Part shown: positions 1 through 41,156 of the stretch, piece by piece
Layout of the letters: each line of letters opens with the position of its first letter
How positions within the stretch are numbered: position 1 is the stretch's first letter
IMG/VR virus record: IMGVR_UViG_3300047320_000119
Coordinates: 1 to 41,156 of that record
Direction: 5' to 3' (one strand)
Source of the DNA: a virus
Length of the DNA: 41,156 nucleotides
Made by a program: the position numbers and the translations under genes
The notes under the pieces: model-generated
Told to the model about the DNA's origin: nothing
Seen by the model: only the letters and a program-made list of their open reading frames with translations
The model's database searches: none

Positions 1-127
1 CCCTCGTTGTCCCTCGTTGTCCCTCGAGCGGCTCTGAACTAGCACATTCCTGAAGGCCCACCTATTTCAAACTTGCTTTGGCATTTTACATAATAAACAC
101 TATACTATTGGTATTGACAAAACCATT
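1..127. repeat. Terminal direct repeat, left copy
   Basis: Identical to 41030-41156. A 127-base exact overlap equals a common maximum assembler k-mer, so this is most simply the closing overlap of a circular contig and not a biological terminal redundancy. The circle is then about 41,029 bp. The repeat starts inside the TTGTCCC array that continues from 40770-41052 and contains the promoter of the first gene. Confidence 0.95.
78..106 (+). promoter_or_regulatory. Promoter of the Mor-like activator gene
   Basis: TTGGCA (78-83), a 17-bp spacer and TATACT (101-106) form a good sigma70-type promoter. Its start point would be near 113, about 20 bases before the activator reading frame. The same sequence appears again at the right end because the element is circular. 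Confidence 0.6.
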
Positions 128-133
128 GGAGCT

Positions 134-577
134 GTGTTGCAGCCACCCCTGCCCGATTCAGTTCAGGAAATCGCTGACGTTATTGGTCGCGAGCGTGCGC
201 TGCTGCTCATCGGCCGCCTGCCTCGGTACTCATGCAGAGGAGCCACGAACCGTGTGCTGCTGTATGTGCCGAAGCTGGCGAATCTCACTGCAGACCACAA
301 ACTGGTCGGCATTCTGGGCCGGAGCGACGCAGAGAGGCTTTGTCGGGTGTTCGGTGGCGAGACTTTGAAGCCGGCGAACTGCGCGTTTATCTACAAGCGA
401 TACCGCGACTCGCAGATTGTGCGTCTGGCAAACGAAGGATTGGATTCACCCCGCATCTCTGAACTCATGAACGTCAGCGCGTCGCAAGTGCGCCTCATTC
501 TGCAACGCGCGCGTGCGCGTATCTCGCAGGAGGACTCGCGAAGCGGTGTTGACGAGAATGGGCCGTATACCACCTAA
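134..577 (+). CDS. Mor/C-family transcription activator
   Basis: A 147-aa protein resembling the Mor/C activators of Mu-like phages, which turn on middle or late phage promoters as DNA-binding dimers. The N-terminal part (residues about 7-45) has the usual acidic helix pattern around EIADVIG and a segment ending in YVPK. The C-terminal part (about 88-130) carries the basic helix-turn-helix, with RDSQIVRLANEG followed by ISELMNVSASQVRLIL. It is the first gene after the control region and is directly followed by lysis and terminase genes, as expected for the late switch. The listed start is GTG at 134; TTG at 137 has a better-spaced GGAG. Its 3' end holds the first copy of the repeated late-region motif. 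Confidence 0.75.
   Translation: MLQPPLPDSVQEIADVIGRERALLLIGRLPRYSCRGATNRVLLYVPKLANLTADHKLVGILGRSDAERLCRVFGGETLKPANCAFIYKRYRDSQIVRLANEGLDSPRISELMNVSASQVRLILQRARARISQEDSRSGVDENGPYTT
519..534 (+). promoter_or_regulatory. Late-region repeated motif, copy 1
   Basis: GTATCTCGCAGGAGGA, inside the 3' end of the activator gene and 59 bp before the first lysis gene. It matches four other plus-strand copies (4839, 7698, 11579, 17642), two of them intergenic. The function is inferred only: a late promoter or activator site, or an RNA-level element. Confidence 0.5.
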
Positions 578-593
578 CACTGAAATAGCAACA

Positions 594-851
594 ATGGAAC
601 ACCAACCCGATAACACTTTTCTCGGCGCCAAGCTCGTTTCAGCCTGGTTCGCAGTCGGTATCTCTTCATGGTCCGATTTCGCGGCTTTCTGCGCCGCGGG
701 CTACACCATCATGCTCGGCGCCCACTTTCTGTGGGTTCACGGCCTTCGACAGTTTTTCGTCAATCGCGGCCTCCTGAAACCGCTCACGCCTGTAGAGAAA
801 CAAGCCGTCGAGCAAGAGAAAAAGGAAGAAGACAATGAGCTCCCTCTTTAA
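594..851 (+). CDS. Putative holin
   Basis: An 85-aa small membrane protein at the head of the lysis cassette. Hydrophobic stretches lie at residues about 10-25 and 28-48, followed by a charged C-terminal tail rich in E and K (residues 65-83), the usual holin layout. ATG at 594 is preferred over the upstream in-frame start at 513 because that extension overlaps the activator gene out of frame and reads as shadow. The function rests on position and topology only; an antiholin or a phage-encoded membrane anchor is possible. Confidence 0.6.
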   Translation: MEHQPDNTFLGAKLVSAWFAVGISSWSDFAAFCAAGYTIMLGAHFLWVHGLRQFFVNRGLLKPLTPVEKQAVEQEKKEEDNELPL

Positions 852-1017
852 GCACGCAATGGGCATCCTGGCCCTGGCTATCGTCATTACGGCCTTCCTG
901 TTGATTCTCTTCGTCGACCGCGGATGCTGGCTCGCTTTTGATGCCGTCATGGTTCTCGCGTGCGGCGCCGATTTCATGACCTACGCGCGGAGTATCCATC
1001 GTGGAGCTCAAGTTTAA
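835..1017 (+). CDS. Second small membrane protein, holin/antiholin candidate
   Basis: A 60-aa protein with a long hydrophobic segment at residues about 8-27 and a second weaker one at about 32-47. It overlaps the end of the 85-aa gene by 17 bases and is followed at once by another small membrane protein and the endolysin. Having several short membrane proteins before a SAR endolysin fits a holin or pinholin plus antiholin arrangement. I cannot say from sequence which one is the hole former. Confidence 0.6.
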   Translation: MSSLFKHAMGILALAIVITAFLLILFVDRGCWLAFDAVMVLACGADFMTYARSIHRGAQV

Positions 1018-1156
1018 GCGCGCTATGCAAGGGCTGCTCATCGCCCTCACCATCGCATACTCAATCGCATCAGCTATGTCACCGAAGAGCGCTGATGCTG
1101 ACTCGCATACGACGTCCGGTCCCGGCACGTTTTTCCTGCTGGTCGCGACGCTCTGA
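1001..1156 (+). CDS. 51-aa membrane peptide resembling the endolysin N-terminus
   Basis: A short gene starting with GTG at 1001, eight bases after GGAG, and ending TGA at 1154-1156. It encodes a cytoplasmic basic start (MELKFKRA), a hydrophobic segment at residues about 10-25, a polar middle and a second hydrophobic end at about 43-51. Its first bases, GTGGAGCTCAAGTTTAAG, closely match the start of the endolysin gene (GTGCAACTCAAATTTAAG; MQLKFKPS). It therefore looks like a duplicated endolysin signal-anchor start that was kept alone. It may modulate lysis timing, but that is inference. Confidence 0.5.
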   Translation: MELKFKRAMQGLLIALTIAYSIASAMSPKSADADSHTTSGPGTFFLLVATL

Positions 1157-1165
1157 GGTTGAATC

Positions 1166-1651
1166 GTGCAACTCAAATTTAAGCCCAGCGCCAAGCTCAT
1201 TGCTATCGTAGGAGCAAGCGCAGCAGCAATCCTCACCGCAACCGTTCCGCAGCACGAAGGCGTGAAGCTCACCGGCTATCGCGACCCTGTAGGCATTGCG
1301 ACGTCATGCGTGGGCCACACGGGCGCTGATGCAGTCGTCGGAAAGAGCTATACGGTTGATGAGTGCCAGACGACGCTCAACGCCGACCTGGAGAAGCACG
1401 CGGCCGGCGTCATGGCCTGCATCCACAAACCGATGACGGATGGCGAGAAAGCGGCGTTTTCGAGTTTCGCATTCAACGTCGGCGTCGCGAAGTTCTGCGG
1501 CTCTGGGATGGCTCGCAAAGCCAATGCCGGCGACATGAAAGGCGCCTGCGCTGAGCTCAGCAAATGGGTCTATGCCGGCAACAAGGTGTTGCCGGGCCTC
1601 GTTAAACGTCGCGCCGATGAGCGCGCAATCTGTGAAGGGAAGTCGCAATGA
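1166..1651 (+). CDS. SAR-type endolysin, GH24 lysozyme family
   Basis: A 161-aa muramidase related to P1 Lyz and P21 R. It hydrolyses the MurNAc-GlcNAc bond of peptidoglycan. Residues about 9-27 form a weakly hydrophobic, Ala/Gly-rich signal-anchor-release segment, so export would be Sec dependent and activation would follow release from the membrane. The GH24 triad is visible as E31, D40 and T46 with the standard spacing (E-8-D-5-T). Start GTG at 1166 follows TGAGG. The 3' end overlaps the Rz start by four bases. Several Cys residues (C48, C68, C84, C110) could take part in the disulfide switching known for SAR endolysins. Confidence 0.9.
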   Translation: MQLKFKPSAKLIAIVGASAAAILTATVPQHEGVKLTGYRDPVGIATSCVGHTGADAVVGKSYTVDECQTTLNADLEKHAAGVMACIHKPMTDGEKAAFSSFAFNVGVAKFCGSGMARKANAGDMKGACAELSKWVYAGNKVLPGLVKRRADERAICEGKSQ

Positions 1652-2175
1652 ACAAGTACCTCATCATCGCCGCAGCCGTTGCCAGTATTGGCCTCGCTGT
1701 AGGCGCATACGAGTTTGGTGTTCACGTCGAGCACCAGGCCCGCCTGGCCGAAGTGACTGGCCTGAAGACAGAGGCTGCGCTGTCGCTCGCAGCCGCAAAC
1801 AAATCCGCTGCTGATGCACAGCAAGCGGCCCGTGACATCGAAGCAAAGCGTGTTGCGGATATGTCCGCTATCGACACGCAATACCAAACGGAGTTGAACA
1901 ATGCGAAAGCTGATGCTGACAACACTATCGCTGGCCTGCGCGCTGGCACTCTCAGCGTGCGCAGCAGGCTCACCTGCCCTCGCCCCGGCCTGTCCGGCAC
2001 CGGTACCAGCACCACGCCTGGCGCCAGTGCCAGCAGCGCTGCTGACGCCAGTGCCTACGGACTTCAAGACGAAGATGTTGAGTTTCTGTTGCGAGAAGCC
2101 GACCGCGCCGACGCAGTAACGCTGCAGCTGCGTGCCCTGCAGGACGTCGTCAGGCAGGAACGCGAGGGGCAGTGA
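1648..2175 (+). CDS. Rz: Rz-like inner-membrane spanin
   Basis: A 175-aa protein with an N-terminal transmembrane anchor (residues about 4-22) and a long helical periplasmic region rich in A, E, K and Q (about 35-100 and 140-175). This is the standard i-spanin form that joins inner and outer membranes for the last step of lysis. The middle (about 105-135) is low complexity (G, S, T, P) because the out-of-frame lipoprotein gene is nested there. It overlaps the endolysin end by ATGA. Confidence 0.8.
   Translation: MNKYLIIAAAVASIGLAVGAYEFGVHVEHQARLAEVTGLKTEAALSLAAANKSAADAQQAARDIEAKRVADMSAIDTQYQTELNNAKADADNTIAGLRAGTLSVRSRLTCPRPGLSGTGTSTTPGASASSAADASAYGLQDEDVEFLLREADRADAVTLQLRALQDVVRQEREGQ
1901..2119 (+). 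CDS. Rz1: Rz1-like outer-membrane lipoprotein spanin
   Basis: A 72-aa protein wholly nested in another frame of the Rz-like gene, the usual Rz/Rz1 arrangement. It has a signal peptide and a lipobox LSAC, with the lipidated Cys at about residue 20. The mature part is very rich in Pro and Ala (about 25-50), as in known o-spanins. It would pair with the inner-membrane spanin across the periplasm. Confidence 0.8.
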   Translation: MRKLMLTTLSLACALALSACAAGSPALAPACPAPVPAPRLAPVPAALLTPVPTDFKTKMLSFCCEKPTAPTQ

Positions 2176-2417
2176 TAGAAAACGCCTATGAATCGCGCGA
2201 TGTATCGCATCAAATGCTATTTGAGTCAACAGAAATGCACCAATACAGTGCTAAAACTGTTCAAAAATGGGCATAGCGATAGGTAATCTCAATCGCGCGG
2301 GTCCTTCCCATAGGGGGGCGGGTAGTGAGGCCCGACGACTCGCCAGGGCCCATATCTGCGTGATTTTTTCAAAATTTGACTTTATTACTACCCCCATAGC
2401 CCTATACCGCGGAACGC
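2176..2417 (+). other. Intergenic gap before the small terminase; cos candidate
   Basis: A 242-bp gap with no supported gene. It holds a G-run with CATAGGGGGGCGGGTAGTGAGG at about 2309-2330 and a distant complement, GGGTAGT (2320-2326) with ACTACCC (2387-2393), then an AT-rich stretch and CCCCCATAGCCCTATACC before the terminase start. Lambda-type phages carry cos just before Nu1, so this is the natural place for the packaging site. No cut site can be read from sequence alone. Confidence 0.35.
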
Positions 2418-2927
2418 ATGATTGTCAACCGAACTGAGCTTGCAAAAGCTTTCAATAAATCGCCTCCGACCATCGACGTCTGGGTCGCTGACGGCTGCCC
2501 TATTCAAAAGAAGAGTAGTAAAGGCGTTGCCGCTGAGTTCGTGCTTCCTGACGTCATCGCCTGGTACACCGCAAAGGCGGTTTCAGTCGCAACCGGCACC
2601 ACTCCGGCAGACGAGTCGGAGCTAAAGCTGCGTCGCCTGAAGGCTGAGACCGAGATTTCGGAGCTCAACCGTGAAAAGACGGAGCTCGACCTGGCGAAAG
2701 CCAAGGGCGAAGTGTCGGCGGTGCGCGACTTCGAGCGCGCGCAGGCCTCAATTTTCGCAACCATCCGCCAGAACGTGCTGATGACTCCGGCCAACGTCGC
2801 ATCGTCGCTGATGGGCTGCACGGACGAATCCGAGTTCAAGCGCGTGATGGTCGCGGCGCTGAAGGAGGCGCTCGAGTCTGCAGCGAATGCTGACATCGAG
2901 CTCGACGACGAAGAAGAAACGACGTGA
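2418..2927 (+). CDS. terS: Terminase small subunit, Nu1-like
   Basis: A 169-aa DNA-recognition subunit of the packaging motor. Residues 1-50 form a winged-helix domain with the Nu1 pattern: start MIVNRTELAKAFN, then TIDVW at about 19 and a DVIAWY motif at about 45. Residues 70-100 are a charged helix (LKLRRLKAETEISELNREK) suited to dimerisation. It overlaps the large subunit start by GTGA, so the two are translationally coupled. Length is close to lambda Nu1 (181 aa). Confidence 0.85.
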   Translation: MIVNRTELAKAFNKSPPTIDVWVADGCPIQKKSSKGVAAEFVLPDVIAWYTAKAVSVATGTTPADESELKLRRLKAETEISELNREKTELDLAKAKGEVSAVRDFERAQASIFATIRQNVLMTPANVASSLMGCTDESEFKRVMVAALKEALESAANADIELDDEEETT

Positions 2928-4951
2928 AAGTAACAAACCAGTTCTCCAATCCGCTTGCCGTTCTCGCCTCGCTGCGGAACGCGCTGAAGCAGCTCAAGCC
3001 GCCTCCGGACATTGCGCCGTCGAAGTGGGCGGAGGATAACGTCTGGATTCCAGAAGGCAACGCGAAGCCAGGCAAGCTGCGCTTCACCAACGCGCCATAT
3101 CAGCGCGGGATGCTCGACGTCATCAAAGAGCCCGGCGTGTACCGAGTGACGTACATGACTGGCGCCCAGCTGGGCAAGACGACCGTGCAGCAGTGTGTGA
3201 CGGGCTACTTCATCGCGCACGAACCGCGCTCGCAGATGTTCGTGCAGCCCAGCCAAGGCGACGTGCAGACGTTTTTGGAAACGAAGCTGCGGCCGATGCT
3301 CGAGTCGAATCCTACCATCCGCGAAAAGATGGCGAAGCCGCGCGGGCGCGACGGCGTGAACAACAGCCGCATCATCAGTTTCATGGGCGGCTTCCTGATG
3401 TTCGCCTGGGCGGGCTCGACGAAGACCCTCCGCGGCCGCAGTGCGCCAATCATCCAGGCCGATGAAATCAACGGCTTCGAGACCACCGCCGAAGGTGACC
3501 CGGGCGAGCTCATCGCGCAGCGCGCGGCGTCGTTCGGCGACCAGGCTCTGCGCACGGAAAGTTCCACGCCGACAGAGAAAGGCGGCCGCATCGACAAGGC
3601 ATTTTACGAAGGCGACCAACGCCGGTACTACGTGCCCTGCCCGCACTGCGACGCGCCCCAATATTTGCGCTGGGAAAACGTCATGTGGACCGGCCGGCGG
3701 TCTACCGGCATCGAGGATTACGCGAAGGACCAAAACCGCGCTGACGAACACAATCCGCTCGACGCGCAGTACATGTGCGAAGCGTGCGGCGTGGGCTGGA
3801 GTGACGCTGAGCGCAAGGCCGCCATTCGTGCGGCTGAAGCTGCCGGCCACGGCTGGAAGGCTGCGAAGCCGTTCAAAGGCCACGCTTCGTTCCACGCGCC
3901 GGAGCTGCTGTCGACGTTCCGCGACATGAGCAAAATCGTCCAGTCCTACCTGGACAAAATCGCGCTCGACGACATGCGCTCGTTCGTGAACGTGTCGCTG
4001 GGCGAGCCGTATGAGGTCGAAGGCGACAAAGCGGACCCGAACAAGCTGATGGCCCGCCGCGAGGTCTACAAGGCCCAGGTACCGATGGGCGCGGTGTACG
4101 CCACTGCAGGCATCGACGCGCAGGCCGACCGGTTGGAAGTTGAGCGCGTGGGCTGGGGCATTAACGAAGAGTCCTGGCGCATCGACTACAAAGTGCTGTG
4201 GGGCGATACGCTCCTGCCGGAAGTCTGGATTGAGCTCGAGGACTACCTGAACGAAGAGCTCCAGCACGAATCTGGCGCAGTCATGCGCGTCCGTGCGGCC
4301 TGCGTCGACACGGGTGGCCAGGCTGGCCACGATGCGGTGGTTCACGACTGGCTTCGCGGCAAGACGGGGCGCGGCATTTTTGGTATCAAGGGCACGCCAG
4401 GCTGGGGCAAGGGCGTTATCGGCACGATTATGCGCAAGCAGCAGGGTAAGAACGCCCGGAAAGTTGACGTGTACCCAGTCTACGGCGACGAGGCGAAGCT
4501 TCTCATCATGCGCCGCCTGGCGATGGAGGCTCCCGGGCCGGGCTTTTGCCACTTCGACGAGGACGCTGACGAAGAATATTTCGCGCAGCTCACTTCCGAA
4601 AAGCTCGTTACGCACTATACGAAAGGGTTCCCGGTGCGAAAGTGGTGCAAACCGCCGAAGGCGCGCAACGAAGCGCTCGACTGCCGCGTGTACGCGTATG
4701 CGGCGCTGAAAATCATGCGTCCGGACCTGAAAAGGCTCACCGAACGCATAGCAGGCGCCGAATACACCCCGCCAAAGCAGCTTGTGAAGCCCAGGAAGGC
4801 TCCAGAACCGGCTCCAGCGGCCGCTGAGGTACCCACGCCTATCTCGCAGGGGGAACGCCCGGTTAAGGCCCCGGAGAATGTGCCTATTGTCCGGTCCAAG
4901 CGCCTCACTGCCCGTAATGGCGGCGGTGGAAATTGGGCCACACGCTGGTAA
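2924..4951 (+). CDS. terL: Terminase large subunit, lambda gpA-like
   Basis: A 675-aa packaging ATPase and nuclease of the lambda gpA family. The N-terminal half is the ATPase, with the nucleotide-binding loop MTGAQLGKTT at residues about 78-87. A zinc-ribbon-like segment has CPHC near 240 and CEAC near 286. The C-terminal half is the nuclease that cuts cos. Start is GTG at 2924, overlapping the small-subunit stop. The last 60 residues are Pro/Ala rich and include PISQGE, encoded by the second copy of the repeated late motif (4839-4854). Confidence 0.92.
   Translation: MKVTNQFSNPLAVLASLRNALKQLKPPPDIAPSKWAEDNVWIPEGNAKPGKLRFTNAPYQRGMLDVIKEPGVYRVTYMTGAQLGKTTVQQCVTGYFIAHEPRSQMFVQPSQGDVQTFLETKLRPMLESNPTIREKMAKPRGRDGVNNSRIISFMGGFLMFAWAGSTKTLRGRSAPIIQADEINGFETTAEGDPGELIAQRAASFGDQALRTESSTPTEKGGRIDKAFYEGDQRRYYVPCPHCDAPQYLRWENVMWTGRRSTGIEDYAKDQNRADEHNPLDAQYMCEACGVGWSDAERKAAIRAAEAAGHGWKAAKPFKGHASFHAPELLSTFRDMSKIVQSYLDKIALDDMRSFVNVSLGEPYEVEGDKADPNKLMARREVYKAQVPMGAVYATAGIDAQADRLEVERVGWGINEESWRIDYKVLWGDTLLPEVWIELEDYLNEELQHESGAVMRVRAACVDTGGQAGHDAVVHDWLRGKTGRGIFGIKGTPGWGKGVIGTIMRKQQGKNARKVDVYPVYGDEAKLLIMRRLAMEAPGPGFCHFDEDADEEYFAQLTSEKLVTHYTKGFPVRKWCKPPKARNEALDCRVYAYAALKIMRPDLKRLTERIAGAEYTPPKQLVKPRKAPEPAPAAAEVPTPISQGERPVKAPENVPIVRSKRLTARNGGGGNWATRW
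4839..4854 (+). promoter_or_regulatory. Late-region repeated motif, copy 2
   Basis: CTATCTCGCAGGGGGA within the 3' end of the large terminase gene, 100 bp before the next gene. It shares GCCTAT-TCGCAGG with the other copies. Because copies 4 and 5 are noncoding, the conservation is more likely to act at DNA or RNA level than in the protein. Confidence 0.5.
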
Positions 4952-4954
4952 CAG

Positions 4955-5497
4955 ATGACACAACTCAACTCCACTTTCCATATCCGAGCCCTCGCTGGGT
5001 TCGATTTCGACTACAGCGTGAAGCGAGATGACTATCCGGTCGACAAATGGCAGCTCAGTGCTGTCATTCGCGGCCCGATGGCCATCGACCTAGTTGCCGC
5101 GGTGCAGGGTGAATCGTTCGTGTTTTCCGCGCCGGCATCGACTACCACAACCTGGCTGCCTGGTGAGTATTGGTACAGCCTGCGCGCGACCAACGGCACC
5201 GCTGTTCGGGAGATGGATAGCGGCCGTATGACCGTAAGCCCCGACCTGGCGGCCATGACCGAGCCTTATGACGGCCGCAGCCCGGCGGAACTCGCGCTCG
5301 CATCAATCGAAGCTGTGCTCGCGAAGCGCGCTACGCAGGACCAACAGCGCTATACGATTAATGGGCGTGAGTTGTGGCGCACTCCTATTCCCGAACTGCT
5401 GAAGCTGCGGACCTTCTACGCAGTGCAAGTGAGCCGCGAAAGAGCCAGTAAGAGCGGCAAAAATCGCTTCGGCCGCCCAATTTACGTGAAATTCTAA
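4955..5497 (+). CDS. Head-tail connector, gpW-like C-terminus with extra N-terminal domain
   Basis: A 180-aa protein between terminase and portal, where lambda has the 68-aa gpW joining protein. The last ~75 residues (about 108-180) fit a gpW-like unit: helix SPAELALASIEAVLAKR, a central NGREL turn and helix PELLKLRTFYAVQV. The first ~100 residues look like a beta-rich, Ig-like domain (repeated aromatic/hydrophobic strands, WLPGEYWYSLRA). It therefore reads as a connector fused to a possible surface or structural domain. The stop overlaps the portal start. The family call is inference from pattern and position. Confidence 0.6.
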   Translation: MTQLNSTFHIRALAGFDFDYSVKRDDYPVDKWQLSAVIRGPMAIDLVAAVQGESFVFSAPASTTTTWLPGEYWYSLRATNGTAVREMDSGRMTVSPDLAAMTEPYDGRSPAELALASIEAVLAKRATQDQQRYTINGRELWRTPIPELLKLRTFYAVQVSRERASKSGKNRFGRPIYVKF

Positions 5498-7059
5498 TGA
5501 AACTGCCATTCTTTAACGGTCGTCGCAACGAGCAACCGAAGCCTGCGCGGGCAAAGCGCAACTTCATTCCCTCGCTCGCTCAGAACCTCAAGAATAGCGT
5601 CGCTGGCATGTTCAAGTCGTCGTATGCCGACGCAATGGACGGCTGGGGCACGATTCCGACATCGCCGGACCAATTCATCGCCATGCGCCAGCCGGCGCTT
5701 GTCGCGCGCTCGCGTGAGCAGTGGTCGAATAACGACTACGTGCACGCGTTCGTTCGCAAGTGCGGTCAGAACATCGTCGGCAGCAACGGCGTCGTCATGC
5801 AGGGAAAGGTTGCTCTCGCAAACGGCAAGCCCGACGCGAATGCCAACAATGCCCTCGAAGACGCCTTCAAGTGCTGGGCTGAGCCGGACAACTGCGATGT
5901 GACGGGCGAATCGTCATGGCGTGAGCTGCAGGTAATGGCGGTCGAGCACGCGGCACGCGACGGTGAGTTCATTTTCCGAAAGGTCTTCGGTGAGTCGGCA
6001 GGCAAGTTCGGCTTCGCGCTGCAGGCCATCGACCCTATCCGTCTGCCCGTTCAGTATGAGGCGGGCACCTACGGCGAAAGCGGAAATTTCATCCGCCAGG
6101 GCGTCGAGTTCACGAAGTACGGAAAGCCGGTTGCGTATCACTTCACGTCGCTCGACGAGTGGGACTCGTACTGGTACAGCATCAACGGCAAGGGCTACGT
6201 TCGCGTGCCGGCCGAAGAGATTATTCACGGATTTGTGAAGGGAATGGCTGGGCAGCGCCGCGGTATTCCTTGGACGGCTACAAGCTTGTTCCGCCTGCAT
6301 CACTTGCAGGGCTTCGAAGACGCAGCTGTGCAGAATGCGCGCGCGTCGGCGTCGAAAATGGGCTTTTTCGAGCCGGATAAGGACCTCGCGCAGAACGATG
6401 ACGACGCAGATTATGACTTAACAATCAACGCTGAGCCGCTGTCGTTTCACACGTTGCCTCCCGGCTACAAGCTTGCCGAGTGGTCGCCGAACTACCCGTC
6501 TGGTGAGTTTGCAGTTTTTCACAAAGCGATGCTTCGTGGCTCTGCGGCTGGCATGGGCGTGGGCTACAACGAGCTGTCGGGTGACCTCGAAGGCGCGAAC
6601 CTGTCGACTATGCGCACAGCTGCTGTGACCGAGCGTGAGTTGTGGAAAGACCGCCAGATGTGGCTCATCGAGAAGCTGTGCATTCCGGTGTATCGCGAGT
6701 GGCTGAAGCATGCCCTGCTCCGCGGTCTCATCGCCGGAAAGAACGGCAAGCCGCTGCCTCCGGCAAAAATCGCTGCGTATCAGGACGTGCATTTCCAAGG
6801 CCGTCGCTGGACCTGGATGGACCCGCTGAAGGAAGCGACCGCGAACGTTCTGGAAATCCAGACCGGTATCAAGTCGCCGTCGGCGGTTATCCGTGAGCAA
6901 GGCAAGGACCCGGACGACGTTTACCGTGAAATCGCGCAGGACATGCAGCGGATGAAGGAAGCCGGTATTCCGGAGAACGTCATCCAGAAGATTTTCGGCC
7001 TTCCGCTGGCACCGATTGACCCTAACGCAATCATCGCCGGCACTCAATCCGACGACTAA
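5497..7059 (+). CDS. Portal protein, lambda gpB-like
   Basis: A 520-aa portal forming the dodecameric DNA channel at one capsid vertex. The sequence follows the lambda portal family: an N-terminal SREQWSNNDYVHAFVRKCGQNIVG segment at about 69-92, a central LQAIDPIRLPVQYE region, and a conserved GVGYNELSGDLEGANLSTMR segment near 350-370. Its start overlaps the upstream connector stop by one base. A 49-bp gap with an AAGGAG site precedes the capsid gene. Confidence 0.92.
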   Translation: MKLPFFNGRRNEQPKPARAKRNFIPSLAQNLKNSVAGMFKSSYADAMDGWGTIPTSPDQFIAMRQPALVARSREQWSNNDYVHAFVRKCGQNIVGSNGVVMQGKVALANGKPDANANNALEDAFKCWAEPDNCDVTGESSWRELQVMAVEHAARDGEFIFRKVFGESAGKFGFALQAIDPIRLPVQYEAGTYGESGNFIRQGVEFTKYGKPVAYHFTSLDEWDSYWYSINGKGYVRVPAEEIIHGFVKGMAGQRRGIPWTATSLFRLHHLQGFEDAAVQNARASASKMGFFEPDKDLAQNDDDADYDLTINAEPLSFHTLPPGYKLAEWSPNYPSGEFAVFHKAMLRGSAAGMGVGYNELSGDLEGANLSTMRTAAVTERELWKDRQMWLIEKLCIPVYREWLKHALLRGLIAGKNGKPLPPAKIAAYQDVHFQGRRWTWMDPLKEATANVLEIQTGIKSPSAVIREQGKDPDDVYREIAQDMQRMKEAGIPENVIQKIFGLPLAPIDPNAIIAGTQSDD

Positions 7060-7108
7060 TTTTCGCCCTGAGGATTTAGGAATCCTCACTTAAATACAAG
7101 GAGTTTTT

Positions 7109-9124
7109 GTGAAGCGAGACAAGACGCAGAGCGCAGGTGAGTTCATCGCGCGCAATCTGCAAGAAATCAAAGACCTTGGCGGCCTGGCGCGCGTCGCCAC
7201 CGTCGGCGCTATCGACGTCGAAGCGCGCACTGTCGAAGTGTCGTTCTCGAGCGAGACGGATTCGGTCGAGCGCTGGTTCGGCATCGAAGTGCTGTCGCAT
7301 GACGCCGGCGCAGTTGACCTGTCGCGCCTTAATAACGCTGCACCGGTGCTCTGGATGCACAACACCACGGACCAGCGCGGCGTCGTGGTGTCGGCGCGCG
7401 TCGACGCGGACCGCAAGGGCCGTGCGGTGCTGCGTTTCAGCCAGAACCCTGCCGGAGAACAGCTGTTCCGCGACATTCAGGACCAAATCGTCACAAAAAT
7501 TTCGGTCGGTTATCAGCCGACGGGCATGCGGCTCGTCGAAGAAAGAGCCGATGGAACGGACGTGTTTTTGGTGACGAGCTGGCAGCCGTACGAAATTTCT
7601 TTGGTTTCTGTGCCTGCAGATGACTCAGTAGGCGTCGGACGAAGCTATACAAATAAACAAGGTGTCGCGTCGGATAGCACAAAAGCTGTGTCCGCGCCTA
7701 TTTCGCAGGGGGAAGTTAACAACGAATCCCGCGAAACTCGTAGTAATCCTCAACCCACCCAACCAACAAAGGGTAAGCAAAAAATGGAAAAATTCCTTCG
7801 TGACGCGTCGGGCAATCTCGTCCGCGCAATCGTGGATGAAGCTGGCGCAATCACGCAGGTGCTCGAAGTCATCGAGCGCGCCGGCGACGACGCACGCAAC
7901 GCGCAATCGCGCGGTGCAGACACGGAACGTAGCCGCGTTCGCGACCTGACCGAGATGGGTAAGCAGTATGGCAAGTCTGACCTCGCGGCTGAGTTCGTTC
8001 TGACGGGCAAGTCGGCAGAAGACTTCCGTCGGGAACTGCTCGGTGCATTCGCAGCTGAGCGTACCGCAAAGCCGATGGCTGACCAAGTCAAGGGTTCTGA
8101 AATCGGCCTGACCGACAAGGAAACGCGCCAGTTCTCCATCCTGAAGGCAACCCGCGCGCTGGCCAACCCGCACGACAAAAAGTTCCAAAAGGACGCTGCA
8201 TTCGAATTCGAGTGCTCGCGTGCCGCTGAAGACATGTACGGCAAGCAGTCGAAGGGCATCCTGATTCCGTCGGACGTGCTTAACCGCGCGTTCGCGACGA
8301 CCACTGGCGGCGGCGCTGCCGTGGCTACGAACCTGCTGGCGAACCAGTTCATCGAGCTGCTCCGCCACAAGACCTGGGCGATGAAGCGCGTCACCACGAT
8401 GGGCGGACTCGTCGGCAACGTCGACATCCCGCGTCAGAACGCTGCTGGCCAGGCGTACTGGGTCGGTGAAGGCGGCGCTCCGACGGCATCGGCACCGGGC
8501 CTTGACCAAATCGCGTTCACGCCGAAGTCGCTGGCTGCATACACCGACGTGACCCGTCGCCTGATGCTGCAATCGACGCCTGACGCAGAAGCGATGGTCC
8601 GCAACGACCTGCTCCGCGTGCTGGGCCTCGAGCTCGACCGCGCTGTGCTGTACGGCACCGGTGCTGACGGTCAACCGAAGGGCCTGCTCAACCAGAACGG
8701 CCTGGCACACGTGGACCTGGCTGGCATGTTCGCCTCGTTCGCCGAATACGTCGCAATGGAAACAGAAATCGCCGCAGCTGACGCTGACGTAGAAGTAATG
8801 TCGTACGTCATCAACGCGAAGGCTCGCGGCAATGCGAAGACCACGCAGAAGTTCCCTGGCACGCCGACTGGCGCGACCATCTGGGAACAGGGCAACACTA
8901 TCAACGGCTACAACGTCGATGTGACGAACCAGCTGGTCGATGGCGACGCCTTCCTGGGCGCCTGGTCGAGCTACGTCGTGGCAATGTGGGGCGGTCTCGA
9001 CCTGACGGTCGACCCGTACTCGCTGAGCACGTCGGGCAGCACGCGTCTGGTGGTGTTCCAGGAAGTCGACATGAACGTCCGCCACCTCGAGTCGTTCGTA
9101 CACGGCTCCAAGCCGGCTGCGTAA
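7109..9124 (+). CDS. Prohead protease fused to HK97-fold major capsid protein
   Basis: A 671-aa fusion. Residues about 30-190 are an HK97-type prohead serine protease with the active-site His at H84 (WMHN) and Ser at S132 (KISVGY). A polar linker (about 195-225) follows, then a capsid protein from Met226 (ATG at 7784) with a helical delta-like region (about 226-330) and the HK97 shell domain (about 375-670). The GTG start at 7109 follows AAGGAG. The linker contains repeat-motif copy 3 and an internal ATG behind a weak AAGGG, so a separate capsid product is possible. Two strong hairpins end the unit. Confidence 0.9.
   Translation: MKRDKTQSAGEFIARNLQEIKDLGGLARVATVGAIDVEARTVEVSFSSETDSVERWFGIEVLSHDAGAVDLSRLNNAAPVLWMHNTTDQRGVVVSARVDADRKGRAVLRFSQNPAGEQLFRDIQDQIVTKISVGYQPTGMRLVEERADGTDVFLVTSWQPYEISLVSVPADDSVGVGRSYTNKQGVASDSTKAVSAPISQGEVNNESRETRSNPQPTQPTKGKQKMEKFLRDASGNLVRAIVDEAGAITQVLEVIERAGDDARNAQSRGADTERSRVRDLTEMGKQYGKSDLAAEFVLTGKSAEDFRRELLGAFAAERTAKPMADQVKGSEIGLTDKETRQFSILKATRALANPHDKKFQKDAAFEFECSRAAEDMYGKQSKGILIPSDVLNRAFATTTGGGAAVATNLLANQFIELLRHKTWAMKRVTTMGGLVGNVDIPRQNAAGQAYWVGEGGAPTASAPGLDQIAFTPKSLAAYTDVTRRLMLQSTPDAEAMVRNDLLRVLGLELDRAVLYGTGADGQPKGLLNQNGLAHVDLAGMFASFAEYVAMETEIAAADADVEVMSYVINAKARGNAKTTQKFPGTPTGATIWEQGNTINGYNVDVTNQLVDGDAFLGAWSSYVVAMWGGLDLTVDPYSLSTSGSTRLVVFQEVDMNVRHLESFVHGSKPAA
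7698..7713 (+). promoter_or_regulatory. Late-region repeated motif, copy 3
   Basis: CTATTTCGCAGGGGGA at the protease-capsid junction, 70 bp before the internal capsid ATG at 7784. Its position at the exact domain boundary suggests it could start or process a capsid-only message. The role is inferred. Confidence 0.5.
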
Positions 9125-9130
9125 GCGGTG

Positions 9131-9197
9131 AAAACGCCTAGGACAACTGGGCGTTTTATAAAAATCAAAGAAGGCCGCCAACCCGGCGGCCTTCTTT
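9131..9197 (+). terminator. Tandem terminator hairpins after the capsid gene
   Basis: Two hairpins lie back to back: AAAACGCC/GGCGTTTT (9131-9157) and GAAGGCCGCC/GGCGGCCTTC (9170-9194) followed by TTT. The second has ten perfect pairs around a five-base loop. Together they would end or attenuate transcription after the capsid, leaving high capsid expression relative to the tail genes. Confidence 0.75.
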
Positions 9198-9213
9198 ACT
9201 AAGCGGCTCCGAA

Positions 9214-9408
9214 ATGCAATTCTCACCTCGCGTCATGCAACTTAAAGCAGTCTCCTCGTTCCTCCTGGAGGGCGCGGCCGTTCGTGCTGGCCAGCTCGTC
9301 GAAGTGGTCGAAAGCGACGCTCGGCAACTCCTGCGCCTGGGCGTCGCCAAAGTGCACAAAGTCGAAGACGAAGTGCGCGCTGAAGTGGCCAAACGCAAGG
9401 GGTCGTAA
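9214..9408 (+). CDS. Small conserved phage protein, FluMu-like domain
   Basis: A 64-aa protein between capsid and head-tail joining genes. The core reads as a small beta domain with AAVRAGQLVEVVESDARQLL at about 20-39 followed by LGVAK. This pattern is common in uncharacterised small proteins next to phage capsid genes. ATG at 9214 or the in-frame ATG at 9235 could start it; neither has a clear ribosome site. A role in head completion is inferred from position only. Confidence 0.6.
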   Translation: MQFSPRVMQLKAVSSFLLEGAAVRAGQLVEVVESDARQLLRLGVAKVHKVEDEVRAEVAKRKGS

Positions 9409-9773
9409 TGCCGACTCCAGCGTGGGACAACCCCGCGGACTTCATCGACCTGGGCGATTTCGCCGTGAAAGGCGTCATCGAGTTCGTGCCGCAAGGCAAG
9501 ACTGCGCGCAATCTCGACGGCACCACGCGCGACATCACCGGCATTTTCGATGAACCGTACTTGAAGGCCGGCCTGCGCGGTGATTACGAGCTCGACTCCG
9601 AGAGTCCGCGCTTCACGTGCGTGGAAGGCTCGAGCACTGGCGCGCGCAAAGGCGACACGCTTGTCGTCTACAACTCTGACGGCAAGACGGTGTTCGGCAC
9701 CTACTCAATCATGACCAGCCCTCAGCCTGACGGCACGGGTCTCGAGACGCTCGAGCTATCGAAGCAGGACTGA
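9408..9773 (+). CDS. Head-tail joining protein, FII-like
   Basis: A 121-aa, beta-rich protein in the position of lambda gpFII, which completes the head and forms the attachment point for the tail. Visible features are an N-terminal WDNPADFIDLGDFA, a central GIFDEPYLKAGLRG and a C-terminal VVYNSDGKTVFGTYSI. Its start overlaps the upstream stop by one base (TAATG). Length matches gpFII (117 aa). Confidence 0.6.
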   Translation: MPTPAWDNPADFIDLGDFAVKGVIEFVPQGKTARNLDGTTRDITGIFDEPYLKAGLRGDYELDSESPRFTCVEGSSTGARKGDTLVVYNSDGKTVFGTYSIMTSPQPDGTGLETLELSKQD

Positions 9774-9777
9774 CGCG

Positions 9778-10323
9778 ATGAGCAACGAACTGCTGCACGT
9801 CGCCATCGACCAGACCACCATGGCGGACCTCCAGAAAGACCTGGGTGGCACGCCTAAGCAGGTGGAGCTGGCGTTCCGGCGCGCGTGCACACGCACGGCC
9901 GCAAAGCTGCAGAAGCTCGCTACGAAAGCGCTTGTTTCCGAGCTCGAGATTGACCAGCTGAAGAAATTTCGTAGGCGCCTGCTGTCGTTCCGGATGAAAA
10001 AGACCGGCGAAGGCGGGATGAAGCTTTGGTACGGCCTGAACGACTTGCCCCCTACATGGCTGAGCGGCACGCCCGCCAAAACGCCTTCCGGCGTGACGTT
10101 CCGCGACAAGCAATACCAGGGTGCGTTCCTGAGCCATTCCGGGCTCATTTACAAGCGCCAGGGCAAGGCGCGGTACCCCATCGAGACGCTTGGGTACCCG
10201 TTTCAAGAGAAGGCCGAAAGAATCATCGAGCGGAGTGTGTTCGACAAAGTTGCCGTGATTTTCTGGGCTGAATTCGAACGCGACCTGAAGGCCCGTATCA
10301 ACTACAACATCGGTGCGAAGTGA
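9778..10323 (+). CDS. Minor tail protein, lambda gpZ-like
   Basis: A 181-aa protein with a long N-terminal helical region (residues about 22-65: basic, KQVELAFRRACTRTAAKLQKLATKAL) and a beta-rich second half ending near ARINYNIGAK. The layout fits the GPZ family of neck or tail-completion proteins. It overlaps the next gene by four bases. In this hybrid phage it lies at the join between lambda-type head genes and P2-type tail genes, so it probably acts at the neck. Confidence 0.65.
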   Translation: MSNELLHVAIDQTTMADLQKDLGGTPKQVELAFRRACTRTAAKLQKLATKALVSELEIDQLKKFRRRLLSFRMKKTGEGGMKLWYGLNDLPPTWLSGTPAKTPSGVTFRDKQYQGAFLSHSGLIYKRQGKARYPIETLGYPFQEKAERIIERSVFDKVAVIFWAEFERDLKARINYNIGAK

Positions 10324-10868
10324 TGCAAGAAGACGTAAACCCTTTTCTCGACCTGGACGCGCTGCATGCAGCTATCGAGTCCGAAATCACGGCCCAATAT
10401 CCGGACCTTAAGGTCGTCGAGTTCTATCGCGAAGAAGAACGGAAGCAACTTCCTCTTCCGGCGATTCTGCTCGACTTGACAGAGTTCGAAGTCGAAACCG
10501 ATAAAGACCCGGGCACCGGCCAGCTCGCCGTGAACGCGCGCTTCGAAGCTGAAATCATTTTCGGGTTCAACACGCCGAACGTTAAGCGCGAAATTCGCAA
10601 GTTCGCGGCGGCATTCGCGGCCTGGCTTCGCCTGCGCCGCTGGAAAGGCATCGTAGGCCCCGACGCCGTGCAGGTCATCGGCTGCTATCGCGACGCATTC
10701 CATCCGCAGCTCGACAAGTACGAAGTATGGCGCGTCGAGTTCGCGCAGGTGCTCTATATCGGCGAAAAGGACTGGACCAACGAAGGAAAGATTCCGTCGA
10801 CGGTCTACATTGGCTACTCGCCGGCGGTCGGCACCGGCAGCGAGCCGGCCTACACGGAGCTTACGTGA
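10320..10868 (+). CDS. Tail terminator/completion-like protein
   Basis: A 182-aa protein starting ATG at 10320 and overlapping its neighbours by four bases on each side. An N-terminal helix pair (LDALHAAIESEITAQYPDL) is followed by alternating strands and a helix REIRKFAAAFAAWLRL near 95-110. This alpha/beta pattern is typical of tail terminators and of Mu gp37-like proteins. It likely caps the tail tube at the neck. The family assignment is tentative. Confidence 0.5.
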   Translation: MMQEDVNPFLDLDALHAAIESEITAQYPDLKVVEFYREEERKQLPLPAILLDLTEFEVETDKDPGTGQLAVNARFEAEIIFGFNTPNVKREIRKFAAAFAAWLRLRRWKGIVGPDAVQVIGCYRDAFHPQLDKYEVWRVEFAQVLYIGEKDWTNEGKIPSTVYIGYSPAVGTGSEPAYTELT

Positions 10869-11527
10869 ACGACCACGAATTCGCACTGAGCGAAGCCCAT
10901 CGAAAGGTCGCGCAGCTCATCCGGTTCGGCGTCATCACGGCGGTGGACCTCGCCAACGCGCGCGTGCAGTGTGCGTGCGGCGGACTGAGCACCGACTGGC
11001 TGCCGTGGCATGCCGGCCGCGCAGGCTCGACCCGTAAGTGGTCTGCTCCGAGCGTGGGCGAGCAAGTCATCGTGTTCGCGCCGTCTGGCGACACCAGCAC
11101 CGGCTTCGTCCTGCCGGGCTTCTATCAAGACGACCACCCTGCCCCTTCGGCCAGCGCCACGGAAGACCGCACGACGTTCGCGGACGGCAGCGAAGTGATT
11201 TACGACGCGGCATCGCACACGCTGACGGTGAACGTCGGCACGGGCAACGTCATCGTGAACTGCAAGGTCGCGACGGTCAAAGCGGAAACGAGCGTCACTC
11301 TCGACACGCCGGAAGCGACGATTACGGGCAACCTGACGGTCATGAAGAACCTTGGGGTCACCGGAGCTATGAACGTTCAAGGCGAAGGCGCTGATGGGGC
11401 TGTATCGACGTTCGCGGGCACCATTGCAGTCCAGGGTGGCGACGTGACGGCGGACAACATCTCGCTGAAGGGCCACCACCACACCGAACAGGGTGACGGA
11501 GCGCCGACTTCTGACGCACAAGCGTAA
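10865..11527 (+). CDS. V: Baseplate spike protein, P2 gpV-like
   Basis: A 220-aa central spike. It uses GTG at 10865 overlapping the upstream stop (GTGA); the longer in-frame reading from 10727 lies over the upstream gene and is not used. Residues about 15-95 form the OB-fold domain (GVITAVDLANARVQC, then VGEQVIVFAPSGD). Residues about 110-200 are a repetitive beta-helix (NVGTGNVIVNCKVATVKAETSVTLDT). A His-rich tip, KGHHHTEQGD, lies near 205-214 and in known spikes binds metal. The spike pierces the outer membrane on contraction. Confidence 0.85.
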   Translation: MNDHEFALSEAHRKVAQLIRFGVITAVDLANARVQCACGGLSTDWLPWHAGRAGSTRKWSAPSVGEQVIVFAPSGDTSTGFVLPGFYQDDHPAPSASATEDRTTFADGSEVIYDAASHTLTVNVGTGNVIVNCKVATVKAETSVTLDTPEATITGNLTVMKNLGVTGAMNVQGEGADGAVSTFAGTIAVQGGDVTADNISLKGHHHTEQGDGAPTSDAQA

Positions 11528-11539
11528 TTAGACCGTTTG

Positions 11540-11594
11540 TCGCGCTATACCTCATATAGCGTGCAACTGCGCGCGCGCCTATCTCGCAGGAGGA
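11540..11594 (+). promoter_or_regulatory. Inverted repeat and late-region motif, copy 4
   Basis: This noncoding leader before gene W holds a perfect inverted repeat CGCTATA-CCTCA-TATAGCG (11544-11562). It contains the TATAGCGTG core seen in the early promoters. The fourth copy of the repeated motif, CTATCTCGCAGGAGGA, follows at 11579-11594 and lies 31 bp before the start of W. A possible -10, TATATC, lies at 11607-11612. Confidence 0.5.
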
Positions 11595-11625
11595 AGGTGC
11601 GCGCCGTATATCACAGAATCAAACA

Positions 11626-11964
11626 ATGAACGGCACCAACGCACAAACCGGAAAGCCGCTGGGTGGCATCGACCACCTGCGCCAGTCGATTGTCGACATC
11701 CTCACGACCCCGATTGGGTCGCGGGTGATGCGTCGCGACTATGGCAGCCAGCTGCCTGACCTGGTGGACGCGCCCACGAACTCGGAAACCACGATGGACA
11801 TGATTGCCGCCGCGGTGGACGCGCTCACCAAATGGGAGCCGCGCATCGCCCTCACCCAAGTCACTATCGCATCCGCCTCGCCGGGAGAGGTCCAGCTGAA
11901 TCTCACTGGCCAATACCTGCCGGACGGTCAAGTCGTGACATTTGACGGAATCAAAGTTAACTAA
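11626..11964 (+). CDS. W: Baseplate wedge protein, P2 gpW-like
   Basis: A 112-aa protein of the gpW/T4 gp25 baseplate wedge family, which starts sheath assembly. The conserved DHLRQSIVDILTTPIGSRVM near residues 15-34 and the RRDYGSQLPDLVD segment after it are diagnostic of this family. It is followed immediately by J with no gap. Length matches P2 gpW (115 aa). Confidence 0.9.
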   Translation: MNGTNAQTGKPLGGIDHLRQSIVDILTTPIGSRVMRRDYGSQLPDLVDAPTNSETTMDMIAAAVDALTKWEPRIALTQVTIASASPGEVQLNLTGQYLPDGQVVTFDGIKVN

Positions 11965-12867
11965 ATGGCCGGCGCATTCACAACTGTCAATCTCTCGCAG
12001 CTCCCGGCGCCTGACGCCGTCGAAGCGCTTGACTTCGAGACCATTTTCTCGGCGATGCTGTCCGATATGCAGACGCGCATGGTCGCGGCCGGCGCATCGT
12101 TCACGGCCCTGCTCGAGAGCGACCCTGTCTACAAAATCCTGGAAGTGTGCGCGTATCGCGAACTGCTCGTGCGCCAGCGTGCGAACGAAGCCGTGCGCGC
12201 GGTGATGCTCGCGTTCGCGACCGGCCCTGACCTGGACCAGCTCGGTGCGAACTATAACGTCGCGCGCAAGCTCATCAAAGACGGCGACCCGACGACGATT
12301 CCGCCGACGCTTCCCGTGTTTGAGCTGGATGATGACTATCGCGCGCGCATTCCGCTCTCGCTCGAAGGCTACACAACGGCCGGCAGCGAGGGCAGCTACG
12401 TGTTCCACGCGCTGAGCGCGGCCGGCACCATCAAAGACGTGTCAGCTGTGTCGCCGGCTCCTGGCCAGGTGACGATTTACGTGCTGTCGACCAATGGCGA
12501 TGGAACTGCATCCGATGCAGAGCTCGCCGCTGTCACCGCTGCGTTGAACGCAGACAGCGTGCGACCCATGACCGACCAGGTGACGGTTCAATCGTCCACT
12601 CCGCTGCCATACACCATCGACGCGCAGCTCGTGCTGTATGCCGGCCCGTCGGCTGAAGTCGTGGTCGCCGCTGCGGTTGCGGCCGCGCAGGCCTACGCCG
12701 ATAGCGTCCATCGCAACGGCTATGACGTGAGCCTTTCCGGCGTTTTCCGCGCGCTGCATCAGCCTGGTGTTGACCGCGTGAATCTGAACATTCCGGCCGG
12801 CAACATTCCTGCCTCTCCCGGCCAGGCGCCTTACTGCACGGCTATCAACGTGACGGTGGCTTCGTAA
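11965..12867 (+). CDS. J: Baseplate wedge protein, P2 gpJ-like
   Basis: A 300-aa protein equal in length to P2 gpJ (302 aa) and related to Mu gp47. It forms the wedge that surrounds the spike. The N-terminal region has FSAMLSDMQTRMVAAG, the middle has ATGPDLDQLGANYNV and DYRARIPLSLEGYTTAGSEGSYVFHAL, and the second half is the beta-rich domain with DSVRPMTDQVTV. It starts three bases after W ends and overlaps I by one base. Confidence 0.9.
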   Translation: MAGAFTTVNLSQLPAPDAVEALDFETIFSAMLSDMQTRMVAAGASFTALLESDPVYKILEVCAYRELLVRQRANEAVRAVMLAFATGPDLDQLGANYNVARKLIKDGDPTTIPPTLPVFELDDDYRARIPLSLEGYTTAGSEGSYVFHALSAAGTIKDVSAVSPAPGQVTIYVLSTNGDGTASDAELAAVTAALNADSVRPMTDQVTVQSSTPLPYTIDAQLVLYAGPSAEVVVAAAVAAAQAYADSVHRNGYDVSLSGVFRALHQPGVDRVNLNIPAGNIPASPGQAPYCTAINVTVAS

Positions 12868-13538
12868 TGAGCGACCTGCTCCCACAGAACGCCACGACGC
12901 TCGAGACCGCGCTGGAAGGAAGCATCGCGCGCATCAGCGATGTGCCGACGCCTGTGCGCGACACCTGGAATCCGGACGCCTGCCCTGAAAACATGCTGCC
13001 GTGGCTCGCGTGGGCCTTCAGCGTTGACGATTGGGACGCCAGCTGGGACGCGACGCAGAAGCGTAACGCAATCAAGTCTGCGGTTCGTGTGCAGCGCTAC
13101 AAAGGCACTATCGGCGCCGTGCGCGACGCGCTATCCGTGCTGGGTATCGACGTGCAAGTGCAGGAGTGGTTCAACCAACTGCCCGCCGGTTCGCCCTATA
13201 CCTTCAATGTGCTGCTCGATGCGAGCCAAGTAGGCATTTCGCAGTATTTGTTCGCGAAGGTGCTGCAGCTGCTTGAAACGAACAAGAACCTGCGTTCGCA
13301 CATGAACCTTTTGGTTCCGAGTGTGACGACGAAGGCTCCTACGTCGGTTGGTGGCGTGTTGACCATGGGCAGTGAGACTCAGGTATCGGCAGGCACGCCG
13401 CGGTATTCCGACGGGACGCCGGCACTGGACCTCCTGGTTGACGCGGCTTTCAACGGCGAAGCGAGCACCGTCGCAGCGCTTGACCTTCTCGACAACATTT
13501 TGCGGGTGGAAATGCCCGCTAATTCCTGGGCGAAGTAA
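12867..13538 (+). CDS. I: Tail protein I, P2 gpI-like
   Basis: A 223-aa baseplate periphery protein that links the wedge to tail fibres. Typical sequence is seen as LPWLAWAFSVDDWD near residues 49-62 and RYKGTIGAVRDALSVLGI near 77-94. It sits between J and the receptor-binding genes, as in P2. It is a little longer than P2 gpI (176 aa), with a C-terminal extension after about residue 165. Confidence 0.88.
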   Translation: MSDLLPQNATTLETALEGSIARISDVPTPVRDTWNPDACPENMLPWLAWAFSVDDWDASWDATQKRNAIKSAVRVQRYKGTIGAVRDALSVLGIDVQVQEWFNQLPAGSPYTFNVLLDASQVGISQYLFAKVLQLLETNKNLRSHMNLLVPSVTTKAPTSVGGVLTMGSETQVSAGTPRYSDGTPALDLLVDAAFNGEASTVAALDLLDNILRVEMPANSWAK

Positions 13539-15343
13539 TGACAGATGCACTCAACAGCCGCGTAGCGCGGTTCGAAACTAACGAAAAGAATGTCGACTCC
13601 TGGGTGAAGGGAGACGACAGCACGGCCATCGACTTCGGCGGCCCGGCGACGGTTCGCACGCCCGCGAAGCTGATTCGCGACCTGGCGGCCTACATCATGG
13701 GCATCGCCACGCAGACGGTGTCCGACTACCCTGGCCTGCGCGCCTACACGGGCACGGCTAACACCATTAAGGTCACCGGCTACCTCGCGACTAAGAAGCC
13801 GGCCGGCATCGCTGGCTCATTCACGCGCGACAGCAGCGATACGACGAGCGCCGACAACGGCGGCACTATCATCGTCTCGACTGACGGCACGCGCTGGAAG
13901 CGCACGTACTCCGGCGACGTGAACGTGCAATGGTTCGGCGCAGACGCGACCGGCACGGTGGATAGCACGCCCGCATTCCAAGCCGCGCTTGTGTGGCAGG
14001 CTGTGACCTTCGCACCCATTTTCATGCCGAGCGGCACGTACATCCTAAACGGCCAGCTGACGTACACGGTCCCGCTCAAGCTGAAGGGTGAAGGCCTGGA
14101 CAAGACAACCCTCAAGTGCCAGTTCGCAGGCGGCGCTACGCTCGTCGCGAGCGGAACTAACGCGCACATGCCTGGCACGCTGGTCGAGAGGTTCCTTGCC
14201 AGCGGCCTGGGCCCGACTGGCAATGGTGAAGTGTTCTACCAGAGCCAGACGTTCGAATCCAACCGCAACGGCGTATTCCGCGACCTGCAACTCGCTAACT
14301 TCGACCGTGCTGGCCTGGTAATCACCGACAGCTACGACTGCTTCTTCACCAACCTCCGCCTGTGGGCGATGGGCGATGGGCGTACGCACGGCCACGGCAT
14401 CCTGCTCGACCGTGCGACGTGGCCAGTAAACAACTCGTACGCATCGACCGGTAACCACTACGAAGACATCTCGTGCATGAACTCGTACCGCGGCATCGGC
14501 GTTACGAGCGGCAACCAGATTTGCTACAGCGACTTTAAGCACATCACCGGCGAGATTTGCGACGCCAGCATTCAGACGCACCTCGGAACTCCGCCCACGA
14601 ACGGCTGGATTGGGCAGAACGCTTTCATGCGCGTCTACTCGGAGTCGAACATCTCCGCCGGCATCATCACGTCGAAGGGAACCGAAATCGAGTGCCGTGC
14701 TGCGACCTATGTGGGCGGCGGCGCCAACCTGTCGAACTACGCGAGCAACTTCGTCCGGTTCAATGGCGGCGTCATGTATGTCGGCGCTGGCGGCACTGAC
14801 TCACCGACTATTCAGTTCCAAGACGGGAACATGAATAACCTGTGCAGCATCCTGTACCGCCCTACGCTGTTCCAGCTGCAATTCCGCAGCCAGAACAATA
14901 ACCAGATGTTCCTGTTGAACGACGGCCCTGCAGCTGGTGCAGCTTCGTACGCGCAATTTAGCTGCCCTGAAAACGTGGGCACAGCCAAGGTGTTTTTCGG
15001 TCTCAGCACGGGCTCGTTCATCGACTACGGCATTTCGCAACCGAACAGCTTCTCGTTCGTCGGCGGAGCATCGTCGGGAAAAACGTGGTTCCGGACTGGC
15101 ATCTCGCTCCAGGCTAACCGATTCATCGGTTCGGCGACGCTGGTAGCGGGTGTCGCGTCCATCAACACAACGGGCATTACGGCGAACAGCAAGGTTTTCA
15201 TCACCATCAGCACGCCGGGCGGCACGCCGGGTTTCCTGTACGCAGCACCTGCCGACTTTGTCGTCGGCACGTCTTTCAAGATTCGCTCCACGTCTGTCGC
15301 GGATACGTCCGTGGTCAGCTGGGTCATCCTCGACGCACAATAA
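13538..15343 (+). CDS. Tailspike-like protein with pectate-lyase-type beta-helix
   Basis: A 601-aa receptor-binding protein. Residues 1-60 form a virion-attachment head and about 61-130 a linker. From about 130 (VQWFGADATGTVDSTPAFQAAL) it has the entry motif of the pectate lyase 3 superfamily, followed by a right-handed beta-helix region to about 420 and a beta-rich trimerisation end. Such spikes bind or cut surface polysaccharide. P2 has no gene here between I and H, so it is an addition to the P2 plan. Catalytic residues cannot be assigned by eye. Confidence 0.75.
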   Translation: MTDALNSRVARFETNEKNVDSWVKGDDSTAIDFGGPATVRTPAKLIRDLAAYIMGIATQTVSDYPGLRAYTGTANTIKVTGYLATKKPAGIAGSFTRDSSDTTSADNGGTIIVSTDGTRWKRTYSGDVNVQWFGADATGTVDSTPAFQAALVWQAVTFAPIFMPSGTYILNGQLTYTVPLKLKGEGLDKTTLKCQFAGGATLVASGTNAHMPGTLVERFLASGLGPTGNGEVFYQSQTFESNRNGVFRDLQLANFDRAGLVITDSYDCFFTNLRLWAMGDGRTHGHGILLDRATWPVNNSYASTGNHYEDISCMNSYRGIGVTSGNQICYSDFKHITGEICDASIQTHLGTPPTNGWIGQNAFMRVYSESNISAGIITSKGTEIECRAATYVGGGANLSNYASNFVRFNGGVMYVGAGGTDSPTIQFQDGNMNNLCSILYRPTLFQLQFRSQNNNQMFLLNDGPAAGAASYAQFSCPENVGTAKVFFGLSTGSFIDYGISQPNSFSFVGGASSGKTWFRTGISLQANRFIGSATLVAGVASINTTGITANSKVFITISTPGGTPGFLYAAPADFVVGTSFKIRSTSVADTSVVSWVILDAQ

Positions 15344-15355
15344 AGGACCAAGAAA

Positions 15356-15643
15356 ATGGGACTGAAACTTTCCACAAACTTCCGCGGTGTTGACCTGCCG
15401 GAAGCCTACCTCCGGGTCACGCAAGTGACCGTGACGAAGGATTCCGCTGTTGCAACCGTGGGCACGTTCGCGTCCGAATCGGCAGCAGTTCCTGCGTCCG
15501 GTCCGCGCAACTGCAACGCGCTTGCTTATACCGAGTATCCGTTCACATACGACCTGACGGGCAGCAATCCGATTGAGCAGGCGTATGTGTTCGTCAAGAC
15601 GCAGCCTGAGTTCGAAGGCGCGATTGACCTGCTCGACGAATGA
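15356..15643 (+). CDS. Small protein between tailspike and fibre genes
   Basis: A 95-aa protein with a good AAAGGA site eight bases before ATG. It has a beta-rich pattern: LRVTQVTVTKDSAVATVGTF, then YTEYPFTYDLTGSNPIEQAYVFVKTQPEFEGA. It lies between two receptor-binding genes, so a tail-fibre accessory or small virion protein is likely. I recognise no family. Confidence 0.6.
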   Translation: MGLKLSTNFRGVDLPEAYLRVTQVTVTKDSAVATVGTFASESAAVPASGPRNCNALAYTEYPFTYDLTGSNPIEQAYVFVKTQPEFEGAIDLLDE

Positions 15644-15707
15644 GGCGCTTTTGCGCGTCCATAACGCATAGCACTCCTAAAAACACACTGTAATACCGGG
15701 GTATTTC

Positions 15708-17192
15708 ATGGCTAACCAGGTCTTCTCGACCATCCATACCAACTACGGCCTTCGCGCGATGGCGCAGGCTGAGGCGGCCGGGACGCGCATCAACCTCACA
15801 GCTGTCGCTGTGGGCGATGGCGCCGGCAACCCTGTCACGCCTGACGAAACGCAGACGCAGCTCGTGCGGGAAGTCGCAGGCACGCGCGTCGCACCGAACC
15901 GCGTGTATCAAGACACTGCCAATCCGCTGATGTTCATTGCGGAGATGGTCATTCCTGCCGCGATGGGCGGCTTCGTCATTCGCGAAATCGGCGTGTTCGA
16001 TGACTCCGGCTCGCTGTTTGCTGTGGCGAACGTGCCGGACACGTACAAGCCGGCACTGACCGACGGCGCGTTTTCGGACACCATCATTCGCATGCAGTTC
16101 TTCGTGACGAATGCGTCCGTCGTGAGCGTACAGATTGACCCGAACGTGGCCGTCGCGACTCAGCAATGGATTGCCAACACCATCACGATTCCGATGCTGC
16201 TCCCGGGCGGCACGACGGGCCAGGTGCTGGCGAAGCGCTCGAACGCTGACGGCGACACCGTGTGGCAAGACGGCACCGTCGCGCACGTCATCGTCGACAC
16301 CGTCGATGAGCAACAGACCCTCGCTGACGGGCAGCTCGTCGTCACGCTCGCAAAATGCACGACTATCGGCCTGGCCCTGTACATCGCCGGCGCGCGCCTG
16401 CTCCCGACGCAATGGACGGCGGATGCGACCGACATCACGAAGCTCACGCTCGCAGCTGCGTACCCTGCAGGCACTCAAGCGTACTTCGTGCAGAACGACC
16501 CGGCCGCATACCAGCCGATGCCGTTGCTGAAGTCGAACAACCTGGCTGACGTGCCGGACAAGAATGCCGCGCGCACGAACCTCGCCGTCGACAGCAAGGT
16601 GAACACGGACACACACGCGCCTTCGGGCCTTGTAGCGTTTTTCGCTGGCGGCACGGCTCCGGCTGGCTGGCTGAAGTGCAACGGTGCAGAAGTGAGCCGG
16701 ACGGCCTACGCAGCGCTATACGCTCGCATCGGTAACGCCTATGGCGCGGGCGATGGATTCAATACGTTCAAGGTGCCGGACATGCGCGGTGAGTTCATCC
16801 GCGGCTTCGACGATGGGCGTGGTGTTGACCCGGGCCGGACACTCGGCAGCTACCAGCAAAACGCGCTCGGCAGCCACAACCACACTGCTACGTCGGACAC
16901 GCAGGGCAGCCACAACCACGGCGGAGCAACGTCTGGCGTAGGCGACCACCAGCACGTTTCACCGTGGGGTGAAGCGGATTCGAACGGACCTTGGGGTAAC
17001 TACGGTAACAACCTCGAGGGCAGCCACTCGACCGATTTCGACAACCAATGGCGCCTGACTAGCCCGGCCGGTGCGCACGACCACACCATCAGCTCGGATG
17101 CCGCGCACGTGCACAACATCAAGGTTGCCTCCACGGGCGGCAGCGAAACACGGCCTAACAACCTCGCGATGCTTGCGTGCATCAAGTTCTAA
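15708..17192 (+). CDS. H: Tail fibre protein, P2 gpH-like with tail-collar domain
   Basis: A 494-aa side tail fibre. Residues about 1-150 match the P2-type fibre attachment domain (start MANQVFSTIHTNYGLRAMAQ, then FVIREIGVFDDSGSL). Residues about 300-390 form a phage tail-collar domain (GLVAFFAGGTAPAGWLKCNG and TFKVPDMRGEFIRGFD). The last 100 residues hold His-rich repeats (SHNHT, SHNHG, DHQH, AHDH, AHVH) typical of metal-stabilised fibre tips and end RPNNLAMLACIKF. It sits upstream of a small assembly-type gene. Confidence 0.88.
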   Translation: MANQVFSTIHTNYGLRAMAQAEAAGTRINLTAVAVGDGAGNPVTPDETQTQLVREVAGTRVAPNRVYQDTANPLMFIAEMVIPAAMGGFVIREIGVFDDSGSLFAVANVPDTYKPALTDGAFSDTIIRMQFFVTNASVVSVQIDPNVAVATQQWIANTITIPMLLPGGTTGQVLAKRSNADGDTVWQDGTVAHVIVDTVDEQQTLADGQLVVTLAKCTTIGLALYIAGARLLPTQWTADATDITKLTLAAAYPAGTQAYFVQNDPAAYQPMPLLKSNNLADVPDKNAARTNLAVDSKVNTDTHAPSGLVAFFAGGTAPAGWLKCNGAEVSRTAYAALYARIGNAYGAGDGFNTFKVPDMRGEFIRGFDDGRGVDPGRTLGSYQQNALGSHNHTATSDTQGSHNHGGATSGVGDHQHVSPWGEADSNGPWGNYGNNLEGSHSTDFDNQWRLTSPAGAHDHTISSDAAHVHNIKVASTGGSETRPNNLAMLACIKF

Positions 17193-17201
17193 GGAGTTTA
17201 C

Positions 17202-17501
17202 ATGAGCAAGACTGTATACCAAGCAAACCGCTACGGCATGTTCTGCGGCGAGACTGTGGCGGATGAAAGCCCGCTCGAGCCGGGCGTGTATCACCTGCCG
17301 GCCGGCACCGTCGAAACCGCTCCTCCGGCCAGCTGGCCTGACGACAAGTGGCCACGGTGGAACGGCTCCGCGTGGGAGCTCGTAAATCGCCCGCAGGCTC
17401 CCAGCGCTGAGGCGCGCGCGAAAGCTCTCGCAGCGCAGCTCACCCGACTGCAAGAGCAAATGACCGCCCTTCAAAAGGAGATTTCTGGAGATGTGGAATA
17501 A
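17202..17501 (+). CDS. Tail fibre assembly-type protein
   Basis: A 99-aa protein just after the fibre gene, with AAGGAG before its start. It has a short beta-rich N-terminus, a WPRWNGSAWELV motif near 46-57 and a C-terminal coiled-coil-like helix (about 68-95). This pattern is common in tail-fibre-associated chaperones. Its stop lies three bases before a promoter. Confidence 0.65.
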   Translation: MSKTVYQANRYGMFCGETVADESPLEPGVYHLPAGTVETAPPASWPDDKWPRWNGSAWELVNRPQAPSAEARAKALAAQLTRLQEQMTALQKEISGDVE

Positions 17502-17503
17502 GC

Positions 17504-17531
17504 TCGACATGAGTGCATTTCACACTATACT
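17504..17531 (+). promoter_or_regulatory. Early-type promoter inside the tail operon
   Basis: TCGACA (17504-17509), a 16-bp spacer containing GCATTTCACAC, and TATACT (17526-17531). The sequence and spacing are nearly the same as in promoters at 28131, 36511, 39574 and 40583 in the early/plasmid region. It points to a terminator 57 bp downstream of the -10, which suggests a short transcript. Confidence 0.65.
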
Positions 17532-17537
17532 AAGTAT

Positions 17538-17622
17538 GTCGCCGATGGGGAAACGGCTGGCATAAGGTAAGTCTCCTGGGGTTTTGGAACCGCCTCTCGT
17601 GTAGACGGGGGGCGGTTTTTTT
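17538..17622 (+). ncRNA. Candidate small RNA, about 85 nt
   Basis: The interval between the predicted start point of the 17504 promoter and the T-run of the terminator at 17588-17622 contains no reading frame with a ribosome site. It can form a 5' hairpin (GCCG/CGGC around 17550-17567) and the terminator stem. Between them the stretch GTCTCCTGGGG is complementary to CCAGGAG ribosome sites such as those before repA and the 83-aa gene. A transcribed RNA is inferred, not shown. Confidence 0.4.
17588..17622 (+). terminator. Intrinsic terminator after the fibre module
   Basis: AACCGCC (17588-17594) pairs with GGCGGTT (17611-17617) and is followed by a run of T. It would end the short transcript and any read-through from the baseplate/fibre genes before the sheath unit. 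Confidence 0.75.
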
Positions 17623-17641
17623 ACGATACATCGCCTCGCGC

Positions 17642-17657
17642 CTATATCGCAGGAGGA
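17642..17657 (+). promoter_or_regulatory. Late-region repeated motif, copy 5
   Basis: CTATATCGCAGGAGGA, noncoding, between the terminator at 17622 and the sheath gene 76 bp downstream. A control site just after a terminator and before a highly expressed virion operon is what a late promoter would look like. Confidence 0.5.
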
Positions 17658-17733
17658 TTCGTTAACTCAGGCAACCCAGAATGCTTGTATCCCATCCGCA
17701 CATGTGCCCTCGTTTAAAGGACCTCCGCACAAA

Positions 17734-19155
17734 ATGACAACTTCTTTTCTGCACGGCGTCGAAGTTCTCGACATCGACGACGGCCCGCGCCCTATTAGCG
17801 TCGTGGCCACTTCCGTCATCGGCCTGGTGGGCACTGCTCCCGACGCCGATGCAACCGTATTTCCGCTGAACACTCCGGTTCTCATCGCTGGCTCGCGCTC
17901 TACCGCTGCGAAGCTCGACATGACCGGTAACGGCCTCGGCACGCTGCCCGACGCAATGGACTCGATTTTCGACCAAGCTGGTGCGGTCGTTATCGTCATT
18001 CGTGTCGAAGACGGCGCTGACGAAAAGACCACTATCGCCAACGTCATCGGCGGCGTCGACCCGGTGACAAGCCAGGACAAGGGCGTGCAAGCCCTGCTCA
18101 CGGCTGAGACCGTCACGGGCTTCGCTCCGCGCATTTTCATCGCTCCTGGATTCACGCATCAGCGCGTGACGGGCGGTGTAATCGCCGTAGGCTTCACGGC
18201 CGGCGCAGGACTCACGGACGGCACCTACGTCGTCTCCGCTGACACTGGCTTCGCTCAAGCTACGGTAACCGTCAAGGGCGGCGTTGTTACTGCCGTCGCA
18301 GTGTCGAAGCCCGGCTCCGACTACATCGTCGCTCCTACGTTCGAACTGCCTGCAGCTGCGGGCACGCCGACCGAAGAACCGACGTTCACCGCGACTATCG
18401 GCGCAGCTGGCAACGCGGTTGTCGCTGAGCTCATCGGTATCGCTGACCGCATGCGCGCAGTCATCGTTCAAGACGGCCCGGACACGAACGACCAAGCTGC
18501 CATTCAAATGGCTGGCGACTTCGGCAGCAAGCGCGTGTATCTCGTCGACCCGAAGGGCGTGAAGACCGACAGCGCTGGCAACCTGGTGACGTGCTACGCG
18601 TCCGCCTTGGTCGCAGGCCTCATCGCGCAAATCGACAACACGAAGGGCTTCTGGTGGTCGCCGTCTAACCAGCTCATCAATGGCATCCAGGCAACCAGCC
18701 GGGCCATCGACTTCAAGCTGGGCGACGCATCGAGCCGCGCGAACCTGCTCAACGCAGCGAACGTAGCAACCATCATCCGCTCGAAGGGCTTCAAGCTCTG
18801 GGGCAACCGCACGCTGTCGAGCGACCCGAAGTGGAAGTTCCTGTCGGTCGTCAGGACAGCCGACATCATCAACGACAGCCTGTTGGCAGCTCACATGTGG
18901 GCCGTCGACCAGGGCATCACGAAGAACTACGTGACCGAAGTCGTGGAAGGCGTGAACGCGTTCCTGCGCAGCCTGGTGACACAAGGCGCGATTCTGGGTG
19001 GTGTCTGCTGGGCGGATGCGGATTTGAACTCTGCTGCGGCCATCGCTGACGGCGAAATCTTCTTTGATTTCGACTTCACGCCCGCGTATCCCGCTGAGCA
19101 CATCACGTTCCGTTCGCACCTGGTGAACGACTACGTCCAGACGATTTTCGACTAA
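17734..19155 (+). CDS. FI: Contractile tail sheath, P2 FI-like
   Basis: A 473-aa sheath protein. ATG at 17734 is chosen because AAAGGA lies just upstream; the longer GTG reading from 17704 covers that site. N-terminal FLHGVEVLDIDDGPRPI and the C-terminal WADADLNSAAAIADGEIFFDFDFTPAYPAEHI match the P2 family. It is about 75 residues longer than P2 FI (396 aa). The excess lies at residues about 148-228, a Gly/Thr-rich beta domain (GTYVVSADTGFAQATVTVKG) placed between APGFTHQ and AVVAELIGIADRMRAVIV. This insert probably projects from the sheath surface. Confidence 0.92.
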   Translation: MTTSFLHGVEVLDIDDGPRPISVVATSVIGLVGTAPDADATVFPLNTPVLIAGSRSTAAKLDMTGNGLGTLPDAMDSIFDQAGAVVIVIRVEDGADEKTTIANVIGGVDPVTSQDKGVQALLTAETVTGFAPRIFIAPGFTHQRVTGGVIAVGFTAGAGLTDGTYVVSADTGFAQATVTVKGGVVTAVAVSKPGSDYIVAPTFELPAAAGTPTEEPTFTATIGAAGNAVVAELIGIADRMRAVIVQDGPDTNDQAAIQMAGDFGSKRVYLVDPKGVKTDSAGNLVTCYASALVAGLIAQIDNTKGFWWSPSNQLINGIQATSRAIDFKLGDASSRANLLNAANVATIIRSKGFKLWGNRTLSSDPKWKFLSVVRTADIINDSLLAAHMWAVDQGITKNYVTEVVEGVNAFLRSLVTQGAILGGVCWADADLNSAAAIADGEIFFDFDFTPAYPAEHITFRSHLVNDYVQTIFD

Positions 19156-19165
19156 CCAATGACGC

Positions 19166-19187
19166 GCGGGGCGTAAAGGCGCCCCGC
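19166..19187 (+). terminator. Hairpin between sheath and tube genes
   Basis: GCGGGGC (19166-19172) and GCCCCGC (19181-19187) form a strong stem with an eight-base loop but no T-run. It may be an RNA-stabilising or partial attenuation hairpin at the end of the sheath gene. Confidence 0.4.
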
Positions 19188-19216
19188 TCATCAACGCACA
19201 GAAAAGGAGACTGCAA

Positions 19217-19723
19217 ATGGCAGCTCGTGACGTAATCAAGAATATGAACCTGTTCGTGAACGGCAAGGACTTTGCCGGTCAAGTTCAGGATGTTGACCCG
19301 CCGAAAATCACCCTCAAGACCGAGGATTTCCGCGGCGGCGGCATGTTCGGCCCAATGAAAATCACCATGGGCGTGGAAGCGCTCGAGACGAGCTTCTCGC
19401 TCATCTCGTACGACAAAGACGTGCTCGCACTGCTGTCGTTCGCTGAAGGCTCGTCGACCTCTGTGACCATCCGCGGCTCCCTGGAGGATTCGGCTGGAAA
19501 CGTGACGCCTATCTGCATGACGATGCGCGGAAAGATTACGGCGCAAGACCCGGGCTCATGGAAGCCGGGCGATGTTCCGTCGCTGAAGACCACGATGGCT
19601 CTGAGCTATTACAAGCTCCAGCATGGCCGCACGACCGTGACCGAACTGGACATCGAAAACATGATTCAGACGATTAACGGCACCGATGTGCTCGCGGCGA
19701 CGCGCAGCGCGCTGGGCCTGTAA
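19217..19723 (+). CDS. FII: Tail tube protein, P2 FII-like
   Basis: A 168-aa inner tube protein, close to P2 FII (172 aa). It starts after AAGGAG. Family sequence includes NMNLFVNGKDFAGQVQDVDP near the start, ALETSFSLISYDKDVLALL in the middle, and the C-terminal YYKLQHGRTTVTELDIENMI. It follows the sheath as in P2 and Mu-type tails. Confidence 0.92.
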   Translation: MAARDVIKNMNLFVNGKDFAGQVQDVDPPKITLKTEDFRGGGMFGPMKITMGVEALETSFSLISYDKDVLALLSFAEGSSTSVTIRGSLEDSAGNVTPICMTMRGKITAQDPGSWKPGDVPSLKTTMALSYYKLQHGRTTVTELDIENMIQTINGTDVLAATRSALGL

Positions 19724-19795
19724 GCCAAGCATCAAACGACGGCCGGCACTGTCCGGCCATCAATAAACACTCCTAAACACAGGGCGATTTCCCAA

Positions 19796-20356
19796 ATGAG
19801 AAACAAGGCTTCCCAGTACACGAGCGACAACGCAGACGGTTCTGTAACCATCACGCTGTCCCGGCCGTTCGACGTTAACGGCGAGAAGCTCACCGCGCTG
19901 ACCATGCGCGAGCCGACCGTTAATGACCAGCTGATTGCGGCTGAAGTCAAGGGAACGGAAACGGATAAGGACGTCCAGTATTTCTCGAGCCTGACCGGCG
20001 TAGCTCCGTCCGACTTGAGCCGCCTCCCGATTCGCGACTACACGCGCATCGCGGCAGCATTCACAAAGTTTCTAAGCAAGGTCTCTGAAGGCGCAGACAA
20101 CGTCGAAGGTGACGGGTTCACGACTATCACGCTGTCCCGGCCGTTCGATGTTAAGGGCGAGAAGCTGTCGACGCTGACCATGCGCGAACCGACGGTCGGT
20201 GACCAACTCGTTGCTGCGCAATCGAAGGGCACTGAGACATCGAAAGAGCTCCAGTATTTCTCGAATCTGTGCGGAGTCGCTACGGTTGACCTGCGCCGGC
20301 TCCCGGTTTGCGACTACACGCGCATCGCGGCTGCGTTCTCAAATTTTCTCGACTGA
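19796..20356 (+). CDS. E: Tail assembly chaperone E, internally duplicated
   Basis: A 186-aa protein made of two copies of one ~75-aa unit. Copy 1 (about 15-102) and copy 2 (about 108-186) both contain TITLSRPFDV, GEKL, LTMREPTV, DQL, KGTET, QYFS, RLP and DYTRIAAAF. P2 E and its relatives carry one unit (about 90 aa). The product is a chaperone for tape-measure assembly and lies directly before the tape measure. The second unit ends at a slippery A_AAT_TTT; the equivalent place in copy 1 reads ACA AAG TTT and is not slippery. Confidence 0.88.
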   Translation: MRNKASQYTSDNADGSVTITLSRPFDVNGEKLTALTMREPTVNDQLIAAEVKGTETDKDVQYFSSLTGVAPSDLSRLPIRDYTRIAAAFTKFLSKVSEGADNVEGDGFTTITLSRPFDVKGEKLSTLTMREPTVGDQLVAAQSKGTETSKELQYFSNLCGVATVDLRRLPVCDYTRIAAAFSNFLD

Positions 20357-20481
20357 CCCCGGACACGGTGCGCGGTGGGACGCTGGCTCTGGCTTCCCAA
20401 ACCGGGTGGTCAGAGCGCTCAATCATGAGCATGCGCACATCCAAATTCATTTGGTACATCGAAGGGCTTAACCCGCAATAA
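19796..20481 (+). CDS. E-E' frameshift product
   Basis: A -1 shift at A_AAT_TTT (20341-20347) moves ribosomes off the E frame, which otherwise stops at 20354. They then read SRLTPDTVRGGTL, ALASQTGWSERSIMS and FIWYIEGLNPQ to a TAA at 20479-20481, ten bases before the tape measure. The -1 frame is open throughout and protein-like, with a GWSE segment typical of E'/G-T-type extensions. P2, lambda and many tailed phages make such fused chaperones. The shift is inferred from the site, the frame and family precedent. Confidence 0.7.
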
Positions 20482-20490
20482 CACTCAATC

Positions 20491-22620
20491 ATGTCGAATA
20501 AAAAGCTCAACGCAACCATCACAATCGGCGGCACCGTAGCTAGCAGCCTCAAGAGCGCTGTCGGCTCGGCGATGAAGGGCGTGGGCGGCATCGGCAAAGA
20601 GATTGAGGTTCTCGCTAAGAAGCAGAACGTTCTCACGGCAGCTACACGCCAGATGGGCAACGAGCTCATGCGCGCGCGTAAGGCGAAGGTCGAAGATGCG
20701 GCCTCGGTCGCCCGGCTTTCCGAAACCTACACCCGCCTGCAGGCGCAGCTCGACAAGACGCGGCGCGCTCAGGAGCGCCTGGTTGCTGCTCAAGAGCGGT
20801 CGAAGAACATTCGAGCAGCCTCCGGCAAGGTCGTGTCCGGCGCATCGAGCGCCGCTTTTGGCATTGGCGCGGGCGCTGTTGCCGTGGGCGCGATGGTTAC
20901 TCCGATGATTCACGAGGCTATCAAGAATCAGGCCCTCGAGCGGAGCATCACGATGATGGGCTTCAACAAGGACCAGACGAAGGACCTTCTGCACGCCGGC
21001 CAGACAACGCAGCAATTCGGTGTATCGGCTAACGAGACTAAAGAACGCCTCTCTGACCTGGCTGCCGCCTTCGGTGACGCTGAGCACGCCGTGACTGCGC
21101 TGCCTCGCGCACTGAAGATGGACTTCGCCCTGCGCAATATCGCTGGTGGCGATGCTATCGAAGCGCAGATGCCGCGTTTCTGGAAGTCTATGGAGCTGCT
21201 CGGCGGCACGGCGAACGGCGGCCGGGACCTGAACGCAATGGCGAACATGGCATTTCAGCAGATGGCTGCGACGAAGGGCAACGTGAACCCTGAAGAGCTG
21301 TTCCATGCTGTTCAACGCGGTGGTGTGGCTGTCAAGTCGATGGACAAAGAAGCCCTGTTCTATCACGACACGGCACTTCTGAACGAAATGGGCGGCGATG
21401 CTTACGGCACGGCGATGATGACCGCGTATCAGGCGCTGGCGCAAGGGAAAATCACGCGCCGCGCGGCTCGTAATATGGAGAAGTTCGGCCTCATTGCCGA
21501 CTCGTCGAAGGTCACGCATGACAAGAGCGGCCAGCTGTCGTTTCTGAACCCAGGCGCCCTAAAGGGCTATGACATTTTCGTGCACGACCAGCAAAAATGG
21601 GTCGACACAATCCTCATTCCGCTGCTGAAGTCGCACGGCATCGACCCGCACGACAAGACGAAGGTCTCAGAAGCGCTCGGCAGCATGATGAGCGACCGGA
21701 AAGGCTCGAACCTGATTTTCACGCGTGTGACGCAGAGCGAACTCGTCAACAAAGACGCGGACCTCACTCGCCAATCCGCCGACATCGACGCGCAGGCTGA
21801 AGCACGTCGGAACTCAGCTGACGGAAAGATGGATGAGGCGCATGCGCAGCTGGAGAACGCTGAGAAAAACATGGGCAATGTTTTCCTGCCCGTTTTCGCG
21901 GATGCCATGACCAGTGCGGCTGAAAAGCTCCGAGCGTTCAACGACCTGGCGGTCACATCGCCGGAACTGTTCAAGGCGCTCACCGGCGGCCTCGTAGCCG
22001 TCGTGGGTGGGGTCACCGCGCTCACTGCGGCCGGCGTAGGGTCGACCGTGACGACTTGGGCGCTGTCAACCGCGGTCGAGACCATGGGCCTCAATGCAGG
22101 CGGCGCAGCAGGTCGGGTCGCGAGCCTCGCGGCGAGCTTCCTGGGCTCGGCGGGTCTAGTTGTCGCGCTGAGCATGGTCGCGCTCCAGGTAGCGAAGATT
22201 TTGGGGCTGCCTGACACGGATATGGCCAAGGGCGCGAAGGATATTCAGGACGGCAACTGGGGGGCCGCATCAGCGCATCTTCCAGCCTTCGAGTTTACTC
22301 GCGCGTTTGCGTCACATCTGCGCGGTGTGCCGAATGCAGACATCGCCATGGCGGTCATGGATGAACGTAGTCCTAACCTGCCGGCGCCTGCGCTTCCCGA
22401 AGCGCTGCCTGATTACAAGCTGCCGCCCAGCCTACCCTCGCGTGCAGGCAATGGCTCAGCGTACGGCGCGAACACGACAGTGCACGTCGGCGGCATCACT
22501 GTGGTTCAGCAGCCCGGCGAAGACGGTGCCGCGCTAGCCAAGCGGATGGCAGACGAACTTGGACGGCGCGCATCGACGCAGCGCCGCGGATACATGTTTG
22601 ACACGGGAGCAGCACACTAA
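20491..22620 (+). CDS. T: Tail tape measure protein
   Basis: A 709-aa tape measure that sets tail length. It has an N-terminal basic helix, a long coiled-coil stretch (about 38-105), Ala/Gly-rich hydrophobic segments near 110-150 and about 490-575 that could insert in the host inner membrane, and a polar C-terminus. P2 gpT is 815 aa, so the tail should be somewhat shorter than that of P2. Its stop overlaps U by one base. Confidence 0.9.
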   Translation: MSNKKLNATITIGGTVASSLKSAVGSAMKGVGGIGKEIEVLAKKQNVLTAATRQMGNELMRARKAKVEDAASVARLSETYTRLQAQLDKTRRAQERLVAAQERSKNIRAASGKVVSGASSAAFGIGAGAVAVGAMVTPMIHEAIKNQALERSITMMGFNKDQTKDLLHAGQTTQQFGVSANETKERLSDLAAAFGDAEHAVTALPRALKMDFALRNIAGGDAIEAQMPRFWKSMELLGGTANGGRDLNAMANMAFQQMAATKGNVNPEELFHAVQRGGVAVKSMDKEALFYHDTALLNEMGGDAYGTAMMTAYQALAQGKITRRAARNMEKFGLIADSSKVTHDKSGQLSFLNPGALKGYDIFVHDQQKWVDTILIPLLKSHGIDPHDKTKVSEALGSMMSDRKGSNLIFTRVTQSELVNKDADLTRQSADIDAQAEARRNSADGKMDEAHAQLENAEKNMGNVFLPVFADAMTSAAEKLRAFNDLAVTSPELFKALTGGLVAVVGGVTALTAAGVGSTVTTWALSTAVETMGLNAGGAAGRVASLAASFLGSAGLVVALSMVALQVAKILGLPDTDMAKGAKDIQDGNWGAASAHLPAFEFTRAFASHLRGVPNADIAMAVMDERSPNLPAPALPEALPDYKLPPSLPSRAGNGSAYGANTTVHVGGITVVQQPGEDGAALAKRMADELGRRASTQRRGYMFDTGAAH

Positions 22621-23105
22621 TGAGCCTCGGAAGCTTTGTCTCGGGATACATCCCGATGCTGCGGCTTGGCAGCATCAACTTCGCCTTGAATACAGCCGTA
22701 TATCAAGAAATGCAGCGAACCGCCGAATACAACTGGCCTGGGCAAGAGCGCTTCGGCCAGCTCGCGGCGCTGCAGTACACCGGTCCCGGCGAGGAAACCA
22801 TGACGCTGCCTGGCGTCATCTATCCGACGTACAAGGGCAGCGCGAACGCCATCGCGAATCTGCGCACGCTCGCGTCGCTCGGTCAGCCGCAGATGCTGAT
22901 GGACTCGCAGGGGAAGCTATACGGTAACTGGGTCATCGTGCGCGTTGAAGAGAAGCGCAGCGAATTCGCGCTGCTCAACATGCCGAAAAAAATCGAGTTC
23001 TCGGTGACCCTGAAGCGCTTCGATGGTAAAGACGGCAGCCTGCTGCCGAACCTCGCAGGCACGAGCGCCGGTACGGCGATTAACGTCATCACGAACCTCA
23101 TCTGA
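22620..23105 (+). CDS. U: Tail terminator, P2 gpU-like
   Basis: A 161-aa P2 gpU-family protein (P2 gpU is 159 aa). The N-terminal half contains QEMQRTAEYNWPGQERFG and GPGEETMTLPGVIYP; the C-terminal part contains LMDSQGKLYGNWVIVRVEEKRSEF. It starts one base before the tape measure ends and overlaps X. Known family members cap the tail. Confidence 0.9.
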   Translation: MSLGSFVSGYIPMLRLGSINFALNTAVYQEMQRTAEYNWPGQERFGQLAALQYTGPGEETMTLPGVIYPTYKGSANAIANLRTLASLGQPQMLMDSQGKLYGNWVIVRVEEKRSEFALLNMPKKIEFSVTLKRFDGKDGSLLPNLAGTSAGTAINVITNLI

Positions 23106-23317
23106 TGAGCACGACATACGTCACGAAAGACGGCGACACCGCTGATTCTATTGCCTGGAGCTACTACGGCACTCGAGCCGGCCTGGTGGTCGAGCAGCTC
23201 CTGGACGCAAACAAGGGCCTCGCGTCCTATGGCCCGCTGCTGCCTGCAGGAATCACGGTCACGCTGCCGGACGTCGTGCAGACGCAGGTGACGCAAGTAA
23301 TCCGGCTTTGGGACTGA
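23105..23317 (+). CDS. X: Tail protein X, LysM-like
   Basis: A 70-aa LysM-like protein of the P2 gpX family. The pattern YVTKDGDTADSIAWSYYG, then LDANKGLASYGPLLPAG, then VTLP matches other members closely. It lies between U and D as in P2. The likely place is the tail tip or baseplate hub. Confidence 0.9.
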   Translation: MSTTYVTKDGDTADSIAWSYYGTRAGLVVEQLLDANKGLASYGPLLPAGITVTLPDVVQTQVTQVIRLWD

Positions 23318-23320
23318 CAC

Positions 23321-24448
23321 ATGGCACATACAATCCTGCAGTTCACGCCGAAGTTCGAACTCACGGCGAACGACCAGAACATCACCGCGACCATCCTGGA
23401 CCGGTTCGTCTCACTTCGTCTCACGGACGAGACGGGCAACACGTCCGACACGCTGGAAATCACGCTGGCCGACCACGACCCTAAGAAGCCCATCGCCATT
23501 CCGCCTACTGGTGCGATGCTGAAGCTGTACCTCGGCTACGCGAACGACCTGGCATTTATGGGCATGTTCAGTGTCGACGAAGTAGAGCTCGATGGGCCGC
23601 CAGGCATGATGCACATCCGCGCGCGCGGAGCGACGTTCGACCAAGGAAACCAGGGCCAGTTTCACTTGCAGACGCAGAAAGTGCGCACATGGAAAATCGG
23701 CACGAAAATCGGCGATATGGTCGCAAAAATGGCGAAGGAACACGGCATGACCGCCGTGGTGTCGAAGTCGCTCGCATCAATCGGACTGCCTAACGTCGAC
23801 CAGTCTGACGAGTCTGACTTGAACGTGCTGCTGCGCGTTGTCGCCAGGGGTTACGACGCCATCGTCAAGCCTGTCGGCGATAAGCTGGTGGTCGCCAAGC
23901 GCGGCGAGTTTAAGAGCATCTCCGGCGAGCAGCTGCCTCGCGTGACGCTGGTTGCGAGCGAGTGCGGCAAGTGGCGCATGACGCAGCAGAAGCGCGACTC
24001 CGCCGGCACCATCGTGGCGCGCTATCACAACACGAAGAAAGCGAAGCTACACATCGTCTCTGTCGGCAGCGGCAACCCTGTTCTGCGCATCAAGAAGTAT
24101 TTTCAGAACGAAGCAGAAGCCCGGGCCGCAGCGACTGCGGAGCTCACGCGGCGCACTCGCGCGATGGTGCGCATGGCTATTGACGGTCCAGGACGTAATG
24201 ACCTGGTGGCAGAAGCTGAAGTGCGTCTCCAGGGCTGGCGCGACGGCATCCCGACCATCTGGCTGGTAAATCGCGTAGAGCACGAACTCGACCGGCAAGG
24301 CTACAAGACCACCATCGAGCTCGAGCAGCCGAATCCCGACCAGGTGTATGAAGTGGTCGACAACGAGGCGGCGCCACAGTTCGAGCCCGACCCGCCTACC
24401 GGCGATGGAATGGAAGACGTAGACGTTGGTGCAGAATCATTGCTGTAA
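23321..24448 (+). CDS. D: Baseplate hub protein, P2 gpD-like
   Basis: A 375-aa baseplate hub or late control protein D. Conserved parts include LRLTDETGNTSDTLEITLAD near 29-48, TGAMLKLYLGYAND near 62-75 and VDQSDESDLNVLLRVVARGYDA near 158-179. P2 gpD is 387 aa. It is the last gene of the late operon; a strong terminator follows 86 bp after the stop. Confidence 0.9.
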   Translation: MAHTILQFTPKFELTANDQNITATILDRFVSLRLTDETGNTSDTLEITLADHDPKKPIAIPPTGAMLKLYLGYANDLAFMGMFSVDEVELDGPPGMMHIRARGATFDQGNQGQFHLQTQKVRTWKIGTKIGDMVAKMAKEHGMTAVVSKSLASIGLPNVDQSDESDLNVLLRVVARGYDAIVKPVGDKLVVAKRGEFKSISGEQLPRVTLVASECGKWRMTQQKRDSAGTIVARYHNTKKAKLHIVSVGSGNPVLRIKKYFQNEAEARAAATAELTRRTRAMVRMAIDGPGRNDLVAEAEVRLQGWRDGIPTIWLVNRVEHELDRQGYKTTIELEQPNPDQVYEVVDNEAAPQFEPDPPTGDGMEDVDVGAESLL

Positions 24449-24533
24449 AACAACACACTTTCTGGAAACCGTGGTATAGTGTCGGTGTTGTCGCGCGGCT
24501 TTGGTTGCGCGGTTGACTAAGAGAGAAATATTT

Positions 24534-24569
24534 AAGCCCCGCGGGCGTAAACCGGCGGGGCTTTTTTTT
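24534..24569 (+). terminator. Terminator of the late operon
   Basis: GCCCCGC (24536-24542) and GCGGGGC (24555-24561) form the stem and eight T residues follow. It separates the plus-strand late operon from the convergent minus-strand operon that ends at 24645. Just upstream, GTGGTATAGTGTCGG (about 24471-24485) resembles the TATAGCGTG core of the early promoters but lacks a convincing -35. Confidence 0.85.
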
Positions 24570-24644
24570 GCCTGGCGTTGCACCAGGCTGTTACCTCTCT
24601 CTCACTTAAGTATAGGCAGAGTGAGGCAGGATGATTTGCGGTTA

Positions 24645-24968
24645 TTAGCGCGTGGACATGTAGTGTTGCCACAGTGCCGCATCGGGCGAGATTCCGTGCG
24701 AGTGCTCGCCAACCGTCACATCGCCATAGATTCTTTGCTGATGGGTGCCGTCGCTCAACTCCGACCCGAAACCTCTTTTGGCTACGACTGTGTAGCCGGC
24801 TTTTTCGAGAAGTTTCTTAGCTTCGCCTACTGCCTCGGCTCTACGGCTAAGCGCGCAGATAAAGTCGTCTAGATGCCCGCGTTCGATGCTGTACGTGTGC
24901 ATCGAGTCACCGCGCGAAAGGAGGTATTCAGCCTTGAATGCGCTGATTTGTTCGATTGTCATGCTCAT
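24645..24968 (-). CDS. Unknown early protein, 107 aa
   Basis: The last gene of a minus-strand operon, sharing ATGA with the gene before it. The sequence is mixed alpha/beta: N-terminal SMTIEQISAFKAEYLLSRGD, a central helix FICALSRRAEAVGEAKKLLEKAGY and the segment TVVAKRGFGSEL. No family recognised. Neighbours are small DNA-binding or zinc proteins, so a modulator of host processes is plausible but unproven. Confidence 0.65.
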   Translation of the reverse strand: MSMTIEQISAFKAEYLLSRGDSMHTYSIERGHLDDFICALSRRAEAVGEAKKLLEKAGYTVVAKRGFGSELSDGTHQQRIYGDVTVGEHSHGISPDAALWQHYMSTR

Positions 24969-25237
24969 ACAGTCTCCGGGTTGTCGAGCTCGATGTCCGC
25001 GTGTTCGGCGGCAAGGATGCGCTTCTCGCGCGTGCTAAGCCTGCTGTGCTCGCCCTCGCACTTCGGCCCGCAGAACAGGCGCTGGGCGTCTTCGAAGGCC
25101 TCACCGCACCGCGGGTTCAGGCACTCGCCACGCGGCTTCAGCCGGGGCGTCAGGGCAGCCAGGTAACGGGTGCGGTCAATCGCATCCTGGGTATTCAAGG
25201 CCTCGTATTCCGAAGCGAAATCCAAGTCATCAGCCAT
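24965..25237 (-). CDS. Four-cysteine zinc-finger-like protein
   Basis: A 90-aa protein with two Cys pairs, CLNPRC near 40-45 and FCGPKC near 55-60, suited to bind one zinc ion. The flanking charged helices resemble small TraR/DksA-type phage and plasmid regulators, although the spacing differs from the classic motif. It overlaps the HTH gene upstream by eight bases and the next gene by four, so the three are co-translated. Confidence 0.6.
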   Translation of the reverse strand: MADDLDFASEYEALNTQDAIDRTRYLAALTPRLKPRGECLNPRCGEAFEDAQRLFCGPKCEGEHSRLSTREKRILAAEHADIELDNPETV

Positions 25238-25520
25238 TGTTCGGTTCCTTCCGACGCAGCAGCGCGCTAATAGCGCTGCCGTGCTGGCCGGGCAGTGGAT
25301 GGATGGTCACACCACCAGCGTTAATGGCCGGGGCATTCTCCTGCGTGTGCAGGTTCTCGTCTTCGAAGGCCATTACGGCTGCGAGCGGGTAGCGCACTTT
25401 GGCGCCCAGCTTCTGGTATGCCGGCCCGCGGCCTTTTGAACGCCAGTTAGCCAGGGTGCCTACGCTCACGGCGTTGCCCCATCGTGCGGCCAGTTCTTCT
25501 GTTGTCAGGTATGTGTTCAT
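25230..25520 (-). CDS. AlpA/excisionase-type HTH protein
   Basis: A 96-aa protein. Residues 4-55 show a winged-helix DNA-binding pattern: LTTEELAARWGNAVSVGTLANWRSKGRGPAYQKLGAKVRY is typical of HTH_17/AlpA domains. The C-terminal 40 residues are polar and of unknown role. With no integrase present, it is more likely a transcription regulator or plasmid maintenance factor than an excisionase. Confidence 0.75.
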   Translation of the reverse strand: MNTYLTTEELAARWGNAVSVGTLANWRSKGRGPAYQKLGAKVRYPLAAVMAFEDENLHTQENAPAINAGGVTIHPLPGQHGSAISALLRRKEPNNG

Positions 25521-25584
25521 GTGGTTCTGTTGGTTGGTTATGCTGTGTGAGGTCGGACAGCCCGGATGGGCTACATGACTCTTC

Positions 25585-26007
25585 TCAAACGTCGGACGGC
25601 TTGCGTACCCTACGCACTAAGTCGGAGAGCTCGCCATAGCTGAGGGTCGGCGGACGCAGCGCGAACTCGCTGTAGGGCTTCGGTGTCGGCAACGGCGGGC
25701 CTGGGTCGACCCACAACCCGCAGCGAGGTGCCCACTCAAGCTCAAGCGCATCGAGTTCATCCTGCGTCCACTCCTCCGGGTTGTACGGCACGCCGTGTGA
25801 CCAGAGCCTCCCCTTCTCGTCCATCCGCAGCGGGTTGATAGAGACGTTGAAGTTCGGTGCCAGGGCCTCGTAGCTGACCGACTTGTCCGCGAGCATGCTG
25901 GCGCTGTCGTCATCGTGCTGACTGAGAAACAGCTCAGTCGCGTCGAGCTCATCCTGAGACAGCGCTTCCTGCCGGGCCGCGTACAGGCTCTTCAGCCAGC
26001 GAATCAT
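25585..26007 (-). CDS. Unknown acidic protein, 140 aa
   Basis: An acidic protein with two DELDA repeats (residues about 19-23 and 82-86) and a Pro-rich middle near 101-112. Its start shares ATGA with the gene before it. No known family seen. It belongs to the minus-strand early operon controlled from about 26511-26538. Confidence 0.6.
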   Translation of the reverse strand: MIRWLKSLYAARQEALSQDELDATELFLSQHDDDSASMLADKSVSYEALAPNFNVSINPLRMDEKGRLWSHGVPYNPEEWTQDELDALELEWAPRCGLWVDPGPPLPTPKPYSEFALRPPTLSYGELSDLVRRVRKPSDV

Positions 26008-26258
26008 CGCGTCACCTCTGCAGCTGGGTCGATGAAGCGCAGCGCGGCCAAAATCAGCTCAGCGCTCAGGTTTATGAACAAGCGCTTGGCACCTTCTTTA
26101 GCCGGAGCCTCCGCGTTGGCGCGCGCCTTTGTCGCCATCTCTACCAGCATATCCCCCTCAGGCGTGCCATCGAGGTTGTGGTCGCGGATGATGCCTTCGT
26201 AGTCGGTGCCGTCGATAAACTCGCAACCCTCGAACGGGTTCTCGATTGCCAGGCTCAT
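26004..26258 (-). CDS. Unknown small protein, 84 aa
   Basis: An 84-aa acidic, helical protein (MLVEMATKARANAEA near 37-51, then LFINLSAELILAALRFI near 60-76). It is linked by four-base overlaps to genes on both sides, which indicates real coupled translation. Function unknown. Confidence 0.6.
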   Translation of the reverse strand: MSLAIENPFEGCEFIDGTDYEGIIRDHNLDGTPEGDMLVEMATKARANAEAPAKEGAKRLFINLSAELILAALRFIDPAAEVTR

Positions 26259-26482
26259 CGCGTCACCCCGCGTGCGAGCAGGCGGTTCAGCAGCGGCGAC
26301 GGCGTGCCGAATTTGATGGTGCGCGGTGCAGGCGGCGAGCCGCGCAGCGCTTCGACGATGGCGATGGCCTGGACGGTCGTCTTGTTGAGCGTGAGCTCGG
26401 ACTCGACCACCTGGGACCGGTCGGAGTAATCGGGGCGGCTCACGTGCTCGTGCGCCTTGGCTTGTTTTTCAATGTGGGTCAT
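26255..26482 (-). CDS. Unknown small protein, 75 aa
   Basis: The first gene of the minus-strand early operon. ATG at 26482 is chosen because CAGGAG lies just upstream; the longer reading to 26554 runs through the promoter. It is basic and mostly helical (SQVVESELTLNKTTVQAIAI, then TIKFGTPSPLLNRLLARG). Function unknown. Confidence 0.65.
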   Translation of the reverse strand: MTHIEKQAKAHEHVSRPDYSDRSQVVESELTLNKTTVQAIAIVEALRGSPPAPRTIKFGTPSPLLNRLLARGVTR

Positions 26483-26510
26483 GGGGACTCCTGTTTGGGT
26501 TGTGTGAATT

Positions 26511-26576
26511 AGTATAGCGTCAAATGTGATGCATGGTGATGTACCGTGATGCACATGACGTATTCTATGCTATACT
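26511..26576. promoter_or_regulatory. Divergent promoter region
   Basis: The minus-strand -10 (TATACT, complement of 26511-26516) is preceded by TTTGACGC and has only a weak -35 (CACCAT). The plus-strand -10 (TATACT, 26571-26576) lies 27 bp before the helicase start and also has a weak -35. Between them GATGCATGGTGATG and GTGATGCACATG form a near-repeat. Weak -35 boxes and repeats suggest control by an activator or repressor. Confidence 0.5.
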
Positions 26577-26603
26577 AGAGACCACAATCAACCTCTTTCT
26601 CGC

Positions 26604-28040
26604 ATGACCCCCATCGTCCTTCGCGACTATCAGCAAGACATGATTTCCAGCTGCCGCGCTGCGCTCAAACGCGCGAAACGCGTGCTCCTCCAAGCGCCGA
26701 CAGGTGCAGGCAAGACGGTTCTCGCCTCCTACATGATTTCCCGATGCGCAAGCCGTGGCGACGCGGCATGGTTCATTTGCCACCGCGCGGAGCTCGTCGA
26801 CGGCACCAGCAAGACGTTCACGAAGTTCGGTATCCCGCACGGCCAAATCGCTGCCGGCTATTCCGAAGACCTCGCGCAGCTCGTGCAGGTGTGCAGCATC
26901 GACACACTGAAGAACCGCCTGAAAAAGCTGAAGGCCCCGCGCCTGGCTGTCATCGACGAAGCGCACCACAGCGGCGCCGCCGGCTGGAAGCTCGTCATCG
27001 AGTGGCTGGCCTCGCAAGGCACCACCATCATCGGACTGTCGGCAACGCCCCAGCGACTGGACGGCAAAGGGCTCGACGCTCAGTTCGAAGAGATTGTGCT
27101 GGGACCGCAAACCGCATGGCTCATCGAGAAAGGCAACCTGTCGCCATACCGGCTGTATGCCCCGCACGTGCCAGACATGAAAGGCGTGCGCAAAGCGATG
27201 GGCGATTTCAGCAAGGCCGATGCGGCGGCAAAGATGGACAAAACGACGCTCACGGGAGATGCGATTGAGCACTGGAAAAAGTACGCCAACGGCCTGCGGA
27301 CGGTCGTGTTCTGCATCACTGTCGAGCACTCGAAGCACGTCGCTGAGCAGTTCTGCGCGGCCGGCATCAAAGCGGCGCACCTGGACGGCGACACGCCCAA
27401 GGCGGAGCGCAAGGCCATCATCCAGGCGTACGCGGCCGGAGAGCTGCAGGTGCTCACGAACGTAGACCTGTTCGGCGAAGGCTTCGACCTGTCGGCTATA
27501 GCTCAAAAAGACGTTACTGTCGATTGCGTTATTTTGATGCGACCAACGCAGAGCCTTTCGCTGTTCCTCCAAATGGTGGGACGGTGCCTGCGGCCAGCGC
27601 TCGGCAAAATAGCCATCATTCTCGACCACGCTGGCAACATCATGCGCCACGGCTTCCCTGACGACGAACGCGTCTGGGAGCTGGTCGGGCGCAAAGGCAA
27701 GTCGAAGGGTGGCGACGACACGCTCGACGCCGGCCCGCCTCCTCCTATCACGTGCGGCTGCTGTTTTCAGCAAGTTCGCCGCCCTGCTCCGAAGCTCTGC
27801 CCGACGTGCAGCGAGCCGCTCGTAGTGCCCGCCGAAGTTAAGGCAATCACCGTGTCGAAGGCGGAGCTCATCGAGATTAAAGAGCGCGAGAAAGCCCGCA
27901 TACGCGACATGCGCAAGAAAGAAGAGTCCGACTGCAAGTCGCTCCAGGAATGGATTGCGCTTGGCAAGGCCCGCGGCTACGAGTTCCCGGCGGCCTGGGC
28001 GCTGAAGCGACACGGTCTGCGCTCCGCAAAAGCTGCCTGA
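26604..28040 (+). CDS. SF2 DNA/RNA helicase, DEAH-type
   Basis: A 478-aa superfamily 2 helicase. Walker A APTGAGKT is at 31-38, motif II DEAH at 118-121, motif III SAT at 146-148, and motif VI QMVGRCLRP at 323-331. After the helicase core a small zinc-ribbon-like region has C384, C386, C387, C399 and C402, followed by a charged coiled tail. It resembles phage-encoded type-III/RAD25-like helicases used in DNA replication or recombination. It opens the plus-strand early operon. The first codon is ATG at 26604; no strong ribosome site precedes it. Confidence 0.88.
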   Translation: MTPIVLRDYQQDMISSCRAALKRAKRVLLQAPTGAGKTVLASYMISRCASRGDAAWFICHRAELVDGTSKTFTKFGIPHGQIAAGYSEDLAQLVQVCSIDTLKNRLKKLKAPRLAVIDEAHHSGAAGWKLVIEWLASQGTTIIGLSATPQRLDGKGLDAQFEEIVLGPQTAWLIEKGNLSPYRLYAPHVPDMKGVRKAMGDFSKADAAAKMDKTTLTGDAIEHWKKYANGLRTVVFCITVEHSKHVAEQFCAAGIKAAHLDGDTPKAERKAIIQAYAAGELQVLTNVDLFGEGFDLSAIAQKDVTVDCVILMRPTQSLSLFLQMVGRCLRPALGKIAIILDHAGNIMRHGFPDDERVWELVGRKGKSKGGDDTLDAGPPPPITCGCCFQQVRRPAPKLCPTCSEPLVVPAEVKAITVSKAELIEIKEREKARIRDMRKKEESDCKSLQEWIALGKARGYEFPAAWALKRHGLRSAKAA

Positions 28041-28130
28041 GTCTGGCGGCATCAACGTGCTCCGGCGAGATGAGCTTGCCCGCCGGACGCCGGCGGACAA
28101 CCTCCCCTTCGCCATGGCACCTGTCTTAAC

Positions 28131-28158
28131 TCGACATCACGGTGTTTCACGCTATACT
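28131..28158 (+). promoter_or_regulatory. Promoter of the accessory operon (first)
   Basis: TCGACA (28131-28136), a 16-bp spacer ending GTTTCACGC, and TATACT (28153-28158). It belongs to the shared promoter family of this element and lies 79 bp upstream of the 55-aa gene. Confidence 0.7.
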
Positions 28159-28172
28159 AATTAACATTGGTG

Positions 28173-28201
28173 TTGACATTCGTAAACACGAATGCTACCT
28201 T
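28173..28201 (+). promoter_or_regulatory. Second promoter with embedded palindromic operator
   Basis: TTGACA (28173-28178), 17 bp, TACCTT (28196-28201). The spacer is filled by the palindrome ATTCGTAAACACGAAT (28178-28193), which matches sites at 36004 and 40039. A repressor bound there would block the promoter. Confidence 0.6.
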
Positions 28202-28236
28202 GTAGTTAACTTACCTCACCCCGGAGTTTGTATAAC

Positions 28237-28404
28237 ATGAAAGACCTGCTGTTCGCCCTGCTGTTTCTCGGCTTCATCCTTTCGCTTATCGGCATCGTCT
28301 GCGAGCACAAAGCCACTCCGCGCTGGCTGAGCGTCACGATTCTAAGCGCCGCGATGTGCGGAATTCTCATGACGGCCGGCTGCGCCATCGCTCGTTTCCT
28401 CTAA
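28237..28404 (+). CDS. Small two-helix membrane protein, 55 aa
   Basis: A short gene with CGGAG 11 bases before ATG. It encodes two hydrophobic helices (residues about 3-21 and 33-53) joined by a short charged loop (EHKATPRW). It is the first gene after two strong promoters, one of which carries the operator. Such small membrane proteins in lysogeny-expressed operons often change the host envelope or block superinfection. That role is only inferred here. Confidence 0.6.
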   Translation: MKDLLFALLFLGFILSLIGIVCEHKATPRWLSVTILSAAMCGILMTAGCAIARFL

Positions 28405-28421
28405 GCCTCTAGGAGTCCTAC

Positions 28422-28706
28422 ATGGAAAACCGTCTGTCAGCAAAGCAAGTTCGCGCGTGGAGCATCGGTGTAAAGCTCGACGCGTCCATTCCCGATGAGG
28501 CAACTACTGCCGCCGTAGAGGCCGTGATTGACCCCTACTCGCGCAAAGACGCCGGTCTCATCGAAGTCACCGTGTTCTTCAATGAGCCGTTCACCTGGGT
28601 AGACGCCGACGGCGACACCTGCGACGCGCACATTGGCCAGCTCACCGTGACGGTACCGGGCAGCGACCTGGATGCCGCGCAGGCGTTTGCGCCAGTTGTT
28701 CACTGA
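28422..28706 (+). CDS. Unknown protein, 94 aa
   Basis: A 94-aa acidic protein with AGGAG before ATG. It reads as a small alpha/beta domain: SIGVKLDASIPDEATTAAVE, then LIEVTVFFNEPFTWVDADGD. No known family seen. It lies in the accessory operon between a membrane protein and an exported protein. Confidence 0.6.
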   Translation: MENRLSAKQVRAWSIGVKLDASIPDEATTAAVEAVIDPYSRKDAGLIEVTVFFNEPFTWVDADGDTCDAHIGQLTVTVPGSDLDAAQAFAPVVH

Positions 28707-28719
28707 ATAAAACTACCTC

Positions 28720-29178
28720 ATGAGCATTACGATGAAAAAAACACTACTGACCATCGCGGCCGCCCTGGCCTGCACCGCTGCGCACGCAGAACTCCTGGAC
28801 CGTGTCGACCTGTCGCCGGCTCTCGTTAGCGGGTTCGTGACGCATCACATCAACGTGCACACGACGAAATACAACGAATTCAACTACGGCATCGGCTACC
28901 GGTTCGCGAGCCCAAGCATCATCGTGGGCGTGTATCACAACAGCGACTACAAGACGAGCTTCTACGCGGGCTACGAGGCCCGGTGGCGCATCGTGAATCA
29001 CCTGGAGGTCGGCGCGGTCGCCGGGCTGGTGTCTGGCTACAAGCATCACGTCGTGTTGCCGCTGCTGATGCCGGAAGTGGTCGTGACGGCCGGCAGGTTC
29101 GAGCTGGCCGGAGCCTTCTCGCCGCACATCGCTGATATGCCCGCGCTGGTGACGGCGCAGCTGCGGTTCAAGTTCTGA
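28720..29178 (+). CDS. Exported beta-barrel-like envelope protein
   Basis: A 152-aa protein. A signal peptide (KKTLLTIAAALACTAAHA, cut near residue 23) is followed by alternating strands (NYGIGYRFA, IIVGVYHNS, TSFYAGYEARWRI, VGAVAGLVSGY) and a C-terminal Phe (LRFKF), the signature of outer-membrane barrels. Similar small exported proteins occur in other tailed phages without a known activity. As an early or lysogenic gene it may alter the cell surface, for example to exclude other phages. ATG at 28732 is an alternative start closer to the signal peptide. Confidence 0.65.
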   Translation: MSITMKKTLLTIAAALACTAAHAELLDRVDLSPALVSGFVTHHINVHTTKYNEFNYGIGYRFASPSIIVGVYHNSDYKTSFYAGYEARWRIVNHLEVGAVAGLVSGYKHHVVLPLLMPEVVVTAGRFELAGAFSPHIADMPALVTAQLRFKF

Positions 29179-29186
29179 GGCGGGCC

Positions 29187-29489
29187 ATGAGCAATACCGG
29201 ACAATGGTACGCAGCAAATAAGCAAGCTCAGGATGACATGACATCGTGGGCAGAGCTGCTCAAGAAAGCGACCGAGCTAAACAGCGACGAGGGTCGCCTG
29301 CAGCACACCATGAGCGATGACGACCTGGTGCGCAAGTTCGACTCCGGCCTTGGCGTCGGTGAGTTCACCGCTCCCCCGTTCACCGCTTGGAGCGACAAGT
29401 GGGTGTACTTTCCTCTCGCCTATGACGGCAGCGTCTACGTCGGCTGGGCACCACGCAATCCCTGCGACATTTCGATGAAACCGCAATGA
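29187..29489 (+). CDS. Unknown protein, 100 aa
   Basis: A 100-aa protein that starts eight bases after the barrel gene and overlaps the nuclease gene by four bases. It contains an acidic helix (ELLKKATELNSDEGRL) and a C-terminal aromatic region (WSDKWVYFPLAYDGSVYVGWAPRNP). This pattern is like small phage proteins of unknown function. Coupling suggests it acts with the nuclease or is just co-expressed. Confidence 0.6.
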   Translation: MSNTGQWYAANKQAQDDMTSWAELLKKATELNSDEGRLQHTMSDDDLVRKFDSGLGVGEFTAPPFTAWSDKWVYFPLAYDGSVYVGWAPRNPCDISMKPQ

Positions 29490-29923
29490 GCGAGCATATT
29501 CTGCAGAACGCCATCAGGAACCAGCTTGCCGGAGAGTGCATCCTGTTCCGCGTGAACTCCGGCCGTGCGTGGACTGGCAATGACATCCACAAGCTGCCCG
29601 ACGGCAGTATCCTGATTCGCGACCCGCGGCCTTTCGATTCGGGGGTGCCTACAGGATTCAGCGACACGGTCGGCGTCGTGACTCGCACAATCACCCAGGA
29701 CATGGTTGGCCAGCAAATCGGCCAGGCCTTGTTCGGCGAAATCAAGACTGCGACCGGGCGCGTGACGCCTGAGCAGGAGCGGTTCATTGCCGCGATGAAG
29801 CGCGCTGGCGCAGCTGCGGACGTGTGGCGCAGTGCCGAAGACGCGCTGGCGACGGTGCGAGCGGCGAAAGGCTGCAAGCCGACGGCGGCGGTGGCGTCAC
29901 GCTCGAGCAAGGCGAAGGGCTGA
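29486..29923 (+). CDS. VRR-NUC domain nuclease
   Basis: A 145-aa stand-alone VRR-NUC protein. The domain is visible as SEHILQNAIRNQL near the start, RVNSGRAW, SGVPTGFSDTVGVV near 53-66 and GEIKTATGRVTPEQERFI near 89-106, where the E-x-K active-site pair and the preceding Asp lie. Such enzymes cut branched DNA or Holliday-like junctions and are common in phages near helicase or primase genes. A terminator follows 36 bp downstream. Confidence 0.85.
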   Translation: MSEHILQNAIRNQLAGECILFRVNSGRAWTGNDIHKLPDGSILIRDPRPFDSGVPTGFSDTVGVVTRTITQDMVGQQIGQALFGEIKTATGRVTPEQERFIAAMKRAGAAADVWRSAEDALATVRAAKGCKPTAAVASRSSKAKG

Positions 29924-29958
29924 GCTCACCTGCGGCGACACGATTGGGATGGGGGATG

Positions 29959-29983
29959 GGGGCCGAAAGGCCCCTTTTGTTTT
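29959..29983 (+). terminator. Terminator of the accessory operon
   Basis: GGGGCC (29959-29964), GAAA loop, GGCCCC (29969-29974), followed by TTTTGTTTT. A classic tetraloop terminator, between the nuclease gene and the convergent repA gene. Confidence 0.85.
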
Positions 29984-30287
29984 GGGCAACAGCCGGCGCT
30001 TCGCGAGCTCAACGCGTCGCGGCATGTTCGCTGCAGAGGGTACTCTCGATTAGTGCGATTATAGCAACAATCAACATTTGTTGAAAATTCGATACTGTAA
30101 GGTTGTAATCGCCTATACGACGTTGTGTAGGCTAACTTCGGCGAACATGACGTGTTTTGCACGTAACTTAGGCTAAGTTGTGCCACGATGTAATGATAAC
30201 GTAATATTAACGTAAGTTATTACAAACATTACAAAGCTGCGATTATTGCTGTAACCGCAACAATGCCGGATGGGTTCGAATGCCGCA
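29984..30287. other. AT-rich convergent gap with palindromes
   Basis: No gene is supported in this 304-bp gap. From about 30050 it is much richer in A/T than the rest of the element. It holds a perfect inverted repeat AACTTA-GGC-TAAGTT (30165-30179) with a related TAGGCTAACTT at 30128, ACGTG/CACGT just before it, and TGCGATTAT-GC repeated near 30053 and 30238. It may be a plasmid control site or a terminator for repA, but nothing decides this. Confidence 0.4.
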
Positions 30288-31229
30288 TCAGAACGCCTTG
30301 ATGACGCGCGGCACGCTTGTGAGCGACGGCCGCAGGTACAGACCTCCAGCGGTCGGCTCGACGTTGGCCTGTGGGTACACTTCGACTACCTGATGGAGCG
30401 CGCGCCGGACTGTTTCGCGGAACTTCTTATCGGCGGCCGCACCGGAGCCGAACTGAAGCTTGAGCGCCTCCCACGGCACCGTCGTCGGCTTGTTGAGCGC
30501 GAAGAACCGATACGTCAGGTAGCAGTACAAGTCGAGAGCCATCGGCGACTGGCGTAGCGCGCGCAGCACGCGAAGGTCAACCGGCACAGGATGCGCAATC
30601 ACTTCGTCGTAGAACCGGCCGGACAGGGTCACGGTAGACTGCCACAGGCCGGCCTGCTCCGGCTTCTGCGGGCTCCACCATAGGTTCGCATCGTCAGCGA
30701 CGTTGAACTTGCTTTGAGCGAAGTCAGCTCCGGCTGCCCCGCCTTTCACGATTGCCATGTCGGAGGCAAACAGTCGCTTCATCTGCTCGCGCAGCCTGGT
30801 GATTGAGCCTGCGGTCCCGCCTGTGTGAGACGTGATTCCTATCGAGTTCATGAACTCGCCAAGCGAGTCTCCGAGCACAAGCTCCTTCGACTTCTTCCTC
30901 ACCGCCTCGGTAGAAAGCCACGCGAGAATCAGCCTCGGCACGGTTCCGAACGGATAGCCCATGCTGACGTGCTTGTTCTCTTTCTGGTTCCAGTAGTAGC
31001 CCGGCTTGATGATGAGCGACACATCGCCAGCTGAGCGGCCCCAGGCAGGCAACTCGCGGTCGGGCTCGCGGTACGGCAGCGTAGCCTGGACCATGGCACG
31101 CGCGAGAAACCCTGCCATGCCAGCGCGTATCGCGTCTTCCTGCTCGATGGCAATGGCCTCTTCAATCAGGCGCGTCGCGACGTTCGGGCGCACCGCTTCA
31201 GCTCGACTGAATTTCTTGACTTCACCCAT
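30288..31229 (-). CDS. repA: Plasmid replication initiator, RepA_C family
   Basis: A 313-aa initiator that binds iterons and opens the plasmid origin. ATG at 31229 is chosen for its CAGGAGG site; the upstream reading to 31370 runs through iterons. The family core is clear at residues about 85-165: YPFGTVPRLILAWLSTEAVR, then KELVLGDSLGEFM, then TGGTAGSITRLREQMKRLF. The C-terminal part has a second winged-helix pattern (DLYCYLTYRFFALNK, then FRETVRRALHQVVEVYPQA). It is similar to RepA of broad-host-range plasmids such as pVS1-type replicons. The origin lies immediately upstream. Confidence 0.9.
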   Translation of the reverse strand: MGEVKKFSRAEAVRPNVATRLIEEAIAIEQEDAIRAGMAGFLARAMVQATLPYREPDRELPAWGRSAGDVSLIIKPGYYWNQKENKHVSMGYPFGTVPRLILAWLSTEAVRKKSKELVLGDSLGEFMNSIGITSHTGGTAGSITRLREQMKRLFASDMAIVKGGAAGADFAQSKFNVADDANLWWSPQKPEQAGLWQSTVTLSGRFYDEVIAHPVPVDLRVLRALRQSPMALDLYCYLTYRFFALNKPTTVPWEALKLQFGSGAAADKKFRETVRRALHQVVEVYPQANVEPTAGGLYLRPSLTSVPRVIKAF

Positions 31230-31280
31230 CACGTCCCTCCTGGAATTCGTGCGATTACACCACAGGCCGCGGCCGTTTTC

Positions 31281-31446
31281 ACGCATATGTTGGGGCGGCG
31301 TATCAGCCTGTGGATAAGGTCTGTGGACAACCTGAGTTATCCACGCATATGTTGGGGCGCTGTTACGCATATGTTGGGGCCGCTGTTACGCATATGTTGG
31401 GGCTTATCCACGCATATGTTGGGGCCGCTCACGCATATGTTGGGGC
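31281..31446. other. Plasmid origin: six direct iterons and DnaA boxes
   Basis: The unit ACGCATATGTTGGGGC is repeated exactly at 31281, 31343, 31365, 31388, 31410 and 31431. The last five are spaced 21-23 bp apart, about two helical turns. A perfect DnaA box TGTGGATAA lies at 31309-31317 and near-boxes TTATCCACG at 31338 and 31404. An AT-rich stretch follows at 31447-31540. This is the standard layout of an iteron-controlled theta origin just upstream of repA. Confidence 0.9.
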
Positions 31447-31629
31447 ATTTTTAAACGCAACCTATTGATTGCAAAGCGAAAAACTCCATCTCTAGGTTTT
31501 GCTTTTATGGGTTTAGGTTACTTCTATGTTTACTTGTAGCGCAGCCTGCTGCTGTGGAGAGCTTCGCTCACCACCATCCGCAGGCCGCTCCACCAGCAAC
31601 GATGAGATACCTGAAGGTCAAAACCGACT

Positions 31630-31781
31630 GCCCCAACATATGCGTGCGGTTACGTATCTACGGAAATACGAAGATACGTACGTACGAATCTAGGTACATA
31701 GGCGCCTGCGTAGGTGCCTATGTGTACATAATGGCCCCAACATATGCGTGATGGGGCCAGAACGCGCCCCAACATATGCGT
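31630..31781. repeat. Three inverted iterons beside parB
   Basis: GCCCCAACATATGCGT, the reverse complement of the origin iteron, occurs at 31630, 31734 and 31766. The last touches the parB stop codon. Between the first two are inverted repeats ACGTATCT/AGATACGT (about 31651-31680) and an ACATAGGC/GCCTATGT pair (about 31697-31724). The group may act as a copy-number control locus (as incA does in P1) or as part of a partition site. Confidence 0.8.
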
Positions 31782-32230
31782 TACTTGAGCCCGTGCTTTT
31801 TCTTGAGCTCCGCTACGTGCGCGCGCGTGCCGGCCACGACCATCGCAGAGAACTCGTAGCCGAGCGCCTGGAGCGTGTCCATATCGTCGAGCAGGCTTAC
31901 AGGCATGCGGTAGTTGCGCTGGAGCGTGTGTTCGCGCGCGTTGGCCTTCCGGATGGCAAGGATTTCCTGAAGGCCCATCTGGCGCTCAACAGGCTCCTCT
32001 GGAGGCGTCTCCGCTGCGGGCGCCGATTGCGGCTCAACGGCCGATGCAGGCTGTGCGGGTTCCTTAGCGGACGCCGGCGACGCCGGCTCGTTCGTTGCCG
32101 CGGGCTGGCCTTGGGAAACAACGTCGCTGGCCTTCTCCAGGTTGGCGAGCACGTCTTCCGTATTCTTGGGCCTAGCGGCGGCGTCTTTCGCTCCGATAGG
32201 TCCGCCCAACTCGGGATTTCTTCTGCTCAT
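31781..32230 (-). CDS. Small ParB-type centromere-binding protein
   Basis: A 149-aa protein following parA with an ATGA overlap. The N-terminus is basic and polar, residues about 45-82 are Pro/Ala/Glu-rich and probably disordered, and the C-terminal ~50 residues (TLQRNYRMPVSLLDDMDTLQ, then SAMVVAGTRAHVAELKKK) look like a ribbon-helix-helix DNA-binding unit as in ParG. It is too short for a classic CTPase ParB. It should bind the plasmid centromere and stimulate the ParA ATPase. Confidence 0.75.
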   Translation of the reverse strand: MSRRNPELGGPIGAKDAAARPKNTEDVLANLEKASDVVSQGQPAATNEPASPASAKEPAQPASAVEPQSAPAAETPPEEPVERQMGLQEILAIRKANAREHTLQRNYRMPVSLLDDMDTLQALGYEFSAMVVAGTRAHVAELKKKHGLK

Positions 32231-32910
32231 TTGAACACCTCCATGTACACGTCCTTCACCTCGTTTGCCGCTACCGGGTCGAACTCCGAGCCCTTCAGCT
32301 CATGCACGCCACGGCCCAGCGCGTAGCCGAACTTGAACGACTCCCGGAAGCCCACCATCGTCGGCAGCAGCGGCAACGCCTCGCTGAAGGCGCTCATTTG
32401 TCCCACGATGTACTTCGTCATGCGCTTGCGCGGGTCCGCCTGATTGAGCAGAGCGCTCAGCGCGAGGCTCTCTCCAGTGCGGTCCTCGATGCCCTGCGCC
32501 ACCTCCAGTAGCGCCGGGATGGTGTCCAGGTCCTGCATCGAAGGCGTCAAGGGCACAATCACTTTGTCTGCAAATAGAAGCGCCGCGCGGAATAGGTCGG
32601 TGTCTTGACCGCCGATGTCCAAGAACACTACGTCGAAGCCTTTGGCGAAGTCCATCACGTCGCGCGTGAAGGCATCCTTCTCCACCCTACCCTTTCCAGG
32701 TGGCGACAGGTCATCAATGTGACGTAGGTGGATTTCAGCCAAGCCGTCCTGCGCGCGACGGCGCGCGATGAACTTCGTGCTAGACGCCTGTCTATCAGCG
32801 TCATAGATGGCGACCCGGAATCCCAAAGACGCGCGGATTGCTGCCATGTTTTGGTTGAGGGTCGACTTGCCCACCCCTCCCTTTTCTGCTCCAACCATGA
32901 CTATGGTCAT
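32227..32910 (-). CDS. parA: ParA-type partition ATPase
   Basis: A 227-aa Walker-type ATPase for plasmid segregation. The deviant Walker A KGGVGKST is at residues 10-17, followed by AIYDADRQASS near 34-44. FDVVFLDIGGQDTDLFR near 90-106 is the switch II region. It lacks an N-terminal regulatory domain, so it is the short (type Ib) form that pairs with a small centromere-binding protein, as found here. AGGAG lies seven bases before ATG. Confidence 0.92.
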   Translation of the reverse strand: MTIVMVGAEKGGVGKSTLNQNMAAIRASLGFRVAIYDADRQASSTKFIARRRAQDGLAEIHLRHIDDLSPPGKGRVEKDAFTRDVMDFAKGFDVVFLDIGGQDTDLFRAALLFADKVIVPLTPSMQDLDTIPALLEVAQGIEDRTGESLALSALLNQADPRKRMTKYIVGQMSAFSEALPLLPTMVGFRESFKFGYALGRGVHELKGSEFDPVAANEVKDVYMEVFK

Positions 32911-32970
32911 GTGTAGCTCCTAGCGTGCGGTTACATTCTGTTATATGGACACTTAGTGAGGTGCACCGGG

Positions 32971-32999
32971 ATAATAGAACACCACTGCAAATAGGGCAA
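32971..32999 (-). promoter_or_regulatory. Promoter of the par operon
   Basis: Read on the minus strand: TTGCCC (complement of 32994-32999), a 17-bp spacer, TATTAT (complement of 32971-32976), about 60 bp before the parA start. It lies just downstream of the inverted repeat at 33016-33049. Confidence 0.65.
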
Positions 33000-33015
33000 G
33001 TTTTCCTAACCGGGC

Positions 33016-33049
33016 GATGTATAGCTTTACACGTGTATAGCTATACATC
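33016..33049. promoter_or_regulatory. 11-bp-arm inverted repeat; parS/par operator candidate
   Basis: GATGTATAGCT and AGCTATACATC form perfect 11-bp arms around a 12-bp centre that itself contains the palindrome ACACGTGT (33029-33036). It ends 17 bp upstream of the par promoter -35. Small ParA/ParG-type systems place their centromere or operator just here. Confidence 0.6.
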
Positions 33050-33083
33050 TCAAGTAATACAACGTAATACGTAGGAAATCCAA

Positions 33084-33266
33084 CTACAGCGCGTCGCCGG
33101 CCGGAAGCGGGTAGTGCAGGGCGACCGCGCACAACAGAACCTCAAGGCCTCGCAGGCGATGCTCGAGCTCACTCAGTTCTACGCTGGCCCAGCCGTCTGG
33201 CACCGTGACGCACTTCAGCTCATCAACCCGCCGCATCAACGCAGCCATCTCCTGCACAAGGTCCAC
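33084..33266 (-). CDS. Unknown small protein, 60 aa
   Basis: A short gene with GTG start (33264-33266) six bases after GGGAGG. The product is helical and amphipathic (QEMAALMRRVDELKCV, then SVELSELEHRLRGLEVLLCA), suggesting a coiled-coil dimer. No family recognised. Confidence 0.5.
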   Translation of the reverse strand: MDLVQEMAALMRRVDELKCVTVPDGWASVELSELEHRLRGLEVLLCAVALHYPLPAGDAL

Positions 33267-33310
33267 GATGGCCTCCCGGAAAAATCAGGCGATTATACGG
33301 GCCCAATATT

Positions 33311-33547
33311 TCAAAGCAGGTCAAGCTTACGCACGGCAGTAAGTACCGAATCAACTACGTTGAGCACTTGGTGCGTCGTGTACGGCTCGCTGTCAGAGAA
33401 CCGGACTGACGCGAGGTTGTCGGTGCCCAGCTGCACGTCGCAGCGCAGGGGCGGCGCCAGGCCGGCGAACTCCGCGGCCGCGGTCGCACGTATCCCGCCG
33501 ACGTCATCGCGCGAAATCTCGATGTTGATTTTTTGGAACGTATTCAT
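33311..33547 (-). CDS. Unknown small protein, 78 aa
   Basis: ATG at 33547 is chosen because of TGGAGGAC just upstream; the longer frame to 33592 lies over that site. The protein begins MNTFQKINIEISRDDVGGI and ends in a helix DSVLTAVRKLDLL. A small alpha/beta fold is likely. Function unknown. It precedes the 60-aa gene in the same direction. Confidence 0.6.
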   Translation of the reverse strand: MNTFQKINIEISRDDVGGIRATAAAEFAGLAPPLRCDVQLGTDNLASVRFSDSEPYTTHQVLNVVDSVLTAVRKLDLL

Positions 33548-33614
33548 CGCTGTGTCCTCCAGACAAGGGGGCAAATTGTAAGAGGCTTTCAACCCAGTCA
33601 GGTTCCGCCAAATG

Positions 33615-33638
33615 AAAAACCCCGCTCGATGGCGGGGC
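33615..33638 (-). terminator. Terminator of the RNA ligase gene
   Basis: On the minus strand: CCCCGC, loop, GCGGGG, then TTTTT (complement of 33615-33638). It lies about 20 bp after the ligase stop. Confidence 0.85.
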
Positions 33639-33658
33639 TTATCTGGTGGGCCTTGGGG

Positions 33659-34813
33659 TTATCCCTCGATTGCTTCAGCGACGGCTTCGTCGGCGAGCAC
33701 GCGCAGGCTGAACTCGTCTTTGAGCTTGTGCTTCGAGTACCAACCCTTCACGTCAGGTTCGCCGCCGGTGAAGAGCGTCATCATCAGGCCGAACAGCGGG
33801 GCGCCTTTGTGCTTCAGCGCGAACGCCTTGCGGTCCAGGTGCTGGTCTGCGGTGACGGCATCCTCGATGTCGAGCATGACTTCGAGCAGGCGGCCAACCA
33901 GGCGCTTCTCAACCGCATTCACTTCTGTCAGGTCGACGCCGGCTTCAACCAGCACGGCCTTCAGGTCGTCGAGCTCCTCGTTGATAGCACTCAGCGCAAT
34001 GTCTCGCTCGCGCAGGAACGTGATGCTCCGGTGCAGCCGGTTGTACCAGGGGCACTTGAGCTTCACCATGTCGCCGTTGGCATACTGGAGGATGAAGCCT
34101 TCCTGTCCTTCCATGTTCTCCAGCTTGGCGAGCAGCTCGTCGATGGTCGCGAGCGGGTAGCGGGGAGCCATCGGGATGTTATCCAGCTTGATAAGCGCGC
34201 GGACGCCTGGCGACGATTCGGTGACGTACTTACCAGTTTGGTTGTCGCGCACGTGCAGCAGGCGCAGCTGCGGCTGGTCCTGAGCCACGACGATGCGCGC
34301 GTCCGGATGCGTGAGCTCGAAAATGGCGGTCATATCGTTCCGTGCGACTACCGCAGCGAACGTCAGGATGTCCTCGTTCTCCGGCAATGCGAGAAACGCT
34401 TCAGTGAGCTTTACGACCGATGAATCGAATACTTTCTTCGAGCGAAACGCCAGTGTGCCGCCGCCCCAGGTGCCGTTGTTCCAAGTGCCGCCTACTAAGG
34501 CAGTGGCAATCATCGAGCCGTCGAGCTTCTCGAACACAGCGACAAGGTCGTCACGCTTGCGCAGTGCATCGAGCGACACCGACTCGTTCTCGCCGGCATT
34601 GAAGAACTTGTGCAGCGGCCGGGAGCATACGCGGCCGTCGGGGCCGAACGCGATGCCGCGGCATTCAACGGCTTCAGGCGAGTCGAACGTGTGCGAGTCG
34701 GCGAACAGATAGCAGCCCATCGTGACGCCGTTCGGCATGGTGCGGAAGCGGATTTCTTTCTTGTCTGCAACGAACGGACGAACGTCGTCAATCGTCTCGA
34801 TTACTTTGAACAT
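33659..34813 (-). CDS. T4 Rnl1-type RNA ligase
   Basis: A 384-aa ATP-dependent RNA ligase (T4 Rnl1 is 374 aa). The nucleotidyl-transferase motif I is K96-LDGS, with K96 the adenylated lysine. Motif III is IFE at about 164-166, motif IV is EGFIL at 238-242 and motif V is KLK at 251-253. N-terminal VECRGIAFGPDGRV matches the region before motif I in Rnl1. Such enzymes seal broken tRNAs, for example after host anticodon nucleases act. No polynucleotide kinase partner is seen in this element. GGAG lies nine bases before ATG. Confidence 0.88.
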   Translation of the reverse strand: MFKVIETIDDVRPFVADKKEIRFRTMPNGVTMGCYLFADSHTFDSPEAVECRGIAFGPDGRVCSRPLHKFFNAGENESVSLDALRKRDDLVAVFEKLDGSMIATALVGGTWNNGTWGGGTLAFRSKKVFDSSVVKLTEAFLALPENEDILTFAAVVARNDMTAIFELTHPDARIVVAQDQPQLRLLHVRDNQTGKYVTESSPGVRALIKLDNIPMAPRYPLATIDELLAKLENMEGQEGFILQYANGDMVKLKCPWYNRLHRSITFLRERDIALSAINEELDDLKAVLVEAGVDLTEVNAVEKRLVGRLLEVMLDIEDAVTADQHLDRKAFALKHKGAPLFGLMMTLFTGGEPDVKGWYSKHKLKDEFSLRVLADEAVAEAIEG

Positions 34814-34844
34814 TTTGGTGTTACTCCAGGGAGGGTTGTATATT

Positions 34845-34872
34845 GGTATAGCGTGAAAAGCAGTGATGCACG
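34845..34872 (-). promoter_or_regulatory. Promoter of the RNA ligase gene
   Basis: A minus-strand member of the shared promoter family: TATACC -10 (complement of 34845-34850), preceded by TTTCACGC; the -35 (CGTGCA) is weak. It lies 32 bp upstream of the ligase start. Confidence 0.55.
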
Positions 34873-34887
34873 GTTATGCGGGATTGG

Positions 34888-35016
34888 TCAGTTGGCGGCC
34901 GGCGGTTCGCCGTCGTCATCGTCGCTGTCGGTGAAGTACACCCAGGCGGCGAAACATCCGGTGAACGCCCAGGCCGCGAGCGTCAGGCTTGCGAGGAACT
35001 CCGGCCAGGTGCTCAT
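34888..35016 (-). CDS. Small membrane protein, 42 aa
   Basis: A short gene sharing ATGA with the 280-aa gene before it. It has one transmembrane helix (residues about 7-28: FLASLTLAAWAFTGCFAAWV) and an acidic tail (DSDDDDGE). The overlap and clean hydrophobic segment support it as real. Function unknown. Confidence 0.5.
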   Translation of the reverse strand: MSTWPEFLASLTLAAWAFTGCFAAWVYFTDSDDDDGEPPAAN

Positions 35017-35855
35017 GCTCCACGCTCGTCTTCAACGATTTCGAGGATGCTGCGCACGAAGCGGCGCAGGCCGGCCTGGTCGAAGCTGTACACAGTCGGG
35101 TCGGCCACGGGCATATTCATGACGTTCATGTCTTCGCACACGGCAGCGAGAATCATCGCGTCGTATTCACACTCGTCACCCGCACCGACGTACCAGCCAT
35201 CCGGGATGGACTCGCCGCGGAGCATCGTGAGCAGCATCTCGACCTGCGCAGCGGACTCAGCGGCTACAACCTCCAGCTGCTCGACGGTCGGCGCGGCGCA
35301 ATCGTCTTCGTCGCACAAGTCGGCGGCGGCCGATGCGCTGTAGGCAGCAGCGCGGATGGCGCATTCGTGGTCAGGGTTGCTCGACACAGCCCATGCCGCG
35401 GCTTCGAGCGCTGCGTAGCAGGCACCGGTGCGCTCAGCCAGGCAGGCTGCAGTGGCGTCGGATGCCTTGTCGCTTGCGAAGGCGAGCTCGTCATCGTTCA
35501 TCTGGCCCTTCGCGAATGCTTCTGCGACGTCCAGTGCGGCGGCCGAACGCGGGTCGACCAGTTTCTTCTGGATGCGGCGCACACACTGCACGGCGAACAT
35601 GCGGGCGAGGGCAGGGGCTGCGACGTGGCCCGATGCGCCCAGGGCTTGCAGGCCGGCAGCGAGGCCGAAGTGCTCGACGATTCCCGTCACCTGGAGCTCT
35701 CCGGCGAAACCCGGGGCTAGGTATTCCTGGAGCGCGGCGTCCGCGTCCGTGAAGTCTGCGCCTTGCACGGCGCGAATGATGCGGTTATAGGTCGAAGAGA
35801 CCATGCCGGAATTGAGGAGTGCTTGCGGAGTTACGGTGATGATTTGCTTTGCCAT
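35013..35855 (-). CDS. Unknown Ala-rich helical protein, 280 aa
   Basis: A 280-aa protein, mostly helical and rich in Ala, with Cys spaced through the middle (C112, C136, C145, C164, C180, C185). A central stretch of AAAW- and AAAY-type repeats (about 150-175) resembles helical-repeat proteins of unknown function in other large phages. It is coupled to the 42-aa membrane protein and precedes the RNA ligase in the same direction. AAGGA lies before ATG. Confidence 0.65.
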   Translation of the reverse strand: MAKQIITVTPQALLNSGMVSSTYNRIIRAVQGADFTDADAALQEYLAPGFAGELQVTGIVEHFGLAAGLQALGASGHVAAPALARMFAVQCVRRIQKKLVDPRSAAALDVAEAFAKGQMNDDELAFASDKASDATAACLAERTGACYAALEAAAWAVSSNPDHECAIRAAAYSASAAADLCDEDDCAAPTVEQLEVVAAESAAQVEMLLTMLRGESIPDGWYVGAGDECEYDAMILAAVCEDMNVMNMPVADPTVYSFDQAGLRRFVRSILEIVEDERGA

Positions 35856-36207
35856 GATGCGGAAAATCCTTACTAAGAGAGGTTTGTTTTTGTTAACCAG
35901 CGTGGCTGCGGTGCGTTTTCTAAGATATACGCCCTGCGCCCAGCTGGTCGGTTATCGGCGGCGTCTGTTCGTTAACACACCACCGAGGAATGCAGTTTGC
36001 CAGATTCGCTCATACGAATACCAATAACGGATTTTCATAACAGCTAGCGTTTACAAAACTATCGGTTATAAAGAATTTATGAATGCGTGCCAAAGTGGAA
36101 CGGTTAGGCTCACTAGCCGAAACATTGGCTAATTGCAATGGCACTTTTCGCAAATCCAGATATATCGCTGTTTATTCGTACAGTGTTGACGCCGCCCGGA
36201 GTTTATG
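35856..36207. other. Regulatory gap with palindromic operator
   Basis: No gene is supported in this 352-bp gap. It contains ATTCGCTCATACGAAT (36004-36019), one of three matching 16-bp palindromes. It also has several short A/T-rich stretches, TAGCCGAAACATTGGCTA (about 36114-36131), and GACGCC/GGCGTC arms after the 83-aa gene (about 36187-36216). The promoter of the 280-aa gene must lie here, but no single -35/-10 pair stands out. Confidence 0.5.
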
Positions 36208-36459
36208 TCAGGCGTCGGCGCGGAGGAGAACGAGCTCGACGGCCTGCACAGCGACAGCTTCGGACAGAGCGGCCACTGCGCGCTCCATGCGCTGGACAGT
36301 GTTGACGGCCATTTCCTGCAGGTAACGTAGCTCGCGCGCTTCGGCTTCTAGCGCGACAACGTACTGCTGCAGGTTCTCTTCGGACGGGCAGTGCTCGTAG
36401 ATAGCCTTCGCGTCTTCAGCGTTGAGCTGTATGAAGGGGGACGGGGATTTCTTTTTCAT
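36208..36459 (-). CDS. Unknown coiled-coil protein, 83 aa
   Basis: An 83-aa protein. The basic N-terminus MKKKSPSPF is followed by a long helical region (about 15-80) with heptad-like hydrophobic spacing, so a coiled-coil dimer is likely. CAGGAG lies just before ATG, and a promoter of the shared family lies 52 bp upstream. Function unknown. Confidence 0.65.
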   Translation of the reverse strand: MKKKSPSPFIQLNAEDAKAIYEHCPSEENLQQYVVALEAEARELRYLQEMAVNTVQRMERAVAALSEAVAVQAVELVLLRADA

Positions 36460-36510
36460 TTGATGCTCCTGGGATTGGGTTTGTGTAAGGCGCGTTTGCC
36501 TTTACGAATT

Positions 36511-36538
36511 AGTATAGCGTGAAATGCTGTTATGTCGA
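36511..36538 (-). promoter_or_regulatory. Promoter of the 83-aa gene
   Basis: Minus strand: TCGACA (complement of 36533-36538), a 16-bp spacer with CATTTCACGC, TATACT (complement of 36511-36516). A best-case member of the shared promoter family. Confidence 0.7.
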
Positions 36539-36602
36539 GTGAGGCAGTGTGATTGAGAGCATGACATTTATGCATTGAGTAATGCGATTCGATAGCTAGG
36601 GG

Positions 36603-36830
36603 CTATGCTAGTGTCAGCTGGCCCTGACCTTGGCGCTTCCACAGTGCGATGATGCTTTTCTCCAGGCGCGTCACGGCAGCCGGGCCGCGGCGCTTTCCGA
36701 CGAGCTCAAGGTAGTCGAGCCGGTCGTGCTTGCGTGGCAGGTTGAGAATCCAGCGGGCTTCGCATTCGTGGCGATGGTCTTCACTGGCGGTATCGACGAC
36801 GCGGCCGTCGAGCAGGGTAGTGGTGGGCAT
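36603..36830 (-). CDS. Conserved small phage protein, 75 aa
   Basis: A 75-aa protein directly after the primase. The sequence HRHECEARWILNLPRKHDRL, then KRRGPAAVTRLEKSII matches a type of small protein often coded beside phage replication genes. A C-terminal helix carries basic residues, so DNA binding is possible. CCGGAG precedes ATG. Confidence 0.65.
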   Translation of the reverse strand: MPTTTLLDGRVVDTASEDHRHECEARWILNLPRKHDRLDYLELVGKRRGPAAVTRLEKSIIALWKRQGQGQLTLA

Positions 36831-36884
36831 GTGGTGAGAGTCTCCGGGGATACGCGCCGGCTCCGCGCCGGCGCGTGTGTGTCG

Positions 36885-39260
36885 TTAGATGGGCAGGCCG
36901 TCGTCTTCGTCGCGGTATCCACTGCGGAGCATCGGAGGCATGTCGAACACGCGGCGGCCACAGGACTTGCGCGACTCTTTGCCCGTCAGACGGCGCAGGA
37001 TGGTGCCCATATCGTCCCGTTGCTGTTTCGTCGGCGTGAGGTAGCCAATCTGCTCGAGCACGTCCGTCGGTGTGAGGGCGGCGACACGGTTCGCTGCAGA
37101 CCAGTCGAAGCGCGACAGCACCTTCTCCTCGAGGGGGTCGACCTTTTCGTGCTCGCGGTTGCTCATCTCGAGTCGCGCCTCTTCATCCGGCTCAAGCCAC
37201 CACTGCTCACCGCCCTCTACGAGCTCCGCGACTTCAGCCCACAGCTGCTGCATGTCGATGCTGTGTCGGAAGTTCACTGCGATGACAGGCAGTGTCCACC
37301 AGCGCACGTTGCCGGTGTCGTCGGCCAGGAAGTTCTTCGGGTTCACGCTCGCGAAGAACACCGTGCGACGCTTGTACGTCGACTCCAGGCGGTCATACGG
37401 GCGGCGCAGCTGGTCGATGTCCTGGCTGATAAAAGCCTTCAGACGCGCGATGTCGGCTTTGCGGAACGTGCTGTCCAGTTCGCCCAGCTCGACCATCCAG
37501 TGCCCGATAGCAGAGCTGATGGTGTCTTTGTTCGCCGGGTCGACGAGCGCGCCTACTTTCAGCAGGTCACGGTTCACTTCAGGCACCAGCGCCATGAACC
37601 AGGCCGTCTTACCAATCGACTGCCCGCCCTGGAGGACCAGCACGCCCTTGCTGCGGAAGTTCGGTTTGATGACGGCAGCCGCGGCGGAGAGGAGCCAGCG
37701 GCGCACGAGCAACTTCATGAAGTCGCGGTCGAAGCCCGGCGCGAGCGTGAGCGTCTCATACAGCGCATCGAGCCGCGACACGCCATCCCACGGTTTGGAC
37801 TCAATCAGCTCGCGCGCCGGGTTGAATTTGTTTTTGTCGCCGATGAGCTTCAGGTGCAAGTCTGTGTCAGCCTTCGGCATGCCGTTGCGGGCGCACAGCG
37901 TGTTGATTTCAGCGAGCGCGCAGTTCGCTGCCGTGTCTTCGTCATAGCTCCGGCCGGGGATGGTGACGATGACGTCTTTCTTCACGACGTTGTAGCGCGC
38001 CGTGATGCCGTACACGTCGAGCATCTCTTTGAGGTTTTGCCATGTGTTGAGCGGGCGGTCCTTTTCAGAGCGGTCAGGGAACACGCCGGTCGCCAGCGCG
38101 TCCAGGTCGTCGACGAGCTTGTAGGCCTTCGCCGGTGCGGTAGCGGCCGGAGCGGTGCCAATGACAGCGATGTGGTGCGACGACTCGTCGAACGACGGGC
38201 CGCCGGCGACGATGGTTTCAGTAGCGCCCTCATGCGATGTCAGGTAGCCGAGCATGCGCTCTGCGTCCCAGCCGTCCGCCTTGCCGTCTGCCAGGTCCCA
38301 GCCCGGTTCGAATTCGCCCGGCACATAGCCGACCATGGTCGTGTTTGCTGCGACGCCGTTCAGGCTGTTGGCGATGTTGTTCATTGCGATGATTCCGGGT
38401 TGTTTTTCGAGCTGCAGAACTTCGCCAGTTGCTTTGTCGACTTGCGCGTCGAAGTCGGGCCACAGCACGACGAGGCGGCCAGCGAGCGGGCTCACATCGA
38501 CTTTGTCTGATGCCGGCACGCCGTTGAGCCAGGTCACGACGACAGCACGGGTGCCCACGATGGCTTGCGCTGCATCAGCGGCCTTTTCGCCTTCGACGAC
38601 GATGACATCCTGGTTCGGGTGTTGCGCCAGGCGCTCGATGCCGTAGAGCGGGCGGGGCGTGTCGCCAGTGATACCGACCCAGTCCCAGCCTGCAGGGGCG
38701 TTGTCTTTGCGCTTGTCGCACCACGTGTACGGGCGGATTTGCTTGCGGTCGCCGGGGTTCTTCGGGTCGAAGCGGCACACATACATCAGCACGTTGCCGG
38801 CGGCGTCGCGATACGTCCAGACGGTGTCAGGCTTAGCGCGAAGACCTTCGTGATAGAACGTGGGCTCAGTAGCGTGAGCGGGCACCGGAAGGACCGGTAC
38901 CGACCGGTTCTCGTCGATTGCGCGAGCCTTCTGAGCCACGGCTTCGACGCCAGCTTTGCGAGTCACGGCGTTCAACGTGATGCCGTTGTTTTCGGAGAGC
39001 TCGCGGGCGGCTTCACCTTGCTTCATTCCATGGAGGTAGGCGTACAGGCTAATCATGTCGCTGCCGGAGTCTTTCGTTGCAAAGTCCGACCAGACGCCCG
39101 TCTTCAGATTGATGCTGAAGCTGCCGGCCTCGCTGTCGCCGCGCGTCGGGTTCGGCGCTACCCATTCGCTGTTGCGACGCTTGCCGTCGGGCAGCCACAT
39201 CGGTACTACGACTTCCGGGTTGAGGCTGGACTTGATTACTGCGAAATCTGCTTTTTGCAT
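36885..39260 (-). CDS. Primase/VirE-type helicase replication protein
   Basis: A 791-aa two-part replication protein. The N-terminal part has a primase-like start (GSFSINLKTGVWSDFATKDSG near 46-66) and a Toprim core with VIVVEGEKAADA at 219-230 and VVLWPDFD at 264-271. The C-terminal part is a VirE/VapE-type helicase ATPase: Walker A GGQSIGKT at 545-552, Walker B near WMVELGELD at 588-596, and RRTVFFASVNPKNFL near 631-645. Such enzymes start and drive phage DNA synthesis. The element thus has a lytic replicase separate from repA. No strong ribosome site precedes the ATG. Confidence 0.88.
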   Translation of the reverse strand: MQKADFAVIKSSLNPEVVVPMWLPDGKRRNSEWVAPNPTRGDSEAGSFSINLKTGVWSDFATKDSGSDMISLYAYLHGMKQGEAARELSENNGITLNAVTRKAGVEAVAQKARAIDENRSVPVLPVPAHATEPTFYHEGLRAKPDTVWTYRDAAGNVLMYVCRFDPKNPGDRKQIRPYTWCDKRKDNAPAGWDWVGITGDTPRPLYGIERLAQHPNQDVIVVEGEKAADAAQAIVGTRAVVVTWLNGVPASDKVDVSPLAGRLVVLWPDFDAQVDKATGEVLQLEKQPGIIAMNNIANSLNGVAANTTMVGYVPGEFEPGWDLADGKADGWDAERMLGYLTSHEGATETIVAGGPSFDESSHHIAVIGTAPAATAPAKAYKLVDDLDALATGVFPDRSEKDRPLNTWQNLKEMLDVYGITARYNVVKKDVIVTIPGRSYDEDTAANCALAEINTLCARNGMPKADTDLHLKLIGDKNKFNPARELIESKPWDGVSRLDALYETLTLAPGFDRDFMKLLVRRWLLSAAAAVIKPNFRSKGVLVLQGGQSIGKTAWFMALVPEVNRDLLKVGALVDPANKDTISSAIGHWMVELGELDSTFRKADIARLKAFISQDIDQLRRPYDRLESTYKRRTVFFASVNPKNFLADDTGNVRWWTLPVIAVNFRHSIDMQQLWAEVAELVEGGEQWWLEPDEEARLEMSNREHEKVDPLEEKVLSRFDWSAANRVAALTPTDVLEQIGYLTPTKQQRDDMGTILRRLTGKESRKSCGRRVFDMPPMLRSGYRDEDDGLPI

Positions 39261-39314
39261 GTTGCGTGTGTTGATGAGAGAGAGATAGGGGTATAGGTTT
39301 TTTTTGGTGCTGCT

Positions 39315-39509
39315 TTACTGCGTGCGGGCTGCGACGGTGAGCTCGAGAACGCGGAACGCATGCTCAGGAATCACCTGCTTGCGCGCGTTGTCGCTGCGCC
39401 AGATGCGGACCGTCTGATTGCTGCGGCCGAGGATTTCCGACACGTCAGCGATGCTCAGCTGTTTGTCGGCCATGAATGTGAGCAGGCGCTCTGTGCTGGG
39501 GTGAATCAT
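39315..39509 (-). CDS. Small HTH regulator, paralog 1
   Basis: A 64-aa protein with start ATG at 39509 after CCGGAG. A helix-turn-helix spans about 15-40 (LSIADVSEILGRSNQTVRIW), followed by EHAFRVLELTV. It is clearly homologous to the 60-aa protein at 39792-39974. It precedes the primase gene and has its own family-type promoter. It is a candidate Cro/repressor-type switch protein. Confidence 0.75.
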   Translation of the reverse strand: MIHPSTERLLTFMADKQLSIADVSEILGRSNQTVRIWRSDNARKQVIPEHAFRVLELTVAARTQ

Positions 39510-39535
39510 TGATGTTACTCCGGTTGGTAAGGGTT

Positions 39536-39601
39536 CGTATAGTGTGTAATGCGCTGTTTGCATCACACAACGAAGTATAACGTAAAATGCACGTCTGTCG
39601 A
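39536..39601 (-). promoter_or_regulatory. Promoter pair for HTH regulator 1
   Basis: The upstream unit on the minus strand is TCGACA (complement of 39596-39601), 16 bp with CATTTTACG, TATACT (complement of 39574-39579). A second, weaker unit ATGCAA/TATACG (complement of 39558-39563 and 39536-39541) lies nearer the gene. Two promoters in tandem suggest layered control. Confidence 0.6.
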
Positions 39602-39633
39602 GTGTTCAACCGGGGTAACGAGGCATGAAGCGG

Positions 39634-39660
39634 GAAAACTGCCCAGGCCCAGGGCAGTTT
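39634..39660. terminator. Bidirectional hairpin
   Basis: AAAACTGCCC and GGGCAGTTTT form ten perfect pairs around AGGCCCA. It has an A-run on one side and a T-run on the other, so it can end transcription in both directions between the two HTH genes. Confidence 0.75.
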
Positions 39661-39756
39661 TGACGCGTATGACATTTATCTATCGGTGGGCCGCGGATTG
39701 ATAGCCGAAGGCTATGCAGGGCCGTTTGAGCGTAGGAGTGCGAAAGGTACAGGCGT

Positions 39757-39781
39757 AAAAAAACCCCGCGCTGGCGGGGCT
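39757..39781 (-). terminator. Terminator of HTH regulator 2
   Basis: Minus strand: CCCCGC, loop, GCGGGG, T7 (complement of 39757-39781). It lies about 11 bp after the stop. Confidence 0.85.
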
Positions 39782-39791
39782 TCTGAGGATG

Positions 39792-39974
39792 TTACTTGCT
39801 GCGTGACTCGATGGTCAGCTCGAGCACGCGCAGCGCGTCGGCGGGTATGACCTGGTTGTCGCAGCGCCAGATTCGAACCGTCTGCGGCGCGCGGCCCAGG
39901 ATTTCAGCGACATCGGCGACTTCGAGCCGGTGCTGTTCCATCAGTTCGAGCAGGCGCTGCGTGCGTTCGTTCAT
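39792..39974 (-). CDS. Small HTH regulator, paralog 2
   Basis: A 60-aa protein with a helix-turn-helix at about 16-38 (LEVADVAEILGRAPQTVRIW) and the same C-terminal ADALRVLELTI as its paralog. It stands alone between two terminators. Its promoter region carries a perfect 16-bp palindrome, so it may be self-regulated. It is a candidate immunity repressor, though short for one. Confidence 0.75.
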   Translation of the reverse strand: MNERTQRLLELMEQHRLEVADVAEILGRAPQTVRIWRCDNQVIPADALRVLELTIESRSK

Positions 39975-40019
39975 AGTGTTAGTTAACAGAAGTAGTTAAT
40001 AGGTGAGCAGATGTATAGA

Positions 40020-40054
40020 AGTATAACCTAGGCGACGCATTCGCAAGTGCGAAT
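40020..40054 (-). promoter_or_regulatory. Promoter and palindromic operator of HTH regulator 2
   Basis: The palindrome ATTCGCAAGTGCGAAT (40039-40054, arms ATTCGCA/TGCGAAT) overlaps a possible -35 (TTGCGA, minus strand). The -10 TATACT (complement of 40020-40025) is 15 bp away. A bound repressor would cover the -35. Confidence 0.6.
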
Positions 40055-40135
40055 CCAATAGAATTTAGCTATTTGGCCGATAGCCCAAAACTATTGATAA
40101 CTTCTATTATGTCAAATTGGGCAGGCGATGGACGT

Positions 40136-40158
40136 AAAAAAGCCGCCTCGCGGGCGGC
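40136..40158 (-). terminator. Terminator of the 116-aa gene
   Basis: Minus strand: GCCGCC, loop CGCGA, GGCGGC, then T6 (complement of 40136-40158). It is placed about 20 bp after the gene. Confidence 0.85.
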
Positions 40159-40179
40159 CTGGTGTGTGCTTGCTTCGGC

Positions 40180-40530
40180 TTACTCGTCGTCGTCGTCGTG
40201 CGCTACCCGACGGTCGTGAACGTATAGCCCATCGTCGTGCATCGCGTCGTTCATCGCTTGCGGATACGCGTGGTCGTCAACAGAAATCGGCGCGGTGCGT
40301 TCGCGCAGCTGCGCGAACGTGGCTTTGTCGAGGATGCCGTAATTGCGGCACTCACCCTCCGGGCTCACGACCAGCACCAGGTACTCATCGTTGTCGAGCT
40401 GGTACACATCGACACGGTTGCCGCCCATGAGAGTGATATACGGAGTGTGCAGCGCCTCAGTCGCCGTGCGCGATGCTGCATGTGCTTGCTCGAGGGTCCA
40501 CGGGGTGTTGATGTCAAATGTATTAGTCAT
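40180..40530 (-). CDS. Unknown acidic protein, 116 aa
   Basis: A 116-aa acidic protein with its own promoter and terminator. The middle reads as a small beta domain (YITLMGGNRVDVYQLDNDEY, then LVLVVSPEGECRNYGIL), and the C-terminus is rich in Asp and His and ends DDDDE. It is the gene nearest to the GGGACAA array. Acidic DNA-mimic or antirestriction roles are possible but unsupported. Confidence 0.65.
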   Translation of the reverse strand: MTNTFDINTPWTLEQAHAASRTATEALHTPYITLMGGNRVDVYQLDNDEYLVLVVSPEGECRNYGILDKATFAQLRERTAPISVDDHAYPQAMNDAMHDDGLYVHDRRVAHDDDDE

Positions 40531-40582
40531 GTTGTTAAATCCTAAGAGAGAGGTTGTGTTGTCTTCGCTTTGTTTGCATAAC

Positions 40583-40610
40583 AGTATAGCGCGAAGTGCA
40601 GCTATGTTAA
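40583..40610 (-). promoter_or_regulatory. Promoter of the 116-aa gene
   Basis: Minus strand: TTAACA (complement of 40605-40610), a 16-bp spacer with GCACTTCGCGC, TATACT (complement of 40583-40588). A close member of the shared promoter family. Confidence 0.7.
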
Positions 40611-40769
40611 CAGTCGGAGTTAACTATCACAATTGATATTTTCTATCGCCCCGCCGGCTATGGACTATCACGGCATGTCCGTGACCTGGCGGCTGTCGGC
40701 GCGCGCCGGGCATCGCGCTGAGCGTGGAGCTGCAGGTCTTGCCTTCAGTGATGTGCTGGTTCGGAGCTG

Positions 40770-41056
40770 CTCGAGGGACAAGAGGGACAACGGAGGGACA
40801 ACGAAAGGGACAACGTTGTCCCTCGAGAACACCGCTTATTTAAAGGCTCTTTTCCTCAAAAATGGGTCAATAGGGACAAGAGGGACAACGTTATACAAAG
40901 TAGTAATGTATCTATAGAAAACCTATAGGTCCTATAGGATTGCCAGTAGCTTGTCCCTCTTGTCCCTATTGCAGCAATATTTCCAAAAAGAGGCTTCTCT
41001 GCCTCGAGTTTTCGGAGGGACAACGTTGTCCCTCGTTGTCCCTCGTTGTCCCTCGA
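40770..41056. repeat. GGGACAA repeat array with perfect palindromes
   Basis: Thirteen copies of GGGACAA or its complement lie between 40775 and 41052. Forward copies: 40775, 40784, 40795, 40807, 40873, 40882, 41017. Reverse copies: 40816, 40951, 40960, 41026, 41036, 41046. They build an 18-bp palindrome (40806-40823), a 20-bp palindrome GAGGGACAACGTTGTCCCTC (41015-41034) and a 21-bp inverted repeat (40868-40888 with 40951-40971) around an AT-rich core with CCTATAGG twice. It is noncoding. Candidate lytic origin, centromere or operator cluster. Confidence 0.85.
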
Positions 41057-41156
41057 GCGGCTCTGAACTAGCACATTCCTGAAGGCCCACCTATTTCAAA
41101 CTTGCTTTGGCATTTTACATAATAAACACTATACTATTGGTATTGACAAAACCATT
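41030..41156. repeat. Terminal direct repeat, right copy
   Basis: Exact copy of 1-127. It shows that the sequence closes on itself. It carries the last TTGTCCC units of the array and the promoter of the Mor-like activator. Confidence 0.95.

Follow-up and report, generated by a model that had tools for sequence, protein, structure and literature searches.

The window (the whole stretch of DNA analysed here, 41,156 bp) is a complete bacterial virus genome, and very probably that of a temperate, contractile-tailed, Mica-like phage that no longer has an integrase and is maintained in its host as a circular plasmid of low copy number. Judged from sequence, it is best read as part of a phage-plasmid lineage with integrating ancestors and exchangeable Rep modules. 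Lysogeny has two ways, that of the integrating phage and that of the plasmid prophage, and the crossing of a lineage between them is little documented; in a 2024 survey, crossings of P1-like phages went mainly in the opposite direction (PMC10879196). Here integrase-bearing relatives and three closed sisters without integrase can be compared side by side, and a Burkholderia plasmid origin is tied to a phage, iteron for iteron.

Genome closure and gene content

Bases 1-127 are identical to the last 127, which gives a circle of 41,029 bp. Assembly with k = 127 usually leaves a closed contig with a 127-base end overlap, and the same length was found in five relatives, integrase-bearing ones among them; the overlap is thus the mark of a closed or head-to-tail genome and no biological repeat. 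The original prediction had described the overlap correctly to the base, but its use as evidence for a plasmid was abandoned, since integrase-bearing relatives share it. The features of the phage part are as follows.

1..127, terminal overlap, assembly join of the closed genome (same bases as 41030-41156)
254..577, + strand, late transcriptional activator (phrog_836, 1.3e-14)
594..851, + strand, holin (phrog_21780, 1.4e-8)
1166..1651, + strand, endolysin, phage lysozyme (phrog_7, 6.5e-54; PF00959, 6.4e-38)
1648..2175, + strand, Rz-like spanin (phrog_2466, 1.4e-19)
2418..2927, + strand, terminase small subunit (phrog_57, 9.9e-24)
2924..4951, + strand, terminase large subunit, lambda gpA type (phrog_15, 2e-200; 90% to G001, 56% to Mica)
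5497..7059, + strand, portal protein (phrog_21, 9e-95)
7109..9124, + strand, protease-major capsid fusion (phrog_617, 5.5e-169; 62% to Mica)
10865..12867, + strand, P2-type baseplate genes V, W, J (10865-11527, 11626-11964, 11965-12867)
13538..17501, + strand, tail spike and tail fibre genes
17734..24448, + strand, sheath, tube, tail chaperone, tape measure, U, X and gpD tail genes
24449..24964, slot of the tyrosine integrase in relatives, here without integrase or remnant
25230-25520, excisionase-like HTH protein (phrog_66, 4e-6)
26604..28040, + strand, helicase of a phage family (phrog_16, 5e-102)
28720..29178, + strand, PagP-like outer-membrane protein (phrog_3600, 1e-23)
29486..29923, + strand, VRR-NUC endonuclease, resolvase-like
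36885..39260, - strand, VapE-type primase-helicase (PF05272, 7.5e-48)
40774..41056, second repeat array, AGGGACAA x13, crossing the join to base 25

The predicted full sets of virion and lysis genes were recovered, with matches for terminase, portal, capsid and tail as well as for activator, holin, endolysin and spanin; nearly all virion genes have homologues in Mica, and the tube gene carries the PHROG label 'head closure'. The VapE-type primase-helicase probably serves lytic replication, and the PagP-like gene, confined to partition-bearing genomes in tblastn searches, is a candidate lysogenic-conversion gene. Arrays equivalent to the AGGGACAA repeats precede the late activator in the integrase-bearing Mica, G008, G010 and G013 as well as in Arya and G017, and because the array is family-wide it was discarded as a plasmid origin or centromere. 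Comparison of the window and G048 with G001 had also raised the idea that primase and array move together as a lytic replicon; this was rejected, as the primases of Mica and G013 are 87% identical while their array motifs differ. No clear CI-type repressor was found among the window genes, only small HTH genes. Rfam gave no match at gathering score and low-scoring ones only under a relaxed cut-off, and GC skew showed no clear agreement among the sisters.

Replicon and partition locus

The features of the plasmid part are as follows.

30288..31229, - strand, RepA, plasmid replication initiator with RepA_C domain (PF04796, 6e-35)
31280..31447, + strand, six direct iterons, five spaced 21-23 bp
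31309, - strand, perfect DnaA box TTATCCACA
31447..31550, AT-rich stretch (~61% AT), candidate melting region
31630..31782, - strand, three inverted iteron copies (31630, 31734, 31766)
31781..32152, - strand, small ParB-like protein whose start is uncertain, the frame being open as far as ~32230
32227..32910, - strand, ParA, short form, 227 aa (phrog_164, 1.7e-35)
33016..33049, palindrome upstream of parA, core GTATAGCTATAC, candidate centromere/operator

A RepA with an iteron origin had been proposed from the sequence, and both were confirmed by the PF04796 match and by nine exact copies of the 16-bp iteron ACGCATATGTTGGGGC at 31281-31781, where composition would lead one to expect ~2e-5. The protein is 71-73% identical to RepA of Burkholderia/Paraburkholderia plasmids; no RepA_C relative of comparable quality occurred in 50,697 phage records, and a single-protein RepA scan of viral contigs returned no match. 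Around a related RepA on a B. glumae plasmid, one exact window iteron was found among 16 variants. With RepA_C, CGCATANNNNGGGGC iterons and a DnaA box, the window has the make-up of the RepA_C iteron replicons of Burkholderia plasmids.

The pair of ParA and small ParB likewise held, ParA through phrog_164 and the ParB-like gene through its place beside ParA, kept in four genomes. Window ParA is 92% identical to that of G001, 77% to L269 and 71% to G048, and the ParB proteins of the sister circles reach 70% over the aligned part. Among 23 records compared, the palindrome was present in all four with par genes and in none of the other 19. The predicted ParG-type (ribbon-helix-helix) character of the small ParB was not confirmed: the protein matched no Pfam family, hhalign against KS14 gp41 was negative, and its AlphaFold model was poor (mean pLDDT 63).

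By analogy with Mica, injected DNA would close at cos ends. As in other plasmids of the RepA/iteron class, RepA would then bind the iterons at 31.28-31.45 kb beside DnaA boxes, melt the AT-rich stretch and recruit the host replisome. Gene order and co-conservation suggest that the palindrome is the site at which ParA and its small partner ParB work to share copies out. Once the prophage is induced, control would presumably pass to the late activator and the module of the primase-helicase.

The integrase slot

Directly after gpD, eight relatives (Mica, Mano, Persinger, G008, G010, G013, G022, G026) carry a homologous tyrosine integrase. In the window neither tyrosine integrase (PF00589) nor serine recombinase (PF00239) was found in six frames, and no transposase in a gene-level profile scan; the predicted lack of both integrase and transposase therefore stands in six frames for the former and among the scanned genes for the latter. 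The gpD-adjacent integrase is absent from G001 and G048, too. Absence of an integrase alone proves nothing, however, because it is also lacking in Arya, G017 and G021, relatives that are lytic or may be so.

Sister genomes and initiator exchange

Together with two other closed genomes, of 38.9 and 42.0 kb, the window forms a clade with support 100 beside integrase-bearing phages. These sisters are G001 and G048, and all three genomes are metagenome-derived viral records. Both sisters possess the 127-bp overlap, ParA, ParB and the palindrome and are devoid of integrase. Their initiators are unrelated: RepA_C in the window, which has no PF01051 (Rep_3) match, Rep_3 in G001 (2e-27; 45% to KS14 Rep) and a RepL-like protein in G048 and L269, with matches in 179 plasmid records. 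G001 and the window are collinear nearly genome-wide, including ParA, ParB and the genes flanking the replicon, and they differ chiefly in the Rep segment.

At the level of sequence, one backbone and one partition locus are thus seen with three replication modules: the lineage retains ParA, ParB and palindrome, and its initiator and origin are exchanged. Whether the lineage left integration once, gained ParA, ParB and palindrome, and then swapped initiator and origin at least twice with the virion kept, probably escaping incompatibility with resident plasmids, is in our estimate an even question. Since the two nearest complete relatives have the same partition genes and unrelated Rep proteins, swapping of the replication part is directly testable, and as the candidate centromere is also shared, so is the effect of Rep exchange on compatibility and persistence.

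Lifestyle

Full packaging, virion and lysis genes, a plasmid-type initiator with matching origin, partition genes and the lack of an integrase, by which phage-plasmids are recognized, all occur in the window. Three findings have strengthened the phage-plasmid reading of the original prediction: a replicon that agrees with Burkholderia plasmids even in its iteron, a vacant integrase slot, and the same par genes in two sister circles. The reading has lost the end overlap as support and the claimed novelty of the head and tail and of Rep plus ParA. The search of host assemblies suggested with it yielded no close copy in TerL scans of genome contigs, and in 399 Burkholderiaceae genomes the best TerL reached 59-63% and no host was found.

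A virulent phage that acquired plasmid rep and par genes as cargo or anti-plasmid weapons, and never was a plasmid lysogen, would agree with the existence of related phages without integrase or Rep (Arya, G017) and with the lack of an obvious large repressor. It is nevertheless unlikely: no part of a replicon is missing, from initiator and origin to ParA, ParB and their site, an iteron origin that fits RepA is not what one would expect cargo genes to preserve, three circular sisters retain partition with differing initiators, and the PagP-like gene is limited to the window's clade. Very improbable is an assembly chimera of a Mica-like phage contig and a co-occurring Burkholderia-type plasmid. 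Although the viral record stems from k-mer assembly and RepA is plasmid-like, the separate record G001 is collinear across both replicon flanks, and the arrangement recurs with another Rep in two further records. Elements without integrase can use Xer, and integration through a host recombinase (XerCD or the integrase of another prophage), with Rep used only after excision, might explain the excisionase-like HTH protein; but partition genes are useless to an integrated element, and the HTH gene is a family regulator, because it also occurs in relatives including Arya, so that this course is hardly credible. A temperate phage persisting as a plasmid remains the preferred reading.

Comparison with known systems

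Burkholderia phage Mica (Micavirus) and its relatives Mano, Persinger and Arya show the head, tail and lysis gene order of the window, and the Mica group shares its helicase, VRR-NUC and primase families. The virion genes are syntenic and homologous (Mica capsid 62%, sheath 74%), but nucleotide identity stays below genus level: in the first 25 kb, 18% aligns with Mica at ~75%, and beyond it there is no match. In Mica, Mano and Persinger gpD is followed by a tyrosine integrase, and Rep/ParA are missing; in the window the opposite is the case, and its replication block is inverted and holds the plasmid replicon. The pairing of P2-type tail and lambda-type head, originally taken for a new combination, is normal in these phages and in those of the phiHAP-1/VP882 type, and the latter include plasmid prophages. 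Halomonas phage phiHAP-1 and Vibrio phage VP882 (Hapunavirus type) live as plasmid prophages and resemble the window in P2-type tail, protease-capsid fusion (33-36%) and ParA. They are linear plasmids with protelomerase, whereas no match to protelomerase, the mark of Hapunavirus and N15 types, was detected among the scanned window genes.

Nor is a Rep and ParA replicon with a contractile tail unprecedented, as had been supposed: Burkholderia phage KS14 was shown by miniprep to be a circular plasmid prophage with both (PMC3091744). Like the window, KS14 has a P2-type tail and no tyrosine-type integrase. It differs in its P2-type head (capsid, scaffold, terminase), as opposed to lambda-type terminase and portal with protease-capsid fusion, in its Rep_3 initiator, which the sister G001 shares and the window replaces by RepA_C, in ParA (32%) and in a serine invertase, a family (PF00239) without match in the window.

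Phage-plasmids as a kind are already known from P1, KS14, phiHAP-1 and cluster A mycobacteriophages. In the last, partition and replication replace the integration cassette (RedRock, Miko, Alma), and among the parABS phages a single backbone is found with different types of origin, based on a RepA-like protein or RNA (PMC7157519); the likeness is in working only, as phages, proteins and hosts are unrelated, and the lineage described here has three protein initiators. Replication and partition genes are also exchanged among P1-like phage-plasmids and the elements derived from them, which has been discussed as an escape from incompatibility (PMC10879196). Those cases are mainly P1-derived plasmids, whereas here three phage-complete sisters retain partition and change Rep only.

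Virion genes and placement

Head and tail genes of the window follow the order known from Burkholderia phage Mica, the lysis genes adjoin the terminase, and the capsid is nearest among named phages to that of Mica (62%), then to those of Mano, Arya, ep3 and Persinger, with the capsids of phiHAP-1 and VP882 more distant (33-36%). Since a lambda-type head with a P2-type tail is the rule in the Mica-like group, the joining is not a new combination, and the original prediction, which had counted it towards an unfamiliar combination with the replicon, did not hold on this point. Nucleotide identity to Mica lies under genus level, no close copy was detected in genome scans, and the window is best placed next to Micavirus, in a new lineage of phage-plasmids. 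The tail chaperone (19796-20356) is a single frame of 186 aa matching two chaperone families; Mica's longer form arises via a frameshift. A 26.5-kb Klebsiella pneumoniae 'plasmid' record, p21080937_5, consists solely of lysis, head and tail genes from a Mica-like phage, with a capsid 61% identical to that of the window; it has no replication genes and is likely a partial or contaminant sequence.

Replicon and partition locus

30288-31229, minus strand: RepA_C initiator (match 6e-35)
33016-33049, upstream of parA: palindrome with a 12-bp core

Over 97% of its length, RepA shows 71-73% identity to the RepA proteins encoded on Burkholderia and Paraburkholderia plasmids; in 50,697 phage records only one match was found, distant and partial. 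Upstream of repA lie nine exact copies of ACGCATATGTTGGGGC, six direct and three inverted (about 2e-5 expected by composition), accompanied by a perfect DnaA box and an AT-rich stretch, and the motif occurs nowhere else in the window genome. The B. glumae plasmid p3_BGR21S, with a RepA 71% identical, displays 16 CGCATANNNNGGGGC repeats upstream of repA, one of which equals the window iteron over all 16 bases. Because of this RepA identity and the shared repeat, initiator and binding sites are assigned on sequence grounds to one known plasmid replicon type. The predicted RepA with iteron origin was confirmed, as were ParA and a small ParB-like gene, both adjoining the replicon.

The palindrome core was present upstream of parA in all four par-bearing records, namely the window, two closed sister genomes (G001, G048) and a fragment (L269), where it occurs twice and somewhat further upstream, and absent from the other 19 records compared. 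Host-driven theta replication via RepA and iterons, and partition by ParA/ParB at this palindrome, would follow circularisation of the DNA at cos; for Mica a 13-bp cos was predicted (PMC7883832). By tblastn a PagP-like outer-membrane protein gene (window 28720-29178, G048 286-735, L269 8643-9152) was found only in partition-bearing genomes, and its product is a candidate for lysogenic conversion or superinfection exclusion.

Other window genes and repeats

40774-41156 and 1-25: short-repeat array, before the late activator
33659-34813, minus strand: T4 Rnl1-type RNA ligase (PF09511 1e-25, TIGR02308 6e-40)
39315-39509 and 39792-39974: pair of small HTH repressor genes, paralogous and in tandem

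A helicase and a VapE-type primase would carry out lytic replication. The AGGGACAA array at the window join, a candidate lytic origin or operator, is family-wide, standing at the matching place in G001, G048, Mica, Arya and four further relatives (G008, G010, G013, G017), its motif drifting between TTGTCCC and GGTGAC types; as integrating relatives possess it, it was left out of the plasmid argument. The RNA ligase, absent from all relatives compared, is possibly a tRNA-repair counter-defence gene of this 41-kb phage. The repressor duplication is the same in G001; G048 and Mica apparently have a single copy.

Integrase and genome ends

Homologous tyrosine integrases directly follow the P2-type tail gene gpD in Mica, Mano, Persinger, G008, G010, G013, G022 and G026. 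At this place the window (24449-24964) has neither integrase nor detectable remnant, and PF00589 and PF00239 were unmatched in six frames anywhere in the window, which agrees with the predicted lack of an integrase. In Enterobacter phage Arya a remnant of about 70 residues (25468-25704), 70% identical to the family integrase and beside tRNA-Arg, suggests that its branch lost the ability to integrate, so integrase loss alone is no proof of plasmid life. A 42,413-bp Mica-like phage contig with 77-bp end overlap in the isolate assembly of Caballeronia fortuita LMG 29320 was found without Mica-, Mano- or Persinger-type integrase and without any of the three Rep types; it may be another extrachromosomal prophage with some other maintenance system.

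The first and last 127 bases of the window are identical, giving a closed or head-to-tail molecule of 41,029 bp. The overlap has the length of a k-mer, and exactly 127 bp also overlap in five relatives, three of them integrase-bearing (G008, G010, G013); the predicted overlap, which is exact, therefore indicates 'complete', not 'plasmid'.

Sister genomes and their initiators

G001: IMGVR_UViG_3300046463_000397, 38.9 kb, closed record
G048: IMGVR_UViG_3300043754_000009, 42.0 kb, closed record

G001 and the window are collinear (TerL 90%, ParA 92%, PagP-like 93%) except between VRR-NUC and parB, where RepA and iterons give way to a Rep_3 initiator (2e-27) accompanied by repeats and DnaA boxes of its own. 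G048 (ParA 71%, ParB 70% over the conserved part) has an initiator with no Pfam match; in 179 plasmid records, RepL and replication proteins of small plasmids align with it. The G048 replicon occupies the integrase place between gpD and the early region, an arrangement repeated in L269 (RepL-like 80%). Eleven virion proteins (4,327 columns) gave a tree in which the window, G001 and G048 group together with full support; Mica, G013 and G010, all with an integrase, are the sister group of this clade, and G008, likewise with an integrase, comes next. The simplest history would be a single shift from integration to plasmid maintenance, accompanied by the par locus, and at least two later replacements of the initiator, direction and swap number being deduced from three complete members.

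Comparison with known phage-plasmids

Components, gene order, co-conservation and replicon kinship can be read from the genomes themselves. The window probably persists in the mode of KS14, phiHAP-1/VP882, P1 and those cluster A mycobacteriophages that have parABS (PMC7157519); it belongs to none of these groups. KS14, a Burkholderia phage with demonstrated plasmid persistence (PMC3091744), differs in both head type and initiator, its Rep being 45% identical to the Rep_3 of G001. From phiHAP-1/VP882 the window is set apart in that no protelomerase was found among its scanned genes.

Follow-up and report, generated by a model that had tools for sequence, protein, structure and literature searches.

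A GGGACAA repeat array as the probable replication origin of a tailed phage encoding a VapE-type primase-helicase

The window, i.e. the whole stretch of 41,156 nucleotides analysed here (IMG/VR virus record IMGVR_UViG_3300047320_000119), corresponds to a circularly assembled molecule of 41,029 bp which has been cut within an array of short repeats, and it carries a 127-base direct repeat at its ends. Since 127 is a common assembler word length, this terminal repeat probably arose during assembly rather than marking a true end of the genome and, because the circle is cut inside the array, the number of repeat units could be a collapsed count. The array is located between divergent genes, with two HTH genes and a primase-helicase gene on its left (minus strand) and a Mor-like gene on its right (plus strand), while the long ORFs of the window, not all of which are annotated, fit a head-tail gene order. 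The relevant features are the following:

1–27: end of the array seen again, bases 1–127 being identical to 41030–41156
134–577, plus strand: Mor-like late activator gene adjoining the array, whose upstream region is the syntenic array place in relatives
36885–39260, minus strand: VapE-type SF3 primase-helicase of 791 aa (PF05272, E 7.5e-48), proposed array-binding initiator
36939–37082, minus strand: predicted C-terminal winged helix of the primase, about residues 727–774 (AlphaFold2 model, mean pLDDT 92.3)
36948–36968, minus strand: codons of primase residues 765–771 (KSCGRRV), the predicted beta-wing tracking the iteron unit
39315–39566, minus strand: small HTH protein of 83 aa, between primase and array
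39792–39974, minus strand: small HTH protein of 60 aa, between primase and array
40775–41052: whole array, proposed replication origin, with 13 exact units, 7 left and 6 right of the centre
40775–40888: left iteron set, with plus units at 40775, 40784, 40795, 40807, 40873 and 40882, a minus unit at 40816 and a degenerate plus unit at 40864
40806–40823: 18-bp perfect palindrome of two units
40868–40971: 21-bp inverted repeat, with arms 40868–40888 and 40951–40971
40889–40950: AT-rich centre, putative melting site, with CCTATAGG at 40922 and 40931
40951–41052: right iteron set, with minus units at 40951, 40960, 41026, 41036 and 41046 and a plus unit at 41017
41015–41034: 20-bp perfect palindrome of two units
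41107–41135, plus strand: promoter-like site between the array and the Mor-like gene (TTGGCA-17-TATACT, a consensus match only)

An exact motif search recovered the 13 GGGACAA/TTGTCCC units which the original prediction, made from the letters alone, had counted, in addition to the degenerate unit, GGGTCAA, at 40864–40870. The two palindromes, the inverted repeat and the AT-rich centre containing CCTATAGG were likewise found as it had described them. Over the whole window, GGGACAA occurs 17 times in exact form against 3.74 expected, and at least 17 copies were reached in 0 of 100 shuffles; the matches at 7–13 and 17–23 are the same DNA as 41036–41052 because the terminal bases are repeated, and lone heptamers outside the array are located at 9424 and 32398. 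In the 750 bp preceding the Mor-like gene, a de novo k-mer test returned AGGGACA 13 times, with a corrected E of 2.5e-20. The units, spaced by 9–12 bp, mostly point rightward in the left set and leftward in the right set. Around a symmetry axis at 40919.5, four pairs of units are exactly mirrored, the next two pairs are off by 2–3 bp and the first unit is unmirrored. The centre has an A+T content of 64.5%, compared with 40.2% for the window.

A second candidate replicon is found on the same molecule. It covers 30288–31446 and 31630–31782 and consists of a RepA_C-type initiator (PF04796) with its own iterons, namely three 17-bp CACGCATATGTTGGGGC copies beside the gene at 31387–31446 and three inverted copies beyond at 31630–31782, and the phage is therefore probably a phage-plasmid. 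A ParA/MipZ-like ATPase is encoded at 32227–32910, for which no ParB partner was identified in the window by Pfam-level annotation, and a T4 Rnl1-like RNA ligase at 33659–34813 (PF09511, E 1.3e-25).

The distribution of the array was investigated by scanning IMG/VR viral contigs for the pattern GGGACAA-GGGACAA-TTGTCCC (two direct units and one inverted). At least 119 stretches carry it, against 5 for a reversed-heptamer control, and all 119 listed array stretches were analysed. Unbiased clustering of the ORFs near the arrays revealed, among the matches listed, one dominant family of 91 loci including the window, at a median distance of 12 bp. Single-linkage clustering had merged two helicase classes in this family, which Pfam searches on 10 members and separate profiles resolved into VapE-like SF3 helicases (PF05272) and RecA-fold helicases (PF13481, often with Prim-Pol PF09250). 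With one profile per helicase domain, the RecA-fold helicase was found in 69 of the 119 listed stretches, the VapE helicase in 16 and neither in 34, many of the latter (29 were inspected) being cut by a contig end or having three units within a coding ORF. A hexameric-helicase gene is thus present in 85 of the 119 listed stretches, at a median of 12 bp from the array. Among the matches listed, the array is located at the 3′ end of this gene in 82 of 85 loci (66 of 69 for the RecA-fold class and 16 of 16 other loci for VapE) and, once the 85 loci are reduced to 44 clusters at 70% identity, in 42 of them. Neither helicase was found in any of the 5 control loci. The original prediction had named a family of mobile repeats at many unrelated chromosomal sites as the case that would overturn it; among the viral contigs listed, the arrays sit instead at helicase genes. 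Its suggestion that the same array should be sought beside VirE-type primases was well aimed: arrays do occur there, and, unexpectedly, most of those listed go with the different PF13481 helicase class.

AlphaFold2 modeling of primase residues 394–791, with 63 relatives, gave a model with a mean pLDDT of 92.3 and a pTM of 0.83. Residues 765–771 are predicted to form part of a hairpin (model strands 371–373 and 376–381) which follows a helix (352–366), i.e. the wing of a winged helix. The best solved match of the model is 7pds ("PriRep1 with dsDNA", molecule "Similar to D. nodosus vapE"), with a Z score of 26.7 and an rmsd of 5.2 over 379 aligned residues at 19% identity, followed by the SaPI5 primase-helicase (Z 12.5).

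Among named phages, the closest is Burkholderia phage Mica (36% of a 3.2-kb query at 65% DNA identity), whose primase matches that of the window at 48% over 99%. Upstream of the Mor-like gene, the same layout of two unit sets flanking an AT-rich centre is found in Mica, Persinger, PPpW-3, ep3, Arya and several contigs. The unit itself varies: GGTGACAA in Mica, GGTGAC[CT]A in ep3 and Arya, GTGACCA in Persinger, GGGAC[ACT]A in PPpW-3 and the contigs L132 and L096, GGGACAA in the window and, in contig L134, which has the closest Mor-like protein (69%), 12 copies of GGTGACGAA. Among kin, the layout is thus conserved and a dozen unit copies change in concert. Among 80 close primase loci (L130–L209), GGGACAA arrays occur in almost none, and the possibility that the array simply tracks the primase family of the window was rejected, the unit varying among close primase loci at constant layout. 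In some close relatives, e.g. Mano (L009) and L161, the region preceding the Mor-like gene shows no clear array. The records examined of Mica, Persinger and PPpW-3 (the latter two Pseudomonas phages), ep3 and ECO1230-10 (Escherichia), Arya (Enterobacter) and KA2-1 (Klebsiella) contain no origin annotation; their origin-like regions share the place and layout of the window array, with a mostly different unit. In PPpW-3, tandem GGGACGCAGCC/GGGCCGCAGCC repeats are also present at 11600–11780 of its locus L007, in a coding region, and are unrelated to the iterons.

Which residues of the primase follow the unit was examined on loci with a Mor-like match (114, of which 3 were too short), 56 of them unit-labelled, including one-contig duplicates and a few weak labels. 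The tree comprises 31 primases: those of the 29 array loci with a primase, that of PPpW-3, labelled by hand as its 4 GGGAC units fall below the threshold of 5, and that of L147, for which the L217 array from the same contig was used. For L220 and L151, whose de novo tests were weak (E 0.45 and 0.06), the labels come from core counts. This tree requires at least 8 changes between GGGAC and GTGAC, 6 of them forced by starred branches. The association (phi) of each primase column with the label was then calculated on the 26 rows so labelled. Among 725 columns scanned, the eight strongest features are located at residues 765–771 (numbering of the window primase), and the best run of seven columns is 763–769, with a score of 0.657 against 0.368 for the best elsewhere. 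When labels were simulated on the tree with 7–10 changes, the score of this run was reached in 0 of 1000 trials and that of the top column in 2 of 1000; label shuffles ignoring the tree reached the top column in 1 of 1000. GGGAC rows typically read K-S-G-S-[RK] and GTGAC rows [RK]-T-[KA]-x-G, with exceptions; the wing of the window, KSCGR, departs from the KSGSR of other GGGAC rows.

Supported branches provide 6 independent pairs, with a median sign-test p of 0.06, and at residue 767 trait and label agree in an average of 5.4 pairs and disagree in 0. With 6 pairs, the sign test is weak by itself and the argument is carried by the localisation of the signal. A simpler rule, K765 for GGG and R765 for GTG, was also considered: from 62 loci, 25 without a clear repeat and 8 with neither or both words were set aside, and the remaining 29 gave word/residue counts of G/K 18, G/R 3, T/R 6, T/K 1 and T/T 1 (Fisher p 0.0014 on 28, with 3–4 independent pairs, the loci being those that had suggested the rule). 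This rule was rejected, as it fails in ep3, Arya, ECOO78 and KA2-1, which have K with GGTGAC.

Four named phages were fetched after the wing rule had been set, and the three with an array agree with it. ECO1230-10 has the wing RKSGSN and TGGGACTA units (GGGAC 11 versus GTGAC 1), while its genus mates, ep3 among them, have GGTGAC. KA2-1 combines the wing RKSKNG with 12 copies of GGTGAC; residues 767 and 769 fit the rule, whereas 765 or 766 alone mispredict the unit. Alexa, with the wing KRSNGK, has 8 copies of AGTGCA, as in other RSNG wings. No array was found in phiWae15. Separately, the loci L249, L267, L243, L237, L264 and L278 have the words GGTTACA, AGGGTAG, AGTGTAG, GGTACAC and GGGTACA upstream of their Mor-like genes, with KSNG or RSNG wings where these could be read.

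On this evidence, we consider it very probable that the array is an iteron replication origin which the phage's own VapE-type primase-helicase uses. The array and its layout, the linkage to helicase genes over many phages, the concerted switching of units and the co-variation of the C-terminal wing with them are evident from sequence comparison. The original prediction had listed a lytic origin for the primase-helicase among three possible roles, and this role is now strongly supported by the helicase linkage, the wing co-variation and the newly fetched phages; that the origin serves the lytic cycle is, like direct binding, melting and a bidirectional start, inferred. GC skew, which had been proposed as a check, is dominated by gene strand in the window, from which no clean origin signature could be separated.

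Four other readings were considered. The array could be an operator cluster, its units being bound by the Mor-like activator or the HTH proteins in order to control the switch to late genes, much as the original prediction had envisaged with its lysis-lysogeny operator. The position of the array immediately ahead of a promoter-like site and the Mor-like gene, the palindromic units, which suit dimeric regulators, and the HTH relatives present in 30 of the 31 tree loci all fit such a role. However, relatives of the Mor-like protein occur in only 3 of the 119 listed array loci and those of each HTH protein in 1, and the residues of these proteins do not track the unit (maximal scores of 0.339 for Mor-like and 0.275 for HTH, against 0.657 for the primase). 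As the main role, an operator is thus very unlikely, although the array may secondarily influence the promoter of the Mor-like gene next to it. Alternatively, the motif could be a host-factor site or a primase start site common to many replicons, to which the helicase is merely linked. A shared third party would explain why the same unit occurs with two helicase classes of unrelated folds, and the primase of SCCmec preferentially initiates at its iterons (PMC7581432); yet the units switch between close relatives along with the helicase's own wing residues, and the hosts are diverse, which makes this reading highly improbable. A centromere (parS) for the ParA, also raised by the original prediction, would suit a likely phage-plasmid with both ParA and RepA, but ParA relatives are found in 0 of the 119 listed array loci and in 1 of 94 Mor loci, the array is 8 kb from parA and no ParB was identified in the window, so that we give it almost no credence. 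Finally, RepA belongs to the iteron-type initiators, but the array is just as unlikely to be an additional RepA iteron set, since RepA's own 17-bp iterons adjoin its gene and differ from the GGGACAA units, as had been noted at the outset, and RepA relatives occur in 0 of the 119 listed array loci and 0 of 94 Mor loci.

If the array is the origin of the primase-helicase, initiation could proceed as follows. The enzyme would bind each GGGACAA unit via its C-terminal winged-helix domain, with beta-wing residues 765–769 reading part of the unit. The two unit sets would load two helicase rings that flank the AT-rich centre; the centre would melt, and the rings would then unwind outward, synthesis being primed by the enzyme or by the host. 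Maintenance as a plasmid would fall to the separate RepA replicon. Lying beside a late-activator gene, the array might in addition link replication with late transcription.

An iteron origin used by a self-loading helicase is of a known kind. In SaPI Rep and SCCmec Cch2, the C-terminal domain binds iterons (PMC7581432), and in PICI origins an AT-rich region is flanked by two iteron sets (PMC6092414). The SaPI/PICI pri-rep-ori systems described there thus share with the window a self-loading primase-helicase with a C-terminal DNA-binding domain and two iteron sets around an AT-rich region, and PriRep1 is the best structural match to the window primase. Similarly, the window encodes, in the same element, a cognate hexameric helicase with such a domain (PF05272, predicted winged helix, 7pds match). 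In contrast to these satellites, which lack late genes of their own, the window is a full tailed phage, as is its nearest named relative, Mica, and its unit is GGGACAA. Its array is also not directly 3′ of the helicase gene but 5′, 1.5 kb off and beyond the two HTH genes, with none 3′ of the gene. L134 shares this arrangement, and the early module was therefore probably inverted in the lineage of these two phages. The SCCmec Cch2 origin, in which the helicase C-terminal domain binds direct repeats beside its gene, is similar in principle but has three AAGTG units and a D5-type helicase and is not from a phage (PMC7581432).

Satellite phage P4 (alpha/crr) also combines a primase-helicase with iterons. 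P4 needs two separate sites, ori and crr, while the window has one array, the heptamers at 9424 and 32398 being single. The P4 type I iteron, which we take to be GGTGAACAGA, resembles the GGTGAC units of the window's relatives.

The RecA-fold class offers a second comparison. Rhizobium phages 16-3 and RHph_X2_25 likewise have an array 3′ of the helicase gene, with 13–14 units of GCGTGACA, but unlike that of the window their helicase is of the RecA fold (PF13481, RSF1010 RepA-like). A model of the RecA-fold helicase of L051 (pLDDT 85.6) matches RSF1010 RepA (1nlf) and ends in a helix-helix-hairpin domain. In the group related to phage 16-3, the helix preceding the hairpin has FQR where the units are (C)GGGACAA and FNR where they are GCGTGACA. 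This comparison covers 20 rows including near-copies, 9 being FQR/GGGACAA and 3 FNR/GCGTGACA (two of these being phage 16-3), with L327 and L328 placed near 16-3 by eye on the C-terminus. The FQR/GGGACAA pairing does not cover all GGGACAA loci of the class, and the idea that this residue names the unit is suggestive only.

More generally, self-loading phage helicases might carry a readable origin code, in which a five-residue wing (VapE) or a recognition-helix residue (RecA-fold; FQR for GGGACAA, FNR for GCGTGACA) names the unit. Helicase and whole array would switch together repeatedly, giving incompatibility types among close relatives, and two superfamilies would have reached GGGACAA independently; we regard this broader proposal as evenly balanced. 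No description of the GGGACAA unit as a phage origin was found in the literature searched, which included few subscription journals, and what is new, within the limits of these searches, is the unit, its occurrence in phages of two helicase folds, the joint switching of its copies and the wing that follows it. Sequence rarely reveals the origin of a tailed phage. If the origin reading is correct, the origin of hundreds of phages could be located from the end of a single gene, its unit predicted from a few residues, and the concerted change in specificity of an initiator and a dozen repeats tested with natural pairs (ep3/ECO1230-10; window/L134). In addition, an organisation described as unique to PICI satellites would extend to full phages, and two helicase folds would use one repeat word.

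Further VapE phages were also inspected around their helicase genes. No array was found at the VapE gene of Croceibacter phage P2559Y. In the actinobacterial Corynebacterium phage SamW (L312, 4370–4790), GGGACAA occurs 7 times directly 3′ of the VapE helicase gene. Other array words, GGTAAACG, GGATAC and TGTTGACA, are located just 3′ of the helicase gene in VapE phages of Bacteroides, Enterococcus and Listeria (L311, 4370–4690; L313, 4350–4720; L315, 4360–4720).
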